From the NCBI RefSeq assembly GCF_040907265.1, contig NZ_JBFOHP010000002.1:8060001-8124000 (forward strand): a DNA stretch of 64,000 bases, written 5' to 3'. Positions 1 through 64,000 of the stretch are shown piece by piece (position 1 is the first letter of the stretch; each line of letters starts with the position of its first letter). The translations under genes were made by a program, and so were the position numbers. Under the pieces are notes generated by a model. The model saw only the letters and a list, made by a program, of their open reading frames with translations, ran no database searches and had not been told where the DNA came from. Source of the DNA: Streptomyces sclerotialus. Lineage in GTDB: Bacteria > Actinomycetota > Actinomycetes > Streptomycetales > Streptomycetaceae.

Positions 1-1
1 G

Positions 2-769
2 AAAGCCTGGCGCACCGAGGAAGAGATCCGCGCCGGACTGCTGGAGATCTGGCAGGTCATGCAGGCCTGCGTGGCCCGCGGCACCAGCCGCGAGGGCATC
101 CTGCCCGGCGGGCTGAAGGTCCGCCGCCGGGCCGCCAACGCCGCCCGCGCACTGCGCGCCGAAGGCGACCCGCAGGCCCGCGCCATGGAGTGGATCACGC
201 TGTACGCGATGGCGGTGAACGAGGAGAACGCCGCCGGCGGCCGGGTGGTGACCGCGCCCACCAACGGCGCGGCCGGCATCATCCCCGCCGTCCTGCACTA
301 CTACAGGAACTTCGTGCCCGGCGCGGACGAGGAGGGCGTGATCCGCTTCCTGCTGGCCGCGGGCGCCATCGGCATGCTCTTCAAGGAGAACGCCTCCATC
401 TCCGGCGCCGAGGTCGGCTGCCAGGGCGAGGTGGGCTCGGCCTGCTCGATGGCGGCCGGCGGCCTGGCGGAGGTACTGGGCGGCTCCCCCGAGCAGGTGG
501 AGAACGCCGCGGAGATCGGTATGGAACACAACCTGGGCCTGACCTGCGACCCGGTCGGCGGCCTGGTGCAGATCCCGTGCATCGAGCGCAACGGCATGGC
601 CTCGGTCAAGGCCGTCACCGCCGCCCGCATGGCCCTGCGCGGCGACGGCCGCCACCACGTCTCCCTCGACAAGGTCATCAAGACCATGAAGGACACCGGC
701 GCCGACATGAAGGTCAAGTACAAGGAGACGGCGCGGGGCGGACTCGCCGTCAACGTCATCGAATGCTGA
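2..769 (+). CDS. sdaA: L-serine dehydratase (L-serine ammonia-lyase), C-terminal part
   Basis: This is the last ~255 residues of a single-chain iron-sulfur L-serine ammonia-lyase, which converts L-serine to pyruvate and ammonia in the cytoplasm. The reading frame is open from base 2, so the start lies outside the window; whole enzymes are about 455 aa. The family cysteines that hold the 4Fe-4S cluster are visible in [16 protein letters not shown] and [16 protein letters not shown], with the family stretch [16 protein letters not shown] before them. The end is intact (VNVIEC, then TGA). No partner gene is visible; the next gene, 200 bases on, is an unrelated secreted hydrolase. Confidence 0.95.
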
Positions 770-879
770 AGGGCCGGTCCGAGCTGACCGGTGTGCTGAT
801 CGGAGCCGACCGGTGGGCCGGTTCGAGCTGACCGATTCTGCTGACGAATCCTGACGATGGTCATAAGATCCCTCGTCGT

Positions 880-918
880 CGGCCAGGTCACTCGGCCAGG
901 TCACTCGGCCACGTCACG
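880..918. repeat. 13-bp direct repeat, three copies
   Basis: The unit CGGCCAGGTCACT is present in two perfect copies (880-892, 893-905), followed by a third with two changes (906-918). It sits in the untranslated region between sdaA and the start of the hydrolase gene. A second short repeat, GAGCTGACCG, occurs around 780 and 828 in the same gap. They could be slippage products or an operator array; nothing else in the sequence decides. Confidence 0.6.
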
Positions 919-973
919 CTGCCCGATCGGCACCACCTGCACCATCCCGTACCGCCCACTCCGGGAGGAGCAT

Positions 974-2833
974 GTGAAAAGACGTCACGCGGCCACCTGG
1001 GCCGCTTCGGTACTCGTCACCACCCTCACCATGACCGGCCTTCTCACCGCCCCGGCCACAGCGCAGGCCCGGACGGCGGCGGTCGCCACGGCCACCGATC
1101 CCGTCACGCACGAGGAGAACGACCGGGTCCCGGAGGGCTCGGTCTGGACGCAGCACTACTTCCCGTCGGCGGACCACTCCGGCACCGAGCTGCACGCCGA
1201 CGCCCTGCTGCCCGAGGGGCTGCGCAAGGGCCAGAAGGTTCCCGTCATCCTGTCCGTCGGCCCGTACTTCGGGCACTCCGGACAGACCGATGTCGAGGAC
1301 TGGACGCACACCGGCCCCTCGTCCCGCTTCCAGGACTTCATCGAGGGCACCGACCTCTTCGACCGCGGCTACGCATTCGTCATGGTGGACCTGCGCGGCT
1401 TCGGCGGCTCCACCGGCTGCCTCGACTGGGCAGGCCCCGGCGAGCAGGCCGACGTCAAGGCCGCGATCGACTGGGCGGCGAAGCAGCCGTGGTCCACCGG
1501 CGCGGTGGGCATGTACGGCAAGTCCTACGACGCCGTGACCGGTCTCATCGGGAACAACCTGGACCAGCGCGCGCTCAAGGCCGTCGTCGCGCAGGAGCCC
1601 GTGTGGGACATGTACCAGTACATCTACTCCAACGGCGTGCCGCGGCCGAACGTCACCGGCACCGCCAACGCCTACAACTCCATCGCCACGATCCGCCAGA
1701 TGGCCGATGACGACGCGCGCTACCTGGCCAACTCCCAGTACGAGAAGGCCCACCCCGAGTGCCTGACCGAGAACTCGGCCGGGTACCGAATAGCCGACCA
1801 GTGGGACGAGCACTGGACCTCCCGTGACCTGGCGAAGATGGCCGAGGGCACCGACACCCCGCTGTTCGTCACCCAGGGCTTCATCGAGAACAACACCAAG
1901 CCCGAGGAGATGCAGGAATACCTCGACAACCACAAGGGGCCTGAGCGCGGCTGGGTCGGCCAGTGGGAGCACGTACGCGGCGGCGACCGCGCCCCCGACG
2001 GGCGCCTGTCCATGGGCCGTGAGGGCTGGTACGACGAAACCCTCTCCTTCTACGACCAGTACCTGAAGGGCGCCAGGCCGAAGGTCCGCTACCCGGCCTA
2101 CTCCGTCGAGGACTCCACCGGCGCCTGGCGCGCCCAGAAGACCTGGCCGGTCGTGGAGCGGAACGTCACACTCCCGCTCGGCGGCGGCTCGTACGTGGAC
2201 GACGGCGGCGCCTCCGCGAACGCGGCCCTGGCCGCCTCCGGTGCGCCGGTGCCGCAGCACCTCGCACCGCCGTCCGGCGAGTGGGACATGGAGAACGCGC
2301 CCCGTACCGACAGGACCGCCCCGAAGGGCCTGGCCAGGGAGCAGGCCGAGCGTCAGAAGGCCGGTGAGGTCACGTCCAGCTTCTTCGTGTGGTCCAGGCC
2401 GCTCGAACACGCCGTGCGCGTCACCGGCACCCCGGAAGTCTCCCTGACCGCCCGGGGCGAGGGCAACGTCATGCTCAAGCTCTACGACGTCGCCCCGGAC
2501 GGTACCGCCGTCATGTTCGACGAGCAGGTCTCCCTCCTGGACTCGGGCCGGCTGTCCGTCGACCTGAAGGCGACCGACTGGACCCTGGCGGCCGGGCACG
2601 TCCTGGCCGTGGAGATCGGCTCCATCCAGACCGGCTCCTGGCGCGACACGCCCTCCGGCGAGACGATCAAGGTCAAGGGCGCGCGACTCGAACTGGCCCT
2701 GGACGACCCGGCCGACGACATCCCCACCGCCGGCGACCGCTCACCGTACCTGGACACCTACCTGCGGCAGTACACGGTCGAACTGCCGCCGGGCCCCGCG
2801 AAGTTCACAGTGCCCTCCGGGAGCCGCCGCTGA
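974..2833 (+). CDS. Secreted CocE/NonD family hydrolase (X-Pro dipeptidyl-peptidase-like)
   Basis: An alpha/beta-hydrolase of the X-Pro dipeptidyl-peptidase (S15)/cocaine-esterase group, 619 aa. The GTG start at 974 is chosen because GGAGG precedes it and it begins a clean Sec signal: basic KRRH, hydrophobic core, then TAPATAQA. The hydrolase core occupies roughly residues 60-400; the nucleophile serine is in GMYGKSYDAVTG and an RGFGGS motif lies upstream. The last ~200 residues match the jelly-roll C-terminal domain of the family (SSFFVWSRPLE, TGTPEVSLTARG). It should act outside the cell on peptides or acyl esters; the real substrate cannot be read from sequence. It stands alone. Confidence 0.85.
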   Translation: MKRRHAATWAASVLVTTLTMTGLLTAPATAQARTAAVATATDPVTHEENDRVPEGSVWTQHYFPSADHSGTELHADALLPEGLRKGQKVPVILSVGPYFGHSGQTDVEDWTHTGPSSRFQDFIEGTDLFDRGYAFVMVDLRGFGGSTGCLDWAGPGEQADVKAAIDWAAKQPWSTGAVGMYGKSYDAVTGLIGNNLDQRALKAVVAQEPVWDMYQYIYSNGVPRPNVTGTANAYNSIATIRQMADDDARYLANSQYEKAHPECLTENSAGYRIADQWDEHWTSRDLAKMAEGTDTPLFVTQGFIENNTKPEEMQEYLDNHKGPERGWVGQWEHVRGGDRAPDGRLSMGREGWYDETLSFYDQYLKGARPKVRYPAYSVEDSTGAWRAQKTWPVVERNVTLPLGGGSYVDDGGASANAALAASGAPVPQHLAPPSGEWDMENAPRTDRTAPKGLAREQAERQKAGEVTSSFFVWSRPLEHAVRVTGTPEVSLTARGEGNVMLKLYDVAPDGTAVMFDEQVSLLDSGRLSVDLKATDWTLAAGHVLAVEIGSIQTGSWRDTPSGETIKVKGARLELALDDPADDIPTAGDRSPYLDTYLRQYTVELPPGPAKFTVPSGSRR

Positions 2834-2903
2834 CCCTCCGGAAGCGGTGGCGGACGGCGGGCCACTGCAGGATGCTGCCCTGTCCCAGGCCGCTGTCCGA
2901 TAG

Positions 2904-2941
2904 CCGCCAGTGTGACGCGTCACCGGCGATCACACTGGCGG
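2904..2941. promoter_or_regulatory. Inverted repeat touching the start codon of the next gene
   Basis: Two perfect 12-bp arms (2904-2915 and 2930-2941, right arm TCACACTGGCGG) are separated by 14 bases. The dyad ends one base before the ATG at 2943, leaving no room for a ribosome-binding site. A TetR-like operator on a leaderless promoter, or an mRNA hairpin that limits initiation, are both possible. Confidence 0.55.
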
Positions 2942-2942
2942 C

Positions 2943-3416
2943 ATGCCAGCTACTTCCTCAACTATTTCCTCAACTACTTCCTCAACCGATGCAGTCACCG
3001 TCCTCACCGGCATGTACGCGGCTGAGACGGCGTACTTGGCGGCCGGCGGCCCCGGCGAGGCTTCCTTCGACCTGCTTGCTCCGTTCTTCGCGCCGGACGT
3101 CGTGCTGCATCAGGCCGACGCTCTGCCCTACGGCGGGACCTGGCACGGGCACGGGGGCATGGAGCGGTTCTTCCTCGCGATGAGTGCGGCGTGGGAATCG
3201 TTCGAGATGGTGGCGCAGGAGTTCCTCGCCACCGGCGGGACTTCGGTGGTTCTCACGCAGGTCCGTGCGCGCGCCCGGTCCAGCGGCCGGGAGCTCGCCT
3301 TCCCCATCCTGCAGACGATCAGGATCAAGGACGGGCGGATCACCGAGGTCCGCCCGTTCTACTGGGACACCGCGGCGATCGTGGATGCCTGCGCAGCGCC
3401 GGCACCGGCCGACTAG
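2943..3416 (+). CDS. SnoaL-like / NTF2-fold small protein
   Basis: A 157-aa protein of the SnoaL-like (NTF2-fold) type, a one-domain alpha+beta cone used by polyketide cyclases and by many small hydrolases or ligand binders. Family signs are the N-terminal helix with LTGMYAAETAYL, the segment LLAPFFAPDVVLHQADALPYGGTWHGHGGMERFF, and ILQTIRIKDGRITEVRPFYWDT near the end. The N-terminus is a Ser/Thr run encoded by a 12-bp tandem repeat (three copies, 2951-2986). No Shine-Dalgarno precedes the ATG; an inverted repeat abuts it instead. A second in-frame ATG at 3012 would drop the repeat. Substrate unknown. Confidence 0.75.
   Translation: MPATSSTISSTTSSTDAVTVLTGMYAAETAYLAAGGPGEASFDLLAPFFAPDVVLHQADALPYGGTWHGHGGMERFFLAMSAAWESFEMVAQEFLATGGTSVVLTQVRARARSSGRELAFPILQTIRIKDGRITEVRPFYWDTAAIVDACAAPAPAD
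2951..2986 (+). repeat. 12-bp tandem repeat inside coding sequence
   Basis: TACTTCCTCAAC occurs three times in a row (the middle copy has one change) and encodes a Ser/Thr-rich N-terminal tail. It is much poorer in G+C than its surroundings. Confidence 0.8.
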
Positions 3417-3524
3417 ACAGGGGTAGCTTCGCGGCCAGGCCGCCGTGTTCAGGACGCGGCCGTGGGCGAGGCGGTCTTCCGCGACACGACGGTCCGCCGT
3501 CGGCGGATCCGTCCTGTCCGGCGG

Positions 3525-3878
3525 TCATGGGCGGATGGTCTGCCCCTGTGCGGTGCCTTCCACGGCCTCCACGTACGCATGGGCCACCTCGGAGACGGGA
3601 GTACCGTCCGCCGAGTCCGCGCCCATGCTTTCCAGCGTTTCCCTGATCCACCCAGGACTGATGACGTTGATACGCAGCCCCCGTGGGAGCTCAGCAGCCG
3701 CGTTGCGTACGAATCCCTCCAGACCAGCGTTGACGAGCGCTCCCAGCGACCCGCCGGGCAGCGGAGCGGAGAAGGTGCCTCCGGTCAGGGTGATGGAACC
3801 GCCGTCCCGGAGATGACGCACGGCCCGCCGAGCCAGCGTGACCTGGCCCAGAAGCTTGCCCCGCGTCCCGGCGGCGAA
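3525..3878 (-). pseudogene. Short-chain dehydrogenase, 5'-truncated remnant
   Basis: The minus frame from 3878 to the stop at 3525 reads FAAGTRGKLLGQVTLARRAV, then RHLRDGGSITLTGGT and RINVISPGWIRETLESMG, a convincing middle and C-terminal part of a short-chain dehydrogenase/reductase. The Rossmann glycine motif and about 70-80 N-terminal residues are missing: an in-frame stop (TGA, 3879-3881) lies immediately upstream, and the expected catalytic YxxxK stretch has become ALVNAGLEGFVRN. A 98-aa product from the internal GTG at 3821 would lack the cofactor site. I read it as a decayed gene next to the PadR regulator. Confidence 0.75.
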
Positions 3879-3913
3879 TCAGGCCGCCGGGTCAGTGCCG
3901 CATCAGTGCCGGG

Positions 3914-4486
3914 TCAGTGCCGGGCGTCGGCCTGTTGTCTCCGTCGGAGGATCTCGATCGTGTGCGCGCACCAGTCGCGGTTGCCCCGTTCGAAGGCCAG
4001 GCCGCGGGAGCAGGTCAGGTACGGGCCGATGCGCTCGCCGTGGCGCAGGAACTCCTCCTCCGTGCGGTCATCGCCCCGCATGGTGCGCAGCATCTTCTCG
4101 AACAGGTCGGCCTTGGCCTGGGCGAAGGCGGCTCGCTCGGTGAGCTGCGCGATCAGGGTCTGGGTGTCGACGTGGTCGGCCGCCTGGACCTTGACGAGCA
4201 GGTCGTCACGGATGAAGGCCGGCTTCGCCGAGGCAGCGGCGAAGCGCTCCAGCTCCGCGAGACCGTCGTCGGTGACGTGGAACAGGCGCTTGTTGGGGCG
4301 GGATTCCTGTACGACCTCGCGGCCCGCGATGGATCCGTCCTTCTCCAGCCGGTTCAGTTCGGCGTACAGCTGCTGCGGCTGGGCGTGCCAGAAGTTCGCC
4401 ACGCCCAGGTCGAACGCCTTGGCCAGCTGGTAACCGCTGAGCTCGCCGTCGAGCAGTGCCGCCAGCACGGCATGCCGCAGCGCCAT
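3914..4486 (-). CDS. PadR family transcriptional regulator
   Basis: A 190-aa PadR regulator (winged helix plus C-terminal dimerisation helices). The start at 4486 is chosen over an upstream ATG because GAAGGAGG stands 7 bases before it and the protein then begins MALRHAVLAALLDGELSGYQLAKAF, the usual PadR N-terminus. The wing segment reads QLYAELNRLEKDGSIAGREVVQESRPNKRLFHVTDDGLAEL; the C-terminal ~90 residues are the Vir_act_alpha_C-type helical domain. It is divergent from the SnoaL-like gene at 4598, with TAGTCAT repeats between them, so local autoregulation and control of that gene are likely. Its ligand is unknown. Confidence 0.9.
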   Translation of the reverse strand: MALRHAVLAALLDGELSGYQLAKAFDLGVANFWHAQPQQLYAELNRLEKDGSIAGREVVQESRPNKRLFHVTDDGLAELERFAAASAKPAFIRDDLLVKVQAADHVDTQTLIAQLTERAAFAQAKADLFEKMLRTMRGDDRTEEEFLRHGERIGPYLTCSRGLAFERGNRDWCAHTIEILRRRQQADARH

Positions 4487-4540
4487 CGGACCGCCTCCTT
4501 CGTGCCTCGGTGCCTCTGTTGCCGAGTGCACCACCCATGG

Positions 4541-4580
4541 TAGTCATGAAAATGAATAGTCATATCCATGACTGGCTACT
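4541..4580. promoter_or_regulatory. Candidate PadR operator/promoter region with TAGTCAT repeats
   Basis: The 111-base gap between the divergent PadR and SnoaL-like genes holds an AT-rich island with TAGTCAT at 4541-4547 and 4557-4563 and a partly inverted ATGACTGGCTA just after. Half-site copies over a divergent promoter fit a PadR operator. No experiment is implied. Confidence 0.45.
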
Positions 4581-4597
4581 GACTGGAGGGGTGGGGC

Positions 4598-5035
4598 ATG
4601 AGCACGTCCACCGCAGACCGCTTCCGGGCCGCTGTCGACAACCGCGACCTTGCGGCTCTCGACGACCTGTTCACCGACGACGTCAGGTTCTACAGTCCGG
4701 TGAAGTTCACACCGTTCGACGGCAAGCCGATGGTGCTGGGCCTCTTCGGCGTTCTGCTGCGCACGTTCGAGGAATTCCGCTACATCGGCGAGTACACCGG
4801 CGCCGCGCAGACCAGCAGCGACGGCACGACCGCCCCGTCGGAGGTGCTGCTGTTCCGCGCCAAGGCGGGCGGCAAGGAGATCCACGGCATCGACCTGCTG
4901 CACTTCGCCGAGGACGGTCGCATCAAGGAGTTCACGGTGATGGTCCGGCCCCGGTCCGCCGTGCACGCCCTCGGCGAAGCCGTACTCGCGGGCCTGGTCG
5001 CGGACGGACTGGTACCGGCATCGGCCGACCAGTAG
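4598..5035 (+). CDS. SnoaL-like / NTF2-fold protein, PadR-linked
   Basis: A 145-aa NTF2-fold protein, start at 4598 after GGAGG. It runs MSTSTADRFRAAVDNRDLAALDDLFTDDVRFYSP, then FDGKPMVLGLFGVLLRTFEEF and ends with IDLLHFAEDGRIKEFTVMVRP, the normal SnoaL_2 layout; it is not closely similar to the other SnoaL-like protein at 2943. It lies head-to-head with the PadR gene, so it may be a ligand-inducible small enzyme or binding protein, as PadR proteins often control detoxification genes. No catalytic residue can be assigned. Confidence 0.8.
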   Translation: MSTSTADRFRAAVDNRDLAALDDLFTDDVRFYSPVKFTPFDGKPMVLGLFGVLLRTFEEFRYIGEYTGAAQTSSDGTTAPSEVLLFRAKAGGKEIHGIDLLHFAEDGRIKEFTVMVRPRSAVHALGEAVLAGLVADGLVPASADQ

Positions 5036-5081
5036 GAGCGGCCCTGCCTGGCGCCTGCCCGTCCGGACCATCACCGGAAGA

Positions 5082-6503
5082 TCATTCGCCGGAGACCGGC
5101 GCGCCTTCCTCCGGGGGCAGTGTGTCCATGAAGGAGCTGACCGAGAAGACCGCCCGGCCCGCGCCCGCCGGTCCGTAGCCGGGGGGCGAGGACAGCCCGT
5201 GCCGCTGCATCGCCGAGCGGTAGGCGTCCAGCAGCCGGATGTGGTACTCCAGCGGCGCGCCCTGCGGGTTGCTCCGGCCCAGGGGCGTCGTCGGCTCCGG
5301 GCACCAGGTGGTGAACCGCGGGGTGATGCCGTTGGACATGAAGAAGTCCAGGCCCTCGGTAGTGGAGGCGATCGCCTGGTCCACCGAGTCGAAGCCGTAC
5401 GGTGCCGCCATCTCGACGCCGGCGACGAAGTTCGGGATCACGTTGCGCGGCCCGAAGACGTCCGCCGAGTCCAGGATGCGGCGGTGCCACTCCTCGCGGC
5501 CGACGTACCGTTCCTTGCCGGGGCAGTACAGCTCGAAGAGGCGCTTGTCCCACACCTCGAAGTTCGGGTGGTAGATGCGGATGCCGTAGTCGTGGAAGCG
5601 CTTCACGTCGTCCTTGGGCAGCGCCTGCGCGACGACCTTGCCGGTCCAGCGGCCGGGGAACCGCTCCTCGATGGCCTTGGCGTACATCCCGTAGAAGTCC
5701 GCCTCGTCCATGCCCTGCACCTTCGAGGTGATCGAACCACCGGTGAGGGTGTAGGCGCTGGAGGCGCCGAGGGTGTCGTGGTCGGAGATGATCTGGAGCG
5801 CCTCCAGCACCTCCTCCACGGGCTTCACCCCCGTGTACGGGCGCCCGGCGGCCTTGTGCTGACGCCAGTTGTGATTGATGTCGCAGTACTGGCACTCCTC
5901 CTTGGCGCCGAAGTACTGGCAGACCCGGAAGACCGTCAGGTAGATCAGGTAGCCCCACTGGATGGTGGGCGCCACCTCCATCACGGACTTGCCGTTGGCC
6001 AGCGTGTGCCGGTAGTAGTCCGGCATCGGCGGCAGGCCGACGTCCGCGATCCGCTTCCCGTCCAGGTAGAGCCCGAGGGCGCCGTCCTCGCCCGCCTGGA
6101 CCCGGTAGGGCGAGTCCGGGTTCACCCGTACCGAGACCACGGTGCGGCGCAGGTCGTACGGGCCACCGGTGAGCACGACCTCCTCCGGCGGCCGCCGGAG
6201 CGCGGCCTCGCCCAGCTCGGGCAGGGTCCGGTGGTCGAAGGAGAAGATGAAGTACGACTTCGGCTTGACCTCGCCGGTCGCCTCGTCGGTGGTCTCGCTG
6301 AGCGCCGAGTCGTCGAAGGCCATCCCGCCCCGGAGCAGATCCTCCTTGATCACCGCTTCCCGCGGGATGTGCGGGAAGCGCTGCATCAGGTCCTCGACCA
6401 GTGCGGTCCGGTTCGGGTGTCCCTGCAGGTCCTGCTGTGGGGACGGGCTCCGCCGAGACGGCACGGGGGACGGCATCGGCAACGGCGTCGGGGATGACGG
6501 CAT
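5082..6503 (-). CDS. Radical SAM protein with CX8CX2C cluster motif
   Basis: A 473-aa radical SAM-like protein. The start at 6503 follows GAGGAG; an ATG 39 bases upstream has no ribosome-binding site. Around residue 210 it reads VFRVCQYFGAKEECQYCDIN, giving CX8CX2C in place of the usual CX3CX2C that binds the 4Fe-4S/SAM cluster. The glycine-rich SAM-contact segment TLTGGSITSKVQG follows, and barrel-like segments (VVAQALPKDDVKRF, GIRIYHPNFEVWDKRLFE, NVIPNFVAGVEM) continue to a tail with FTTWCPEP. The first ~40 residues are Pro/Ser-rich and probably disordered. It is convergent with the SnoaL-like gene and has no obvious substrate-peptide gene beside it. Reaction unknown. Confidence 0.75.
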   Translation of the reverse strand: MPSSPTPLPMPSPVPSRRSPSPQQDLQGHPNRTALVEDLMQRFPHIPREAVIKEDLLRGGMAFDDSALSETTDEATGEVKPKSYFIFSFDHRTLPELGEAALRRPPEEVVLTGGPYDLRRTVVSVRVNPDSPYRVQAGEDGALGLYLDGKRIADVGLPPMPDYYRHTLANGKSVMEVAPTIQWGYLIYLTVFRVCQYFGAKEECQYCDINHNWRQHKAAGRPYTGVKPVEEVLEALQIISDHDTLGASSAYTLTGGSITSKVQGMDEADFYGMYAKAIEERFPGRWTGKVVAQALPKDDVKRFHDYGIRIYHPNFEVWDKRLFELYCPGKERYVGREEWHRRILDSADVFGPRNVIPNFVAGVEMAAPYGFDSVDQAIASTTEGLDFFMSNGITPRFTTWCPEPTTPLGRSNPQGAPLEYHIRLLDAYRSAMQRHGLSSPPGYGPAGAGRAVFSVSSFMDTLPPEEGAPVSGE

Positions 6504-6693
6504 GATGTGAACAAACTCCTCACTTCGCGGCCCGGGGGGCATACCCGACGGTACTCCCGCGCCCGAACCACCCGCACACCTGCCTCCCCGTCACGCCACG
6601 GTGGCCGCCGCCCGGGCCGGCTACCGATTCCCCGGGCCGTCGCGTGTCGTGCGCGACCGGTCACGCCTTGTGCCGGCGGCCGCCGTCGGGACG

Positions 6694-9663
6694 CTACGGC
6701 TTCGCGGTGACACCCTTGGGGACCAGCTGGTCGTAGGCCGTGCTGAGCCTGGCGGTGATGTGCTCGACGCCGATGGTGTCGAGGCCTCTCTGTCCGGCTG
6801 CGGCGGCCTTCGCCGCGGAGAGTGCGGGAGCGAAGAGGGCCCATGAGCCGGCCGTGTAGTCGGCCCGCGACGGGTTGCCGATCTTCTTCAGAAGGCTGCG
6901 GATCGGTGTCCTGTCCACGGTGCCGGACACCTCGGCGGAGGTGGCGTGGAAGGCGTCGAGGACGAGTTTCCCGGACTTGAGGACGAACTTCGCGGTGTGG
7001 GGGCCGTCGGGCAGGCCGCGGAGCGTACACGTCGCGAGCCGCTTGTCGGTGGCGGTGGTTTTCGCGTCCTTGGCGAGCAGCTTTCCGTCGACGTGGATGT
7101 CGAGGACGGCGCTGCCGTCGTTGCCGCCGATGACGTCGATGCCGGTGCCGGTGAACGGGACGGTGACCGACGCACCGGCGTCGTTGCTCGTCGACGTGGA
7201 GCGGTACCAGTCCATCGCGTCGCCGAATGCGTTCTTCCTGCTCCACGCTCCGTCGTAGGTGAGCGAGCTGTCCATGTCGTCGAACTGGACGCTGGAGTAC
7301 GGTGTGTAACCGTCGACCTTCTCCACCTTGAGGTTGTCGAACGCGGTTCTGTGGAAGTCGGTCCCGAGTGTGACGCGGCCTTCGGTTTCCGGAGTCGGGT
7401 CCTGGTAGGTGTGGACGGGTTTTCCGTCGATGTAGGCCGTGATCGTCGCGCCTTTCGCCTCGATGGCGAGGCGGTAGGAATCGGACGCTGCGACCTGCCC
7501 TGTTCTGATCGCCTTGCCGTACTCGGAAAACGTCCATGAGCCGTTCGGGGCGATGCGGACGCTGTAGGCGGCGTCGCTGGTCGCCATGCCCTTCTGCTGG
7601 CGGACGCCCAGGGTCGCGAGTCCGCCGGCCGGGTCCGGGAACGAGACGTCGACCGTGGCCTTGTAGTTCTGCCAGCGGAAGTCGCCGACCGTCGTGTTCG
7701 GGGTGTTCCGGTTCCAGGCGCCGGTGTCCTTCATGGACTGGTCCATGTACTGGTACAGCACATTGTCGCCGCTCGCGTTCTTCCCGACTTCCCAGGCGCC
7801 CGTCCGGTCGACCATGTAGCGGGGCTGAGCGCCACGCGATGCCAGATAGGACTGGGATACCTGACGTGTGCCGTTGCCGGTCCCGACCCGGACCTTGCCT
7901 TCCTCCTCGTATCCGAAGTCGTCGGCGTAGAGGAAATCGTCGCGGGTGTGGTGCGTCTTCCCGGTCCCGTCGGTGTCGAGCACCGTGCGCTCGCCGGACT
8001 TCGGCAGACGCTGCTTCACCGCCTTGTCGTGGCTCTTGTCGAGCGTCGTCAGGGTCACGATCGATCTCGGCTTGACCGTGTAGGTGTAGTAGCCGTCTCT
8101 GCCGGGGCGGATCTCGTCGACGAGGTGCTTGAAGTTGGCGTCGTAGGGCTTCCCCGCGTCCGTGCCACGCGTTTCCCAGATCTCCATGGCCGGGTTCCCG
8201 AGCCGCATGTTCTCGGTTCTGATCCGGTAGGTCCTGGACCGGTCGCTGTCGTTGACGACGACCGTCGAGAAGTCCTTCTTACGCGGATCCGCGAGCGTCA
8301 TGTAGCTGGGCGCCCCGTTCGAGCCGTCGATGTCGACGGTACCGCTCACCCCGCTGTAGCCGGCTTCCGGCACGGTGCGCCAGATCCCGGCGGTGTTCGT
8401 GCCGTTCTCCCAGCCGGTCTTCGCGAACTGGGTGAAGTGCTGCATGACATGAATGGCCGCGTCGTAGTGGAGGTATCCCGACCACGGGTCGCGGGCGCTG
8501 ACGAGTTCCTTGTGGCTGTATTGCGCGCCTTCGTAGAAGGACCCGACCGCCGGCTGGAAGACGTAGTGCGTCCTCTTCGAGTTCGCGTAGCCCTTGACGA
8601 GGCGGTTCGCGAGGTCCAGCGCGCTCTGGACGCCGCCGATGCCGGTACTGGTTCCCTCCGGGCCTTCGGTGTTGTTGACGCGGTATTCGGTGTAGCCGAA
8701 CGAGGCGGTTCCTTCGCTGTACCAGACCTCCTTGTCCTGCTCGTACTTGTTCGCACCGGTCGCCAGCTTGGTGTAGGGCAGGTGCGTGTCGCTGTCTTCG
8801 GCACCCTCACGCCGGTCTTCGGTGGTGTAGTGGTAGCCGACCGCGTCGACGATGCCGAAGAGTTCCTCGTCGCTGAGCACCGACGGTCCGATGTGGTGGG
8901 TGTTGTTCTCGTCGGACGCGATGATTTTGATGCTGTGGTACGCCTTCTCGACCTGCTTCCGCTTGTGCGGTGGAATGTTGTAGCGCGGATCGGCGAAGTC
9001 CGTGTCGGACAGCACCGCGTTCTTGTACCACTTGATGAAGGACTCGTCCGGATTCCGCGTCTCGTTCGTGTCCGGGTCGACGTAGTCGACCAGGTACCCG
9101 TACTTCTCGTAGGCGTCGAGGATCGTCTCCTTGTACCACCGGTACATCTCGTCGGTGCCGGTGCCCTTGTCCCATTCCTTCTGGACCCATTCGGGCATGA
9201 CCCAGCGGAGAATCGAGACCTTGAGTTCCGGGTTCACCGTCTTGGCGTCCGCGGCCAGTTGAAAGCCCGGGGAACGGGACGCGTCGGCGAGTTCGTCCGG
9301 CGTGCGCATGGTCGCCGGGTCGGCGCCGGTCGAGGTGTTCGTGTCTGAACCCATCTCGACCTTGACGTGGTTGATCAGGGGGTTCTTCCCGCCGAACAGG
9401 ACCTTGACGAGCTGCCAGTACCGGTCCGGGTGCTGCGCCTTGTAGTCCATCAGCAGGTTGCTCGTGCTGTTGCAGCTGAGCAGGCCGAGGCCCTTGTAGG
9501 TCAAGCCGTGCACGTTGTCCGCGCGTATGTCGTCGCCGTTGACCACGATCTCCACGGGATCGTCCGCGGGGTGGGCGGCGGGCGCGGTGATCACTCCGGC
9601 CGCCAGCGCCGTGGTGACTGCCGCGGCGAGCGACATCCGTCCGAGTCTTCGCTGCGTACCCAT
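6694..9663 (-). CDS. GH59 galactosylceramidase-like secreted glycosidase
   Basis: A 989-aa exported protein; start at 9663 after GAGGAGGAG (a GTG 42 bases upstream lacks a good site). After a Sec signal ending near PAAHPADD come segments I match to GH59 galactocerebrosidase: NHVKVEMGSDTNTSTGADP, IKIIASDENN, ELFGIVDAVGYHY, EVWYSEGTASFG, DPWSGYLHYD, TQFAKTGW. The Asn-Glu in DPDTNETRNPD should be the acid/base and the Glu in WYSEG the nucleophile. A lectin-like domain (ending GTDFHRTAFDNLKVEKVDG) and an extra sugar-binding module (VPFTGTGIDVIGGNDG) follow. It likely removes beta-galactose from galactolipids or galactans. Divergent from the regulator at 9898. Confidence 0.85.
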   Translation of the reverse strand: MGTQRRLGRMSLAAAVTTALAAGVITAPAAHPADDPVEIVVNGDDIRADNVHGLTYKGLGLLSCNSTSNLLMDYKAQHPDRYWQLVKVLFGGKNPLINHVKVEMGSDTNTSTGADPATMRTPDELADASRSPGFQLAADAKTVNPELKVSILRWVMPEWVQKEWDKGTGTDEMYRWYKETILDAYEKYGYLVDYVDPDTNETRNPDESFIKWYKNAVLSDTDFADPRYNIPPHKRKQVEKAYHSIKIIASDENNTHHIGPSVLSDEELFGIVDAVGYHYTTEDRREGAEDSDTHLPYTKLATGANKYEQDKEVWYSEGTASFGYTEYRVNNTEGPEGTSTGIGGVQSALDLANRLVKGYANSKRTHYVFQPAVGSFYEGAQYSHKELVSARDPWSGYLHYDAAIHVMQHFTQFAKTGWENGTNTAGIWRTVPEAGYSGVSGTVDIDGSNGAPSYMTLADPRKKDFSTVVVNDSDRSRTYRIRTENMRLGNPAMEIWETRGTDAGKPYDANFKHLVDEIRPGRDGYYTYTVKPRSIVTLTTLDKSHDKAVKQRLPKSGERTVLDTDGTGKTHHTRDDFLYADDFGYEEEGKVRVGTGNGTRQVSQSYLASRGAQPRYMVDRTGAWEVGKNASGDNVLYQYMDQSMKDTGAWNRNTPNTTVGDFRWQNYKATVDVSFPDPAGGLATLGVRQQKGMATSDAAYSVRIAPNGSWTFSEYGKAIRTGQVAASDSYRLAIEAKGATITAYIDGKPVHTYQDPTPETEGRVTLGTDFHRTAFDNLKVEKVDGYTPYSSVQFDDMDSSLTYDGAWSRKNAFGDAMDWYRSTSTSNDAGASVTVPFTGTGIDVIGGNDGSAVLDIHVDGKLLAKDAKTTATDKRLATCTLRGLPDGPHTAKFVLKSGKLVLDAFHATSAEVSGTVDRTPIRSLLKKIGNPSRADYTAGSWALFAPALSAAKAAAAGQRGLDTIGVEHITARLSTAYDQLVPKGVTAKP

Positions 9664-9790
9664 CCGGCTCCGACTCCTCCTCAGCGGGGTGCTGACACGC
9701 TTCACTGCTTCACTGCTTCAGTGGATTGGATCAGGGGAGCGATCCGGAGGGGAATCGACGCCGCAGGAATCGATCAGAAGCGATCAACTA

Positions 9791-9802
9791 CGAAACCTGT
9801 CG
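9791..9802. promoter_or_regulatory. Degenerate copy of the TGAAACCTTTCA operator
   Basis: CGAAACCTGTCG differs at three positions from the 12-bp palindrome found at 11028, 11156 and 35837. It lies in the divergent gap between the GH59 gene and the LacI-sensor regulator, where an autoregulatory site would be expected. Confidence 0.4.
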
Positions 9803-9897
9803 AGGTGTGACGAGACCTCTCCTTTCGATCGGGAACGATAATGTGAAGGTGACTGCCGGGCCTCGTGGGAGGCAAGGCGTTGAGGAGGGCCCGAACG

Positions 9898-11013
9898 ATG
9901 CCGCTGGCAGCGCAGCGCCACGAACGCATCCTCGCCGCGGTCCGGAAGCACGGCATGGTCCGGCTCGCGGATCTGGTGGAGCAGCTGGGTGTCACAGCGG
10001 TGACGGTCCGCCGGGACGTGACGCTGCTGGCCGACCGTGGTCTGGTGCAGCGGGTGCACGGCGGCATCGCCCTGCCGAACCGGGCGCAGCCACAGCAGGC
10101 GCGGGAGGAAGTACCCGGCGCCTACGGGCCGATGGCGACGGGCGCCCTGGTGGGCATGGTGGTGCCCTCGGTCGAGTACTACTGGCCCCCGGTCATCCAG
10201 GGCGCTCACGCAGCCGTGGCCGCCGCCGACGGCCGGCTCGTCATGCGGACCTCGCGATGGGACGACCCGGCCGAGGACAGGCGGCAGGTCAACGCACTCC
10301 TGGAGCGCGGAGTGCAGGCGCTGCTCGTGGCGCCCACGACCACCGGCGACGCGGCCATGGAACTGTTGCGCCGGCTGGGGTCGCTCGCCCTGCCGGTCGT
10401 CCTCGTCGAGCGCCGGCCTCCTCAAGAACTCGCCACGCTCGCACTGGACGCCGCCACGACCGCCCACGCCCTCGGCGCCGGCCTGGCCGTACGCCACCTG
10501 GTCGCGCTGGGGCACGGCCGCATCGGGTTGATCACCACCCGGCAGAGCCCGACGAGCACAGCGCTGCGGGCAGGCTGGCGGGAGGCGGTGGAGGTACTGG
10601 GGCTGCCCTCTCACGCGGGTCTCGATCTTGAGGTGCCTTCTTACGGCGCCGCGGGCTGGGGCGAGACGTACACCGGCATCCTGGAGAGCTGCCGCGAGCT
10701 CGGCGTACGGGCGCTGCTGGTGCATTCCGACCGTGAGGCCATCGGGCTGATCGAGCGGGGCCGGGAGCTCGGTATCGACGTACCGCGGGACCTGGCCGTA
10801 GTGACCTACGACGACGAGATCGGAGCGGCGTCCGACCCTCCGCTGACGGCGTTGCGGCCGCAGAAGCACCGTCTCGGCAAGCTTGCCGCCCAACTCGCGT
10901 TGGCCAAGATCGCGGATGTCGGTACGGAGTGGCCGGTGCACCGGGTCGAGCTCTGGCCGAACGTGGTGGTACGGGAGTCCTGCGGCACCCGGCCGGCGGC
11001 GTGCGCGCCTTAG
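9898..11013 (+). CDS. Chimeric transcriptional regulator: DeoR-type HTH with LacI-type sugar sensor
   Basis: A 371-aa repressor-like protein; the ATG at 9898 follows GAGGAGG. The first ~60 residues (QRHERILAAVRKHGMVRLADLVEQLGV, then TVRRDVTLLADRGLVQRVHGG) are a DeoR-type winged helix. The rest is the periplasmic-binding-protein fold of LacI regulators (GALVGMVVPSVEYYWPPVIQGAHAA, HLVALGHGRIGLITT, LAVVTYDDEIGAASDPPLTAL). It lies between GH59 and GH78/GH43 genes and a TGAAACCTTTCA site starts 15 bases after its stop codon, so it is the best candidate for the regulator that reads that palindrome, probably sensing rhamnose or a rhamnoside. That assignment is inferred. Confidence 0.85.
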   Translation: MPLAAQRHERILAAVRKHGMVRLADLVEQLGVTAVTVRRDVTLLADRGLVQRVHGGIALPNRAQPQQAREEVPGAYGPMATGALVGMVVPSVEYYWPPVIQGAHAAVAAADGRLVMRTSRWDDPAEDRRQVNALLERGVQALLVAPTTTGDAAMELLRRLGSLALPVVLVERRPPQELATLALDAATTAHALGAGLAVRHLVALGHGRIGLITTRQSPTSTALRAGWREAVEVLGLPSHAGLDLEVPSYGAAGWGETYTGILESCRELGVRALLVHSDREAIGLIERGRELGIDVPRDLAVVTYDDEIGAASDPPLTALRPQKHRLGKLAAQLALAKIADVGTEWPVHRVELWPNVVVRESCGTRPAACAP

Positions 11014-11027
11014 TCGCGACCCTTGAG

Positions 11028-11039
11028 TGAAACCTTTCA
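11028..11039. promoter_or_regulatory. Operator TGAAACCTTTCA, upstream copy
   Basis: A perfect copy of the 12-bp palindromic element that recurs at 11156 and 35837. It is 128 bp upstream of the second copy, so the pair could support DNA looping over the GH78 promoter. Confidence 0.65.
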
Positions 11040-11112
11040 GGCCGTCGCTAGCCCTCCCATGCTCTCCCTTGCCCTCCAGGCTCTCTCCTCGCGCCAAATT
11101 CTGGTCGACATC

Positions 11113-11141
11113 TTGACCGGTCGATCGCCGGAACCTAATCT
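11113..11141 (+). promoter_or_regulatory. Promoter TTGACC-17-TAATCT for the GH78 remnant
   Basis: A -35 TTGACC (11113-11118) and -10 TAATCT (11136-11141) with 17-bp spacing lie in an otherwise empty gap. The operator at 11156 begins 14 bases past the -10, a repressor road-block position, matching the layout in front of the rhamnose mutarotase gene. Confidence 0.6.
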
Positions 11142-11155
11142 CCCGAGAACTCCAC

Positions 11156-11167
11156 TGAAACCTTTCA
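11156..11167. promoter_or_regulatory. Operator TGAAACCTTTCA at the GH78 promoter
   Basis: An exact copy of the 12-mer at 11028 and 35837. It overlaps the expected transcription start or early leader, 16 bases before the coding start at 11184. Confidence 0.7.
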
Positions 11168-11183
11168 CGGTTGCGAGTGCCTC

Positions 11184-12275
11184 ATGTCCCGAGACCTGCC
11201 GCGACGGCGACTGCTTCAGCCGGGCGGTGCCGCAGCCGCCTCGGCCGTTCTGTCCCGGCCCGCGCAGGCTGCGGGCGTCACCCATGCCGCAGGTGGTAAG
11301 CCGTCCGCGCCCACCGGCATGCTGGCCGATCTGCTGCCGCAGGGGCTCGGCGTGAGCGCGGGGGATGACCTGCGCTTCAGCTGGCAGGTACCGGACCTCG
11401 GCGCCGGGACCGTACAACGCGCCTACCGGCTGCAGCTCGCCACCACTCCGGACGGCTTCGACGACGGCCACGTGCTGTGGGACTCGGGAAAGGTGACGGC
11501 CGCCGATTCCACCGCCGTGCCGTACGGCGGTCCGCCGCTGAGGGCCCGGACCGCCTACTGGTGGCGGGTGCGCAGTTGGGGTGGCCAGCGGTCCGCCTGG
11601 CCGCAGCCCGCGCTGCTCGCGACATCGGTCGAGGACGAGTGGGCGGCGCGGCTCATCTGGGCGCCTGCCGGGAAGACCATGACGGACGGCGCCACCCTGC
11701 CCGACGACGACACCTGGGCGCTTCTGCGCAAGGAGTACGTCCCGGGCAAGAAGAAGATCGCCGCCGCCGTCCTCTACGTGGCGGCCACCTCGCCCGATCC
11801 GTCCCGGCAGTACGTCGCCAGCACCATCGTGACCGAGGCGTGGGACCCCGCTCTGAAACCCCATATGACCTTCTCCCACGCGTGGGCTTCCGCGCCCGCC
11901 AACGCGGTCGCCCGCCATGTGCTCGGCGTCCAGGTCAGCAGGCCGGGCGCAGCGGAGTTCCGCATCCGGCCGCGGACCGGCGCCCTGACCGAGGCCGAGG
12001 GAACGGTTCCGTCGGTGCGAGGTCCCGTTTCGGTTTCCGTCCGCCGGGCGGGTGCCCTTCATGAGACGCGCGTGACCGTGCCACCGAACAGCGCGGCCGT
12101 GGTGGAGGTGGAAATCGGCGCTGCCGACTCCGGGGCGTACCGGACCGAGGCGACGGCCCCCGGAGGCCGGGGGCGGGTGAACGTGACGCCGTCGAGCGAT
12201 CTCACGGGACATGTGCTGCGCATCGGACCGGTCGGCTCAGGCACGACGACGGTGAGCCGAAAGCGCACTTCTTGA
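11184..12275 (+). pseudogene. Alpha-L-rhamnosidase (GH78) with the catalytic barrel deleted in frame
   Basis: The 363-codon frame is open but joins the two ends of a GH78 rhamnosidase. The N-terminus has a Tat-like signal (RRRLLQPGG), then the fibronectin-like domain (RLQLATTPDGF, WDSGKV, YWWRVRSWGG) and the start of the next domain (LLRKEYVPGKKKIAAAVLYVAA). After about residue 205 it jumps to the family's extreme C-terminal sheet: TIVTEAWDPALKP, FSHAWASAPANAVARHVLGV, FRIRPRTGALTEAEGTV. The (alpha/alpha)6 barrel with its acidic catalytic residues, several hundred residues in a ~1000-aa family, is missing. No hydrolysis is expected, though it could still be exported and fold as a sugar-binding relic. 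Promoter and two operators remain. Confidence 0.85.
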
Positions 12276-12321
12276 AACCGGCTGTGAGGGCAGTCGGCCG
12301 ACCGCGACGAGAGGAATTGCC

Positions 12322-13710
12322 ATGCCCCACCGCCGGACCGAGAACGGAGGGCGTCTTGCCGTGGCATTCGGCTGCGCGATGCTTCTCCTCAGTTCGATGT
12401 CTCTGCACGGTACGTCCCATGCTCAGGACGTGTCCGAAAATGCCCAGGGGCCGGCTGCCGACCGGCGGAAAGTGGCCGATGCCGCCGACGCCCTGCTCGT
12501 CCGGGACGCGAACGACGTACGCGGCAATGTGCATCTGCCGACCGAGGGGCTGCACCGGACGAGAGTGTCCTGGCAGTCGACCGACAGGAAGACCGTGACG
12601 CCCACCGGCGAGGTCACCCGGCCGGCCAACGGCGACGAGCCGGCGGAGGTACGGCTCACGGCGACGGTCCGGCTCGGCCACGTGCAGACCAAGCGCCGCT
12701 TCGACCTGACCGTACGGCCGTTGCCGGCGAAGGAGCCGCTCAAGGGCTATATGTTCAGCTATTTCACCGGTGAGGGCACCGCACAAGGGGAGCAGGTCTA
12801 CTTCGCCGCCAGTAAGGGCAATGATCCGCTCCACTGGGAAGAGCTGAACGGCGGTAAGCCGGCCCTCTTTTCGACGGAAGGCGACAAGGGCGTACGGGAC
12901 CCCTTCATCATCCGGTCCCCTGAGGGCGACAAGTTCTACCTGATCGCCACGGACCTGAAGATGCACGGCAACGGGAACTGGGACGAGGCGCAGCGCCACG
13001 GGAGCAAGTACATCGAGGTGTGGGAGTCCACCGATCTGGTGCACTGGTCCGATCAGCGGCACGTCCGCGTCTCGCCCGACACCGCCGGGAACACCTGGGC
13101 GCCGGAGGCGTACTACGACGACGGTATCGGCGCCTATGTGGTGTTCTGGGCTTCGAAGTTGTACGACGAGGCCGATCGCGATCACGTGGGCAGCTCCTAC
13201 CACCGGATGATGTACGCCACCACGCGGGACTTCCACACCTTCAGCGAGCCGAAGGTGTGGAAGGACCCGGGGTATTCGGTCATCGATTCCACGGTGATCA
13301 AGGACGGCGGTTCGTTCCACCGGTTCACCAAGGACGAGCGGGACAGCAGCTCGTCGAGCCCGTGCAGCAAGTTCCTCATCGCGGAGAAAGCGACCCGTCT
13401 GCTGGACCTGGACTGGGAATTCGTAGCCGAGTGCATCGGTAAGGGCGCGGAAGGGAAGCCCGGGGTCTCCCGTGGTGAGGGACCGACCGTTTTCAAGTCC
13501 AACACCGAGGACAAGTGGTACCTGTTCATCGACGAGTTCGGGGGTCGCGGCTACGTGCCTTTCGAGACCACGGACCTCGGCTCCGGCAGGTGGACCGTGT
13601 CCGAGGACTACGCCCTTCCCGCCCGCCCCCGGCACGGCACCGTCCTGCCGGTCACGCAGGCCGAAATGGACCGCCTCCGTTCCGGCACACCGCTCGTCAG
13701 TCTCCGGTGA
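12322..13710 (+). CDS. Secreted GH43-type glycosidase (arabinofuranosidase/xylosidase family)
   Basis: A 462-aa exported protein; start at 12322 after GAGAGGAA. A Sec signal (MLLLSSMSLHGTSHAQ) leads to a bacterial Ig-like domain (about 45-130: LHRTRVSWQSTDRKTVTPTGEV) and then a five-bladed propeller typical of GH43. The general base Asp is likely in GVRDPFII, the pKa-modulating Asp in VIDSTVIKD, and the acid Glu in RGEGPTVFKS. It would release arabinose or xylose from plant polymers outside the cell; linkage not predictable. It follows the GH78 remnant by 46 bases, so it may still be expressed from that rhamnose-type promoter. Its 3' end overlaps the convergent Nramp-like gene by 14 bp. Confidence 0.85.
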   Translation: MPHRRTENGGRLAVAFGCAMLLLSSMSLHGTSHAQDVSENAQGPAADRRKVADAADALLVRDANDVRGNVHLPTEGLHRTRVSWQSTDRKTVTPTGEVTRPANGDEPAEVRLTATVRLGHVQTKRRFDLTVRPLPAKEPLKGYMFSYFTGEGTAQGEQVYFAASKGNDPLHWEELNGGKPALFSTEGDKGVRDPFIIRSPEGDKFYLIATDLKMHGNGNWDEAQRHGSKYIEVWESTDLVHWSDQRHVRVSPDTAGNTWAPEAYYDDGIGAYVVFWASKLYDEADRDHVGSSYHRMMYATTRDFHTFSEPKVWKDPGYSVIDSTVIKDGGSFHRFTKDERDSSSSSPCSKFLIAEKATRLLDLDWEFVAECIGKGAEGKPGVSRGEGPTVFKSNTEDKWYLFIDEFGGRGYVPFETTDLGSGRWTVSEDYALPARPRHGTVLPVTQAEMDRLRSGTPLVSLR

Positions 13711-15136
13711 TGCCGATACCGAGGGTGTCCAGGACTCCGTACACACCGAGGAAGGCGATCGCCGCGCTGCTGACGGCGAGCGCGACCGTCAGCCGGACGC
13801 TGCCGCGGAACCGCCGGTCGACGCCGGTGGCCCGCAGCCGCCAGACGGCGGTCACCACCGCGAGCAGGAAGATCCCGCCGCCGACCCCGCCGATCTGCAC
13901 CATCAGCACCGGCGACTGGACGAACAGGAAGGACGCGGCCCAGACCGGCGGCAGGCAGCAGGTGAGGACGCGGATGGTGCGACGGCGTACGCGCACGTCG
14001 TGCCAGTCGAGCACGCCCAGCAGGCCGAGTGTGTTGGTCCACAGCCGCGGCACGCTGGCGGTCGAGCCGAACAGGGTGGAGAGCAGGACCGCGATGGCAC
14101 CGACGAGGAAGAGGTACTCCGCCCACGGGCCCATCGTGTCCGTGTAGCTGCGCGACAGCGTGGTGATCATCGAGTTGCCCTCGGGCACCAGGCCCTGCGG
14201 ATGCAGCACGGCCGCGCCGATCACGTAGAACGACAGCGTGCACAGGGTGCACACCAGCCAGCCCGCCGCCACGTCGAGCCGCATCACCTTCAGCCAGCCC
14301 TCGGCGCGCCGCGCCCGCTCCTCGGTGCCGTCGTCCGGGCCGGTCCAGCGGGCGTACCCCTTCTCCAGGCACCAGTAGGTGTACGTCGTCATCTCGTCCG
14401 CGCCGACGCCGGTGATGCCGAACATCGCGAGCGCCACACCTACCGTGCCGGCCGGGATGAGGAAGCTCAGGCCGGTGGCCAACTCGTCCCCGCCGTAACC
14501 GAATTCGGTGAGCGGCAGGCCGAGCGCCAGCGAGACGGTGGCGAGGGTGAAGACCACGACCGAGGCGACGCACAGCCGCTCGACCATGCTGTACTTGCCG
14601 GTGCTGAGCAGGGTCACCGAGAGCGCGGTGACGAGGACCGTCCACGCGGTGAGGGAGGGAAGGCTCAGGGCCTCGCCGGTGATCGGCCACAGGATGGAGC
14701 AGGCGGCCGCTGTGCCGCCGATGATGCCGCCGCGCTGGAACATCTTGGCGAAGTCCATGCCGATCCAGAGCCAGTTGATCCAGCTCACCCGGCCGATGCG
14801 CGGACCGACGTCCCGGAAGCCGTCCAGCGCGGTACGGCCGTTGAGTATCGTCCAGCGGGCCAGCTCCATCTGGACCCACACCTTCACACCGGTACTGATG
14901 ATCACCAGCCAGAGCAGTGCGAAGCCCGCCTTGGCGCCGAGCGAGGTGGTGACGATGAGCTCGCCCGAGCCGACCACGGCGGCCGACAGGACGAAGCCGG
15001 GGCCGAGGTGGCGCAGCCGGCCGGTGAAGGACCGCGGCGCCTCGCGGGCGTCCTCGGCCCGCAGGGCGTACGGATCCGGGAGCGCGGTCGCGGCGGAGGC
15101 GTTCCCGGGCGGGGGCTGCGTCGTCGTCTTCGACAT
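13697..15136 (-). CDS. Nramp-fold transporter lacking the canonical metal motifs
   Basis: A 479-aa membrane protein with about eleven hydrophobic segments and overall Nramp/LeuT-fold similarity (RLRHLGPGFVLSAAVVGSGE, GIDFAK-like WIGMDFAKMFQRG, VGVALAMFGITGVGADEM). Metal-ion Nramps carry DPGN in helix 1 and a Met-Pro-His in helix 6; here they read GSGE and GVGADE, so both metal-ligand sets are gone. It is the last gene of the minus-strand sugar-acid operon, separated from the dehydrogenase gene by a 119-bp gap with a homopurine repeat. Transport of an organic acid or another ion seems likelier than Mn/Fe uptake; this is inference. The start at 15136 is the only one preserving helix 1. Confidence 0.75.
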   Translation of the reverse strand: MSKTTTQPPPGNASAATALPDPYALRAEDAREAPRSFTGRLRHLGPGFVLSAAVVGSGELIVTTSLGAKAGFALLWLVIISTGVKVWVQMELARWTILNGRTALDGFRDVGPRIGRVSWINWLWIGMDFAKMFQRGGIIGGTAAACSILWPITGEALSLPSLTAWTVLVTALSVTLLSTGKYSMVERLCVASVVVFTLATVSLALGLPLTEFGYGGDELATGLSFLIPAGTVGVALAMFGITGVGADEMTTYTYWCLEKGYARWTGPDDGTEERARRAEGWLKVMRLDVAAGWLVCTLCTLSFYVIGAAVLHPQGLVPEGNSMITTLSRSYTDTMGPWAEYLFLVGAIAVLLSTLFGSTASVPRLWTNTLGLLGVLDWHDVRVRRRTIRVLTCCLPPVWAASFLFVQSPVLMVQIGGVGGGIFLLAVVTAVWRLRATGVDRRFRGSVRLTVALAVSSAAIAFLGVYGVLDTLGIGITGD

Positions 15137-15186
15137 GACGGGTCCCTAAGCGTGTGAGGCGGCCCGGGAGCGGCACCGGGCCGGGA

Positions 15187-15253
15187 GGGAGAGGGGAGAG
15201 GGGAGAGGGGAGAGGGGAGAGGGAGGAAGGGAGAGGAGAGAGGAGAGGAAGGA
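15187..15253. repeat. Homopurine (GAGAGGG)-type tandem repeat, G-quadruplex-prone
   Basis: About 67 bases without a single pyrimidine on the plus strand, including five GGGG runs each separated by AGA and followed by shorter GGGAGGAAGG and GAGAGG units. It fills most of the gap between the dehydrogenase and Nramp-like genes. It could form a G-quadruplex or triplex and lower expression of the distal gene; it is also expected to vary in length by slippage. Confidence 0.8.
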
Positions 15254-15255
15254 GA

Positions 15256-16209
15256 TCAGGGGGCGGGACGGAGGGCCGGCTCGCCCGCCAGGACGCGGAC
15301 CACGTCCTCGGCGATCATGCGGCCCATGGCTCGGTTGGCCTCGTGGCCGCAGGCCGCCATGTGCGAGGTGAGCAGTACGTTCGGCGCGTCCCGCAACGGG
15401 CTGTCGGCCAGCGGTTCGTGCACGAAGGCGTCGAGCGCCGCCCCGCCGAGCCGCCCGTCCTCGAGTGCCACGGCGAGCGCGTCCTCGTCGACGAGCCCGC
15501 CCCGCGCGGCGTTGACCAGCAGCGCGCCCGGCTTCATGGCGGCGATCCCGCGCCGGTCCAGGAGCGGCCCGGCGTCCGGGTCGGCGGGCAGGTGCAGGCT
15601 GACGACGTCCGCGCGGGCGAGGCAGTCGTCGAGACCCGCCGGGGTGGCGCCCCGCGCGGTGATGTCCGCCGCGCTCACGTACGGATCGTGGGCGAGCACG
15701 GTCATGCCGAAGGCGCCCGCGTAACCGGCGAGCAGCCGCCCGATGCGGCCGAAGCCGATGACCGCCAGGGTGCGCCCGTACAGTTCGGGCCCGAAGACCT
15801 TCGGCCACTCCCCGTCGGCCACGCCCTGGTGGGAGCGGACGATGGCGCGCGTCGCGGCCAGGATCAGGCCGAAGGTGAACTCCGCGACGGCGCGGGAGTT
15901 GCTGCCGGGCGCGCAGACCACCTCGATGCCGCGGGCGCGGGCGGCGGCCACGTCGATGGTGTCGGTGCCGACGCCGTGCTTGGCGACGACCTTGAGCCGG
16001 TCGCCGGCCGCTTCGAGGGCTTCCGCCGTGACGGCGTCCATGCCGACGACGAGCGCGTCGGCCTCGGGCAGGCGGCGGAGCAGTTCGGCGGCGGGCAGGG
16101 CCCGGTCCTCGTACGGGCGGACCGGGCCGGCCCCGGCCGCTTCGAGGAGGTCCCACGGCTCGCGGGAGTAGCGCGCGAACGTCGGTGTGGTGACGAGTGT
16201 GGTGGTCAT
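15256..16209 (-). CDS. D-2-hydroxyacid dehydrogenase (PGDH-like)
   Basis: A 317-aa NAD-dependent D-isomer 2-hydroxyacid dehydrogenase, cytoplasmic. The Rossmann glycine motif is VIGFGRIGR (about residue 146). Catalytic residues appear as Arg in VNAARGGLVDE, Glu in FVHEPL and His in LTSHMAACG. The N-terminal half has HGVGTDTIDV and APGSNSRAVAEFTFGL, as in phosphoglycerate-dehydrogenase-like members. Its ATG overlaps the stop of the BNR gene upstream by 4 bp. In this operon it probably interconverts a 2-keto acid and a 2-hydroxy acid derived from the imported sugar acid. Confidence 0.9.
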   Translation of the reverse strand: MTTTLVTTPTFARYSREPWDLLEAAGAGPVRPYEDRALPAAELLRRLPEADALVVGMDAVTAEALEAAGDRLKVVAKHGVGTDTIDVAAARARGIEVVCAPGSNSRAVAEFTFGLILAATRAIVRSHQGVADGEWPKVFGPELYGRTLAVIGFGRIGRLLAGYAGAFGMTVLAHDPYVSAADITARGATPAGLDDCLARADVVSLHLPADPDAGPLLDRRGIAAMKPGALLVNAARGGLVDEDALAVALEDGRLGGAALDAFVHEPLADSPLRDAPNVLLTSHMAACGHEANRAMGRMIAEDVVRVLAGEPALRPAP

Positions 16210-17429
16210 ACGGGGATCTCCCGGTCCGCCCAGACGGGGCGCAGGCGCAGGTGCTTGATGGTGCGGCGGTGGTGGGTGTAGGCGACGTGCAGGGTGCCGT
16301 CGGGCTTCTGGGCGATCGACGGATAGGACAGCTCGCGGTTGCGGCCGTCGCGGGAGTTGTTGGTGAGGCAGTGGCCGTCGCCGGTCTCCAGGTCGCGGCG
16401 TACGGGCCAGGTGCGGCCGCCGTCGGCGGAGAGGCTCAGGGTGAGCGGCGCGCGGGGCGCGCCCCAGAAGGCGTCCCCGGTGGCCTCGCCGCCGTCCTGG
16501 TCCGGCGCCTGCGCCCGTACGCCGCCGTCGTCGATCTCGTCGTACAGCGACACCCGCCGCGCGGTGGCGTCGGCCGCGCTGCTGTGGTTGTGGACGAGGG
16601 CGAGGCGCCCGTCCGCCAGCGGCAGGTACTGGATCGAGGAGTTGTTGTTGGGTACGGCCAGCGGCTCCGGCTGCGACCAGGTCTCGCCGTCGTCGTACGA
16701 GACGGACCGGTGCACGGCGTCGGCGCGTCGGCTGCGGAACAGCCCGAGCAGCGAACCGTCCGGCAGCCGGTGCACGTTCATGTGGACCAGGCCGGTCGAG
16801 CCCGGCACCGGCCGCTCCCGCCAGCTCGCCCCGCCGTCGTCGCTGACCATCACCGCGCTGGTGTCCCGGTCACCCGACCAGGCGCGGCCCGGTACGGCGG
16901 CGCAGCGGAACACGGGCAGCAGCCAGCGCCCCGACGGCAGTACGGTCACCGGCTGGCGGACGAAGACGCCGCCCTCGGCCGTCGCCGGGAACAGCACGCG
17001 CGGCGGGCTCCAGGTGGTACCGCCGTCGCCGCTCACCCGCAGCCGTACTTCGGCGGTGTCCTGATGACCGGACCGCTGGGCGGTGTGCAGCAGCCACAGC
17101 TCGCCGCCCGGGGCGGGGAAGAGCAGCGGGTTCTGCTCGGAGCGGGTGGCGTCGTCGGACAGCCGTACCGGCGCGGACCAGGCGTCGGCGCCGGGCCGCA
17201 GCCGGGCGCACCACACCGAGATGTCCGCGACGCCCTCCTGCGTACCGCCGAACCACACACAGGCGAGGTCGCCGCCGGGCAGCACCGTCAGGTTCGCGGC
17301 GTGGTTCTGCGCGGCGGGCGCGGCCAGGTGCGCCACGTCGCGGCCCGGCTCGGCGGGATCCGGGCGCAGTACGCCGTCGGCGCCGGGCGGGGACGTCTGC
17401 GCCGGGCCGGCCGGGCTCGCGGCGCTCAC
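16206..17429 (-). CDS. Intracellular BNR-repeat (sialidase-fold) protein
   Basis: A 407-aa six-bladed propeller protein of the sialidase superfamily. Four Asp-box motifs are clear: SGDGGTTWSPP, SDDGGASWRE, SYDDGETWSQ and SADGGRTWPV. An exo-sialidase-like region contains HAANLTVLPGGDLACVWFGGTQEG and ENPLL-like EQNPLLFPAPGG, and ELSYPSIAQKPDGTLHVAYTHHRRTIKH closes it. There is no signal peptide, so it should act in the cytoplasm on a substrate brought in by the adjacent ABC importer. True sialidase needs an Arg triad that I cannot assign; hydrolysis or elimination of an acid-sugar glycoside is the working guess. It is coupled by 4-bp overlaps to both neighbours. Confidence 0.8.
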   Translation of the reverse strand: MSAASPAGPAQTSPPGADGVLRPDPAEPGRDVAHLAAPAAQNHAANLTVLPGGDLACVWFGGTQEGVADISVWCARLRPGADAWSAPVRLSDDATRSEQNPLLFPAPGGELWLLHTAQRSGHQDTAEVRLRVSGDGGTTWSPPRVLFPATAEGGVFVRQPVTVLPSGRWLLPVFRCAAVPGRAWSGDRDTSAVMVSDDGGASWRERPVPGSTGLVHMNVHRLPDGSLLGLFRSRRADAVHRSVSYDDGETWSQPEPLAVPNNNSSIQYLPLADGRLALVHNHSSAADATARRVSLYDEIDDGGVRAQAPDQDGGEATGDAFWGAPRAPLTLSLSADGGRTWPVRRDLETGDGHCLTNNSRDGRNRELSYPSIAQKPDGTLHVAYTHHRRTIKHLRLRPVWADREIPV

Positions 17430-18217
17430 CGGGTCTCCGCGGCGGAGCGCGCCGCCGCCAGGTGCTGCCCCGCGATCTGCTCCAGGTGCACCAGGTCGCA
17501 GGCGACGGTGGCGAAGGTGAAGCCCTCGGCCAGCCGCTTGGCCGTGCTCGCGCCGTCCGGGGTGTGGATGCCCGCCGCGATCCCGGCAGCGGCGGCCGCC
17601 TCCCGCACGGTGACCAGCGCGGCCTCGAACTCGTCGGCCACCGACGGGTCGGTCGAGGTGGCACCGCCGATCGCGATGCGCAGGTCGGACGGTCCGATGT
17701 AGACACCGTCGAGGCCGGGCGTGGCGCAGATCTCGGCGACGTCGGCGAGGCCGTCGGCCGTCTCGATCATCGCCAGGACGACGGTCTGCTCGTGCGCGTC
17801 GGCCGGGTTCGGGCCGATCCGCAGCCCGGAGCGCATCGGGCCGTACGAGCGGACGCCCAGCGGGGGGTAGCGCACGGCGCTCACCGCGTCCGCGGCGTCC
17901 TGCGCGGTGTCGATCAGCGGGACGATGACACCGGCGGCGCCCGCGTCGAGCGCCTTGCCGATGGCGGAGGGGTCGTTGGCCTCGACGCGCACCAGGCCGA
18001 CGGCGCTGCTGCCCTTGGTGTCGATGGCGGTGAGGGAGGCAAGCAGCCCGGAGTACTCGATCAGGCCGTGCTGGGCGTCCAGGGCCACGTAGTCGTAGCC
18101 GAGGCGGGCGAGGCGTTCGGTGGAGACCGGCGAGTCCAGGACGGACCAGTAGCCGACGAGCTGTGCGCGGGCGCGCAGGGCGGCGGCGAAGGCGGCGGGC
18201 GTGCCGGGCGTGGTCAT
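17426..18217 (-). CDS. HpcH/HpaI-type class II pyruvate aldolase
   Basis: A 263-aa TIM-barrel aldolase of the HpcH/HpaI (2-keto-3-deoxy sugar acid aldolase) family. Typical features: YDYVALDAQHGLIEY with the catalytic His, the metal-binding Glu in AMIETADGLADV, and Asp in GVYIGPSDLRIAIG; RSYGPMRSGLR supplies the phosphate/carboxylate Arg. It would split a 2-keto-3-deoxy acid into pyruvate and an aldehyde. In the operon it follows the aldo/keto reductase gene (31-base gap) and overlaps the BNR gene by 4 bp, so the aldehyde may go to that reductase. Exact substrate unproven. Confidence 0.88.
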   Translation of the reverse strand: MTTPGTPAAFAAALRARAQLVGYWSVLDSPVSTERLARLGYDYVALDAQHGLIEYSGLLASLTAIDTKGSSAVGLVRVEANDPSAIGKALDAGAAGVIVPLIDTAQDAADAVSAVRYPPLGVRSYGPMRSGLRIGPNPADAHEQTVVLAMIETADGLADVAEICATPGLDGVYIGPSDLRIAIGGATSTDPSVADEFEAALVTVREAAAAAGIAAGIHTPDGASTAKRLAEGFTFATVACDLVHLEQIAGQHLAAARSAAETR

Positions 18218-18248
18218 GGGTGCTCCTTCGTGCAGGTGGCAGTCGGAT

Positions 18249-19229
18249 TCAGCGGTGGTAAGCGGGCATCGGGCCGCGCAGTTCGGCGCCGACCTCGTCG
18301 CAGGCGGCCGCCACCTCCGCGGGCAGCGGCCCGGCCTGGGCGGCGGTGATGTTGGCGCGCAGGTGCTCGGTTTTCGAGCCGCCGAGCAGCAGTGCGTCGG
18401 TGGAGTCGCGGGCGAGCAGCCAGCGCAGGGCGAGCTCGGTGAGCGGCAGCCCGGCGTCGTCGGCGATGCGGGTGAGCCGCGCCACGGCGGCGAAGAGGCG
18501 CTCGTCCCAGTACCGCTGCCGGTACATCGCGGCCAGCCGGGAGTCGCCGAACCGCCCGGAGTCCGGGGGCTGTTCGAAGCGGTGGCGGCCGGTGAGCAGC
18601 CCGCCGCCGAGCGGGTTGTAGACCATGGTGCGCAGCCCGGTCGTGGCCGCGTACTCGACGTACTCCTCCTCGATACGGCGGGCGAGGAGGTTGTGCAGCT
18701 GCTGCGCGACGACCGGGCGCGGCGCGCCCACCGCGTCGGCCGTACGGGACACCTCGGCGATCTGCCACGCCGCGTAGTTGGAGACGCCCAGTGCGCGGAT
18801 CTTCCCCTCGGCGGCGAACTCCGCGACGGTGGCGAGGGTTTCGGCGAGCGGCGTCGTACGGTCGGGCTGGTGCAGGTAGAAGAGGTCGACGTGGTCGGTG
18901 CCGAGGCGCTTGAGGCTGCCCTCCAGCGCGGCCCGCAGCCCGGCGGCGGACAGCGGCGGGTGGTCGCCCTGGTCCGGGTGCGGGATGCCGGCCTTGGTCG
19001 CGAGGACGATGCGGTCGCGGCGGCCGGGCAGCAGCTCGCCGAGGAGGCGCTCGCTCTCCCCGCCCGCGTAGCCGTTGGCGGTGTCGACGCCGGTGAGGCC
19101 CGCGTCGAGTGCGGCGTCCAGCATGGCGGCGGCGCCCGCGCGGTCGACGGTGTCGCCGAAGGTCATGGTGCCGAGCACCAGCCGGGACAGCGGGACGGGA
19201 ACGTTCGGCAGGGTGGTGCCGGTGGTCAC
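18249..19229 (-). CDS. Aldo/keto reductase
   Basis: A 326-aa aldo/keto reductase. The GTG at 19229 is chosen because it overlaps the ATPase stop as GTGA, GGAAGG precedes it, and the protein then starts VTTGTTLPNVPVPLSRLVLGTMTFG. The tetrad is visible: Asp in GVDTANGYAGG, Tyr in the same motif, Lys in LATKAG, His in DLFYLHQPD. The NADPH-binding end has LGGSKTEHLRANI. It belongs to the YakC/yhdN-like group that handles sugar aldehydes. Sitting between the importer ATPase and the aldolase, it may reduce an aldehyde released by the aldolase. Confidence 0.9.
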   Translation of the reverse strand: MTTGTTLPNVPVPLSRLVLGTMTFGDTVDRAGAAAMLDAALDAGLTGVDTANGYAGGESERLLGELLPGRRDRIVLATKAGIPHPDQGDHPPLSAAGLRAALEGSLKRLGTDHVDLFYLHQPDRTTPLAETLATVAEFAAEGKIRALGVSNYAAWQIAEVSRTADAVGAPRPVVAQQLHNLLARRIEEEYVEYAATTGLRTMVYNPLGGGLLTGRHRFEQPPDSGRFGDSRLAAMYRQRYWDERLFAAVARLTRIADDAGLPLTELALRWLLARDSTDALLLGGSKTEHLRANITAAQAGPLPAEVAAACDEVGAELRGPMPAYHR

Positions 19230-20095
19230 GGGCGGGTTCCTTCCGGTACGGGAGCCAGCAGTGCCCGGGGCTTGACGCCGCGGATCGCGAGCGGGTCGAG
19301 CGCGGCACGGCGCAGCGCTCGGGTGTAGGGCTGTGCGGGCGAGGCGAGTACGTCGGCGGTGCGGCCGCGCTCCTCGATCCGCCCGGCGCGCAGCACGACG
19401 ACGTCGGTGCTGATCTCGCGGACGACGCCGAGGTGGTGGGCGATGACGAGGTAGCCGATGCCGGTCTCGGCCTGCAGGTCGCGCAGCAGTTGCAGCACCT
19501 GGGCCTGTACGGAGACGTCGAGCGCGGACGTAGCCTCGTCGCACACCAGCAGGTCGGGGCGGGAGGCGAGGGCGCGCGCGATGCCGATGCGCTGGCGCTG
19601 GCCGCCGGAGAACTCGGCCGGGCGGCGGTGCAGCGCGGAGGACGGCAGCCCCACCCGGTCCAGCAGCTCCGCGGCCTGGCGGTCCCGTTCGGCCCGGCCG
19701 GTGACGCCCGCGAGGCGCAGTGGCTCGGCCACGATCTGCTGGGCCGTCAGGTGCGGGTCGAGCGAGCCGTACGGGTCCTGGAAGACCATCTGCACCCGGC
19801 GGCGCAGCGGCCGCAGCCGGCGTTCGGGCAGGGCCGCGAGGTCGGTGCCGTCCAGGACGATCCGCCCGGCCGCCGGTTTCAGGAGGCGGACGAGGGCGCG
19901 GGCGATGGTGGACTTGCCGCTGCCGGACTCGCCGACCAGCGCGAGCGACCCGCCGCGCGGCAGGCCGAAGCTCACGTCGTCCACCGCCCGGTACGGGCCC
20001 CGCGGCGTGGCGTACTCGACGACCAGGTTCTCGACGGAGAGCAGGGGGCGGTCGGTCACGGGGCTCGCCGGGTTCATGGGGCTCGCGGGGCTCAC
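19226..20095 (-). CDS. Dpp/Opp-type ABC transporter ATP-binding protein (DppF-like)
   Basis: A 289-aa ATPase of the oligopeptide/dipeptide class. The GTG start at 20095 overlaps the previous stop (GTGA) with GGGAG 7 bases before. Walker A is LVGESGSGKST, the Q-loop MVFQDPYGSLDPHLT, the signature EFSGGQRQRIGIARALA and Walker B LLVCDEATSALDVS; the ALDVSVQAQVL run is typical of OppF/DppF. With the preceding ATPase, two permeases and a lipoprotein it forms a five-part importer. Such importers also carry nickel or oligosaccharides, so the enzymes around it suggest an acid-sugar oligomer or amide rather than peptides. Confidence 0.93.
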   Translation of the reverse strand: MSPASPMNPASPVTDRPLLSVENLVVEYATPRGPYRAVDDVSFGLPRGGSLALVGESGSGKSTIARALVRLLKPAAGRIVLDGTDLAALPERRLRPLRRRVQMVFQDPYGSLDPHLTAQQIVAEPLRLAGVTGRAERDRQAAELLDRVGLPSSALHRRPAEFSGGQRQRIGIARALASRPDLLVCDEATSALDVSVQAQVLQLLRDLQAETGIGYLVIAHHLGVVREISTDVVVLRAGRIEERGRTADVLASPAQPYTRALRRAALDPLAIRGVKPRALLAPVPEGTRP

Positions 20096-20949
20096 GGGGC
20101 CACTCCCAGTGCGTCGGATGCGGTGCGGCCGTCGCCGTCCTCGTCCCACGGGCCGGGCGAGGGCACGGCGGCGAGCAGGTCGCGGGTGTACGGATGGGCC
20201 GGCCGGGTGGCGATCCGCTCGGCGCTGCCCGACTCGACGAACCGGCCCGCCTTCATGACGTGGATGCGGTCGGAGACGATCCGCGCCACCCCCAGGTCAT
20301 GGGTGATCATCAGCATCCCGATGCCGGTGCGCTCCTGGAGCTCCAGCAGCAGGTCCAGCACGCTCGCCTGCACCGTGGCGTCCAGCGCGGAGGTCGGCTC
20401 GTCGGCGACCAGCAGCCGCGGCTCGGCGGCGAGCGCCGTCGCGATGAGGATGCGCTGCAGCATGCCGCCGGAGAACTGGTGCGGGTACGCCTTCCAGCGG
20501 GTCTCCGGACGGGCGATCCGCACCCGTTCCAGCAGCTCCACGCCCCGCTCCCGGGCCTCGGTACGGGACAGCCCCGGGTGGCGCAGCCGCAGCGCGTCGC
20601 CGAGCTGGCGGCCGATGGTGTGGACCGGGCTGAGTGCCGTCATCGGGTCCTGCGGGATCAGCGACACGGTCCGGCCGCGCACCGCGCGGGCCGCGTCCGG
20701 ATCGGCCACCACGTCCCGGCCGTCGATCCGGGCGCCGCCGGACAGCACCGCGAGCCCCTCGGGCAGCAGCCGCAGCAGGCCCATGGCGGTGGTGGACTTC
20801 CCCGACCCCGATTCGCCGATCAGTGTGACGGTCTCGCCCTGCCCGACGGTGAAGCTCACCCCGTCCACGGCGCGCACCACGCCACGCGCGGTGAGCAGTT
20901 CGATCTGGAGCTCCTCGACGTCGAGGAGGGGAGTATCCGCTTGCCTCAC
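20092..20949 (-). CDS. Dpp/Opp-type ABC transporter ATP-binding protein (DppD-like)
   Basis: A 285-aa ATPase pairing with the DppF-like subunit. It starts with GTG at 20949 directly after the permease stop (TGA-GTG) with AAAGGAGG ahead. Walker A LIGESGSGKSTTAMGLLRLLPEG, Q-loop SLIPQDPMTALSPVHTIG, signature QFSGGMLQRILIATALA and Walker B LLVADEPTSALDATV are intact. The C-terminal segment ATRPAHPYTRDLLAAVPSPG is the OppD/DppD extension; the cluster-binding cysteines seen in some members are absent. Confidence 0.93.
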   Translation of the reverse strand: MRQADTPLLDVEELQIELLTARGVVRAVDGVSFTVGQGETVTLIGESGSGKSTTAMGLLRLLPEGLAVLSGGARIDGRDVVADPDAARAVRGRTVSLIPQDPMTALSPVHTIGRQLGDALRLRHPGLSRTEARERGVELLERVRIARPETRWKAYPHQFSGGMLQRILIATALAAEPRLLVADEPTSALDATVQASVLDLLLELQERTGIGMLMITHDLGVARIVSDRIHVMKAGRFVESGSAERIATRPAHPYTRDLLAAVPSPGPWDEDGDGRTASDALGVAP

Positions 20950-21873
20950 TCAGGCCTCCTTTCCCGCGCGGCGGGCGCGCGGCGCACCCGTCCGGTCCCG
21001 CAGCCCGTCGCCCAGCAGGTTCACCCCGACCACCAGCAGTGCGATGACCAGGCCCGGCAGCGTGACCAGCCACCACGAGGTGGTGAGGTAGTCCTGGCCG
21101 TCGGAGATGATCCGGCCCCACGTCGCGAACGGCCGCTGCGGTCCGGCGCCGAGGAAGCTGAGGGCGCTCTCCAGCAGCACGGCCTGCGCGAGCAGCAGCA
21201 GGACCACCAGGCTCGCCGGGCGGACGATGTTGGGCAGGACGTGCCGGGCGAGTACCGCACGGCCGCGCAGCCCGAGGACCTTGGCGGCGGCGACGTACGG
21301 TTTCTCGCGTTCGACGAGGACCAGCGAGCGGGTCAGCCGGGCCACCTCCGGCCACTGCGCGACCGCGATGACGCAGGTGATGACGGTGACCGACGGCCCG
21401 AACAGGGCGACCACCAGCAGGAGCATCATCAGCAGCGGCAGTGCGAGCTGGGCCTCCAGCAGCCGCGAGACCACCGTGTCGAGCAGCCCGCCGAAGTACC
21501 CGGCCGCCGCGCCCGCCACGACGCCGATCACGCCGGAGACCAGGACCGCGAGGAGGCCGACCGCGAGCGAGACCTGTCCGCCGTGCAGCACCCGTGAGAG
21601 CAGGTCCCGGCCCAACTGGTCGGTGCCGAACAGGTGCCCGTCGGCGAGCGGCGGCAGCCGGCGCGCCGTCAGGTCCTGGGCGTTGGCGTCAGGCAGCGGC
21701 AGCAGGCCCGCGAGGACGATGGGCAGCACGACGAGCGCGGTGCACACGGCACCGGCCCACAGCTTGACGCGGGCGCCGCGCCGTTGCCGGGTGGCGGTGG
21801 CCCGGGCGAGGTCGCGCGCGGTGACGGCGCTCGGCCGCTCTTCCGCACGGCCCGTGGCGAGGGCGGTGGTCAT
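20950..21873 (-). CDS. Dpp/Opp-type ABC transporter permease (DppC-like)
   Basis: A 307-aa permease with an N-terminal cytoplasmic tail (MTTALATGRAEERPS), one leading helix, then the five-helix BPD core. DppC signature pieces are LFGTDQLGRDLLSRVLHGGQVSLAVG and the EAA-loop-like VAAAKVLGLRGRAVLARHVLPNIVRP; a conserved tail reads GLVIALLVVGVNLLGDGLRD. It follows the DppB-like gene by three bases. Inner-membrane channel half. Confidence 0.93.
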   Translation of the reverse strand: MTTALATGRAEERPSAVTARDLARATATRQRRGARVKLWAGAVCTALVVLPIVLAGLLPLPDANAQDLTARRLPPLADGHLFGTDQLGRDLLSRVLHGGQVSLAVGLLAVLVSGVIGVVAGAAAGYFGGLLDTVVSRLLEAQLALPLLMMLLLVVALFGPSVTVITCVIAVAQWPEVARLTRSLVLVEREKPYVAAAKVLGLRGRAVLARHVLPNIVRPASLVVLLLLAQAVLLESALSFLGAGPQRPFATWGRIISDGQDYLTTSWWLVTLPGLVIALLVVGVNLLGDGLRDRTGAPRARRAGKEA

Positions 21874-21876
21874 GGC

Positions 21877-22806
21877 TCAGGCTGCCTTTCCGAGGCGTAC
21901 CCGCGGGTCGAGCAGCGGGTAGGCGAGGTCGACGAGGAGTTGGACGAGGACTGCGAGGCTCGCGGTGACCAGGACGGTGGCCTGGATGAGCGGGTAGTCC
22001 CGGGTCTCCAGGGCGCGGACGACGAGGGAGCCGACGCCCGGCCAGCCGAAGACGACCTCGACCACCACGACGCCGTTGAGCAGCGCGGCGAATCGGGTGC
22101 CGAGCGCGGTGAGCAGCGGCACACCGGAGTTGGCCAGGGCGTACCGCCACGTGAGGGCGCGTTCGGAGACGCCGCGGGAGCGGGCCACGGTGACGTACGG
22201 GGAGGCCAGCGCGGTACTCATCTCGCGGCGCACCAGCCGGGATATCAGCGCCAGTTGCAGGACCGCGACGGTCACCGTGGGCAGGACGAGACCGCTCCAG
22301 GTGGTGAATCCGGAGGCGGGCAGCACCGGCAGCAGTACGGCGAAGACGGTCAGCAGCATCACGCCGGTCCAGAAGTCCGGCATGGACTGCCCGGCGACGG
22401 TGAGGACGTTGGCGCCCAGTTCGCGCTTGGTGTCGGCGCGGCGCGCCATCCACACGCCGAGCGGCACGGCCGTCAGGGCGGTGACGGAGATCGCGGCGAC
22501 CGCGAGCGTGACGGTGTACGGCATGCGGTCCAGGACCACGTCCAGCGCGGGGGCGTGGAAGGAGTAACTGGTGCCGAGCTGCCCGGTGACCAGGTCCCGC
22601 AGGAAGGTGCCGTACTGGAGCAGCAGCGGCTCGTCGAGCCCGAACTGCGCGCGGATGCGGGCGAGGTCGGCGGTGGCGACGTTCGGTCCGGCGTACGCGG
22701 AAGCGGGGTCGCCGGGTGCGAGCCGGACGAGCAGGAACACGGTGGTCAGGGTGAGGAAGACGGTGAGCAGGCTCTGCCCGATGCGGCGGGCGAGGTACTT
22801 CGGCAC
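21877..22806 (-). CDS. Dpp/Opp-type ABC transporter permease (DppB-like)
   Basis: A 309-aa permease starting MPKYLARRIGQSLLTVFLTLTTVFLLVRLAPGDPASAYAG, the family N-terminus with its LxPGDP motif. The EAA loop appears as VTVARSRGVSERALTWRYALANSGVPLLTALG and the last helix region as VDLAYPLLDPRVRLG. It starts three bases after the lipoprotein gene and forms the second channel half with the DppC-like subunit. Confidence 0.93.
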   Translation of the reverse strand: MPKYLARRIGQSLLTVFLTLTTVFLLVRLAPGDPASAYAGPNVATADLARIRAQFGLDEPLLLQYGTFLRDLVTGQLGTSYSFHAPALDVVLDRMPYTVTLAVAAISVTALTAVPLGVWMARRADTKRELGANVLTVAGQSMPDFWTGVMLLTVFAVLLPVLPASGFTTWSGLVLPTVTVAVLQLALISRLVRREMSTALASPYVTVARSRGVSERALTWRYALANSGVPLLTALGTRFAALLNGVVVVEVVFGWPGVGSLVVRALETRDYPLIQATVLVTASLAVLVQLLVDLAYPLLDPRVRLGKAA

Positions 22807-22809
22807 GGC

Positions 22810-24414
22810 TCAGCCCTCCAGCCGTACGGCGGACAGGTCGTAGGAGTTGATCGGCTGGACGGCCAGGCCACGGACCCGGGACCGGCGGGCGAGCAGCGTC
22901 TTCGGCGCGAAGCCCCACAGCGCGGGCCAGGTGTCCCAGATCGCGTGCTGGACGGTGGCGAGCTTGCGCGTGCGCTCGGTGGCGTCGACCTCGGTGGCGG
23001 CGGCCGACAGCTGCCGCTCGACGCGCGGCACGACGTAGCCCATGAACGCGTCGCGGGTGCGCTCGTCCTCGGCCGTGCCGCCGTACATGCCCTGGAGGGT
23101 GGTGAGGGCCTGGCCGGTGGGGCTGCCGTAGCCGTTGCCGATGACGTCCCAGTCGCCGGCCCGGCCCTGGCGCCACTTCAGGATGTCGCCGCCGGGCTCG
23201 AACTGCTGGAGGGACGCCCGTACGCCGATGTCCCGCAGCATGTCCAGGACCGCCTCCATGACGGAGGTGTCGGCCGCGAACTCCCCGGACTCCCAGATGA
23301 TCCTGATGCTCAGGTCCTCGGCGCCCAGCGACCGCAGCAGCTGCCGCGCCTTGCCGGGGTCGTGCACGTACGAGCCGGTGCGCACCGCGCCTTCGAGCGC
23401 GAGCGGCACGACGCCGCCGGCCTCTTCCGCCGAGCCGGTGAGAACGTCCCGGACGAGCGAGTCGCCGTCGACGGCGTAGGTGAGCGCGTGCCGCACCCGG
23501 GCGTCGGCGAGCGGATGCCCCCTCGGCTTGCGGAAGTTGAAGAAGAGCTGGCACATGCGGACGCCCGGGCTCTCCTCGACGTGCACGCCGGGGAGGCCTG
23601 CGAGCTGTTCGGCGGAGTCGGGCGCGAGGGTGTCGACGACGTCCAGTTCGCCGCTGCGCAGGGCCACCACCCGGCCGGACTCCTCGGGGACGAAGCGGAC
23701 CCGGACCTGGTCGACGGGCGGCCGCTTGCCCCAGTACCGGGTGTTGCGGGCGAGGGTGTACTCGCCGGCGCCGCTGTTGGCGGCGGTCACGCGGTACGGG
23801 CCGGTGCCGAGGCCGCTCCGCAGTTCCTCCGGGCGGTTGGCGCGGGCCGGGGTGATGTGGATGTTGGCCATCAGCCGGTCCAGTACGGGCAGCGGCTGCT
23901 CGGTGTGCAGCCGGAAGGTGCGCTCGCCGGTCGCCTCGACGGTCGGCAGCTCGGGGAAGAGCGTGCGCAGGAAGGAGCCGTTGACCTCGCCGTACATGCG
24001 CAGGGCCGTGGCGACGTCCTGGACCGTGACCGGGCTGCCGTCCGAGTACCGGATGCCCTCGCGCAGCCGCACGGTCCAGGCCGTCGGGCCGGTCATCTCG
24101 AACCGGTCGGCGAGCACGAGCTCCGGTTTCAGCCCTGGACCGATGCGGGTGAGCGCCTGGCGGACCGCGCGCTGGACGGTGACCGCGGCGTCGAACTGGT
24201 TGAGCTTGTTGTCCAGGCTCACCAGCGAGCGGTTGAGGCCGAGCGTGAGGGTGCCGGGCCCGGGTGAGCCGGTCGGCCCGGCGCAGGCGGTCAGCGGGCC
24301 GAGGGCGAGGCCGGCGCCGCCGAGGGCGCCCCAGCGCAGCACGGCGCGGCGGCTGGGGGGAAGGCGGCGGCCGAGCGCCGTAGGTACGGGGGCACTCAAG
24401 GGAGTTCGGGTCAT
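22810..24414 (-). CDS. ABC transporter substrate-binding lipoprotein (family 5)
   Basis: A 534-aa extracellular solute-binding protein of family 5. The ATG at 24414 is chosen because it starts a lipoprotein signal: RRAVLRWGALGGAGLALGPLTACAG, where Cys of LTAC would be lipidated and the twin Arg suggests Tat export. Family pieces are LREGIRYSDGSPVTVQDVATAL, FRLHTEQPLPVLD, GTGPYRV and YGSPTGQALTTLQGMYGG. It is the first gene of the minus-strand operon that ends with the Nramp-like gene, and it is divergent from the kinase gene at 24605. Ligand unknown. Confidence 0.9.
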   Translation of the reverse strand: MTRTPLSAPVPTALGRRLPPSRRAVLRWGALGGAGLALGPLTACAGPTGSPGPGTLTLGLNRSLVSLDNKLNQFDAAVTVQRAVRQALTRIGPGLKPELVLADRFEMTGPTAWTVRLREGIRYSDGSPVTVQDVATALRMYGEVNGSFLRTLFPELPTVEATGERTFRLHTEQPLPVLDRLMANIHITPARANRPEELRSGLGTGPYRVTAANSGAGEYTLARNTRYWGKRPPVDQVRVRFVPEESGRVVALRSGELDVVDTLAPDSAEQLAGLPGVHVEESPGVRMCQLFFNFRKPRGHPLADARVRHALTYAVDGDSLVRDVLTGSAEEAGGVVPLALEGAVRTGSYVHDPGKARQLLRSLGAEDLSIRIIWESGEFAADTSVMEAVLDMLRDIGVRASLQQFEPGGDILKWRQGRAGDWDVIGNGYGSPTGQALTTLQGMYGGTAEDERTRDAFMGYVVPRVERQLSAAATEVDATERTRKLATVQHAIWDTWPALWGFAPKTLLARRSRVRGLAVQPINSYDLSAVRLEG

Positions 24415-24508
24415 CTTCGACCTTCTCGCGTGCGGGAGGCGACCGGCTCGTGCCGCCGCCCGGTCCGACGGGCGGCGACAGGTGTCGCGCCGAGAAAGGT
24501 GGCACGGC

Positions 24509-24546
24509 TGCGCATTGCGCGCAAGGGGTCTCGCGCATTTCGCGCA
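24509..24546. promoter_or_regulatory. Paired 15-bp repeats in the divergent promoter (candidate DeoR operator)
   Basis: TGCGCATTGCGCGCA (24509-24523) and CGCGCATTTCGCGCA (24532-24546) are near-identical repeats whose starts are 23 bp apart, each with short inverted arms. They lie in the 190-base gap between the ABC operon and the kinase-PdxA2-DeoR operon, where the DeoR protein at 27009 would be expected to act on both. Confidence 0.5.
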
Positions 24547-24604
24547 CCGTGTGCCATCATCGGCGACCGAGGCCGCCCGCACCGGGCCGCCCGAGGAGGT
24601 CCCC

Positions 24605-25915
24605 GTGTCCCTCAACTCCCGCCGCGGGCGGGCACCGTGCCGCGTACTCGCTCTCGCCGACGACCTGTCCGGCGCCGCCGAGGTCGCGTCCGTCCTGCGG
24701 CTGCGCGCCCGGATCGCCCTGACCACCGCCGGCGCCCGGCCGCCCGCCGACGGCGAGGCGGCCGTCCTCGACCTCGACACCCGGCAGCTGCCCCCGGCGG
24801 ACGCCGCCCGCACGGTGACCGAAGCCCTGCGCACCGTCCTGCTTCCCGCGGACGGCGTGCTGCTGAAGAAGACCGACTCCCTGCTGCGCGGCAACCTCGC
24901 CGCCGAGACGGCCGCGTTCGCCGCGGGCGCAGCGGGCGCCGTGATCGCACCGGCCCTGCCGGTCAACGGCCGCACGGTGCGCGGCGGGATCGTCCACCTG
25001 GACGGCGTACCGCTGCACCGCACGGACGCCTGGCGCGCGGAGCCCCGGCCCGCCCCGCGCTCGGTCGCGGACGCGCTCGGCGCTCTCCCTACCGCGGTCG
25101 TGCCCCTCGCCGACGTCCGCGCCCCCCTTCCGCACCTGGCCGACCGGCTCCGTACGGTCCTCGCGGCCGGCCGCCACCCCGTCTGCGACGCCGGGACGGA
25201 CGCCGACCTCGACGCGATCGCCGCGGCCGCCATCCAACTCGGGCCCGGCGTACGGCTGGTGGGCACCGGCGGTCTCGCGGCGGCGGTGGGGCGGCAGGTC
25301 GGCGGCCGGGTGACGGACCGGCCGCCCGCCACACCCGCCCCGACCCCCGGCCGCCCCCTGCTCGTCGTCGTCGGTACCGCCGAACCCACCGCGCGTGCGC
25401 AGATCGCGCAACTGACGGCGCTCGGCGCGCGCCACCTCGCGTTGTCCGCCGACGCGCTCGTCCGGCCCGGCGGCCCGCCGCCCCTCGGCGTCGACCCGTA
25501 CGGCATCACCGTCGTCGGCATCGACCCGTCCGGCGGCCTGCACCACGACGCGTCCCGCCGGCTCGTCACCGCTCTCGCCCGCGCCGTGGCCGCCGTACCG
25601 CACCCGGCCGACCTCGTCCTCACCGGTGGCGAGACCGCTCGCCGGGTCCTCGACGCGCTCGGCATCGACCTGCTCCGCCCCGTCGGCCGGATCCATCACG
25701 GCGCGGTGCACTCCCGCACCGCCGACGGCCGGTCCGTCGTCACCCGCCCCGGCAGCTACGGCGGTACCGACTCCCTGCTCCGGATAGCCCGCGCGCTCCG
25801 GCCCCACCACGGCCACGCCGCCACCCGGCCCCCGCACCAGGACCACGCCGTCGCCCGGCCTCCCGCCGGGACCGTGCCGCACACCCCGCCCGTACCGCAA
25901 GGAGAGCCCTCGTGA
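24605..25915 (+). CDS. Four-carbon acid-sugar kinase family protein (DUF1537 type)
   Basis: A 436-aa kinase of the family once called DUF1537, whose members phosphorylate D-threonate, D-erythronate or 3-oxo-tetronates at C4. The GTG at 24605 is chosen: GAGGAGG precedes it and the protein then shows the family's VLALADDLSGAAEVASVLR start. LLKKTDSLLRGNLAAE (acid-sugar site), APALPVNGRTVRGGIVHLDG and the C-terminal nucleotide-binding LVLTGGETARRVLDALGI follow. The last ~45 residues are a His/Pro-rich tail. It overlaps the PdxA2 gene (GTGA) and should feed it a 4-phosphorylated acid. Confidence 0.88.
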   Translation: MSLNSRRGRAPCRVLALADDLSGAAEVASVLRLRARIALTTAGARPPADGEAAVLDLDTRQLPPADAARTVTEALRTVLLPADGVLLKKTDSLLRGNLAAETAAFAAGAAGAVIAPALPVNGRTVRGGIVHLDGVPLHRTDAWRAEPRPAPRSVADALGALPTAVVPLADVRAPLPHLADRLRTVLAAGRHPVCDAGTDADLDAIAAAAIQLGPGVRLVGTGGLAAAVGRQVGGRVTDRPPATPAPTPGRPLLVVVGTAEPTARAQIAQLTALGARHLALSADALVRPGGPPPLGVDPYGITVVGIDPSGGLHHDASRRLVTALARAVAAVPHPADLVLTGGETARRVLDALGIDLLRPVGRIHHGAVHSRTADGRSVVTRPGSYGGTDSLLRIARALRPHHGHAATRPPHQDHAVARPPAGTVPHTPPVPQGEPS

Positions 25916-26961
25916 ACGCAAGCCCCGCCGCCGCCCCCGCCGAGCAGACCGGCGCCGCCGCCCGGCCGCTACCGATCATCGCGGTGACCATGGGCGACGG
26001 TGCCGGCATCGGCCCGGAGGTCATCGTCCCGGCGCTGCTGCACCCCGACACCCTGCGCGACTGCCGCCCCGTAGTCGTCGGCGACGCGGGCCGCCTCCGC
26101 CTGGCGGCCGGCATCCTCGGCGTCACCTGCGACATCGTCACCGTCGACACCCCGGCCGAAGCCGACTTCGCCCCCGGCCGCCTCCACGTCATCGACCCCG
26201 GTCTGCTCCCCGCCGACCTGCCCTGGGGCAAGCTGTCCGCCGTAGCGGGCAACGCGGCCTACGAGTACGTCCGTACCGCCGCCGACCTCGCGCTCCGCGG
26301 CGACGTGCACGGCATCTGCACCGCACCGCTGAACAAGGAGGCCCTGCACGCCGCCGGACACCTCTACCCCGGTCACACCGAACTCCTCGCGCACCTCACC
26401 GGCACCGAAGAGGTGTCGATGATGCTGTCCACGCCCAAGGTGAAGGTCATCCACGTCACCACCCACATCGGGCTGATCGACGCGGTGCACCGCATCGAGC
26501 CGGGCCTGGTCGAGCGGACCGTACGCCGCGGCCACGACGCCATGGTGCGCTCCGGCATCGCCGAGCCGGTCATCGGCGTGTGCGGCATCAACCCGCACGC
26601 GGGCGAGAACGGCCTCTTCGGGTACGGCGAGGAGGAGTCGAAGATCGTCCCGGCGCTGGCGGCCGTACGTGCCGACGGCATCGACGCGCGCGGCCCGCTC
26701 CCCGCCGACACCGCCTTCTTCCTCGCCTCGCGCGGCGACTACGACCTGATCGTCGCCATGTACCACGACCAGGGCCACGGCCCGGTCAAGGTGCTCGGCA
26801 TCGAAACCGGCGTCAACATCACCGTCGGGCTCCCCGTCATCCGCACCTCCGTCGACCACGGCACCGCGTTCGACATCGCGGGCACCGGCCGGGCGGAGCC
26901 CGGTAGCATGGTCGAGGCCCTGCGCCAGGCCGCCGAGCTGTCATCCGCACCGGCCCGCTGA
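25912..26961 (+). CDS. pdxA2: PdxA2-type 4-phospho-acid-sugar dehydrogenase (decarboxylating)
   Basis: A 349-aa member of the 4-hydroxythreonine-4-phosphate dehydrogenase family. The GTG at 25912 overlaps the kinase stop. Family motifs are IAVTMGDGAGIGPEVIV, TAPLNKEALHAAGHLYPGHTELLA (metal His), INPHAGENGLFG, AMYHDQGHGPVKVLG and VDHGTAFDIAGTGRA. Beside a DUF1537 kinase, PdxA2 members oxidise and decarboxylate 4-phospho-D-threonate or 4-phospho-D-erythronate to dihydroxyacetone phosphate, so this is more likely catabolic than vitamin B6 synthesis. The pairing is known for the families; the substrate here is inferred. Confidence 0.88.
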   Translation: MNASPAAAPAEQTGAAARPLPIIAVTMGDGAGIGPEVIVPALLHPDTLRDCRPVVVGDAGRLRLAAGILGVTCDIVTVDTPAEADFAPGRLHVIDPGLLPADLPWGKLSAVAGNAAYEYVRTAADLALRGDVHGICTAPLNKEALHAAGHLYPGHTELLAHLTGTEEVSMMLSTPKVKVIHVTTHIGLIDAVHRIEPGLVERTVRRGHDAMVRSGIAEPVIGVCGINPHAGENGLFGYGEEESKIVPALAAVRADGIDARGPLPADTAFFLASRGDYDLIVAMYHDQGHGPVKVLGIETGVNITVGLPVIRTSVDHGTAFDIAGTGRAEPGSMVEALRQAAELSSAPAR

Positions 26962-27008
26962 CCGGCCGGCCCGCGAACCCCCCACGGACACCGAAGGACA
27001 CACGACCG

Positions 27009-27809
27009 ATGTCTGCGATCGGATCGACGGCCCGGCGTGACCGGATCGTCCACCTCGCCACCACCACCGGGCTGGCCAGCGTCGAAGAGCTCTCCCAGCT
27101 GTTCGGGGTGACGGCGTCCACCATCCGCCGCGACCTGGCGAAGCTGACCGCCGACGGCCGGCTCGCCCGTACGTACGGCGGTGCGATGGCCCTGACCGCG
27201 CACCCCGAGGCGTCGCTGCGGCAGCGCACCGGCGAGGCCTTCGAGGCCAAGCGGGCCATCGCGCGCCGGGCCGCCGCGGAGGTGCGCCCCGGCGAGACCC
27301 TGCTGCTGGACGCCGGGTCGACGGTCGGCGCCTTCGCCCACGAGCTGCGCACCGCCAAGGACCTGACCGTCGCCACCACCGGCCTGACCGCGCTCCAGGA
27401 GCTGGCCGACGTCGAGACGGTGCACGTCGAATGCCTCGGCGGCACGCTGCGCCCGCTCAGCCAGGGCTTCGTCGGGCCGCTGACCGAAGCGGCCCTGGAA
27501 CGCATGACGTTCGACCGGGTCTTCCTCGGCACCGACGGGGTCTCGCCCGACCACGGCATCTGCGAGGCCGACCTGCGGCAGACCCGCCTCAAGGAGCTGA
27601 TGGCGGGCCGCGCCGACCATGTCTACGTGCTCGCGCACGCGGCAAAACTGGGCCGCCGCCCGTTCCACGCCTGGGCCGTCCTGCCGCCGGGCTGGACCCT
27701 GATCACCGACAGCAGCGCGGACCCGGCCGTCCTCGCCGGCCTCAGGGACCGTGGCGTCACCGTCGTCCTCGCCGCCCCGGAGGAGCCCCCGTCGGCCGGT
27801 CTCCGCTGA
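27009..27809 (+). CDS. DeoR/GlpR family transcriptional regulator
   Basis: A 266-aa DeoR repressor. The N-terminal winged helix reads RRDRIVHLATTTGLASVEELSQLFGV and TIRRDLAKLTADGRLARTYGGAM; the C-terminal phosphosugar-isomerase-like sensor has LLLDAGSTVGAFAHEL, ATTGLTALQELAD and VFLGTDGVSPDHGI. It is third in the kinase-PdxA2 operon, 47 bases after pdxA2. DeoR proteins sense phosphorylated sugar intermediates, so a 4-phospho acid sugar made by the kinase is a natural inducer. The repeats at 24509-24546 are its likely operator. Confidence 0.9.
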   Translation: MSAIGSTARRDRIVHLATTTGLASVEELSQLFGVTASTIRRDLAKLTADGRLARTYGGAMALTAHPEASLRQRTGEAFEAKRAIARRAAAEVRPGETLLLDAGSTVGAFAHELRTAKDLTVATTGLTALQELADVETVHVECLGGTLRPLSQGFVGPLTEAALERMTFDRVFLGTDGVSPDHGICEADLRQTRLKELMAGRADHVYVLAHAAKLGRRPFHAWAVLPPGWTLITDSSADPAVLAGLRDRGVTVVLAAPEEPPSAGLR

Positions 27810-27821
27810 CGCCGAGCAGGG

Positions 27822-29288
27822 TCACTGCCGGGGTGTCACGACGACCGTGACCTGGGTGCCCGGGCGCGTGGCGGGCAGCCGTACCCGGGCGATGCCGTCC
27901 GCGATGCGTACCACGGCGCCCGGTACTCCGTCCGCCGCGACCCGGGCGCCGTCCGGGTACGCCGTGGCAGGCAGGGTGATCTCCGTCCACGCCCGGTGCG
28001 TCACCCGGCCGGTGGTGAGCGCGAGGCGGTACGCGCCGGTCGCCGGGTCGTACGACTCGGTCCCCGGGGTCCCCGCGACGGCCCGTGCGTACGGCTCGAA
28101 CGCCGGCTCCTTTCCTGGTGCCGGGCGGCCGTCGGTGCCGCGCACGCAGTAGCCGCCCCCTTCGGGCGCGTCGCAGTCGTACCACATGGCCCACCCCGAC
28201 GCGAAGCCCGGCATCGACTTCACCTGACGCCTTATCAGTTCAGCGTTCCCGGGAGTGGTGGCCCGGGGCGGCCCCCACTCGCCCACCAGGACGGGCAGCC
28301 GGTGCGCCGCCGGGTAGGCGCCGACGGCCGCCTCGTACCGTTCGACGAAGCCGCCGGACGGGTCCCAGTCCGCCCCGGACTCCACGGCCGTGTCGTAGAA
28401 GTGCGGGGCGTAACCGATGCGGCCGGCACCGGGCCGCGGATCGGCGAAGCCGGGCAGGCTCGTCGGCACACCCTGGCCGACCAGGACGGTCGGCTCGACG
28501 AACAGCCACGCGTCGCGGTCGACGGTCCGTACGGCCTGGATCAGCCGCCGGTACATCGCCGGCAGCCGGCCCTGCTCGAGCGCGACGGACGCGGCCAGCT
28601 GGTTCGCCGGATCGGTCGGGTCGCCGGGTACCGGGCCGAAGGGCTCGTTGAACAGGTCGTACCCCAGCAGCGAACGGTGCCCGCGCAGCGTGGCGGCGAC
28701 CCGGGCGTACGCCTCGGCCTGCGCGGCACGCAGGTCCGGGTCGTCGTACAGGTGGGTGAAGGCGGCCTGGACGGCGGGCTGGAAGTAGTCGGAGAACCAG
28801 TCGTCGGGGTCGGGCTCGAAGGGCAGGCCGTCGGTGCGGGTGGCCCAGGCGGGAATGCCGTTGTGCCCGAAGGCCGGCCCGAACACGTCCTGGTGCCAGT
28901 CGACGAGCACCAGCACGCCGTGCCGGTCGGCCCGGTCCAGCACCCGGTCCAGGTAGCGGAGGTAGGCGGTGTCGTAACGGCCGCGGTGCGGCTCCACCTT
29001 CTCCCATTGGATGTTGAGCCGCAGCAGCGTGAACCCTTCGGCCGCCAGGCGTGCGACGCGCCTCTCCGTCACGGTGTCGGTCTTGCCGAGGTTGAGCCCG
29101 CGCAGCGTGCGGATGCGCCCCTGCCGGTCGGCGAACCGGACGCGGCCGTCCGGGGTGGTCACCGTGCCGGACGGCACGGCGACCGCCTCCGCCCGGGCCT
29201 CGGCCGACGCCGGAGTCTCCGGGAGGAGGGCCGTACCGAGCGCGAGGAAGAAGGACAGCAGGGTCAGGGCGGCGCGGCGCAGACGCAT
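27822..29288 (-). CDS. Secreted GH5 endoglycoceramidase-like glycosidase
   Basis: A 488-aa exported GH5 enzyme. The ATG at 29288 follows CCGGAGG and opens a Sec signal (RRAALTLLSFFLALGTALLPETPASAEA). Barrel segments resemble endoglycoceramidases: LRGLNLGKTDTVTERR, FTLLRLNIQWEKVEPHRGRYDTAYL, VLVDWHQDVFGPAFGHNGIPAWATRTDGLPFE. The acid/base Glu is in GYDLFNEPFG and the nucleophile Glu in PVLVGEWGPP; a C-terminal beta domain follows. Such enzymes cut the whole glycan from ceramide. The GH59-like enzyme at 6694 would act on related glycolipids. It ends 12 bases from the convergent DeoR gene. Cellulase-type activity is the alternative. Confidence 0.8.
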   Translation of the reverse strand: MRLRRAALTLLSFFLALGTALLPETPASAEARAEAVAVPSGTVTTPDGRVRFADRQGRIRTLRGLNLGKTDTVTERRVARLAAEGFTLLRLNIQWEKVEPHRGRYDTAYLRYLDRVLDRADRHGVLVLVDWHQDVFGPAFGHNGIPAWATRTDGLPFEPDPDDWFSDYFQPAVQAAFTHLYDDPDLRAAQAEAYARVAATLRGHRSLLGYDLFNEPFGPVPGDPTDPANQLAASVALEQGRLPAMYRRLIQAVRTVDRDAWLFVEPTVLVGQGVPTSLPGFADPRPGAGRIGYAPHFYDTAVESGADWDPSGGFVERYEAAVGAYPAAHRLPVLVGEWGPPRATTPGNAELIRRQVKSMPGFASGWAMWYDCDAPEGGGYCVRGTDGRPAPGKEPAFEPYARAVAGTPGTESYDPATGAYRLALTTGRVTHRAWTEITLPATAYPDGARVAADGVPGAVVRIADGIARVRLPATRPGTQVTVVVTPRQ

Positions 29289-29389
29289 GGGGCCTCCGGG
29301 GCGGACGGACGGCGAGTGAGCCGTGGGCTCGCCGGACTCCGCATCCTGACGCCCGGGGCGTGGATCGGCAAGACCGCCGACGGACTCGG

Positions 29390-30832
29390 CTAGGCGGTAC
29401 GGGGGAGCCGTTCGGCGGCGCGGTCCCATGCGGTGGTGTCGCGCGGCTCGTAACGCACGGGCGACAGGTTCTCGGCGACGAGGGCTCGCATCTCGGAGAG
29501 GCTGTCGACGACACCGTGCGCCCGGGCCTGGAGGAGGAGGTTGCCCAGCGCCGTTGCCTCGGCCGGGCCCGCGGTGACCGGCAGCCCGGTGGCATCGGCG
29601 GTCCACTGGCACAACAGCGCGTTGCGTGCCGCGCCGCCCACCAGGTGGATGCGGCGCAACGGCCGTCCGGCCAGGGCGGCGGCCTCCCGGAGCGTACGGC
29701 GGTGGGCGAGGGCGAGGCTTTCCAGGACGCAGCGCACGATCCCGCCGCGCGTCCGGGGTACCGGCTGCCCGGTGCGTTCCAGAGCGGCGGCGATCCGTGC
29801 GGGCATGTCGCCGGGGGCGAGGAACACCGGGTCGTCGGGATCGATCAGGGCGGTGAACGGCGTGGCCTCGGCGGCCGCGTCGAGCAGCGCGGCGAGGCCG
29901 GTGCCGCCCCACTCGCGGCGGCACTCCTCCAGCAGCCACATGCCCATGATGTTGCGCAGGTAGCGGGTGGTGCCGTCGACGCCGCGCTCGTTGGTGAAGT
30001 TGGCGGCCCGGGACTCCTCGGTCAGCACCGGCGCGTCGAGTTCCAGCCCGGCCAGTGACCAGGTACCGCAGGAGATGAAGGCGGCCCCGTCCTCCTGGAT
30101 CGGGACGGCCGCCACCGCGGAGGCCGTGTCGTGCGAGGCGACGGACACCACCGGGGTGCTCTCCGGGAGCCCGGTCGCCTCCGCGACGTGCGGCAGCAGC
30201 GTACCGGCCCGGTCACCGGGCCGGCGCAGCGGCGGGAAGAGCGAACGGTCCAGCCCCAGGCGGGAGATGAGCGGATCGGACCAGGTGCCGGCGGCGGCGT
30301 CGAAAAGGCCGGTGGTGGAGGCGTTGGTCTCCTCCGCGCCCACCGTGCCGGTCAGCCAGTACGTCAGCAGGTCCGGCAGGAGCAGCAGTTTCCGTGCCGC
30401 GGACCAGCGGCTCGTGCCGCGCTCGGCCGCCAGCTGGAAGACGGTGTTGAACGGCAGGTGCTGCAGCCCGGTACGGGCGTACAGCTCGGCCGGCGGAACC
30501 ACCGAGTGCACCGTCGCCACGGCGGACGCGGTGCGCCCGTCCCGGTAGCTGTACGGCAGGCCGAGCAACTCGCCCGCGGCGTCCAGGAGTCCGTAGTCCA
30601 CCGCCCAGGTGTCCACGCCGATCGAGGCGATACCCGGCCCCGCCTTGCGCAGACCGGCGAGGACGTTCGCGTAGAGGCCGGTGATGTCCCAGTGCAGCCC
30701 GTCGGGCAGGCGGAGCGGGGCGTGGGAGAAGCGGTGGACCTCGGTGAGGCCGAGGGTTCCGGGGCCGACGGTGCCGGTGATGACCCGGCCGCTGGTGGCG
30801 CCCAGGTCGACGGCGGCGAAGGTGGCGGACAT
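29390..30832 (-). CDS. rhaB: L-rhamnulokinase
   Basis: A 480-aa FGGY-family kinase that phosphorylates L-rhamnulose to L-rhamnulose 1-phosphate. The ATG at 30832 follows GGAGATCC and gives the ATPase start FAAVDLGATSGRVITG. Other family pieces are IGVDTWAVDYGLLDAAGELLGLPYSYRD, VVSVASHDTASAVAAVP, FISCGTWSLAGLEL and RRIHLVGGAARNALLCQWTADATG. It is the last gene of the minus-strand rhamnose operon, separated from the aldolase gene by a large palindrome and a tandem repeat, so its expression may be tuned separately. Confidence 0.95.
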   Translation of the reverse strand: MSATFAAVDLGATSGRVITGTVGPGTLGLTEVHRFSHAPLRLPDGLHWDITGLYANVLAGLRKAGPGIASIGVDTWAVDYGLLDAAGELLGLPYSYRDGRTASAVATVHSVVPPAELYARTGLQHLPFNTVFQLAAERGTSRWSAARKLLLLPDLLTYWLTGTVGAEETNASTTGLFDAAAGTWSDPLISRLGLDRSLFPPLRRPGDRAGTLLPHVAEATGLPESTPVVSVASHDTASAVAAVPIQEDGAAFISCGTWSLAGLELDAPVLTEESRAANFTNERGVDGTTRYLRNIMGMWLLEECRREWGGTGLAALLDAAAEATPFTALIDPDDPVFLAPGDMPARIAAALERTGQPVPRTRGGIVRCVLESLALAHRRTLREAAALAGRPLRRIHLVGGAARNALLCQWTADATGLPVTAGPAEATALGNLLLQARAHGVVDSLSEMRALVAENLSPVRYEPRDTTAWDRAAERLPRTA

Positions 30833-30853
30833 GGTGGATCTCCGATAAGAGGG

Positions 30854-30885
30854 CGCCGGTGCCCCGTCGCGACGGGGCACCGGCG
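30854..30885. terminator. Perfect 32-bp palindrome between rhaB and the aldolase gene
   Basis: Two 16-base arms without spacer (left arm CGCCGGTGCCCCGTCG, 30854-30869; right arm its exact complement, 30870-30885). As RNA it makes a very stable hairpin 22 bases upstream of the rhaB start. It could be a partial terminator, an RNase barrier, or a DNA-level binding site; no U-run follows on the minus strand. Confidence 0.6.
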
Positions 30886-30914
30886 GAACGGTGTCGCCGG
30901 CGGAACGGTGTCGC
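30881..30914. repeat. 17-bp tandem repeat, two copies
   Basis: CGGCGGAACGGTGTCGC occurs at 30881-30897 and again at 30898-30914, overlapping the right edge of the 32-bp palindrome. A looser GTGTCGTCGG pair follows at about 30924-30946. Together they fill the 116-base gap between rhaB and the aldolase gene. Confidence 0.75.
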
Positions 30915-30948
30915 CCGGTCAGCGTGTCGTCGGCCGGCGTGTCGTCGG

Positions 30949-32991
30949 TCAGCGCAGGAAGGCGGCGGCGACGCCGGCGTCGACCGGGACGTGCAGACCG
31001 GTGGTGTGGGTGAGGTCGCCGCCGGTGAGCGCGAAGACGGCGTTGGCCACGTGCTCCGGGAGCACCTCGCGCTTGAGCAGGGTGCGCTGGGCGTAGTACT
31101 CGCCGAGCTTCTCCTCCTCCACCCCGTACACCGCGGCGCGCTTCGCGCCCCAGCCGCCGGCGAAGATGCCGGAGCCGCGGACGACGCCGTCGGGGTTGAC
31201 GCCGTTGACCCGGATGCCGTCCGCACCCAGCTCGGCGGCGAGCAGCCGGACCTGGTGGGCCTGGTCGGCCTTGGTGGCCGAGTAGGCGATGTTGTTCGGC
31301 CCGGCGAACACACCGTTCTTCGACACGATGTAGACGATGTCACCGCCCATGCCCTGCGCCTTCATGGTGCGGGCCGCCTCGCGGGAGACCAGGAAGGAGC
31401 CGCGGGCCATGATGTCGTGCTGGAGGTCCCAGTCGCGGGCCGTGGTCTCCAGCAGGGGCTTGGACAGTGAGATGCCCGCGTTGTTGACGACCAGGTCCAC
31501 GCCGCCGAAGGCCAGCGCGGACGCGGCGAAGGCGGCGACGATCTGCTCCTCGTCGGTCACGTCGACGGTGACCGCCACCGCGGTGTCCGGGCCGCCCAGC
31601 TCCTCGGCGACGGCCGCGGCCGCCTCGGCGTTCAGGTCGGCGACGACCACACAGGCGCCCTCGGCGGCCAGCCGGCGCGCGGTGGCCTTGCCGATACCGG
31701 AGCCGCCGCCGGTCACCAGCGCGACACGGGTGGCGAGCGGCTTGGGCTTCGGCATCCGCTGGAGCTTGGCCTCCTCCAGCGCCCAGTACTCGATGCGGAA
31801 CTTCTCCGACTCCTCGATGGGGGCGTAGGAGGAGACGGCCTCGGCGCCGCGCATCACGTTGACGGCGTTGAGGTAGAACTCGCCGGCGACCCGGGCGGTC
31901 TGCTTGTTCCTGCCGAACGAGAACATGCCGACGCCCGGCACCAGCACGATGGCCGGGTCGGCGCCGCGCATCGCGGGGGAGCCGGCGTCGGCGTGCCGCG
32001 CGTAGTAGGCCGCGTACTCCTCGCGGTACGCCGCGTGCAGCTCGGTCAGCCGCGCGACGACGTCGTCGACGGGTGCGTCGGCGGGCAGGTCGACGACGAG
32101 CGGGCGGACCTTGGTGCGCAGGAAGTGGTCGGGGCAGGAGGTGCCCAGCGCCGCCAGGCGCGGGTGCTCGGCGCGGGCCAGGAAATCCAGCACCGGACCG
32201 GCGTCGGTGAAGTGCCCGACCTGCGGCGCGTCGGTCGAGGTGAGGCCGCGGACGACCGGGGCGAGTGCGGCGGCCTTGGCACGGCGCTCGGCCTCGGGCA
32301 GCGGGCCGTAACCGTCGAGCAGCGGGCCGAAGGGCTCGGGCCTGCCGCGCTCGGCGAGGAACGTCTCGGCGGTGCGGATCATCCACAGTGCGTTGGTCTC
32401 GCACTCCTCGGAGGTCTCGCCCCACGCGGTGATGCCGTGGCCGCCCAGGATGACGCCGACGGCCTGCGGGTTGGCTTCCTTCACGGCGGCGATGTCCAGG
32501 CCGAGCTGGAAGCCGGGGCGGCGCCACGGCACCCACACGACCTTCTCGCCGAAACACTCGGCGGTCAGCTTCTCGCCGTCCGCCGCGCAGGCCAGCGCGA
32601 TACCGGAGTCCGGGTGCAGGTGGTCGACGTGCGGGGCGTCGACGAGGCCGTGCATGGCGGTGTCGATGGACGGTGCGGCGCCGCCCTTGCCGTGCAGGCA
32701 GTAGTCGAACGCGGCGACCATCTCGTCCTCGCGGGCCACCCCCGGGTACACCTCGGTCAGTGCGCGCAGCCGGTCGAGGCGGAGCACGGCGAGGCCGGAC
32801 TCGGTGAGGGTGCCGAGGTCACCGCCGGACCCCTTGACCCACATGAGCTCCGCGTCCCGGCCGGTGACCGGGTCCGTCACGGTGCCCTTGGCGGAGGCGT
32901 TGCCGCCGGCGTAGTTGGTGTTGCGGGGGTCCGAGCCGAGCGTGTGGGCGCGCTTCAGCAGGGCGTCGACTGCGGGGTGTGCAGCGGGCAT
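30949..32991 (-). CDS. Bifunctional rhamnulose-1-phosphate aldolase / lactaldehyde dehydrogenase (RhaE-W type)
   Basis: A 680-aa fusion. Residues 1-~400 are a class II aldolase/adducin domain (NTNYAGGNASAKG, KGSGGDLGTL, HVDHLHPDSGIALA with metal His, GGHGITAWGETSEEC) that splits L-rhamnulose 1-phosphate to DHAP and L-lactaldehyde. Residues ~420-680 are a short-chain dehydrogenase (VALVTGGGSGIGKATARRLA, NNAGIS, YSATKADQ catalytic Tyr/Lys) that oxidises lactaldehyde to lactate. This fusion is known from bacteria with the phosphorylated rhamnose route. The ATG at 32991 follows GAAGG. It stands between the isomerase and rhaB genes. Confidence 0.93.
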   Translation of the reverse strand: MPAAHPAVDALLKRAHTLGSDPRNTNYAGGNASAKGTVTDPVTGRDAELMWVKGSGGDLGTLTESGLAVLRLDRLRALTEVYPGVAREDEMVAAFDYCLHGKGGAAPSIDTAMHGLVDAPHVDHLHPDSGIALACAADGEKLTAECFGEKVVWVPWRRPGFQLGLDIAAVKEANPQAVGVILGGHGITAWGETSEECETNALWMIRTAETFLAERGRPEPFGPLLDGYGPLPEAERRAKAAALAPVVRGLTSTDAPQVGHFTDAGPVLDFLARAEHPRLAALGTSCPDHFLRTKVRPLVVDLPADAPVDDVVARLTELHAAYREEYAAYYARHADAGSPAMRGADPAIVLVPGVGMFSFGRNKQTARVAGEFYLNAVNVMRGAEAVSSYAPIEESEKFRIEYWALEEAKLQRMPKPKPLATRVALVTGGGSGIGKATARRLAAEGACVVVADLNAEAAAAVAEELGGPDTAVAVTVDVTDEEQIVAAFAASALAFGGVDLVVNNAGISLSKPLLETTARDWDLQHDIMARGSFLVSREAARTMKAQGMGGDIVYIVSKNGVFAGPNNIAYSATKADQAHQVRLLAAELGADGIRVNGVNPDGVVRGSGIFAGGWGAKRAAVYGVEEEKLGEYYAQRTLLKREVLPEHVANAVFALTGGDLTHTTGLHVPVDAGVAAAFLR

Positions 32992-33066
32992 TGCGGATCC
33001 TTCGGGGAGGCTTCTGGCGGGCTTCTGGGAGGTGGCTGCGGGTGGGGCGAGTACGGGCGGGGCGGG

Positions 33067-34239
33067 TCAGGCGCCCCAGCCCGCCTGCTGTCCGCCGACG
33101 CGCTCGGCGGCGATGCGCTTCTGGTTGCCGGAGGCGAGGTAGGCGCGGTACGGGTCGGCGTCCAGGCCCATCTCCTCGCGCACCTCGGCGAGCAGCGGAC
33201 GGACGTCGGTGTTGTACGCGTCCATCAGGGCGGCGTTGGCGGCCAGCACATCGCCCTCGCGCTGGGCGGCGGAGAGCGCCTCCAGATCGACCAGCAGGGC
33301 CTTCGCGGTGGCCTCCTGCACGTTCATCACGGACCGGATCACGGCCGGGATCTTGGCCTCGATGTTGTGGCACTGGTCGAGCATGAACCGTACGTCGCGG
33401 GCCGGGTCGAGGCCGCCGTTCTTGGTGACCTCGTGCAGGATGCGGAAGAGCTGGAACGGGTCGGCGGCACCCACCATCAGGTCGTCGTCCGCGAAGAAGC
33501 GGGAGTTGAAGTCGAACGCGCCGAGCTTCTTCTCGCGCAGCAGGAACGCGACGATGAACTCGATGTTGGTGCCCGGTGCGTGGTGCCCGGTGTCGACGCA
33601 GACCGTGGCCTTCTCACCGAGCTTGAGGCAGTGCGCGTAGGAGGTGCCCCAGTCCGGCACGTCGGTGGCGTAGAAGGCGGGCTCGAAGAACTTGTACTCC
33701 AGCACCATCCGCTGCCCGTCCCCGAGCCGCCCGTACACCTCCGCCAGGGCCTCGGCGAGGCGGTCCTGGCGGGCGGTGATGTCGTCCTGGCCCGGGTAGT
33801 TGGTGCCGTCGGAGAACCACAGCTTCAGCGCGTCGGAGCCGGTCGCGTCCATGACGTCGACGCACTCCAGCAGGTGGTCGGTGGCCTTGCGGCGCACCTT
33901 CGGGTCCGGGTGGGTGACCGAGCCCAGCTTGTAGTCGTCGTCCTGGAAGACATTGGCGTTGATCATGCCGATGCGCACGCCGCGTTCCCTGGCGTGGTCG
34001 GCGAGCCGTTGATAGTCCTCGACACGGTCCCACGGGATGTGCAGCGAGACGACCGGGGCGATCCCGGTGTACCGGTGGACCTGCGCCGCGTCGTCCAGCT
34101 TCTCGTACGGATCGCGCGGGACGCCGGGCTGGGCGAACACCTTGAAGCGGGTGCCGGAGTTGCCGTAGCCCCACGAAGGGGTCTCGATCACCTGGGACTT
34201 GAGGGTTTCCTTCACGGCCGCGAGGGCGGAGTCGGACAT
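33067..34239 (-). CDS. rhaI: L-rhamnose isomerase (RhaI type)
   Basis: A 390-aa TIM-barrel isomerase converting L-rhamnose to L-rhamnulose. It resembles the RhaI (xylose-isomerase-like) type rather than the E. coli RhaA type. Metal and substrate residues are expected in VLEYKFFEPAFYATDV, TVCVDTGHHAPGTNIEF, FNSRFFADDDLMVGA and FMLDQCHNIEAKIPA. The ATG at 34239 follows CTCGGAGGTACC. It comes right after the transporter gene (48-base gap) in the rhamnose operon. Confidence 0.94.
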   Translation of the reverse strand: MSDSALAAVKETLKSQVIETPSWGYGNSGTRFKVFAQPGVPRDPYEKLDDAAQVHRYTGIAPVVSLHIPWDRVEDYQRLADHARERGVRIGMINANVFQDDDYKLGSVTHPDPKVRRKATDHLLECVDVMDATGSDALKLWFSDGTNYPGQDDITARQDRLAEALAEVYGRLGDGQRMVLEYKFFEPAFYATDVPDWGTSYAHCLKLGEKATVCVDTGHHAPGTNIEFIVAFLLREKKLGAFDFNSRFFADDDLMVGAADPFQLFRILHEVTKNGGLDPARDVRFMLDQCHNIEAKIPAVIRSVMNVQEATAKALLVDLEALSAAQREGDVLAANAALMDAYNTDVRPLLAEVREEMGLDADPYRAYLASGNQKRIAAERVGGQQAGWGA

Positions 34240-34287
34240 GGTACCTCCGAGGGTCGGAATGGACTGGGGACCGGCCGGAGCGGTGCG

Positions 34288-35583
34288 TCAACCGCGGACG
34301 GTGGCCCGTTCGGCCTCGATCTCGTCGAGGGACTTGCCGGTGGTGTTCGGCATGAAGACACCGAGGACGCCGCAGACGACGAGGCAGGCGGTGAGGAACC
34401 CGGCCACCACACCGATGCCGGTCTCCGCCAGTACCGGCACGAAGAAGGACCAGATGCCGAGCGCGACCCGGGCCACGCCGAAGGTGATGCCCTGCGCGGT
34501 GCCGCGCAGCATGGTCGGGAACAGCTCCTGGCTGACGGTCTTGTAGAAGCCCTCGCCCGCCATGGTCTGGCCGATGCCGAAGAGCAGCACGTTCAGGAGG
34601 ATCACCGGCACGGTGAACGGCAGGACCAGGAAGAGTCCCCAGGCGACGATCTGCATGAGCGCGCCGGTCACCCACATCACCTTGCGGTGCCGGTGGCCGC
34701 GGTCGGCGAAGCGCATGTAGAGGGCGACGGTACCGACGCAGGCGAGCAGGAAGCCGCCGCACTGCAGCGCGACGCTGGTGGCCTGGCTGCCGGCGCCGAG
34801 GGTCTTCACCATGTACGGGGTGAAGATGCCGTTGGTGCCGGCCATCAGGTTCCAGGTCAGGTAGATGCCGCCGGTCCACAGCAGCGCCTTGAGGTGCCGG
34901 CCGGTGAGCAGGTCGCGGGCCCGTACCCGGACGGTCTTGGCCTTCTCGGCGGCGGCCTGCCAGGCGACCGACTCGCGCATGCCGCGCCTCAGGGCGTACG
35001 TGACGAGAGCGACCAGGAACAGGTGCAGGAAGACGATGCGGATGCCGAGCAGCCCCAGCGGAGCCAGCGCGAAGGCCAGCAGCAGGACGACCACCGGGCC
35101 GAGGTTCCAGGTGACCTGGGTCAGCCCCATCAGCTTCCCCCGGGCCCTGGCCGGGGAGAGCTCGCCCACCAGCGCGAGCGACGTGGGGACGTCGGCGCCG
35201 ACCGCGACACCGACGACGAAGGTACCGGCGAAGAGCATCACCGGGTTCACCGCGAAGGCGATCAGCAGGATCGCCGCCGCGTAGACCAGCAGGTCGTACT
35301 GGTAGATCCGCTTGCGGCCCAGCTTGTCGCCCAGCCGGCCGCCGATCAGGGCTCCGATCGCGGCGCCGATGGCGTTCGGGCCGATGGCGGCGAGGACGCC
35401 GACCGCGCTGCCGGAGAGCCCCATCTCCTCCCTGAAGAGGGCGAGACCCGAGCCGAGAGCGACGATGGAACCCGCGTCCAGGTAGGAGGCCATGCCGGCC
35501 AGCGCTGTCCACTTCCACTGCTGCCTGGTCACCTTGCTGTCGTCACCGACAGGTGGTCTCTCACGGGATTCCGTGGCTGACAT
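34288..35583 (-). CDS. MFS sugar transporter, probable L-rhamnose permease
   Basis: A 431-aa major facilitator protein with 12 hydrophobic segments. The ATG at 35583 follows GAAGGAG; an in-frame start 54 bases up has none. Sugar-porter marks are GGRLGDKLGRKRIYQYDLLVYAA between helices 2 and 3 and DVPTSLALVGELSPARARGKLMGLTQ before helix 5. It is the first gene of the minus-strand rhamnose operon and divergent from the mutarotase gene, so L-rhamnose is the likely substrate. The proton-coupled mechanism is family knowledge. Confidence 0.9.
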   Translation of the reverse strand: MSATESRERPPVGDDSKVTRQQWKWTALAGMASYLDAGSIVALGSGLALFREEMGLSGSAVGVLAAIGPNAIGAAIGALIGGRLGDKLGRKRIYQYDLLVYAAAILLIAFAVNPVMLFAGTFVVGVAVGADVPTSLALVGELSPARARGKLMGLTQVTWNLGPVVVLLLAFALAPLGLLGIRIVFLHLFLVALVTYALRRGMRESVAWQAAAEKAKTVRVRARDLLTGRHLKALLWTGGIYLTWNLMAGTNGIFTPYMVKTLGAGSQATSVALQCGGFLLACVGTVALYMRFADRGHRHRKVMWVTGALMQIVAWGLFLVLPFTVPVILLNVLLFGIGQTMAGEGFYKTVSQELFPTMLRGTAQGITFGVARVALGIWSFFVPVLAETGIGVVAGFLTACLVVCGVLGVFMPNTTGKSLDEIEAERATVRG

Positions 35584-35645
35584 GCGGACTCCTTCGTCCC
35601 AGGGGCGGGGCCGACGGCGATGACCGGCACCAGGCACCGCCGCCT

Positions 35646-35657
35646 TTGAAACGTATT
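35646..35657. promoter_or_regulatory. Degenerate TGAAAC-type operator before the rhamnose transporter
   Basis: TGAAACGTATTA keeps one half-site of TGAAACCTTTCA. On the minus strand it lies just downstream of a TTGACG box near 35690, in a place to control the rhamnose operon as the perfect copy at 35837 controls rhaM. Confidence 0.4.
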
Positions 35658-35796
35658 AAGAACATGGGCTCGATGCCGGACGGCGTCAAGGGGTGAGCAG
35701 GAAGCGACCGTGAGAGGCACGTCACATGGAGATGCGCCGACGAGTGGCGCGAAGTAGCCGTTACGCCCTCATCCGGGCATAGGTGGCGGCGAGTGA

Positions 35797-35825
35797 TTGA
35801 CGCCCTGAGTGGTAGGGCCTACCGT
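35797..35825 (+). promoter_or_regulatory. Promoter TTGACG-17-TACCGT for rhaM
   Basis: -35 TTGACG at 35797-35802 and -10 TACCGT at 35820-35825 with 17-bp spacing. The operator TGAAACCTTTCA begins 11 bases after the -10, the same road-block layout as at the GH78 promoter. Confidence 0.6.
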
Positions 35826-35836
35826 TCCCTCGGTTC

Positions 35837-35848
35837 TGAAACCTTTCA
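35837..35848. promoter_or_regulatory. Operator TGAAACCTTTCA at rhaM
   Basis: The third perfect copy of the 12-bp palindrome, 17 bases before the rhaM start codon. LacI/GalR-family CRE operators in actinobacteria have this GAAA-core-TTTC form. Confidence 0.7.
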
Positions 35849-35864
35849 AACGGGAGTGGCGGCC

Positions 35865-36185
35865 ATGCAGCGCGTGTGTTTCCTGCTCAAAGTCCGGTCC
35901 GACCGTCTGGAGGAGTACCGGCGACGGCACGAGGAGGTCTGGCCGGACATGCTCGCGGCTCTCACCGCTTCCGGCTGGCACAACTACTCGCTCTTCCTCC
36001 GCGAGGACGGCCTCCTCGTCGGCTACCTGGAGACCGAGGACTTCGCCGCCGCTCAGCGGGCCATGCAGGCCACCGAGGTCAACGCCCGCTGGCAGCACGA
36101 GATGGCCGGCTTCTTCGAGGACCTGGACGGTGGCGGCCCGGACCAGGCGATGCGCCCCCTGACCGAGGTCTTCCACCTGGCCTGA
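35865..36185 (+). CDS. rhaM: L-rhamnose mutarotase
   Basis: A 106-aa protein that interconverts alpha- and beta-L-rhamnose. The ATG at 35865 follows GGGAG and gives MQRVCFLLKVRSDRLEEYRRRHEEVWPDML, the family N-terminus with the catalytic His in RRRHEEVWP; NYSLFLREDGLLVGYLET and RWQHEMAGFF follow. Usual length is about 104 aa. An upstream in-frame ATG at 35793 would put the operator inside the gene and is rejected. It is divergent from the rhamnose operon and shares its regulatory gap. Confidence 0.95.
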   Translation: MQRVCFLLKVRSDRLEEYRRRHEEVWPDMLAALTASGWHNYSLFLREDGLLVGYLETEDFAAAQRAMQATEVNARWQHEMAGFFEDLDGGGPDQAMRPLTEVFHLA

Positions 36186-36222
36186 GACACGTGCGGCTGA
36201 GCGCGCGGCAGGCCCCACGGGG

Positions 36223-36417
36223 TCATCCGCGCGCACCACCGCCGTACTGCCCGAACTCCCAACTGAACGAGCCGAGCTCCGGGTGATCGGTGTCCCGTGA
36301 GAGCCGGAGCCTCCACAGGGGGCGCGGGCCGACCGACGTGCGGCGGGCCGCAACGTCGGTTCGGCGCCGGGTCACAGGCCCCGGCGGCGCTCCCACGCCT
36401 CGTTGAGGGCCAGCCAC
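36223..36417 (-). other. Possible gene remnant, C-terminal-like coding segment
   Basis: The minus frame ending at 36223 reads RPLWRLRLSRDTDHPELGSF, then SWEFGQYGGGARG and stop, with G/C-biased third positions that look like true coding sequence. Upstream of about 36330 the frame turns into low-quality Arg/Pro-rich sequence and runs through another candidate ORF. I do not recognise the family. It may be the decayed 3' end of an older gene between rhaM and the PBD cluster. Confidence 0.25.
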
Positions 36418-36545
36418 GGGGTGGTGTCTGATGTGGGGCGTCCGGGCTGCGGGCGGGGCGTGCCGGTGTGCTTGCTCAGGCGGCGTAGACGCAGGCGCAG
36501 GAACCAGGGCGGGCGCGAAAGGAACGACGCAGGGGGGCGCGTCAC
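36372..36545 (-). CDS. Small 57-aa ORF translationally coupled to the amine oxidase
   Basis: A GTG at 36545 overlaps the amine oxidase stop codon as GTGA and opens a 57-codon frame ending at 36372. About 50 of 57 third positions are G or C. The product is basic, with LRLRLRRLSKHTGTP in the middle and DTTPWLALNEAWERRRGL at the end; no signal peptide, membrane segment or cysteine is seen. The coupling is like that of other genes in this cluster. I do not recognise it, and it might equally be chance or a remnant. Confidence 0.4.
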   Translation of the reverse strand: MTRPPASFLSRPPWFLRLRLRRLSKHTGTPRPQPGRPTSDTTPWLALNEAWERRRGL

Positions 36546-37987
36546 GGGGTGTCCGGTGCGCTGAGTTCGAGGACGGCCCGGACGGCGGATTCCAGTGCGT
36601 AGGTCATGGAGCCACCGTTGGGCTCGTACGCGGTGTGCTCGCCGGCGAAGTGGATCCGTCCCTCCGGCCGTCGTATGGCGGGCATGAGTGCGGTGTGTCC
36701 CACCTCCGGCAGGAGATAGGCGCCCTCGACGAAGGGTTCCTGGTCCCAGGCCACCGAGGTGCCGACCTCGAAGTGGTCCTTGGCACCAGGGAAGATCCGG
36801 TCGACCTCTTCGAGGGTGAAGCGCAGCCGCTCCTCCTGCGACATCGCGGTGACCGCCTTCGCTCGCCAGCCCGACATCAAAGCCTCCAGTATGGCCCGCG
36901 GGCCGGGAAGCTGGGGGGTGGCGTCGCGTACCCAGCGGATGGGCAGGTCAGTGGAGACGCTGGTGCGCGCGGAGGTCCAGAAGCGTTTGCGCATCTGGAG
37001 GTAGACACGCACTATCGATGCGTACCGCAGCTGCCGGATGGCCGCGTGCTTGGCCTGCGAGAGCCTGGCGTTGGACAGGTCGATGCGCCGCATCGCGCTG
37101 AACGGTACGGTCAGTACGACCCTGTCGGCCGTCATCGTGTGGAAGCCGCCGTTGTCGGCGAACGTCACCCGCGCGGCGGTGTCGTCCTGGGTGACCCGGA
37201 CGACGGGCTTGGCGTAGTGGATGCGCCCCTTGAGGTGTTCCGCGAACGCGGCGGGGAAGCGGTCGGTGCCGCCCTTGATCTTGGCCCAGCGTTCGTCGGC
37301 CAGGGTGAGAGAGCGCGGGCTGGACTCGTACCGAAGCCAGGACAGTGCGGATGCGGTGTCCAGGTCGCCGCCCCGCATCTCCAGGAACATCGGTTCCAGC
37401 AGAGTGATGGCCGCGTCCGAGGCGCCGCGTTCCTTCAGTACCTCCGTCACCGAGCGGCGGTCGAAGGGGGCGAGTCTGTCCGTGAGCGTCCACTGGGGTC
37501 TGCCCAGGTCCGGCTGGAGTTCGCGGCTGAGCGAGCGCACGTAGCGCTCCATCATCGCGCCGACGTCCAGGCCCTTCTCCTTGTCGCTGAGCGGCAGGCC
37601 GCTTCGCGCGAGGTCGGCGGCCTCCGGCTGGATGAACCGGGAACGGAGGAAGTAGGAGAAATTGGCGTTGAGCAGGTCGGACGGCTCCAGCTCGACACCG
37701 AGTTCACTGAGGTAGTGCATCGCGTAGTGGCAGTGCGGGGTCACCGTCATGGCGCCCGCTTCGGCGTACAGGCCGTCGGCGAACGGCTCGCGCACGGTGT
37801 AGGCGCGTCCGCCCGCCCGGGTGGTGGCTTCCAGCACCGTGACGTCGCAGCCCTGCCGCGCCAGTTCATAGGCGCTGCCCAGGCCGGCCAGTCCCGCGCC
37901 CACCACGATGACCTTCTCGGGCAGCCGGAGTCCGTCGAACCCTTGGTCCAGGGCGTGGCGCACCTCGCTCTGTGTGGGTTCACGCAT
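36542..37987 (-). CDS. FAD-dependent amine oxidase
   Basis: A 481-aa flavin amine oxidase (MAO/L-amino-acid-oxidase fold). The ATG at 37987 follows GGAGGAG. The dinucleotide motif is VIVVGAGLAGLGSAYELARQG with GGRAYT soon after; the substrate half has LEMRGGDLDTASALSWLRYES and WAKIKGGTDRFPAAFAE; the FAD-covering C-terminus reads IHFAGEHTAYEPNGGSMTYALESAVRA. No signal peptide. It is divergent from marR, and its promoter carries the 20-bp dyad also found before the NRPS and uvrA-like genes. It may oxidise an amine or aminal in PBD maturation or self-protection, by analogy to SibW of sibiromycin; that is inference and the families may differ. Confidence 0.85.
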   Translation of the reverse strand: MREPTQSEVRHALDQGFDGLRLPEKVIVVGAGLAGLGSAYELARQGCDVTVLEATTRAGGRAYTVREPFADGLYAEAGAMTVTPHCHYAMHYLSELGVELEPSDLLNANFSYFLRSRFIQPEAADLARSGLPLSDKEKGLDVGAMMERYVRSLSRELQPDLGRPQWTLTDRLAPFDRRSVTEVLKERGASDAAITLLEPMFLEMRGGDLDTASALSWLRYESSPRSLTLADERWAKIKGGTDRFPAAFAEHLKGRIHYAKPVVRVTQDDTAARVTFADNGGFHTMTADRVVLTVPFSAMRRIDLSNARLSQAKHAAIRQLRYASIVRVYLQMRKRFWTSARTSVSTDLPIRWVRDATPQLPGPRAILEALMSGWRAKAVTAMSQEERLRFTLEEVDRIFPGAKDHFEVGTSVAWDQEPFVEGAYLLPEVGHTALMPAIRRPEGRIHFAGEHTAYEPNGGSMTYALESAVRAVLELSAPDTP

Positions 37988-38140
37988 CGGTGCTCCTCCG
38001 CCCGTCGCGCCCGTGCCGGAACCGACCGGCCCGGGCGTAGTGCGGTGATCGGTCATGGCTCCGCGTGGCAGTGAGACACATACGCGGTCTCCTCGCTCGG
38101 ATTCGTCGGGTCGGTGCGGCTGCCCGTGGAAAGGCAGCGA

Positions 38141-38160
38141 TGATTTCTGTTGGGAAAGCA
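38141..38160. promoter_or_regulatory. Cluster operator copy 1 (amine oxidase / marR)
   Basis: TGATTTCTGTTGGGAAAGCA, 18 of 20 bases identical to the copy before NRPS1 when that one is read on the minus strand. Arms TGATTTC and GAAAGCA are separated by six bases. It touches the -10 box of the amine oxidase promoter. Confidence 0.7.
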
Positions 38161-38188
38161 CATTGCATCCACGGCGTAATTCCGTCAA
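38160..38188 (-). promoter_or_regulatory. Promoter TTGACG-17-CAATGT for the amine oxidase
   Basis: On the minus strand TTGACG (38188-38183) is followed after 17 bases by CAATGT (38165-38160), whose last base is the first of the 20-bp dyad. The NRPS1 promoter has the same order and nearly the same distance from -35 to dyad (23 against 22 bases). Confidence 0.55.
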
Positions 38189-38362
38189 GATCTGGCCCGT
38201 GTAGCGAGGGCGCAAGGCGAGGTGGCCGGAAGACGCATGGTCTCTCCCCGGCAAGGTGGTTTCCTGCGGGACGTCGTCTCGCGTTCAACTAACCAGTAAA
38301 TCGTGATACGTTTACCCCGATTCACCGTTTCCGTGTTATCGAGCAGATCAGAGGTGAGGCGA

Positions 38363-38845
38363 ATGACGACCAGTGGCGAGTCGTCCGTCCAGCGGCCCGG
38401 TCTGCGGGCGGAGATCGAGGACACCCTGGCCTACCTGACGTGTTCGCTGGTCGCCCGCAGGACGCGTGCCACGCCCGAACGCGTGACATGGCAGCAGTAC
38501 GACGTGCTGGAACTCCTGCGACTCCGCGGGCCGATGACGCCCTCGGTGTTGAGTGAGTCCCTCGGAGTCTCCCGGCAGACCATGTCCAAAGCGCTGCGCA
38601 TTCTCAAGGACCAGGAACTGGTGGAGCAGTCAGCTCAGAGCGAGGACAAACGCGAGCAGACCACCTCGATCACGCTTTGTGGCCACCAGTTTCTGGCCCG
38701 CGCCGCCCGAGGGCGACGGGAGAACGCCAGGGTCGTCGAAGATGTCCTGTCGGCGGCGGAGCAGGCCGCTTTCGTCGAACTGTGCGGCAAGGTGGCGAAT
38801 GCCCTGAACGCCGCGCCTCCGCCGTTTCCGCTGCGCGATCTGTGA
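38363..38845 (+). CDS. MarR family transcriptional regulator
   Basis: A 160-aa MarR protein. The ATG at 38363 follows GAGGTGAGG; an upstream in-frame ATG lacks a site. It has the dimer helix AEIEDTLAYLTCSLVARRTRATPERV, the winged helix WQQYDVLELLRLRGPMTPSVLSESLGVSRQTMSKALRILKDQELV with wing SEDKREQTTSITLCG, and the C-terminal helix pair. It is divergent from the amine oxidase gene and is the most likely reader of the 20-bp dyad seen four times in the cluster, possibly released by the PBD or a precursor. That link is inferred from position and dyad size. Confidence 0.9.
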   Translation: MTTSGESSVQRPGLRAEIEDTLAYLTCSLVARRTRATPERVTWQQYDVLELLRLRGPMTPSVLSESLGVSRQTMSKALRILKDQELVEQSAQSEDKREQTTSITLCGHQFLARAARGRRENARVVEDVLSAAEQAAFVELCGKVANALNAAPPPFPLRDL

Positions 38846-38887
38846 GCCGGCGGCCGGCCGCCGAGCCGTCCCGCACCTGCCGCGCCG

Positions 38888-38937
38888 AGGCGGTGTGCGC
38901 GCAGCCCGGCGCGGAGCCGGCGAACACACCGCCTTTC
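38888..38937. terminator. Stem-loop between convergent marR and monooxygenase genes
   Basis: Perfect 10-bp arms AGGCGGTGTG (38888-38897) and CACACCGCCT (38925-38934), with an inner GC stem and TTCTCC after it. A second short palindrome, CGGCGGCCGGCCGCCG, lies near 38850. Confidence 0.55.
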
Positions 38938-38960
38938 TCCGGACGTGCCGGCGGCGTCTC

Positions 38961-40136
38961 CTACCAGCTCCAGCCCCGTTCCGCGGGCGGCGTCCAGACG
39001 TCGGCCTTCTCCAGGTAGGGGAAGACCTGACCGATCAGTTCGATGTCCTCCGCCGCGTACAGCGACGGCAGGAACATGAAGCCGCGGATGCCGGTCTGCC
39101 GGTGCATGTCGAGGATCTGTTCCGCCACCGTTGACGGTGAGCCCACCAGCACCTTGCTGCCGCAGGCGATGCCCAGGGTGCGAGCGATGTCGTCGAATTC
39201 CCCTCCGTAGTTCGCCTTGTAGGTCTCGCTGCCGCCCATCAGCTCGGTGGCGATGTCGCGGGCGCAGTCCATGTCGAGGGAGTCGCGCACCCAGTCGTAC
39301 TTCTCCTGCGCCTCGCGGTCGGACCTGCCCAGGATGATGCCCGTGGCTCCGGCCATGTTGACTTCCAGGGGGGACCGGCCGTGCCGCTCGGTACGTTCCG
39401 CCAGGCCCTCCACCATGGCCCGCATCTTGGCGTAGTCGTCCGGCAGCGGAGTGAAGGCGAAGTCGCAGGTGTCGGCGATGAGTTCCTGCGCCACCGGTGA
39501 GACGCCCGCGTTGAACAGGCATGGCGGGTCCTGCAGCGGATGCGGACTGATCATCTTGCCGCTGAACCGGAAGTACTCGCCCTCGAAGTCGACCTGCCCG
39601 CCGCGTGCGGCCCACAGCTGCTTGACCGCCTCCACCGCCTCGGCCGTGGTGGCGTAGCGGGTCTCGTGGCTGGCGTCGGGGACGGTGATGCCCAGCAGCG
39701 ACAGCTCGTCGGGTTTCCAGCCGGGGACGATGTTCCAGCCCCAGCGGCCTCCGCTGAGCACATCGAGGTTGGCGCCCATACGCGCGATGACCGCCGGGGG
39801 GAAGTAGCGCGTGTGGAAGGTGGTGACCACGCCGATGTGCCGGGTGGCGGCCATGACGACCGGTGCGAAGACGGGCGCCGACATGTGGGGCTCGGCGTGG
39901 CCGATGCGCCAGCTGTTCTCGCCGTGGGGTATGTAGCCGTCCGCGAAGAAGACGTAGTCGAAACCGGCGTCCTCCACCCGGCGGGCCAGGTCCATCTGGG
40001 CGTCGACGTCGAACGGGTCGGGGTTGCGGTCCGCCACCTCCTTGGAGGTGGTGGTGGGCGTGGGAGAGCTGAGCCACATCAGTCCGAACCGCATCCGGTC
40101 ATCGGCCAGACGCGGCTTGAGCGTGCCTCGGGGCAT
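38961..40136 (-). CDS. LLM-class flavin-dependent monooxygenase
   Basis: A 391-aa luciferase-like (bacterial bioluminescence family) oxidoreductase, of the FMNH2-dependent monooxygenase (SsuD/NtaA/RutA-like) type judging from FGLMWLSSPTPTTTSKEVADRNPDPFDV, GYIPHGENSWRIGHAEPHM, TTFHTRYFPPAVIARMGANLDVLSGGRWGWNIVPGW and LFNAGVSPVAQELIADTCDFAFTPL. It is not the cluster's F420 reductase (that is at 45377). Start at 40136; another ATG 42 bases inside is possible. It lies between marR and the uvrA-like gene; no dyad precedes it. The step may be a late oxidation or detoxification of the PBD; membership in the cluster is probable but not proven. Confidence 0.8.
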   Translation of the reverse strand: MPRGTLKPRLADDRMRFGLMWLSSPTPTTTSKEVADRNPDPFDVDAQMDLARRVEDAGFDYVFFADGYIPHGENSWRIGHAEPHMSAPVFAPVVMAATRHIGVVTTFHTRYFPPAVIARMGANLDVLSGGRWGWNIVPGWKPDELSLLGITVPDASHETRYATTAEAVEAVKQLWAARGGQVDFEGEYFRFSGKMISPHPLQDPPCLFNAGVSPVAQELIADTCDFAFTPLPDDYAKMRAMVEGLAERTERHGRSPLEVNMAGATGIILGRSDREAQEKYDWVRDSLDMDCARDIATELMGGSETYKANYGGEFDDIARTLGIACGSKVLVGSPSTVAEQILDMHRQTGIRGFMFLPSLYAAEDIELIGQVFPYLEKADVWTPPAERGWSW

Positions 40137-40224
40137 TCTCGTGGGTGTCCTTTCGAATCGTGCACCGGTGTGGGTATGAGCCGGTGCGGCGCATGAGCGG
40201 ATGCCGAGCGCGAGGTGGCTCCCG

Positions 40225-40258
40225 GGCCGCTGCCGGCATGCGTACGCCGGCAGCGGCC
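40225..40258 (-). terminator. Terminator hairpin after the uvrA-like gene
   Basis: A perfect 13-bp stem (40225-40237, GGCCGCTGCCGGC; 40246-40258) with an 8-base loop, 8 bases past the stop of the minus-strand uvrA-like gene. Confidence 0.65.
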
Positions 40259-40265
40259 CATCCGG

Positions 40266-42557
40266 TCACCTGCCGGCTCGGCTGAGGTCCTTCTTCAGGT
40301 AGGCAGCGGTGAGGGAGTCCGCTGCGTCGAGGAGCCGGCGCGGGGTGCCCTCGAAGACAAGGCGGCCGCCGTCGCGTCCCGCGCCGGGTCCGATGTCGAT
40401 GATCCAGTCCGCGCGTTTGACGACGTCGAGGTCGTGCTCGACCACGACGACCGTGTTGCCCTTGTCGACGAGGGTGTCGATGAGGTCGATCAGCCGGTCC
40501 ACGTCGGCCATGTGCAGACCGGTGGTGGGCTCGTCGAAGACGAACAGCCCTGAGGTCTCCCTGAGCCGGTCGGCGAGTTTGATGCGCTGGCGTTCACCGC
40601 CGGACAGCGTGGACAGCGGCTGTCCGAGGGTGAGGTAGGGAAGGCCGACGTCGCTGAGGGTCGCAAGCCGGCGGACCACGGGCTTCTCGGTGAAGAAGTC
40701 CAGCGCCTCCTCGACGGTCAGGGCGAGGGTCTCCACGATGTTCTTGCCGTTGAAGCGCAGGTCCAACACCTCGTCACGGTAGCGGCGTCCCTCGCACCGC
40801 TCGCAGACGGTGGTCACCGGCTCCATGTAGGCCAGGTCGTTCTGGATCTCGCCCCGGCCCTGGCAGGCCGGGCAGGCCCCGTCGGAGTTGAAGCTGAACA
40901 TGCCCGGTTCGGTGTGCGTGGCCTTGGCGAAGAGCTTCCGCACGGTGTCCATGATGTTGACGTAGGTGGCGGGCGTCGAGCGGGAGGAGGAACCGATCGC
41001 CTCCTGGTCGATCACGATGGCATCGGGGAACTGCGGGACCAGCGCGCCGTGGACGAAGGAACTCTTGCCCGATCCGGCGACGCCCGTCACCACGGTCAGG
41101 ACGCCTTCGGGGATGTCCACCGACAGGTCCTGGAGGTTGTGCAGGCTTGTTCGCCTCGTGGCGAGTGTGCCGCGCGGCGTGCGGACGCGTTCCTTGAGCC
41201 CGGTCTCGCGGCTCAGCCAGCGTCCGGTCATGGTGTCGGCCTTGCTCAGCTGGGCCGCGGTGCCTTCGAAGACCACCTCGCCGCCGTGGGTGCCGGCGCC
41301 CGGCCCCATGTCCACCACGTGGTCGGCGATGCCGATCACGTCGCGGGAGTGCTCCACGACCAGCACGGTGTTGCCTTTGTCCCGGAGCGCGAGAAGCAGT
41401 TCGTTCAGCCGGTGCACGTCGCGTGGGTGGAGCCCGACGCTGGGCTCGTCGAAGATGTACGTCAGGTCGGTGAGGCTGCTGCCCAGGTGGCGGACGATTT
41501 TCAGCCGCTGGCCCTCACCACCGGACAGTGTGGAGGTCTCGCGGGCGAGGCTCAGGTAGCCGAGGCCCACCGACTCGATACGCCGCAGCACGGACAGCGC
41601 GGCGTCCACCACGGGCTTGGCGGCCGGGACGTCGATGCTCTCCAGCTCCGGGATGAGGTCGGCGATCTCCATCGCGGCGTAGTCGGCGATGTTCTTCCCG
41701 TTGATCTTCGATGCGCGTGCCGCTTCGTTGAGACGGGCGCCTCCACACGCCTCGCAGGCTCCGGCCGCGACGACCGCTTCGACCGCCTGCCGCTCCTTGT
41801 CCTTGAGCCTTTCCAGGCCGCCTTTGAGATAACGGCGGTTGAAGCGGACGACGATTCCCTCGTACTCGTTGGAGTAGGTGAGTTTGCGTCCCTGGCGTTC
41901 GACCTTGAATCCCTCGCCGTACAGCAGGAGCTCTCGGTCCTGCTGGCTGAATTCCCGCAACGGTTTGTCCGGGTCGAACAGTCCCGACTGCGCGTACAGC
42001 TGCCACTGGAAGCCGCCCACCGCGAACAGCGGCGAGCGGATCGCCCCCTCGTTGAGCGACAGGTCTTCGTCCAGCAGCCGGCCGAGGTCGAGCCGGGCGA
42101 CCCGGCCCAGGCCCTCGCACTCCGGGCACATACCGTGCGGGTCATTGAACGAATAGGCGCTGGACTCTCCGGCCGAGGGCTTGCCGTGGCGGGAGAAGAG
42201 CACCCGCAGTGCCGGGTTGACCTCGGTCATCGTGCCGACCGTGGACCGCGAGTTGCCGCCCACCGGACGCTGGTCCACCACGATCGCGGTGGACAGATTC
42301 TTGATGACGGCCGCATCCGGGCGCTCGTACTTCGGCAGGCGGTTGCGGATGAACCAGCTGTAGGTCTCGTTGAGCTGGCGCTGGGACTCCACCGCGACGG
42401 TACCGAAGACGATGGAGGACTTCCCGGAGCCGGACACCCCGGTGAAGACGGTCAGCTCTCCTTTGGGAATGGTGAGCGACACGTTCTTGAGATTGTTCTG
42501 CCGGGCACCTTGGAGAATGATGCAGTCTTCGGTGTGCCGCTTCCGCTGGCCCGCCAT
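40266..42557 (-). CDS. UvrA-like drug self-resistance protein (DrrC type)
   Basis: A 763-aa UvrA paralogue, shorter than repair UvrA (~950 aa) and the length of DrrC from the daunorubicin cluster. Two ABC halves have Walker A FTGVSGSGKSS and VTGVAGSGKSS, signatures STLSGGEGQRLKIV and STLSGGERQRIKLA, and Walker B YIFDEPSVGLHPRDV and FVFDEPTTGLHMADV. Zinc-finger Cys pairs occur as MCPECEG, CEACGG, CPACQG and CERCEG. UvrA-like proteins occur in clusters for DNA-binding or DNA-alkylating antibiotics, and PBDs alkylate guanine N2, so recognition and clearing of PBD-DNA adducts is the expected role. A perfect copy of the cluster dyad lies 51 bases upstream of its start. Confidence 0.9.
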   Translation of the reverse strand: MAGQRKRHTEDCIILQGARQNNLKNVSLTIPKGELTVFTGVSGSGKSSIVFGTVAVESQRQLNETYSWFIRNRLPKYERPDAAVIKNLSTAIVVDQRPVGGNSRSTVGTMTEVNPALRVLFSRHGKPSAGESSAYSFNDPHGMCPECEGLGRVARLDLGRLLDEDLSLNEGAIRSPLFAVGGFQWQLYAQSGLFDPDKPLREFSQQDRELLLYGEGFKVERQGRKLTYSNEYEGIVVRFNRRYLKGGLERLKDKERQAVEAVVAAGACEACGGARLNEAARASKINGKNIADYAAMEIADLIPELESIDVPAAKPVVDAALSVLRRIESVGLGYLSLARETSTLSGGEGQRLKIVRHLGSSLTDLTYIFDEPSVGLHPRDVHRLNELLLALRDKGNTVLVVEHSRDVIGIADHVVDMGPGAGTHGGEVVFEGTAAQLSKADTMTGRWLSRETGLKERVRTPRGTLATRRTSLHNLQDLSVDIPEGVLTVVTGVAGSGKSSFVHGALVPQFPDAIVIDQEAIGSSSRSTPATYVNIMDTVRKLFAKATHTEPGMFSFNSDGACPACQGRGEIQNDLAYMEPVTTVCERCEGRRYRDEVLDLRFNGKNIVETLALTVEEALDFFTEKPVVRRLATLSDVGLPYLTLGQPLSTLSGGERQRIKLADRLRETSGLFVFDEPTTGLHMADVDRLIDLIDTLVDKGNTVVVVEHDLDVVKRADWIIDIGPGAGRDGGRLVFEGTPRRLLDAADSLTAAYLKKDLSRAGR

Positions 42558-42607
42558 GAAATCGTCCTCCTGCCGAGAGCGGTCGTCCGCCCGACCGCGA
42601 ACCCCTA

Positions 42608-42627
42608 TGGTTTCTTTTTGGAAACCA
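42608..42627. promoter_or_regulatory. Cluster operator copy 2 (uvrA-like gene)
   Basis: TGGTTTCTTTTTGGAAACCA: perfect 7-bp arms with a 6-base spacer, 17 of 20 bases shared with the NRPS1 copy. It lies between the gamma-glutamyltransferase stop and the uvrA-like start, and TTAACT on the minus strand just upstream is a plausible -10 box. Confidence 0.75.
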
Positions 42628-42644
42628 AGTTAACATCCGCTGGT

Positions 42645-44435
42645 TCAGCGAGCTACCGCGTACGCCTGTTCGCCACGCGGACTCGCGGCACCGAAGACCA
42701 GCCCGTCGGCCGCCCGTCCGGTTGCGCAGACCTTGCCCAGCGACCGCGCCGGGGCGATCCGCACGACGTGGCCGCGCCAGCGCAGCTCTTCCACGACGCG
42801 CTCGGGGCAGCCGTGCTCCACCACCACGCTGCCCGGAGTGGCGACGTGCGGGGTGAAGGAGGAGGGCACCGCGTCGGTGTGGAACGCCGGCGCCTCCACC
42901 GCCTCCTGTACGCCCGAGCCGAAGTCCACGTGCTGCAGGAAGAAGTTCAGCGTCCACTGGTCCTGCTGGTCGCCACCGGGCGTGCCGAACGCCATGTACG
43001 GTTCACCGTCGCGCAGCACCAGGGTGGGGGAGAGAGTGGTGCGTGGGCGCTTGCCGGGAGCGACGGCGTTGGGGTGGCCGGGGACCAGGTTCGCCATCTG
43101 CCCCCGGGTGCCCAGCGGAAAGCCCAGCCCCGGCACTACGGGGGAGCTCTTGAGCCAGCCGCCGCTGGGCGTGGCGACCACCATGTTGCCCTCGCTGTCG
43201 GTCGCGCTGACGCAGCAGGTGTCGCCCTTGGCCTGGGTCAACTGGACGATTGCGGGAATGCCGTCGCCCAACTGCCGCAGCCACTCAGGGCCGTCGGCCA
43301 CGGCGGGGCCCGACACCGGCGGCATGACCGGTATCCGGCCGCCGGGCGAGCCGGGCCGCAGCTCCAGCGACGCCCGTTCCTCGACCAGCGCACGGCGCGC
43401 GGCCGCGTACTCGGCACTCAGCAGGATGTCCACCGGTACGTCCGTGTGGTCCGGGTCGCCGTACCACGCCTCCCGGTCGGCGAACGCCAGCTTCGCGCAC
43501 TCCACCACGGTGTGCAGGTGGTCGGCGCTCCCCGGCTCCGTGCGGGAGAGGTCGAAGCCCTCCAGCAGGGCGAGTTGTTGGAGGAAGACAGGACCCTGAG
43601 ACCACGGGCCGCTCTTGTGGACCGTGTGGCCGCGGTACTCGCCGACCAGGGGGGCTTCGACCGTCGCCCGCCACGATGCCATGTCGTCACCGGTGAGCAG
43701 GCCGGCGTGGCGCTGCCCGGTGGCGTCGAGCATCGGGGTGCCGGTGACGAACTTGTCGATCGCCTCGGCCACGAAGCCCTCGTAGAAGGCGGTCTCGGCG
43801 GCCTCGATCTGCCGTTCACGGCCACCGCCTGCCGCCTGGGACTCCTCGGCCAGCAGCCGGAAGGTACGGGCCAGTTCGGGGTTGGTCGTCCGCGCTCCGG
43901 CGGCGGGAGGCTTCCCGCCTCGCAGGTAGGTACGGCCGGACTCGGTCCACTCCTCGCGGAACAGCGGCGCCAGCACGTCGATCATCTGCGCGGCCTTCGG
44001 CAGGATCGGGAAACCCTTCTCGGCGTACCCGATGGCCGGGGCCAGCACCTGCGCCGGTGTCAGCCGTCCGTGGTCCCGCAGCAGCCGCATCCACGCCCCG
44101 AAGGCGCCGGGCACGCAGGCAGCCAGGAGCCCGGAGCCCGGTATCGCCGCCAGCCCCTGGTCGCGGAACGCCTCGATGGTGGCGGCCCGGGGCATCGGTC
44201 CCTGCCCGCAGATCACGTCCACACGGGCGGTGCGGGCATCGTAGGCCAGGATCGGCACGTCCCCGGCCGGGCCGTTGAGATGGGGCTCGACCACCTGGGT
44301 GACGAAGGCAGCGGCGACGGCCGCGTCGAAGGCATTCCCTCCCTGCGACAGCATGTCCATACCGGCCGCGGCGGCGAGCCAGTGGGTGGCGGCGACGGCT
44401 CCGCGGGCACCCTTGAGTTCGGGTCGGCTGAGCAT
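42645..44435 (-). CDS. Gamma-glutamyltransferase homologue for 4-alkylproline biosynthesis (LmbA-like)
   Basis: A 596-aa Ntn-hydrolase of the gamma-glutamyltranspeptidase family. The autoprocessing/nucleophile Thr is likely in AKGDTCCVSATDSEGN; other family pieces are MLSQGGNAFDAAVAAAF, HLNGPAGDVPILAYD, PGAFGAWMRLLRDHGRL, RTTLSPTLVLRDGEPYMAFGTPGGDQQ. No signal peptide, unlike exported GGTs. In lincomycin, hormaomycin and PBD clusters the homologue (LmbA and relatives) cleaves a C-C bond in the ring-opened L-DOPA product on the way to 4-alkyl-L-proline. Its neighbours are the other four genes of that pathway, which fixes the role well. Confidence 0.9.
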   Translation of the reverse strand: MLSRPELKGARGAVAATHWLAAAAGMDMLSQGGNAFDAAVAAAFVTQVVEPHLNGPAGDVPILAYDARTARVDVICGQGPMPRAATIEAFRDQGLAAIPGSGLLAACVPGAFGAWMRLLRDHGRLTPAQVLAPAIGYAEKGFPILPKAAQMIDVLAPLFREEWTESGRTYLRGGKPPAAGARTTNPELARTFRLLAEESQAAGGGRERQIEAAETAFYEGFVAEAIDKFVTGTPMLDATGQRHAGLLTGDDMASWRATVEAPLVGEYRGHTVHKSGPWSQGPVFLQQLALLEGFDLSRTEPGSADHLHTVVECAKLAFADREAWYGDPDHTDVPVDILLSAEYAAARRALVEERASLELRPGSPGGRIPVMPPVSGPAVADGPEWLRQLGDGIPAIVQLTQAKGDTCCVSATDSEGNMVVATPSGGWLKSSPVVPGLGFPLGTRGQMANLVPGHPNAVAPGKRPRTTLSPTLVLRDGEPYMAFGTPGGDQQDQWTLNFFLQHVDFGSGVQEAVEAPAFHTDAVPSSFTPHVATPGSVVVEHGCPERVVEELRWRGHVVRIAPARSLGKVCATGRAADGLVFGAASPRGEQAYAVAR

Positions 44436-44484
44436 GAGGTTCCTTTCCTCGGGTCGGCGTGCGGACGGTACGTCCGTGCCTCGG

Positions 44485-45384
44485 TCAGTGGGAGGAGGCC
44501 GCGTCGGCGGCAGGGTTCCGGCCGGCGGACGGGACGGTGCCTTGTGCGAGGGGAACGACCTGGCCGGAGACGGTGGCCGTCGGATCGTCGTCGTCGTACG
44601 TGGTGAGCGTGCACGTCAGCAGGGCCTGGCGCGCCGTCCCTACGCCCTGCCGCACCTGGAACTCGTGCGTCGCCGGCTCCGCCGGAAGCAGCCCGTTGTG
44701 CAGCAGCCACAGGCCCAGCGCGAGCGCGGCGGAGGAGCAGGCCGGGTCCTCGGGGATGCCGTACCCGGGTGCGAACATGCGGGCGTCCGCCTGTCGTCGG
44801 CGGGCGTCCCAGTGCAGGAGGAAGACGTCCTTCAGCCCGGCGCCGAGCAGCGCCTCCGGGTGGGGGGAGGCCTCGTGCAGCGCCTCGGGGCGGACGGGCA
44901 GGAAGTGGAAGCGGGGGCCGAATCCCGCCCGGCCCGCACGGCCCGGCCCCTCGTCGGCCAGCGCGGAGCGGGGCAGTCCGGCGGCGGCCAGCAGGGGGGC
45001 GGGGGCGACGGCCGCGCTCTCCAGCGGGTTCCCGGCGGCGATGGTGCCGTGGTGGTCGTCCACCGTGAGGGACAGCAGCTTCTCCCCGCACTGCTGCACC
45101 ACGGGGCCGGACGCGAGGAGGCCGAGGCGGACCAGCGTCACCGCGGTGCCCAGGCTCGGATGCCCCCCGAAGGGGGACTCCGCCTGCGGAGTGAACACGC
45201 GGATGCGGTAGTCGGCCGAGGGGTGGGTGGCGGGCAGCACGAACACCGTTTCCGGCGTGCCGGTCCGTGCCGCCAGCGACTGCATCCGGTGATCGGTCAG
45301 CCCGGTCGCCTCCGGTACGACGGCCAGGAGCCCGCCGGAGGAGGGGCCGTCGGCGAACATACTCACGATCTCGACGTCAGGCAC
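44485..45384 (-). CDS. PhzF-family isomerase for 4-alkylproline biosynthesis (LmbX-like)
   Basis: A 299-aa PhzF-fold protein. The GTG at 45384 follows GGGAGG and overlaps the reductase stop by 8 bp. The catalytic Glu lies in FTPQAESPFGGHPSLGTAVTLV, the family's active-site motif, and the second half has FAPGYGIPEDPACSSAALALGLWLL. In 4-alkylproline pathways the PhzF-like enzyme (LmbX) isomerises a double bond before F420-dependent reduction. True phenazine genes are not present, although the PhzE/PhzD-like genes further right could mislead. Confidence 0.9.
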   Translation of the reverse strand: MPDVEIVSMFADGPSSGGLLAVVPEATGLTDHRMQSLAARTGTPETVFVLPATHPSADYRIRVFTPQAESPFGGHPSLGTAVTLVRLGLLASGPVVQQCGEKLLSLTVDDHHGTIAAGNPLESAAVAPAPLLAAAGLPRSALADEGPGRAGRAGFGPRFHFLPVRPEALHEASPHPEALLGAGLKDVFLLHWDARRRQADARMFAPGYGIPEDPACSSAALALGLWLLHNGLLPAEPATHEFQVRQGVGTARQALLTCTLTTYDDDDPTATVSGQVVPLAQGTVPSAGRNPAADAASSH

Positions 45385-46318
45385 GCGGCCCTCCCAGGGG
45401 CAGGGAACGTCCGCCGGCAGGCGTGTCGCGGCCCGGCAGCAGGACGGTCCGGGCGATCTCCTCCAGTACCTCCGGCCTTCCCTCGTACGGGAACGACGGG
45501 CGAGGCCAGTGCACCACCATGTCGGTGAAACCCAGTTCCTCGAAGGTTCCGGTGGCGTCCCGGAACGCCTCGACGGAGTCCAGCACGCCACCGACCGCCG
45601 CTCCCGTGACCAGCAGCCGGCGGGCAGTGGCGGGATCGCGGCCGGTCGCGGCGCACGCCTTCTCCCACCCGTCGACCTGCTTTTCGAGTGCGGGAAGCAT
45701 GCGGTCGTAGCGCGTCGCCTCGAAGCGTCCGGGCGGTCCAGCGGTGATCCAGGTGTCGGCGAAGCGGGCCGCGAGCCGCATCGCACGCGGGCCGGTGGCG
45801 GCCACCGCCAGTGGCATCCGGGGCTGCCGCACGCAGCCCGGCCGCATGTGCACGGCCTCGGCGGTGTAGTGGTGGCCGTGATAGGTGGTCTCCGGCTGCC
45901 GGAGCAGCAGGTCAATCAGCTCCACGAACTCCGCGAAGCGGCCGGCTCGCTCGCCCGGCGTCAACGACGGTCCGCCCAGCGCCGGTTCGTCGTAGCCGCC
46001 GGCCCCTGCCCCCGTACCGCAGATGACCCGGCCCCCGGACACGTCGTCCAGCGCCATCAGTTCCTTGGCCAGCGTCACCGGGTGGCGGAACGCGGGGGTG
46101 GCGACCAGGGTGCCCAGCATGATGCGCGAGGTGACCGTGGCGGCGGCGGTCAGTGTCGGCACGCAGCCGAACCAGGTCTCCTCGCGCAGCCACCGCCACA
46201 TCAGATGGTCGTAGGTCCAGGCGTGGTCAAAGCCGTACTCCTCCGCCAGACGCCACTTCGGGGCGGCGTCCCGCCACCGGTTCTCGGGCAGGATGACGAT
46301 TCCGTGACGCATCGTCAC
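45377..46318 (-). CDS. F420-dependent reductase for 4-alkylproline biosynthesis (LmbY-like)
   Basis: A 313-aa luciferase-like F420-dependent oxidoreductase. It begins MRHGIVILPENRWRDAAPKWRLAEEYGFDHAWTYDHLMWR; the GTG at 46318 overlaps the preceding stop, and an ATG six bases on is equally possible. GTLVATPAFRHPVTLAKELMALDDVSGGRVICGTGAGAGGYDE is the cofactor-side motif. LmbY-type enzymes reduce the pyrroline ring or side-chain double bonds of the alkylproline intermediate; PBD versions leave more unsaturation, giving exocyclic alkenes at C2. The gene sits inside the tightly coupled five-gene pathway operon. Confidence 0.9.
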   Translation of the reverse strand: MTMRHGIVILPENRWRDAAPKWRLAEEYGFDHAWTYDHLMWRWLREETWFGCVPTLTAAATVTSRIMLGTLVATPAFRHPVTLAKELMALDDVSGGRVICGTGAGAGGYDEPALGGPSLTPGERAGRFAEFVELIDLLLRQPETTYHGHHYTAEAVHMRPGCVRQPRMPLAVAATGPRAMRLAARFADTWITAGPPGRFEATRYDRMLPALEKQVDGWEKACAATGRDPATARRLLVTGAAVGGVLDSVEAFRDATGTFEELGFTDMVVHWPRPSFPYEGRPEVLEEIARTVLLPGRDTPAGGRSLPLGGPRA

Positions 46319-47259
46319 CGGTCCGAGGCCAGCGCCGGGGAACCCGTCGCCTCCTCGGCCACCTCGGAGAGGATGGCCAAGAAGTCACGTTCGTGACCGG
46401 TGACTTCGGGGCGGGTCAGCTCTTCGGGCAACTCGGACCCCGCCTCCCGGCCGTCCGGGTACAGAGCATTGTCCTTGACGTCCAGGGCAATGGCGGTCAG
46501 GCGGCGCAGCAGTTGAGCCACCACGTCGCGGGAGGAGGGGCGCGAGCGCAGCGTCAGGAAGTAGTTGTCGTAGACGACGCCCAGGACATCCGGGTGCTGC
46601 ACTCCGCTGGGCACCGAGGCTTCCTGGAGCAGGGAGCGGCCGCTGGGCACCATGCGCGCGGCGATGCCGGCGTGGATGACCTGGTAGACGTGGACGGCCT
46701 GCGCCAGGTCCGCGGAGTCGCGCACGCACGGCAGCTTCTTGCCGCGGAACAGGGCCTGGACCGGCTTGTGGTCCGGCGCCCAGGTGCCGCTGAATCCGGG
46801 GTGCTGGAGGAACATGCTGGGCCGGATGACATCACCGTAGACGGTGCGGGGCATCGAGCCGGTGTAGAGCAGCATCGCACAGTAGCCCCGGACGTACCGC
46901 GTCATGGCCTTCAGCGCGGCGTCCCTTTCCGGTCCCTCCTCGGGCAGGCGCGCCAGTTCGCGGGAGAGCAGCTGCCACAGGATGAACGTCACCTGGTGGC
47001 CGGTGATCCAGCGGAACCAGTAGAGACGGTCCGAGGAATCGGCGGGCTGGACGCGTTCCGCCGGCCCGCCGCCCGCGGCGATGGCGGCGATGTGGCGGCA
47101 GGTGAGTGTGAACTCGGCCGGTACCGAGCCGGAGTCCGCTGCCTCCAGGCTGCCGGGCTCCGGCAGGGTCAGGGGCTCCAGTCCATAGGGGAAGTCCCCG
47201 AAGTCCCAGCGCCCGTGGTCCGGCAGTTCGGTGAGGACGGTGCCGGTTCCGGTGTTCAT
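46315..47259 (-). CDS. Heme-dependent L-tyrosine 3-hydroxylase (LmbB2-like)
   Basis: A 314-aa protein of the LmbB2/SibU/Orf13 family of histidine-ligated heme tyrosine hydroxylases that make L-DOPA with H2O2. The ATG at 47259 overlaps the dioxygenase stop (ATGA). Family-like stretches are WFRWITGHQVTFILWQLLSREL, MTRYVRGYCAMLLYTGSMPRTVYGDVIRPSMFLQHPGFSGTWAPD and VHVYQVIHAGIAARMVPSGRSLLQEASV; one of the His in these is presumably the heme ligand, but I cannot say which. Position with an L-DOPA dioxygenase supports the role. Confidence 0.88.
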   Translation of the reverse strand: MNTGTGTVLTELPDHGRWDFGDFPYGLEPLTLPEPGSLEAADSGSVPAEFTLTCRHIAAIAAGGGPAERVQPADSSDRLYWFRWITGHQVTFILWQLLSRELARLPEEGPERDAALKAMTRYVRGYCAMLLYTGSMPRTVYGDVIRPSMFLQHPGFSGTWAPDHKPVQALFRGKKLPCVRDSADLAQAVHVYQVIHAGIAARMVPSGRSLLQEASVPSGVQHPDVLGVVYDNYFLTLRSRPSSRDVVAQLLRRLTAIALDVKDNALYPDGREAGSELPEELTRPEVTGHERDFLAILSEVAEEATGSPALASDR

Positions 47260-47759
47260 TCCACACCCTCCGGAAGGTAGGTGAACTCGTACTCCAGGCC
47301 GTTGACGTCCAGCACGTAGAGGCTCAGCACGCCGTCCTCGTCCACCACGATGTCGGTCGGCCCCTCGTCGCGCACGAACGTGTAGCGGCCGGACTCGTAC
47401 AGCTCCAGCCAGCGGTCGCGCCACTCCGTCATCTCCTCCGGAGACCTCGTGGCCAGGCACAGGTGCTGGAACTGCGGCACCTCGGCCACAGGGGCGGGCG
47501 TGGCGTCGGCGGCGCGCTCGAAGACATGGATGCGCAGGTCGCCCGCGGCCAGTTCGACGAGGCGGGTGATGCCGGGAAGGCGGCTGCGTGTGAGGTCGGA
47601 GAACTTCTCCAGCGACCAGTTCTGCTCGCAGCCGAAGAACTCCCGGTACCAGCCCAGCGAGTTCTCCAGGTCGGAGGTCTGCACGCCGATGTGGTGGAAC
47701 CGGAAGGCGTGCTCGGGCGATGCGCCGGGCGACGCCTCGCGCGTGATGGTGTTCCGCAC
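47256..47759 (-). CDS. L-DOPA 2,3-dioxygenase (LmbB1-like, VOC fold)
   Basis: A 167-aa vicinal-oxygen-chelate protein that extradiol-cleaves L-DOPA in alkylproline biosynthesis. Metal ligands are likely His in FRFHHIGVQTSDLENSLGWY, His in VPQFQHLCLATRSPEEM and Glu in VLDVNGLEYEFTY. GTG start at 47759 after GAGAGGA. It is the first gene of the minus-strand 4-alkylproline operon (dioxygenase, hydroxylase, F420 reductase, PhzF-like, GGT-like) and is divergent from the O-methyltransferase gene, with a copy of the cluster dyad between them. Confidence 0.88.
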   Translation of the reverse strand: MRNTITREASPGASPEHAFRFHHIGVQTSDLENSLGWYREFFGCEQNWSLEKFSDLTRSRLPGITRLVELAAGDLRIHVFERAADATPAPVAEVPQFQHLCLATRSPEEMTEWRDRWLELYESGRYTFVRDEGPTDIVVDEDGVLSLYVLDVNGLEYEFTYLPEGVE

Positions 47760-47865
47760 TTTCGTCCTCTCGTTCGTCGGATCGCAGGGAAGAATTCACC
47801 TGCCGGGATTCGCTTGCCGAGGAAACGCTCTTGCGAGGGGGTGGAAGGCTACGGGGAGACTACGG

Positions 47866-47885
47866 TGATTTCCATTCGTTAATCA
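47866..47885. promoter_or_regulatory. Cluster operator copy 3 (dioxygenase / O-methyltransferase gap)
   Basis: TGATTTCCATTCGTTAATCA, 15 of 20 bases identical to the NRPS1 copy; outer arms TGATT and AATCA are perfect. It lies near the middle of the 212-base divergent gap and could serve both directions. It is the weakest of the four copies. Confidence 0.5.
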
Positions 47886-47971
47886 AGGGGGTTCAAGCGT
47901 CCATATTGCATCCGTACGGCACCGTCCGGTAGACCATTTGACCACCGGAGCTGATCGAAGAGAGGGCTGCG

Positions 47972-48637
47972 ATGGAAGAGCAGTGGACCGCCATCGACAT
48001 CTACGCGAGTGACCTTTTGGTGCCACAGGACGAGGCGCTGCGCGACGCCGCCGGGGCCAGCCGTGAGGCCGGGCTTCCGGAAATCGCTGTCTCACCCGCG
48101 CAGGGCAAATTCCTGCATCTGCTGGCGCGTACCGGCAAGGCGGCGAAGATCCTGGAGATCGGGACCTTCGGCGGCTACAGCACCATCTGGCTGGCGCGGG
48201 CGCTGCCGCCGGACGGGCTGCTGGTGACCTGCGAACGCGAGGAGGACTTCGCCAAGAAGGCGTGGGCCCGCATCCAGGCCGCCGGGGTGGCCGACCGCGT
48301 CGACCTGAGGACCGGCAAGGCTCTGGACACCCTGCCTGCCCTGGAGGCCGAGGGGCTCGGCCCGTTCGACATGGTCTTCATCGACGCCGACAAGGCCGGC
48401 GTTCCGGACTACTTCGCCTGGTCACTGCGGTTGTCCCGGCCGGGCACCGTGATCATCGTGGACAACGTCGTCCTGGAGGGCGCGGTGACCGACGCCGCCA
48501 GTGCGAACCCGGCCGTGCAGGGAGTGCGGCGGTTCCACGAGATGGTCGCCGCTGAGCCGCGGGTCAGCGCGACGACCCTGCAGACGGTGGGCGTACGTGG
48601 GCACGACGGGTTCACCTACGTGCTCGTCACGGGCTGA
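47972..48637 (+). CDS. Catechol-type O-methyltransferase
   Basis: A 221-aa class I SAM methyltransferase of the metal-dependent caffeoyl-CoA/catechol OMT family. Start at 47972 after GAGAGG. SAM motif ILEIGTFGGYSTIWLARALP, metal-site Asp in FDMVFIDADKAGVPDYF, and VIIVDNVVLEG are clear. With an HpaB-type hydroxylase and a 3-hydroxyanthranilate pathway beside it, it should methylate one hydroxyl of a dihydroxyanthranilate, giving the methoxy group of the PBD A-ring, like TomG of tomaymycin. It is the only biosynthetic gene on the plus strand. Confidence 0.9.
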   Translation: MEEQWTAIDIYASDLLVPQDEALRDAAGASREAGLPEIAVSPAQGKFLHLLARTGKAAKILEIGTFGGYSTIWLARALPPDGLLVTCEREEDFAKKAWARIQAAGVADRVDLRTGKALDTLPALEAEGLGPFDMVFIDADKAGVPDYFAWSLRLSRPGTVIIVDNVVLEGAVTDAASANPAVQGVRRFHEMVAAEPRVSATTLQTVGVRGHDGFTYVLVTG

Positions 48638-48648
48638 ACCAGCACACC

Positions 48649-48696
48649 GCCGGAGGCGGTGCGGGTACCGCAACCGGTACCCGCACCGCCTCCGGC
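48649..48696. terminator. Bidirectional terminator with a perfect 22-bp stem
   Basis: Arms 48649-48670 and 48675-48696 are fully complementary around a CAAC loop. It fills the gap between the convergent O-methyltransferase and HpaB-type genes, 12 bases after one stop and 18 from the other. Confidence 0.85.
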
Positions 48697-48713
48697 TTGC
48701 TCGCCCCGGCCAC

Positions 48714-50276
48714 TCAGGCGTCGGGGTCGAGCAGATCGCCGACCCGCCAGCCGTTCAGGTCGTATTCCTCCATGCATTCCTCCGCGAAGCCCTTGTAGTG
48801 GTCGACGAGGCCGGACGCCTGCTGGGCGACCAGCAATTCCGTGCGGACATTCTCGTGATTCCCCGAGTAATTCCGCTCGTACAGCTCGTGCCGGCCCGCG
48901 AACTCCGTCCCGACGGAGTCCCAGATCAGCTTCATCAGCTTGACCCGCTCCACCGCATCGGAACCGGAGGAGCCCCGCACATACTTGTCCAGATACGGGC
49001 GCAGTTCCGGTTCCTGGAAATCCTTGGCGTGCGAATTGAGATAGATCAGCGCACTTCCCAGGTCTTGGTGGATGATTTCGCGTACCCGCGGATACCCCAG
49101 GGTCATGAACCAGCGGTACGCCATGCCGTAGTCGAGGTTGGGCATCACCGAGCCGTTCCGCCAGGTGTCGGGATTGTGCGCCATGGCGTCGCTCAGTCCC
49201 CAGAAGAGGTTCCGCCAGGCCAGCACCTCGCCGACCCGAGTCTGGATGCCGCGGAAGTCCTTGGTGCCGGTCATCTCGACGCCCTTGAGCAGGAGCCCGG
49301 CCAGGAAGTCCAGCTTGACCGCGAGCCGGGTGACGCCGTGGAAGGTGGACCGGTGCATGAACCCGGACGCCGACAGGAACGTCGCCGCCTTGGCCTGGTC
49401 ACCGTAGATGAACACGTTCTCCCACGGCACCTTCACCTTGTCCAGGATGAAGATCGCGTCGTTCTCGTCCAGCCTGCTCGACAGCGGGTAGTCGAAGGGG
49501 CTGCCGACCCGGTCCGCCGCCATGGCGTACGACGGCCGGCAGATGAGCTTCACCCCCGGCGCATCCATGGGCAACGTGCACACCAGCGCGAACTCCCGCT
49601 TGCGCACGGGAAGTCCGTAGTGCGCCAGGAAGTTGTAGTGGGTCAGGGCCGACCCGGTGGCGACCACCTTGGCGCCGCTGACGATCAGGCCGTCGTCGCG
49701 CTCCTGCTCGACGTGCACGAACACATCGCCCACCTCGTCGGGCGCCTTGCCACGGTCGACCGGAGGATTGATGATCGCGTGGTTCCAGTAACTGACCCGC
49801 TCCTGCGCCTCGGTGTACCAGCGGCGGGCGTTGTCCGCGAAATCACCGTAGTAGTCGGGGTCGACGCCGAGGGTGGCGAGGAATCCCGCCTTGTAGTCGG
49901 GGCTGCGGCCCAGCCACCCGTAACTCATGCGCGCCCAGGCCGCAATGGCGTCGCGGTCGCCGACCAGATCCGCCGCGGAGCGTGGCACCCGGAAGAAACG
50001 GTGGGTGAAGCCGCCGTTTCCGGTGTCGGTCGGCGCGGTGAGCACGGAGGCGCGCTGCGGGTCGTGCAGGGCGTCGTACAGGCGGGCCGTCATGCGCGCG
50101 GTGTTGCGGAATGCCGCATGCTTGGTCACATCGTCCACCCGCTCGCCGTACGCCCAGATCTCCCGGCCGTCGCGGATGCTCTCCAGGTACTCGTCGCCCG
50201 TGTACGGCATCCGGGCGGGGGCGTGCGGCTGCTGCTCCGCCTGGGGCCCCTGGGGTCGGACCTGTTCGGCTGTCAT
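48714..50276 (-). CDS. HpaB-type FADH2-dependent aromatic hydroxylase
   Basis: A 520-aa protein of the 4-hydroxyphenylacetate 3-monooxygenase (HpaB) family, with acyl-CoA-dehydrogenase-like fold. Segments include [90 protein letters not shown] and [14 protein letters not shown] [24 protein letters not shown]. It needs reduced FAD from the reductase encoded just upstream (21-base gap). It should hydroxylate 3-hydroxyanthranilate, free or carrier-bound, to a catechol that the O-methyltransferase then caps. The position is not read from sequence; limazepine-type products suggest C4. Confidence 0.88.
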
Positions 50277-50297
50277 GTCTGCCTTTCCATGGTCTGT

Positions 50298-50879
50298 CTA
50301 GTCGTTGGCGGCGAACTGCGGTCCGCTGGTGGGGTCATCCAGCGACCAGGCCCAGGCGGTGTCGGTGGGCTGTCCGGCGAGGTCGGGGAACGCGCCACGG
50401 AAGAACAACAGCGGCCGGCCCCGGTGGGCAGCGAACTCCCGCACCCGCCCCACGACCAGCAGGTGGTCGCCGCCGTCATAGGTGCGCCACGGCTCGCAGC
50501 GCAGGTGTCCCACGCCGCCGCCCAGCCGGGGGGCTTCGGTGTCCTCGTCGATCCACGGAACGGTGGCGGGAGCCGTCGAGCCGGCGAAGTGCATCGCCAG
50601 GTCCCGCTGGCCGTGGGCCAGGATGTTGATGGTGTACGGGCCCGCTGCCACGTGGGCGGCGCTGCGGCTACGGCGGTCCAGAGCGACGAGGACCAGCGGG
50701 GGGTCCAGCGAGACCGAGGTGAAGGAGTTGACGGTCGCGCCGTTGAGGAAGTCGCCCCGCCGGTAGGTCACCACCGTGACGCCGGTGGCGAAATTGCCCA
50801 GAAACGTGCGGAGCGCGCGCGGGGAGACCGCCTCCCGTGCTGTGCCGTGCGCGGTGCTCGTGCTGCTAGCGGCTGCCAT
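50298..50879 (-). CDS. Flavin reductase partner (HpaC-like)
   Basis: A 193-aa flavin reductase supplying FADH2 to the HpaB-type hydroxylase. The ATG at 50879 overlaps the ADIC synthase gene by 14 bases and follows GAGGAAG. Family pieces: LRTFLGNFATGVTVVTYRRGDFLNGATVNSFTSVSLDPPLVLVALDRRS, then YTINILAHGQRDLAMHFAG. The gene order reductase-hydroxylase and the tight spacing support a two-component system. Confidence 0.9.
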   Translation of the reverse strand: MAAASSTSTAHGTAREAVSPRALRTFLGNFATGVTVVTYRRGDFLNGATVNSFTSVSLDPPLVLVALDRRSRSAAHVAAGPYTINILAHGQRDLAMHFAGSTAPATVPWIDEDTEAPRLGGGVGHLRCEPWRTYDGGDHLLVVGRVREFAAHRGRPLLFFRGAFPDLAGQPTDTAWAWSLDDPTSGPQFAAND

Positions 50880-52821
50880 GGGCGAACTCTTCCTCGTACG
50901 TGTGGTGCGGTGCGTCGTCGGCCGTGGACAGCGCGTCGGCCAGCAGGGCGCGGAGGATGGCCGGCCCGTCGTCGGTCAGGAAGGACTCGGGATGGAACTG
51001 GAGCGTCGCCAGGTTCCGGCCCCGCAGGCCGATCACTTCCTCGTCGGTACCGTGCACGATGCGCACAGGGCCCCGGCCGAAGGCCGTCTCTTCGACGACG
51101 TCCTGTGGTGTGACGGCGGTGTAGCTGTTGTAGAACCCCGCGCTGTACCACCGTCCGTGCAGCCACACCTTGCGTCTGCGGCCCTGGTTGGGCCGCGGCA
51201 ACCGCACGAGGGGGACCCCCAGGAGGTGGCACACCAACTGGTGCCCGAGGCAGACGGCGGCCACAGGCAGACCGGGGCGGCCGAGCAGGGCACGGGCGGT
51301 CTCCCGCAGGCGGGTGATCTTCTCCCCGCGCACATCGGTGGGATCGCCCGGCCCGGGGCCGAGCAGCACGAGGTCGTGGCCGGTCTCCGTGGCCGGCCCG
51401 GCGGCCAGTTCCGCGGCCGCATGCCAGGGGACGACCGACACCCGATTGCCCAGGGCGCGCAACTGGTAGCCCAGCATGGCGGTGAAGGCGTCCTCGCCGT
51501 CGACGATCAGCACCGAGCGCGGGTCGTCGTCCGTCACGCGGCGTCGGCCCTCGTGCGAGCCGAGCCAGAAGGCGGACATGCCGGCGTTCCTGGCGCGCAA
51601 CTCCTCCGCCACCGCCGGGGACACCTCCGTGCCCGCGACCGGGGCCTCGACGGGACTCGTGCGACCGGCCTGGCCGACACCGGTGAACCGGCTCAGCAGG
51701 GAGGCCGCCTTGGCCGAGGTCTCGGCGGTCTCCGCGTGCGGGCGGGAGTCGCGTACCACGGTCGCCCCGGCCGTCAGCCGCATCGTTCCGTCGGCGCGGA
51801 TGTCGGCGGTCCTGATGAGGATGGCGGAGTCGAGCCTGCGTTCCCCGCCCTCGCCGGTGGAGGCCAGCGCGATGACGCCGCTGTAGTAACCGCGCCCGTC
51901 CGGCTCGTACCGAGAGATGACCCGGCAGGCGTTCTCCAGCGGGCTGCCCGTCACCGTCGGGGCGAACATCGTCGTGCGCAGGATGTCGGTGAACGAGCGA
52001 CGGGAGCGGCCTTCGAGGAAGTACTCGGTGTGCGCGACGCGTGACATCCGCCGCAGCGCGGGTCCCGACACCCGCACTCCGCCGTGGCACAGCTCGGCCA
52101 TCATTTTCAGTTCCTCGTCGACCACCATGTACAGCTCGTCGGCCTCCTTGGGGTCCTTCAGGAAGGTCAGCAGCCCGTCCTCGTCCGGCCCCTGCTCCCC
52201 GTAGCGATAGGTGCCGCTGATGGGATTCATCCGCACGGTGTCGCCGTCGACACGCACGTGCTGTTCCGGGGTGCTCCCGATCAGGTAACGGTCGCCGGTG
52301 TACACGAGGAAGGTCCAGTACGCGCCCCTCTCGCCGGTCAGCAGCCGCCCCAGCACGGCACGAGCGGTGCCGTCGCCGAACCCGTCGAGGCGGGCCCTGA
52401 GGCTGCGGGCCAGCACGAAGTTGGCGCCCTCGCCCGTGCCGATCTCGTTCTCCACGATCCGCTGGACGGTATGCGCGTAGGCGTCGTCGTCACGGTCGAA
52501 GTCCACCGGGCCGAGGGCGGGCGGCCGGCCGGGCAGGTCCTCCAGCAGTGCCGCGAGCGGGACCGAGGTGTGCTCGGCCACCTGCATCACCAGCAGTGGT
52601 TCGCCGTCGTCCGGGCAGGCGTAGCCGCGTTCGGCGATCTGGCGGTACGGCATCAGCACGAGCCGTTCGCAGCCGTCGCCTTCCAGCGTCACTTCATCCA
52701 GACTCCGGGCCTCGTGCATCGGACCCACCAGCACCTCGACCCGGTCGCCGGCACCGCTCCCGGGACGGTGCAGCAGCGCGTAGGGAGTGCCCGGGCCCGG
52801 GAGGCTCGACGCAGTGGTCAT
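50866..52821 (-). CDS. 2-Amino-2-deoxyisochorismate (ADIC) synthase, PhzE-like
   Basis: A 651-aa fusion of a chorismate-using TrpE-type domain (1-~420; VRMNPISGTYRYG, GSPLENACRVISRYEPDGRGYYSGVIAL, DSAILIRTADI) and a class I glutamine amidotransferase (~450-640; LLGPGPGDPTDV, VAAVCLGHQLVCHLLGV with nucleophile Cys, LATLQFHPESFLT). It would aminate chorismate. An anthranilate synthase would look alike, but the isochorismatase and dehydrogenase genes coupled to it show that ADIC is released, leading to 3-hydroxyanthranilate rather than tryptophan. ATG at 52821 after GGAGAGG, overlapping the isochorismatase stop. Confidence 0.9.
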   Translation of the reverse strand: MTTASSLPGPGTPYALLHRPGSGAGDRVEVLVGPMHEARSLDEVTLEGDGCERLVLMPYRQIAERGYACPDDGEPLLVMQVAEHTSVPLAALLEDLPGRPPALGPVDFDRDDDAYAHTVQRIVENEIGTGEGANFVLARSLRARLDGFGDGTARAVLGRLLTGERGAYWTFLVYTGDRYLIGSTPEQHVRVDGDTVRMNPISGTYRYGEQGPDEDGLLTFLKDPKEADELYMVVDEELKMMAELCHGGVRVSGPALRRMSRVAHTEYFLEGRSRRSFTDILRTTMFAPTVTGSPLENACRVISRYEPDGRGYYSGVIALASTGEGGERRLDSAILIRTADIRADGTMRLTAGATVVRDSRPHAETAETSAKAASLLSRFTGVGQAGRTSPVEAPVAGTEVSPAVAEELRARNAGMSAFWLGSHEGRRRVTDDDPRSVLIVDGEDAFTAMLGYQLRALGNRVSVVPWHAAAELAAGPATETGHDLVLLGPGPGDPTDVRGEKITRLRETARALLGRPGLPVAAVCLGHQLVCHLLGVPLVRLPRPNQGRRRKVWLHGRWYSAGFYNSYTAVTPQDVVEETAFGRGPVRIVHGTDEEVIGLRGRNLATLQFHPESFLTDDGPAILRALLADALSTADDAPHHTYEEEFAHGSR

Positions 52822-53486
52822 GTCCTCTCCCCGCTTTCCAGGGCGTCCAGCACCGCACCGGCCGGCGGGACCACGGCGCAGGTGCGCGCGGCCTGCCGCA
52901 GCGCCGTGCGGTGCTCCTCCGGGCCGAAGTCGGCCACCGCGTCGCCGACGAGGAACACCTCGATGTCGTGGCTGAACGCCTCCACCGCGGTGGCGAGACA
53001 GCCCACGTGCGCGTACACCCCGCAGATCACCAGTTGGTCGCGGCCCGCCGCGCGCAGCCGGTCCAGCAGGTCGCTGCGGAAGAACGCGCTGTAACGCCAC
53101 TTGGTCAGTACCGTGTCGCCGGGGGAAGGCGCCAGTTCCGCCACGACGGAGCGCTGCTCCGGCGTGGCGTCCATGCCGGGGCCCCACACGTCCGCCAGCA
53201 GTCCGCGGTCACGCGCGGACATCGAGCCGGGCTGCGCTGTGTAGAACACCGGCATCCGGTGCCGGGCCGCGGCGGCCTTGAGCGCGGTGGTGTTGGCCAG
53301 CAGGGAGCGGTAGGGATCGGTCGTGTGGTCGTAGAAGCCGAGGAAGTAGCGCTGCATGTCGTGGACGAGCAGCGCGGCGCGGTCGGGGCTGACCCGCCAG
53401 TGCGCGCGGCCGGCGGGCAGCTGTTCCGGCATGGGCATGGCGTACGACTGCACGGAGATGGCCTGTGAGGCGGTGGTCGTGGTCAT
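52818..53486 (-). CDS. Isochorismatase (PhzD-like)
   Basis: A 222-aa isochorismatase that hydrolyses the enolpyruvyl group of ADIC to give 2,3-dihydro-3-hydroxyanthranilate (DHHA). It closely resembles PhzD: AALLVHDMQRYFLGFY with the catalytic Asp, VLTKWRYSAFFRSDLLDRLRAAGRDQLVICGVYAHVG with catalytic Lys, FLVGDAVADFG. There is no aryl-carrier domain. It overlaps both neighbours by 4 bp. Confidence 0.92.
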   Translation of the reverse strand: MTTTTASQAISVQSYAMPMPEQLPAGRAHWRVSPDRAALLVHDMQRYFLGFYDHTTDPYRSLLANTTALKAAAARHRMPVFYTAQPGSMSARDRGLLADVWGPGMDATPEQRSVVAELAPSPGDTVLTKWRYSAFFRSDLLDRLRAAGRDQLVICGVYAHVGCLATAVEAFSHDIEVFLVGDAVADFGPEEHRTALRQAARTCAVVPPAGAVLDALESGERT

Positions 53487-54301
53487 GCCGCACCCAGCGC
53501 CGCGCCACCGTCGACGGCCACCGTCGCGAGCGTGATGTGGCTCGCCTGAGGTGAGAGCAGGAACGCCACCGTGTGGGCGATGTCGTCCGGCACTGCCACT
53601 TTGCCCAGCGGTATGCCGACCCGAAAGGCCGCAGGGTCGCCTTCCAGCGTGGCCGCGCGGTCCTGGTCACCGGACCACATCGAACGCAGCATCGGGGTGT
53701 CGGTGGACCCGGGGGCGACCACGTTGCAGCGGATCCCCAGCGGGCCGAGCTCCAGCCCCAGGGAGAGAGTCAGCATCTGCGAGGCCGCCTTGGAGGCCGC
53801 GTAGGCCCCCATGTGGGCCCGTGGCACCCGCGCGGCGTTCGAGGCGATGGTGACGATGGCTCCGGACCGGCGCTCCTTCATACGGCGAGCCACGGCGCGG
53901 CCGGTGTAGAAGACGCCGGTGGTGTTCACCGCAAGGGTGTGGTGCCAGGCCTCGTCGTCGTAGTCGGTCAGCTCACCGGTGTGCAGGACGCCGGCCGCGT
54001 TGACCAGTGCGGAGATCGGTCCCTGGTGCTCCTCCACCGCGCGGACGGCCTCCTCCACCTGGTCGCGCGAGGCGACGTCGGCGACGTGGAGAGAGCAGGC
54101 GCCGTCCGGTGTGGTGCGGCCGGGCCGGGGCGCCGCACCATGGGCGAGTTTCTCGGCGACCGGCTCCAGCGCCTTGTGGTCGCGGTCGAGCAGGGCCACC
54201 CGGTCACCGCGCTCGGCCAGACGGGCGGCCACGGCGGCGCCCATACCACCGGCCGCACCGGTCACGAGCGTCACCCCATCGTGTCGAGCTTGGTGTCGCA
54301 C
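53483..54301 (-). CDS. 2,3-Dihydro-3-hydroxyanthranilate dehydrogenase (DhbA-like SDR)
   Basis: A 272-aa short-chain dehydrogenase. The GTG at 54301 is preferred because GAAGGAGG precedes it by 7 bases, although this overlaps the DAHP synthase gene by 31 bases; a GTG at 54274 overlapping the stop codon is the alternative. Rossmann motif VTLVTGAAGGMGAAVAARLAERG, NAAGVL, catalytic Ser in VTIASNAA and YAASKAA are present. DhbA/EntA relatives aromatise dihydro-diols; next to the PhzE/PhzD-like genes this one should aromatise DHHA to 3-hydroxyanthranilate, the same idea as in limazepine biosynthesis. Confidence 0.88.
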   Translation of the reverse strand: MRHQARHDGVTLVTGAAGGMGAAVAARLAERGDRVALLDRDHKALEPVAEKLAHGAAPRPGRTTPDGACSLHVADVASRDQVEEAVRAVEEHQGPISALVNAAGVLHTGELTDYDDEAWHHTLAVNTTGVFYTGRAVARRMKERRSGAIVTIASNAARVPRAHMGAYAASKAASQMLTLSLGLELGPLGIRCNVVAPGSTDTPMLRSMWSGDQDRAATLEGDPAAFRVGIPLGKVAVPDDIAHTVAFLLSPQASHITLATVAVDGGAALGAA

Positions 54302-55530
54302 AGTCGGTCCTCCTTCGCTGTTTCCGCTGCGGATTTCCTGGGCTGCCAGTGGGCGCAGGCGGCGACGGCCTGCATGAGGTTCAGCCGCGGATCGCACAAG
54401 GTCTGGTAGGCGCCGCCCTGGCCGGGCACGATGCCCGCGCCGTCGCACTCGGATATCTCGTTCGGCGAGGTCTCCAGGTGCAGCCCGGCGCAGACCCCGC
54501 CGCCCGCCTGGACCACGGACACGAACAGCCGGATCTCGTCCATGATTTCGTCCAGCCTGCGGACCTTCAGGCCGTTCTCGCCGCGCGTGGTGTTGCCGTG
54601 CATGGGGTCGCACATCCACAGCACCGGATACCCTGCCTCGCGCACGGCCCGTACCAGCGGCTCCAGCCGTTCGATCCTGCGCGCGCCGAAGCGGGCGACG
54701 AACGTGAGCCGGCCCGGCGCGCGGCCGGGGTCGAGCACCGAGCACAACCGCAGCACCTCGTCCACGGTGGCGTCGGCGCTCACCTTGCAGGCCACGGGGT
54801 TACGCAGCGAGGCGAGCAACCGCACGTGCGCGCCGTCGGGCTGCCGGGTGCGCTCGCCGATCCACGGCCAGTGCGTGGAAGCCAGGTAGTGTCCGCCGTC
54901 CCCGGCCGGCCGCACCAGCGGTACCTCGTAGTCCAGAACCAGTGCCTCGTGGCTCGTCCAGATCCGTTCGGTGTCCGCGGCCCCGTCGCCGCGCCCGAGG
55001 TCGTCGACGGCGGACAGCACACTGCGGGCGAGGTCGCGGCAGCGCACGAGACGGCGGGGATCGGGGACCCTGGCCGCGGCGTAGGGCTCGGGACTGTTGA
55101 CCATCGTGCCGCGGTACACCGGCAGCGTGTGGCCCCGGTGTTCCTCGTAGGGCTGGGAGCGGGGCTTGGCGAACTGCCCGGCCATGCGACCCACGGTGAG
55201 CATCGGCCGCCCGGACCCGACCCGCATGATGTCGGCCAGGACGTCGAGCATCTCGACCTTGCGGACCACGTCGTCCGCGCCGCATTCGGCCGGGTCCTCC
55301 GCGCAGTCTCCCGCCTGGAGGATGCAGAACTCTCCGGTCGCGGCGCGGGCCAGCAGGTCGCCGAGGTGGCGCACACCGTCCCAGCCGACGAGGGCGGGGC
55401 CGGCCCGCACCTCCTCCCGCGCCGCGGCCAGCTGTAGGGGATCCGGCCACTGCGGCTGTTGCGCGGCCGGCCGCTCGGTGGCGTCCAGGACGGCGGCACC
55501 GGCGGTGGGAAAATAAGGGAATGCTTCCAT
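54271..55530 (-). CDS. Class II 3-deoxy-D-arabino-heptulosonate 7-phosphate (DAHP) synthase
   Basis: A 419-aa plant-type (class II) DAHP synthase, the first shikimate-pathway enzyme, joining PEP and erythrose 4-phosphate. ATG at 55530 after AAAGG. Motifs: FCILQAGDCAEDPAECGADDVVRKVEMLDVLADIMR (metal Cys), VGRMAGQFAKPRSQPYEEHRG, WMCDPMHGNTTRGENGLKVR (metal His) and GVCAGLHLETSPNEISEC. A second copy inside an antibiotic cluster raises chorismate supply and often escapes feedback control. It precedes the DHHA pathway genes. Confidence 0.95.
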   Translation of the reverse strand: MEAFPYFPTAGAAVLDATERPAAQQPQWPDPLQLAAAREEVRAGPALVGWDGVRHLGDLLARAATGEFCILQAGDCAEDPAECGADDVVRKVEMLDVLADIMRVGSGRPMLTVGRMAGQFAKPRSQPYEEHRGHTLPVYRGTMVNSPEPYAAARVPDPRRLVRCRDLARSVLSAVDDLGRGDGAADTERIWTSHEALVLDYEVPLVRPAGDGGHYLASTHWPWIGERTRQPDGAHVRLLASLRNPVACKVSADATVDEVLRLCSVLDPGRAPGRLTFVARFGARRIERLEPLVRAVREAGYPVLWMCDPMHGNTTRGENGLKVRRLDEIMDEIRLFVSVVQAGGGVCAGLHLETSPNEISECDGAGIVPGQGGAYQTLCDPRLNLMQAVAACAHWQPRKSAAETAKEDRLCDTKLDTMG

Positions 55531-55586
55531 GACGGGCCTTTGTCGTAGGGGATGAGCCGGGCGCGGGGGCGGCGCGAGCACGTCGC

Positions 55587-58500
55587 TCAGCTGCTCAGCT
55601 CACCCGTGACCTGGAAGTACGAGATCATCGCCCGGAAGTAGCCGGCCGAGATCTCCGGATAGCACAGCCCGGCGCGCTGAAGCAGCGCCGTGGTGTGCGC
55701 GTTGTCGTACACGTTCTCGCCGAGTTCCAGCGCGCCTTCGCGCAGGAGCGGTACGGCGGCGGCCAGGGCGTTGTCGCCGGTGGTGAGCGCCGCGTCCTCC
55801 AGGGCGCGCACCCATTCGCCGGCTGCCACGTCCAGCAGCGGATACCCACTGTCCCGGATCGCGGTGTGAATCACCTCGAACGGCACACCGTCCGGGTGGA
55901 ACAGGTGCCGTACGCCGCCGGTGGCGGTGTGGTCCCGGGAGAGGGCGACGACCGCCTTCGCCACGAAGTCCACCGGCAGCAGTTCGCTGGTGACGTTCTT
56001 GGGTTCGGGGGCGCGGCCCAGTTGGATGAAGCTCTTGATCTGGCGCCACAGGAAGTCTTCGGCCTGGCAGGCACCGGTGGCGCTGTCGGCGCCGATGCGT
56101 CCGATGCGGTAAACGGTGACCGGCAGACCGCGTTCGGCGGCGGTCAGGGCGAGGCGTTCGGCGACCCACTTGCTCTGGGTGTAGCCGATGCTCAGTGCCT
56201 GGTGCTCCTCCGGCACGCAGTCCTCGGTGATGACGCCCGGGTGCCCGGCGGGGGAGAACACGGCCAGGGTGGACATGTGGTGCACGGGCTTGACCACGCC
56301 GCGCGTCGCGAACTCCAGTACGTTCAGTACGCCACCCACGTTGTCCGGCTTCACCGAGGCGTAGGGCGCTACGAAGTTGATGCGCGCCGCGGCGTGGTAG
56401 ACGGTGTCGACGCCGGCCGCCAGGGCGTCGTAGGCGTCGTCGGCCAGACCGAACCGCGTACGGGACACGTCACCGGGGACGGCCGTCACCCGGTCCGGGG
56501 TCAGGGTGTCCGCGAAGCCGTACGCCGTCGCGGTGGCCCGCAGGCGCTGCCAGGCGGCGTGTTCGTCCGTGGCGCGCACCAGACAGTGCACGCGGCACGG
56601 CGTGGCGGTGAGCAGCTCGCGCAGCAGATAGCCGCCGAGGAAACCGGTGGCACCGGTCAGCAGGACCTCCCGGGGCCCGCTCGTCGCGATGGTGTCGTGG
56701 GCACCCGCCGTCGCCGAGGCGCCGATATGACCGGGCAGGATCGCATCGGAAAGGAGATCGGGTACGGACAGTGCCGGGCCCGCGTCGTCGTCGCCGTTCA
56801 GCAGCCGGTCGATCCTGGCGGCCATGCCGGAGACAGTGGGGTCTTCGAAGAGCGTGCGCATCGGCACATCGACCCCGTAGGCCTGCCGCAGACGGTAGAT
56901 GAGCGCGGTGGCGAGGATGGAGTGCCCGCCGAGGGCGAAGAAGTCGTCGTCCGCGCCGACCTGGCCCGTCTTGAGGACGTCCGCCCATACGCGGGCGATC
57001 TCCCGCTCGCGCTCCGTGGCCGGTTCGCGCCGGGTGGAGGACGGCTCGTCCGTGACGAACAGCGACGGGAGCGCCTTGCGGTCGATCTTGCCGCTCGGGG
57101 TCTTGGGAATGCGGTCCAGACGCACCAGCGCGGAGGGGAGCATGTAGTCCGGCAGGCGGCCGCCGAGCCCACGCCGCACGGTGGCGACGTCCAGGGGCTC
57201 TTCGGTCACCACGAATCCCACCAGCCGGGTGTCGCCGGGGCCGTAGGCGATGGGGGCGACGGCTGAAGCGGTGACGGACGGGAGCGCGGTGAGCGCCGAC
57301 TCGACCTCGGCCGGTTCGATGCGGTACCCGCGGATCTTGATCTGCCCGTCCGTCCTGCCCAGGTACTCGAACTCCCGGTTCCGCGTGACGCGCACCAGGT
57401 CGCCGGTCCGGTACAGCCTGCCGCGCCCTGACGGGTCGAAGGGGTCGGGAAGGTAGCGGGCCTCGGTCTCCTCGGGACGGTTGTGGTACCCGGGAGAGAT
57501 GACGTCACCACCGATGTACAGCTCACCGGGAACGCCTTCGGGCACGAGATTCATCCGCTGGTCCAGGCAGAGCAGCTTCAGGCCCGGGATGCCGGCGCCG
57601 ATGGGCGGCGCGTCCGGCCAGTCCGCCGGCTGCCGGGAGAGTGTGTGGGAGGTGGCGAGGTGGGTTTCCGAGGGCCCGTACATGTTGAGCAGCCGGGCGC
57701 GGGGATGACGGGTGAAGAACTCGCGGATCTGCGGTGTCACGGTGAGCTGTTCGCCCACCGAGGCGACCTCGACCAGCCCGTCGAGCACCCGGTCCGACCT
57801 GGCGGTGACCGCCGCGAGCTGGTGCACGGCGATGTACGGCAGGTACATCCGGCCGATGCGTTCGCGGGCGATGAAGTCCGCCAGCCGGTCCAGGTCGGTG
57901 CGCAGTTCCTCCGGTATCAGCACGAGCGTCCCGCCCGCGCACAGGGTGCCGAGGATTTCCATCAGCGAGACGTCGAACGACAGCGACATGTACTGCAGCG
58001 TCCGCGTCCACGCACCGCAGGGGGACAGCGCCGTCTGCGCGGCGACGAGGTTGGCGATGGTGCCGTCGTTGATGACGACGCCCTTGGGCAGGCCGGTCGA
58101 GCCGGAGGTGTAGATGACGTAGATCTCGTCGTCGGTGCCTTTGCGGCGGCCGAGGTCCTGGTCGTCCTCGGGTCGCTCCGGACCGGAGGGCACGTCGCGG
58201 CCCATCACGAACCGGTCCGCCTCCGCGGGCAGGTGAGGCGCGTCGTCGTCGGTCACCACCAGCCGCACGTCGGCGTCATGGAGCATGAAGGTGACGCGGT
58301 CGGCGGGGTAATGGGGGTCGAGCGGCACGTAGGAGGCGCCGGTCTTGAGCACGCCCAGCAGTCCGGCGATCTGGTCGACGGAACGGTCGAGATGGAGGGC
58401 GACGCGCTGCCCGGGCCGGGCGCCACGAGCGATCAGTGCACGGGCTGTCCGATTGGCGCGCGCATTGAGCTGACGGTACGTCAGTGACGTGCCTCCGCAC

Positions 58501-60233
58501 TCCAGTGCCGTCGCATCCGGCGTACGGGCCACCTGGGCCTCGAAGAGTTCGGTCACCGTCCGGTCGGCCCGTGTCTCGGCGGTGCGGTCGCACCAGCCCA
58601 GCAGCTGCCGGCGGTCGGCCTCGTCGAGCAGCCCGATCCCGCCGATCGCGGCACCGGGGCGCTCCACCAGCGCGTCGAGGACGTGCAGGAAGTGACGGCT
58701 CATCGCACGCACGGTGTCCCGGTCGAACAACGCGGTGTCGAATTCGAAGATGCCCTGCAGGGTCGCGCCGTCCTGCTCCACGACCAGCGTCAGGTCGTAC
58801 TTGGCGCTGTGACTCACGTACAGGTCCAGGTCGACGTCGAGCCCGAGCCGCTCGAGGGAACCGGTACCGGAACTCGGCATGACGAACGTCGTCTGGAACA
58901 GCGGGGAGTAGCTCTGGCTGCGCTGTGGGTCCGCCCGCTCCACCACCTTGTCGAACGGCGCGTCCCGGTGCGCGAGTGCCCCGGTGACCTCCCGCGCGAC
59001 CTGCCGGAACAGCTCACTGCCGGTCATGCCGTCGGCCAGCCGGTGCCGGGTGGGCACCATGTTGACGTAGTAGCCGATGGCGTGCCGGGTCTCGTCGGTG
59101 TCGCGCAGCGAGACCGGCGTGCCGATGCAGATGTCCTCCTGCCGCGTGTATGCGTGCAGGAAGACGCAGTACGCGCTCATCAGCAGCATGAACGGTGTGA
59201 CGCCCTCCTCCGCCGCCCGGGCCTGGAGCCGCCGGCACAGCTGTGGGGGGATGCCGAACCGCAGCACCTCGCCGTCGTGGGAGGCGACGGCCGGCCGCGG
59301 CCGGTCCAGCGGCAGGTCCAGCAGGGGCAGCGGACCACGCAGCCGTTCCTCCCAGTAGGAGAGGTGGTCCTCCAGCACGGCCGGGGTGAGCGTCGCCTGC
59401 TGCCGGCGGACGAATTCCCGGTACTGTGCGGGCTCCGGAGTGGGGCCGGGCGCTGCACCGGTTGCCGCCTCCTGGTAGGCACTGAGCCAGTCGGTGAGGA
59501 AGACGCCCGCCGAGGCCGCGTCGAAGACGATGTGGTGGACGTTGCACACTACATGGGTGGTCCCGTCGTGATGGCGTACGCAGCAGACCCGCAGCAGGGG
59601 CCCTTGCGTCAGGTCGAACCGGGTCCGTGCGACCTCGCGGACCAGTTCCCGCAACCGCTCCTCGTCCCGGCTCTCCCGTACCGAGAAGTCGAACCGGGCG
59701 GTGTCCGCGATGTGTTGGCGCACAGCACCGTCCTCGACGGCGAAGGTCGTACGCAGGGCCTCGTGCCGCGACACCACCGTGCGCAGGCTCTGCCGCAGGA
59801 GCTCGGTGTCCACCGGGCCGTTGAACCGCACCACGAAGGGCGCGTTGTACGCCGCGGGGTTGGCGGAGAACTGGTCGAGGAACCAGATGCCCGCCTGACC
59901 GTGCGAGGCAGGGAGCGAGCCCTCCGGCCCGTACGCCACGTCCGGTGTCGCGGCCGTGTCCCCGTCGGCACCGTTCGCCACCTCGGTGGTGTCTGCCTCG
60001 TGTGCCGCGCGCTCCCGCTCGATGAGCGCCGCGACCCCCCGCACGTCGCCGTGGCGCAACACCTCGTGCGGCGTCACGTCGAGGGCGAACACCGCCCTCA
60101 GCGTCTCCGCGAACCGGACGATCTCGGGCGAGGCGGAGGAGTGCCCGGTGAAGGGGGCGGCCACCGTGCTGTCGGCATCGCCCGTGACGTCCTGCCAGAT
60201 CCGCAGGACCACACCCTCCAGGATGGTGTCCAT
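55587..60233 (-). CDS. PBD NRPS subunit 2: (degenerate T)-C-A-T-reductase
   Basis: A 1548-aa NRPS; ATG at 60233 after GGAAGG. Residues 1-80 resemble a carrier domain, but the core motif reads GHSSASPEIV. C domain ~105-530, active site HHIVFDA at 233-239 (final Gly is Ala). A domain ~555-1070: YTSGSTGLPKG near 708, LSFDVSLMEI near 749 keeps the Asp that binds an alpha-amino/imino group, fitting a 4-alkylproline substrate. T domain with FALGGHSIL near 1100. Terminal reductase ~1185-1548: LLTGATGFLGGYLL and catalytic GYTQSKWVAERL. It condenses the anthranilyl unit with the alkylproline and releases the aldehyde that cyclises to the PBD imine/carbinolamine. Confidence 0.94.
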   Translation of the reverse strand: MDTILEGVVLRIWQDVTGDADSTVAAPFTGHSSASPEIVRFAETLRAVFALDVTPHEVLRHGDVRGVAALIERERAAHEADTTEVANGADGDTAATPDVAYGPEGSLPASHGQAGIWFLDQFSANPAAYNAPFVVRFNGPVDTELLRQSLRTVVSRHEALRTTFAVEDGAVRQHIADTARFDFSVRESRDEERLRELVREVARTRFDLTQGPLLRVCCVRHHDGTTHVVCNVHHIVFDAASAGVFLTDWLSAYQEAATGAAPGPTPEPAQYREFVRRQQATLTPAVLEDHLSYWEERLRGPLPLLDLPLDRPRPAVASHDGEVLRFGIPPQLCRRLQARAAEEGVTPFMLLMSAYCVFLHAYTRQEDICIGTPVSLRDTDETRHAIGYYVNMVPTRHRLADGMTGSELFRQVAREVTGALAHRDAPFDKVVERADPQRSQSYSPLFQTTFVMPSSGTGSLERLGLDVDLDLYVSHSAKYDLTLVVEQDGATLQGIFEFDTALFDRDTVRAMSRHFLHVLDALVERPGAAIGGIGLLDEADRRQLLGWCDRTAETRADRTVTELFEAQVARTPDATALECGGTSLTYRQLNARANRTARALIARGARPGQRVALHLDRSVDQIAGLLGVLKTGASYVPLDPHYPADRVTFMLHDADVRLVVTDDDAPHLPAEADRFVMGRDVPSGPERPEDDQDLGRRKGTDDEIYVIYTSGSTGLPKGVVINDGTIANLVAAQTALSPCGAWTRTLQYMSLSFDVSLMEILGTLCAGGTLVLIPEELRTDLDRLADFIARERIGRMYLPYIAVHQLAAVTARSDRVLDGLVEVASVGEQLTVTPQIREFFTRHPRARLLNMYGPSETHLATSHTLSRQPADWPDAPPIGAGIPGLKLLCLDQRMNLVPEGVPGELYIGGDVISPGYHNRPEETEARYLPDPFDPSGRGRLYRTGDLVRVTRNREFEYLGRTDGQIKIRGYRIEPAEVESALTALPSVTASAVAPIAYGPGDTRLVGFVVTEEPLDVATVRRGLGGRLPDYMLPSALVRLDRIPKTPSGKIDRKALPSLFVTDEPSSTRREPATEREREIARVWADVLKTGQVGADDDFFALGGHSILATALIYRLRQAYGVDVPMRTLFEDPTVSGMAARIDRLLNGDDDAGPALSVPDLLSDAILPGHIGASATAGAHDTIATSGPREVLLTGATGFLGGYLLRELLTATPCRVHCLVRATDEHAAWQRLRATATAYGFADTLTPDRVTAVPGDVSRTRFGLADDAYDALAAGVDTVYHAAARINFVAPYASVKPDNVGGVLNVLEFATRGVVKPVHHMSTLAVFSPAGHPGVITEDCVPEEHQALSIGYTQSKWVAERLALTAAERGLPVTVYRIGRIGADSATGACQAEDFLWRQIKSFIQLGRAPEPKNVTSELLPVDFVAKAVVALSRDHTATGGVRHLFHPDGVPFEVIHTAIRDSGYPLLDVAAGEWVRALEDAALTTGDNALAAAVPLLREGALELGENVYDNAHTTALLQRAGLCYPEISAGYFRAMISYFQVTGELSS

Positions 60234-60327
60234 CAAGTCGCGCCTTCCAGGTGTCTGAGTGAAGCGGGAATGCGGCGGGGCAGCGCTCGGCCGGCCGGGG
60301 CAACCGGGCGACCGGGCGTGCGCTCGG

Positions 60328-62139
60328 TCAGTGAGGCAGGCCGGAGGCGCGCTTCTCCTCGATGTAAGCGGCGAGCTTGCGCACGTCCCCGTGCCGGAAG
60401 ATCTCCTCGGCGCTCACCTTGACGGCGAGCACCTTCTCCAGGGTCGAGGCGAGTTGCACGAAGTGCAGTGAGTTGCCGCCGTGGCCGAGGAAGGGGTCAT
60501 CCGCCGCCACCTCCGAGTCACCGATGATGTCCCGCCAGACCTGCAGGACCACGCCTTCCAACGGGTTCGCCATGGGGTTCGCACGCTTCCTTTCCTTGAC
60601 GTCGTCCGGCTCGCTGAGCGCGGAACGGTCGGTTTTTCCGTTCACGGTGGTCGGCATCCGGTCGAGGTGGTGGTACGCCGACGGGACCATGTAGTCCGGC
60701 AGTTCGGCCATGAGCGCCGTGGTCAGCGTGACGGCGTCCAGGGCCTTGCCGGTGCGGGTGGTGTAGAAGGCGACGAGGCGCGCCTCGCCGTCGTCGTCGC
60801 GGAACGGCTTGACCACGGCCTGGTCGATCGCGTCGACCGTCCTGAGCGCCAGTTCCACCGCACCGGTCTCCACCCGGTAACCGCGCACCTTGACCTGGCC
60901 GTCGCCCCGGCCGGTCACGACGATGTCGCCCTCGGGCGTCGTACGGGCGCGGTCCCCGGTCCGGTACAGCCTCGCCCCGGTGTCCGGGGAGGTGAGGAAC
61001 CTGCCCTCGCCGAGCGCGGCGTCCACGTACCCCAGGGCGAGTCCCGCACCGGAGATGACCAGTTCACCGGGCTCACCGGGCGCGCAGGGTGCCAGCCGTT
61101 CGTCCACCACCGCCATCTCCACGAGAGGCAGGGGCTTGCCCACGGGCACCGGTCCGGTGTCGCTGAGGGCTTCGGGGTCCACCGGGAACAGCGCCGAAAT
61201 GGCGGAGTTCTCCGTGCAGCCGTAACCGTTGAAGATCTTCGCGGACGTGTCGCGGGCGGCGCGCCGCAGGTGGCGCGGTGACGGGAAGTCACCGCTGACG
61301 AATACCGCCCGCAATTTCGCCAGCGCCTCCAGCTCGTTGTCGACCAGCAGGTTGAACAGTCCGCCCGGCAGGCTCAGCACCGTGACGCCGTGCTCCTCGA
61401 CGGCCTGCCGGACGCCGCTGAGGGAGGGCAGGCCGGGCGGCAGGACAGCGAGCTTCGCGCCGTTGAGGAACGTCAGCCAGACCTCGTTCATCGAGGCGGC
61501 GAAGGAAGGTGCGGCCTGTTGCAGCAGGCAGTCCTCCTCGGTGAGGGAGAGGCCCGGCACCGGGAGGGCGAGACGCGTAAGTCCCCGGTGCGCGAGGCGC
61601 GTGCCCTTCGGCCTGCCGGTGGAACCGGAGGTGTACAGCACGAAGGCGGTGTCCTCCGGGTCCGCTACGGGTTCAGGGTTGTGTGCGGCCAACTGCGCGG
61701 CGCACCGCAGTAGTTCGTCGTCGGTGACAGCGTCCACGCCGGGCCAACGGGACGGGTCGGGTGCCCGGTCGCCGGCTGCCGGACCCTGGTGGACAACCAG
61801 GCGGACGCGGGCCTCGGTGACGATGTGGTCGATCATCTGGCGCGGATGCGAGGGGTTGAGCGGCACGACGTGGCCGCCCGCCTTGAGGACCGCGAGCATG
61901 GCCACGTACAGCCCGGCCGACCGGTCGAGATGCAGGCCGACGGCCGCACCCGGTGCCACGCCGCGGCGCGCCAGTTCGCGGGCGGCTTGGTTCGCCAGGG
62001 AGTTCAGGCGCGCGTACGTCAGCGAGTCACCCTTCGGCGGTCCCTCGGCGAGCGCGGTACGGTCACCGTGTCGTGAGACGATTCGCTCGAACAGCGTGGG
62101 CAGCGATTCGAGCGGTTCCAGCGCTTCATCTGCGGACAT
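60328..62139 (-). CDS. PBD NRPS subunit 1: anthranilate-activating A-T
   Basis: A 603-aa stand-alone A-T protein; ATG at 62139 after GGAGGG. A-domain motifs FVLYTSGSTGRPKGT (~171), IFNGYGCTENSA, LYRTGDRA and GDGQVKVRGYRVE are intact. The A4 motif reads FAASMNEVW, where amino-acid-activating domains have FDxS: the Asp-to-Ala change fits an aryl acid with no alpha-amine, so the substrate is a substituted anthranilate. The C-terminal carrier has LGHGGNSLHFVQL (~555). Its last 75 residues are clearly similar to the first 80 of NRPS 2. It is the first gene of the long operon down to 48714, and its promoter carries the cluster dyad. Confidence 0.93.
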   Translation of the reverse strand: MSADEALEPLESLPTLFERIVSRHGDRTALAEGPPKGDSLTYARLNSLANQAARELARRGVAPGAAVGLHLDRSAGLYVAMLAVLKAGGHVVPLNPSHPRQMIDHIVTEARVRLVVHQGPAAGDRAPDPSRWPGVDAVTDDELLRCAAQLAAHNPEPVADPEDTAFVLYTSGSTGRPKGTRLAHRGLTRLALPVPGLSLTEEDCLLQQAAPSFAASMNEVWLTFLNGAKLAVLPPGLPSLSGVRQAVEEHGVTVLSLPGGLFNLLVDNELEALAKLRAVFVSGDFPSPRHLRRAARDTSAKIFNGYGCTENSAISALFPVDPEALSDTGPVPVGKPLPLVEMAVVDERLAPCAPGEPGELVISGAGLALGYVDAALGEGRFLTSPDTGARLYRTGDRARTTPEGDIVVTGRGDGQVKVRGYRVETGAVELALRTVDAIDQAVVKPFRDDDGEARLVAFYTTRTGKALDAVTLTTALMAELPDYMVPSAYHHLDRMPTTVNGKTDRSALSEPDDVKERKRANPMANPLEGVVLQVWRDIIGDSEVAADDPFLGHGGNSLHFVQLASTLEKVLAVKVSAEEIFRHGDVRKLAAYIEEKRASGLPH

Positions 62140-62249
62140 GCAAGACGCCCTCCATTGACCCGTACGAGGAACGGCGAGCGTGGTCCCCCGTTGGTGTAAG
62201 AAGCGGAAAAAGTGCCCGTGCCTCGGCGGAGGCGCCCTGGCAAGCGGGA

Positions 62250-62269
62250 TGGTTTCCGAACAGAAATCA
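62250..62269. promoter_or_regulatory. Cluster operator copy 4 (NRPS operon)
   Basis: Read on the minus strand TGATTTCTGTTCGGAAACCA; arms TGATTTC and GAAACCA with a 6-base spacer. It begins at the last base of the -10 box, so a bound protein would block transcription of the NRPS/precursor operon. Confidence 0.75.
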
Positions 62270-62298
62270 TCATGGTGTGGCCCCAAAAGAGCTGTCAA
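62269..62298 (-). promoter_or_regulatory. Promoter TTGACA-18-CATGAT for the NRPS operon
   Basis: On the minus strand a consensus -35 TTGACA (62298-62293) is followed after 18 bases by CATGAT (62274-62269). The NRPS1 start is 130 bases downstream. Confidence 0.55.
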
Positions 62299-62718
62299 GC
62301 AAACGAATCTGAACAGCGGGCGACGCTCATCTCCGCTGCGGTACGCGGCGTCGAAGGCCCGGGTGCGCGCTGGGGAAGGCGGCGCGCGGAGCAAGGGAAC
62401 GCCACGTGAACCGCGTCATTTCGCCTGGTAGCAGGGTGTGCGGAGATGCCGTGGGTGCGGAGGACGCCACCTCGCGCCGAGGCGCGCCCGGTGTTCCGGG
62501 CGACGAGAGGCCGGCCGCCGGGTGACCGCACGCGGGCCGGTGCGTTTCCTCCACCTCGCGCGGCAAAGGCGCGACGGCAGGACAGGAATGGGCGGCCGAG
62601 AACCGGTCGGGGTGCGCAGTACGCCAAAAAGCGCCCGCCGCGCCGACGCCCCGTTTCCGCCGCGTGGGCAGGCAGGAACTCAAGGCGTCGGCGCGGCGGT
62701 ACTGTCGGCCGCGGCGGG

Positions 62719-63807
62719 TCAATCCGCCACGTCGCCGCGGGCCTCCACCTGCGTGGCGAATTCGCTCCAGACGGCCGCGCACGCGCGGGCGGCCTCGGCA
62801 ATGGCCTCCGCGCAATGGGTGGGTACGCTGGCCGCCGCCCGGTCCAGTTCCGTGGCGCCGGAGCAATTGGTGTCAAGAAGCCGCAACAGCACGCGCCCCA
62901 CCTCGCTGTGGCGCAGCGACGGGTCCCTGCGCAGCTTCTCCAGGGTCGAGATGGGGATTGCGGGAGGCCGTCCCGGACCGGCCGGCCGCGTGGACCGTAC
63001 GACCTCCGTGCGTTCGCACGTTCCCGCCGGGAGCTCCTCCCGGTTCGGTACCGCGGTGGAAAGGGGTGAGCGATGGGTGACGAGCGGCGAAGCGGGGCTC
63101 ACCGGACGCGGCGCGGCCTCCGCGGGGCGTCCTCGTCGCCGCTCAGGCACCGGATCCTGATTGCTGTCGAGGCGTCTGCGCACGTCGCGTGCGGTACCCA
63201 GGGAGACGCCCGCTTCGCGGGATATCTGGCGCAGGGAGGCGCCGGGATGAGCGGCGATCACTCGGGCGGCGCGTCTTCTGCCTTCGGCCGGATCGACCGG
63301 ACGCACTCGGCCGTCCCGGCCGACACGGGCGTTCGACTGGGGAACGTCCCCAGTTGAACGGTGGCGGATGCGGGCGACCGTCTTCGTCGCCAGTCCGGTG
63401 GCCGCCGCGATGGACCGGTCCGACCACTGCGGATGCGTGGTGAGGATGCGGGTCGCCGCGGCCGTGCGGTCGCCGCGGGACAACGGCAGGCCGTGTCGGG
63501 CGTTGAGCCGGACAGCGAGCACGAACGCGTCGTGCTCCGTGCCCTCGAAGAAGCGGACAGCGATGACCGTGTCACCGCGTAGGGCGGTGGCTCTGAGCCG
63601 GTGCATGCCGTCGATGACCCGCATCGTCTGCCGATGGACGACGACGGGAGGGAACGGATCCGGTGATTCGGCGAGGAGCAGTATGCGTTCCCTGTCCTCA
63701 CCTCCGAGTCTGGGGGAATCGCCAGGTAGTAATTGGGCGATGGGAATGTTTTCCGTGTCGGGGCTGACCGTTATGCAATCCGTTTGACTCAAGGCTTCGC
63801 CCATCAT
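62719..63807 (-). CDS. StrR/NovG-like cluster activator with ParB-type N-domain
   Basis: A 362-aa regulator resembling StrR and NovG, pathway-specific activators of antibiotic clusters. Residues ~15-110 form a ParB/Srx-like domain: PIAQLLPGDSPRLGGEDRERI, PFPPVVVHRQTMRVIDGMHRLRATALRGDTVIAVRFFEG. A helix-turn-helix follows (HPQWSDRSIAAATGLATKTVARIRHR, ~130-155), and a second HTH-like stretch AHPGASLRQISREAGVSLGTARDVRRRL near 195. The tail is Pro/Arg-rich then helical (PISTLEKLRRDPSLRHSEVGRVLLRLLDTN). ATG at 63807 after GGGAGG. It probably activates the PBD genes; I did not find the published StrR-box form in the gaps. Confidence 0.88.
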   Translation of the reverse strand: MMGEALSQTDCITVSPDTENIPIAQLLPGDSPRLGGEDRERILLLAESPDPFPPVVVHRQTMRVIDGMHRLRATALRGDTVIAVRFFEGTEHDAFVLAVRLNARHGLPLSRGDRTAAATRILTTHPQWSDRSIAAATGLATKTVARIRHRSTGDVPQSNARVGRDGRVRPVDPAEGRRRAARVIAAHPGASLRQISREAGVSLGTARDVRRRLDSNQDPVPERRRGRPAEAAPRPVSPASPLVTHRSPLSTAVPNREELPAGTCERTEVVRSTRPAGPGRPPAIPISTLEKLRRDPSLRHSEVGRVLLRLLDTNCSGATELDRAAASVPTHCAEAIAEAARACAAVWSEFATQVEARGDVAD

Positions 63808-64000
63808 AAAGCCTCCCTTGTCCGGATCGAAGAAATCTCCGGAGGTATTCCGTTGTGCAGCGGGGGGTGGCGCTCGACAGTCGGGGAAGAACTTCGGGAA
63901 GAATGCCGGCGGTCGGAACCGCGGATACTGTACAACCCGGTCACAGCATCCGGAAGGATACCTAACAGTTGGAGCCCTCCCCGCGGTTGTCGCGGGAAAA
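63808..64000. other. Upstream region of the StrR-like gene
   Basis: 193 bases to the window edge with no gene visible. It contains the ribosome-binding site and AT-richer patches (GATACTGTACAAC near 63925, GATACCTAACAGTTGG near 63957) that could hold the promoter. No copy of the 20-bp cluster dyad is seen here. Confidence 0.5.

Follow-up and report, generated by a model that had tools for sequence, protein, structure and literature searches.

Four predicted operators of a cluster-borne MarR-family repressor in a limazepine-type PBD gene cluster of Streptomyces sclerotialus

Judging by the titles of papers devoted to them, pyrrolobenzodiazepines (PBDs) are DNA-alkylating compounds and antibody-drug payloads. 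In the available parts of its description, the limazepine cluster of strain ICBB 8177 presents the same neighbourhood as the locus studied here, with the UvrA-like protein Lim15, the LLM oxidoreductase Lim16, the MarR protein Lim17 and the amine oxidase Lim18 (PMC5958127). The tilimycin/tilivalline cluster of Klebsiella oxytoca is likewise a PBD cluster with a UvrA-like immunity protein, UvrX, reported in the accessible text to shield E. coli against damage by tilimycin (PMC9613472), and the porothramycin cluster, likewise of PBD type, has the UvrA-family gene por3 in the part of the text seen (PMC4194701).

The window analyzed here (the whole stretch of 64,000 nucleotides, positions 8,060,001 to 8,124,000 of contig NZ_JBFOHP010000002.1 of S. 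sclerotialus) contains a cluster that is, by its predicted gene content, a limazepine-type PBD cluster, with the UvrA-like, LLM, MarR and amine oxidase genes in the limazepine-type order together with two NRPS genes. The marR gene (38363..38845, plus strand), assigned by Pfam and homologues, encodes a Lim17-type protein of 160 aa that matches PF12802 (MarR_2; 47.5 bits, cut-off 27) and PF01047 (MarR; 46.1 bits, cut-off 24.6); its scores against NCBIfam models of named MarR proteins fall well short of the cut-offs, and even its nearest solved structures are only remotely related (best E 3.2e-9). The other genes of interest, as assigned by profile and homologue matches, are a putative UvrA-like self-resistance gene of Lim15 type (40266..42557, minus) and, downstream of it, a Lim16-type luciferase-like monooxygenase gene (38961..40136, minus); an O-methyltransferase gene (47972..48637, plus; Pfam search); and NRPS1 (adenylation-carrier; 60328..62139, minus; sequence match). 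The frame 46315-47799, termed a dioxygenase gene in an earlier note on this DNA, had no Pfam match. A Lim18/TomQ-type amine oxidase-like flavoprotein (36542..38056, minus), named after the part of the gene table seen (PMC5958127), is 85% identical to its counterpart in locus L019 and 86% in L020. Locus L019 is a record of Streptomyces sp. ICBB 8177.

Direct reading confirmed the four 20-bp dyads of the earlier note at 38141, 42608, 47866 and 62250 on the strands given there, a recount returned the same identities to the site at 62250 (18, 17 and 15 of 20), and the coordinates of the flanking genes place all four in gene gaps. Predicted operator 1 (38141..38160; TGCTTTCCCAACAGAAATCA on the minus strand) lies between the amine oxidase start at 38056 (minus) and the marR start at 38363 (plus), 84 bp upstream of the former, its proposed target, and 202 bp before the latter. 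Predicted operator 2 (42608..42627; TGGTTTCCAAAAAGAAACCA on the minus strand) is located 50 bp upstream of its proposed target, the uvrA-like gene, in the gap from the stop of the gamma-GT gene (42645-44435, minus) to the uvrA-like start at 42557 (minus). Predicted operator 3 (47866..47885, plus; TGATTTCC-ATTC-GTTAATCA) has one canonical half and one non-canonical half, GTTAATCA; it precedes the O-methyltransferase start at 47972, its likely target, by 86 bp, with a minus-strand gene on its other side. Predicted operator 4 (62250..62269, minus; TGATTTCTGTTCGGAAACCA) is situated 110 bp upstream of the start at 62139 of NRPS1, its proposed target. The region upstream of marR thus holds one good site, at 202 bp, and one weak candidate 86 bp before the gene (38257..38276, plus; TGGTTTCCTGCGGGACGTCG, 3 mismatches, 7.2 bits); the latter region is partly conserved in the sister clusters with a different half-site spacing, and we did not retain this doubtful site as a fifth operator. 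We consider it very probable that the MarR-family repressor encoded in the cluster uses the four dyads as its operators, with a PBD-type compound as the most likely inducer.

Several comparisons show that the dyads exceed chance expectation. A matrix trained on 40 sites (36 of them distinct), none from the window or from either sister cluster, scored the four dyads at 24.7, 32.8, 24.7 and 30.6 bits, respectively, and ranked them first to fourth in the window; the next window match reached 7.2 bits, and the top score over 300 simulated windows was 19.8 bits. The consensus of sites 1 and 4 gave three window matches at up to 3 mismatches versus 0.01 expected, a circular figure, as the consensus was derived from the sites, and a first genome pattern drawn from the four sites was left out of the evidence as equally circular. 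The genome was searched with a pattern, followed by matrix scoring of the sites found, rather than by a full matrix scan: TGRTTTCYN4RGAAAYCA with up to 2 mismatches hit five sites, four being the cluster dyads, and exactly 3 mismatches added 30 places, one of them in the cluster and five being copies of one sequence, for a total of 35 versus 12 for the reversed pattern. The one copy of this repeated sequence that was checked falls in 16S rRNA. The best off-cluster site scored 20.8 bits, versus 24.7 to 32.8 bits for the four dyads, so that the equal matches scattered over the genome which the earlier note had named as refuting its idea were not seen, and the same site is shared by several promoters of the cluster and is rare in the rest of the genome. 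The 13 off-cluster sites examined, drawn from 30 off-cluster places of this search and two from another, lie in stop-to-stop frames of 130 to 664 codons; since GC-rich DNA puts the cluster dyads in long frames too (215 to 1006 codons), this comparison was non-discriminating and was dropped.

The comparison across genomes covered 52 loci with a homologous marR gene, which span three phyla (MarR identity 49 to 91%). In 42 of them the dyad (TRRTTTCYN4RGAAAYYA, at most 2 mismatches) was found no more than 500 bp upstream of marR, as would suit a MarR-family protein with a palindromic operator near its own gene, and it was missing from this zone in the other ten. The upstream zones held 57 matches (2.13 per kb) versus 41 elsewhere (0.042 per kb), and the reversed pattern occurred 0 and 2 times, respectively. 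Many of these loci are related, so the counts are not independent, and the window had some influence on the choice of search consensus. The least circular check is a count of perfect 6-bp dyads that omits the window and its sisters: TTTCCA-N2-TGGAAA and GTTTCC-N4-GGAAAC came top in 50 upstream regions, at 7 of 50 loci each, while the top counts in control region sets were 4/48 and 2/50, for unrelated dyads. The exact pattern was present in 7 of 392 same-genus genomes, all among the ten with this MarR, and in 0 of the 382 without it (hypergeometric 4.5e-13, if genomes are taken as independent). The three remaining MarR-bearing genomes, G020, G075 and G149, had no exact match, and each has a 1-mismatch dyad near marR. 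Of the seven exact sites outside the window, four precede the aligned start of a uvrA homologue by 26 bp, in four other genomes.

It is very unlikely that another regulator, such as a global factor or a different MarR, reads the dyads while the cluster MarR has other targets. The distance of 202 bp from the window marR to its closest good-scoring dyad speaks for such a regulator; however, homologous marR genes are preceded by the dyad from Pseudomonas to Bacillus, and a global factor should leave exact sites in MarR-less genomes, whose complete lack of the exact pattern led us to rule out a global regulator as reader. The suggestion that the cluster MarR is the probable reader is thus strengthened, as the dyad tracks this MarR subfamily across phyla and its exact pattern is absent from all 382 same-genus genomes without the MarR.

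The comparison of gaps in related PBD clusters proposed in the earlier note showed that all four dyads are kept in both sister clusters, operators 1 to 3 in L019 and L020 (where operator 1 reads TGATTTCCCTGCGGAAACCA and TGATTTCCTGATGGAAACCA, respectively) and operator 4 in L080 and L081; the lack of conservation in sister clusters that the note had set as a refutation is contradicted by this result. Over the three clusters, 59 of 64 half-site columns were invariant, whereas the rest of the gap alignments had 619 invariant columns out of 963 (Fisher 5e-7). L080 and L081 carry an additional dyad with no counterpart in the window, AGATTTCCGGATGGAAACCG, ∼340 bp upstream of operator 4, and four more distant clusters carry a dyad with 1 to 3 mismatches upstream of NRPS1.

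The dyads also overlap predicted core promoter elements. The proposed amine oxidase promoter (38160..38188, minus) consists of a TTGACG -35 box (38183-38188), a 17-bp spacer and a -10-like CAATGT (38160-38165), and the proposed NRPS1 promoter (62269..62298, minus) of a TTGACA box (62293-62298), an 18-bp spacer and a -10-like CATGAT (62269-62274), in agreement with the -35-to-dyad distances of 22 and 23 previously given for them; the TTGAC box of the former is retained in L019 and L020, and the latter promoter is conserved in L080 and L081. The uvrA-like gene has a proposed extended -10, TGT-TAACTT (42627..42635, minus), conserved in L019 and L020, with no TTGAC-like -35 at this proposed promoter, and operator 3 has only a -10-like TACGGT towards the O-methyltransferase gene (47861..47866, plus) without a clear -35. 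At all four sites (two CANNNT, two TANNNT), the last T of the -10-like hexamer is the first T of the dyad. Near 115 related dyads, 30 exact TTGACA boxes were located no farther than 100 bp away, 23 of them at 22, 23 or 24 bp, a spacing that puts the operator on the -10/+1 region and thereby suggests repression by occlusion; TANNNT in the shared-T register occurred at only 28 of 121 sites, versus 0 to 10 at registers before the dyad.

This overlap geometry argues for repression, short of proof. Some MarR proteins activate, and dual action is possible as far as sequence goes, but for a MarR that binds the dyads and mainly activates, or merely tunes another regulator's switch, the -10/+1 overlap beside exact TTGACA boxes would be unexpected, and we regard such a role as unlikely. 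Chance or a functionless repeat element, for which no supporting point was found, has a negligible probability: it was rejected by the MarR co-occurrence, independent-matrix and perfect-dyad tests and is also contradicted by promoter spacing and footprint conservation.

In the proposed repressor model, each winged helix of a MarR dimer would contact one half-site (TGRTTTCC / GGAAAYCA), and the operator, spanning about -7 to +13 and including the final T of the -10 hexamer, would through this overlap let the bound repressor block RNA polymerase. The promoter regions held down would be those of NRPS1, of the uvrA-like gene with the luciferase-like monooxygenase gene behind it, of the gap before the O-methyltransferase gene and of the amine oxidase gene. 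Sites, conservation, MarR co-occurrence and promoter geometry support the earlier proposal that one repressor may control synthesis, resistance and an accessory oxidase. The inducer, most likely the PBD or a close electrophilic relative, would relieve this block and raise resistance and synthesis at the same time. Aromatic acids are frequent ligands of MarR proteins, and many actinomycete members have anthranilate-synthase-like genes nearby; it is therefore well possible that a pathway precursor, of anthranilate type or another aromatic acid, is the inducer instead of the PBD. Against this stand eleven Gram-negative loci where the dyad is followed by marR and, directly behind, a uvrA-like gene. 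No full C-A-T-reductase match to NRPS2 at 1e-120 was found in 14 non-actinomycete genomes (these eleven plus L041, L044 and L065; six with first-look candidates partly scored), so a PBD precursor of their own is not expected there.

Predicted targets repeatedly include the uvrA-like resistance gene, also in stand-alone marR-uvrA pairs, and the reach of this MarR-operator system is unusually wide. We tentatively propose, with considerable doubt, that the marR-uvrA pair and its operator constitute a portable module of inducible immunity to PBD-type genotoxins. Besides producers, it may be kept by Pseudomonas, Achromobacter, Bacillus, Marinobacterium and further bacteria whose genomes yielded no full PBD-type synthetase, and would there sense toxin released by neighbours. 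According to this portable-module proposal, a Morganellaceae branch has apparently switched its operator to TGATTAACN4GTTAATCA and, at least in L047, its partner to a short-chain dehydrogenase; among the Klebsiella and Proteus plasmid records, L103 lacks the dyad and L104 has the TTAAC type. In each half-site a purine-G-A triplet is nearly invariant, and PBDs alkylate preferentially at sites of this kind; in the boldest version of the proposal, an adduct formed on the operator could evict the repressor, which would make the operator itself part of the sensor.

If the repressor model is true, deletion of a single gene should activate synthesis and self-resistance jointly, the 20-bp operator could serve directly as a probe for silent PBD-like clusters, and its presence at uvrA-like genes of apparent non-producers would make the sensing and resisting of others' genotoxins testable. 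Streptomyces sp. ICBB 8177, whose cluster shares operators 1 to 3 in L019 and operator 4 in L080, is presumably the limazepine producer.

Compared with known systems, the regulators reported for the tilimycin/tilivalline cluster are, per titles and abstracts, Crp, Lrp, OmpR, Fis/IHF and SdiA; "marR" is absent from the texts searched for that word, and no K. oxytoca record is among the 52 loci. The porothramycin text names two-component, DeoR-like and NmrA-like regulators, and in its parts seen neither the word "MarR" nor a MarR entry in the gene table appears (PMC4194701), which indicates that a MarR switch is not general to PBD clusters. Open-access literature searches, covering sources in part, returned no operator or tested cluster-borne repressor of a PBD cluster. 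In the limazepine description, as far as available, Lim17 is only listed under regulation, with no binding site found in the text and the word "operator" absent (PMC5958127). CtcS of chlortetracycline, according to the portion of the source consulted, is likewise a MarR-family regulator of antibiotic synthesis (PMC6905112).

Direct reading of the window confirmed the earlier note's account of four 20-bp dyads, all lying in gene gaps, at 38141 (site 1, minus strand, before the amine oxidase and marR genes), 42608 (site 2, minus strand, before the uvrA-like gene), 47866 to 47885 (site 3, plus strand, before the O-methyltransferase gene), and 62250 (site 4, minus strand, before NRPS1), and their mutual identities were correct on re-count. 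The window (G000:C2:8060001-8124000) belongs to an 8.28-Mb genome, in which TGRTTTCYN4RGAAAYCA with ≤2 mismatches yielded five sites, four of which were these. Three-mismatch matches added 30 places in the whole genome, including a weak fifth candidate inside the cluster (38257), giving 35 in total versus 12 for the reversed control pattern. Five of the 30 were copies of one repeated look-alike; the copy checked (L075) fell within 16S rRNA and is therefore no regulatory site.

Pfam and NCBIfam assignments and the limazepine gene table, as available in PMC5958127, point to a limazepine-type pyrrolobenzodiazepine (PBD) cluster around the dyads, with the amine oxidase, the MarR-family regulator (MarR; 38363-38845), the luciferase-like monooxygenase (LLM), and the UvrA-like protein as apparent counterparts of Lim18, Lim17, Lim16, and Lim15, respectively. 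Further members are a gamma-GT, an F420-type LLM reductase, the O-methyltransferase, an HpaB-type hydroxylase, and an isochorismatase, and the synthetases are NRPS2 (C-A-T-reductase) and NRPS1 (A-T). Syntenic clusters with 82 to 96% protein identity (correct-frame genes compared) were found in Streptomyces sp. ICBB 8177 (L019), which we take to be the limazepine producer, and Streptantibioticus parmotrematis (L020). Both sister clusters retain all four dyads, and across the four gap alignments invariant columns numbered 59/64 in half-sites, 11/16 in spacers, and 619/963 elsewhere (Fisher test for half-site versus other columns, 5e-7). At site 1, the half-sites are retained with 0/4 spacer columns invariant, and the palindrome is better in both sisters than in the window. 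A close NRPS1 homologue was present in six of the eight loci's genomes searched and was not found in those of L035 and L036; the four outside the two sisters (L082 to L085; 53 to 56% identity) all had an upstream dyad with one to three mismatches. The sisters also carry an additional dyad, absent from the window, ∼340 bp farther upstream of NRPS1 (L080, 3766-3785; L081, 3767-3786), and the Streptomyces smyrnaeus NRPS1 homologue (L085) contains one in-frame TGA, which may be a sequencing error or mark a decayed gene.

A symmetric matrix trained on 36 distinct sites that precede marR homologues, with the window and both sisters excluded, ranked the four dyads first to fourth in the window (site 2, 32.8 bits; site 4, 30.6; sites 1 and 3, 24.7 and 24.7), followed by 38257 at 7.2 bits; the highest score in 300 simulated 64-kb windows was 19.8, and the best off-cluster genome site scored 20.8 among 28 distinct sequences from the pattern searches, all scored. 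A protein search gave 50 MarR homologues and a scan of genome contigs gave 52 loci, 42 of which had TRRTTTCYN4RGAAAYYA (≤2 mismatches) within 500 bp upstream of marR, with a density of 2.13 dyads per kb in these zones versus 0.042 outside; the reversed pattern occurred 0 and 2 times, respectively. Among the other 10 loci, three (L030, L038, and L045) had a three-mismatch dyad 83 to 185 bp upstream of marR, L044 had a one-mismatch dyad directly downstream of marR and ahead of a partial uvrA-like frame, L070 had only a four-mismatch site, and five, from Providencia, had a different palindrome. When perfect 6-bp dyads were counted in 50 upstream regions, leaving out the window and both sisters, the same motif ranked first in two overlapping forms (7/50 each), while unrelated dyads topped the control sets (4/48 and 2/50). 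Within the genus, MarR (E ≤ 1e-20) was found in 10/392 genomes and exact TRRTTTCYN4RGAAAYYA in seven, all among these 10; none of the 382 genomes without MarR had it. Four of the seven non-window exact sites lay ∼19 kb from marR, 26 bp ahead of the aligned uvrA-homologue start; this location between the gamma-GT and uvrA genes corresponds to that of site 2 and was no part of the search design. This co-occurrence across loci and genomes supports, at the sequence level, the proposal that the cluster MarR reads the dyads.

The TTGAC boxes described 22 bp (site 1) and 23 bp (site 4) from the dyad were also present, and 30 exact TTGACA occurrences were counted within 100 bp of 115 distinct dyads, 23 of them at 22, 23, or 24 bp. 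All four dyads share their first T with the last T of a −10-like hexamer (site 1, CAATGT; site 2, TAACTT plus an extended TG; site 3, TACGGT; site 4, CATGAT). TANNNT stood at this register in 28/121 sites versus 0 to 10 at the eight preceding registers; counts at two registers inside the dyad (34 and 29) are high owing to the dyad letters. In this arrangement the dyad would span ∼−7 to +13, a placement predicted to repress through promoter occlusion; we infer the binding of MarR, the direction of control, and the inducer alike. The earlier note's reading of one repressor over synthesis and resistance is supported, from sequence comparisons, as a MarR-operator regulon linking PBD synthesis with self-resistance.

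Six loci, five from Providencia and one from Proteus (L047, L049, L052, L057, L067, and L104), had TGATTAACN4GTTAATCA-type dyads upstream of marR. In the MarR tree their proteins grouped together (100/99) on a long branch, and the tree tool flagged the joining of this branch to L061 as possibly false. These proteins have SRQNLSKF in common in what is presumably the MarR recognition helix, a region that varies in other members (SRQTxSKA, SRPTMSKA, ARTGISKS, and others). Site 3 is a natural hybrid of a canonical half and a GTTAATCA half that resembles the Providencia operators and is retained in both sister clusters. A short-chain dehydrogenase gene, perhaps a second detoxification route, adjoins marR in L047 (Providencia, 9113-9877), L061 (10482-11231), and L063 (703-1467), where others have a uvrA-like gene. 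The record of the Proteus locus L104 (NZ_OL790811.1) carries the label of a Proteus mirabilis plasmid but is chromosome-sized (4.08 Mb) and probably mislabelled.

The uvrA-like genes were inspected in 23 MarR loci, with L044 and L065 left out for partial alignments; a dyad lay ≤200 bp from the gene start in 9/21, and a marR-uvrA tandem with a dyad ahead of marR occurred in 11/21, all Gram-negative, with 48 to 55% identity. The L053 gene (39% identity) had no dyad and is likely an ordinary UvrA. Searching NRPS2 at 1e-120 in 14 non-actinomycete genomes (the 11 tandem loci plus L041, L044, and L065) gave no match in five; in the other nine, matches end near residue 1150 of 1549, except for one Paenibacillus match that covers 486-1541. 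No match spanned the whole C-A-T-reductase in the 14 genomes, in six of which only part of the first-look candidates was scored, so a divergent synthetase could escape. The conserved operator has an unexpectedly wide reach. The literature searched, mostly papers available without subscription, yielded no description of an operator of a PBD cluster. According to the accessible text of PMC9613472, UvrX of Klebsiella oxytoca shields Escherichia coli from tilimycin, which fits a PBD-immunity role of UvrA-like proteins. For the limazepine cluster, the available part of PMC5958127 names Lim17 under regulation only, and the regulators of the porothramycin cluster, in the portion of its description available, differ from the window's MarR.
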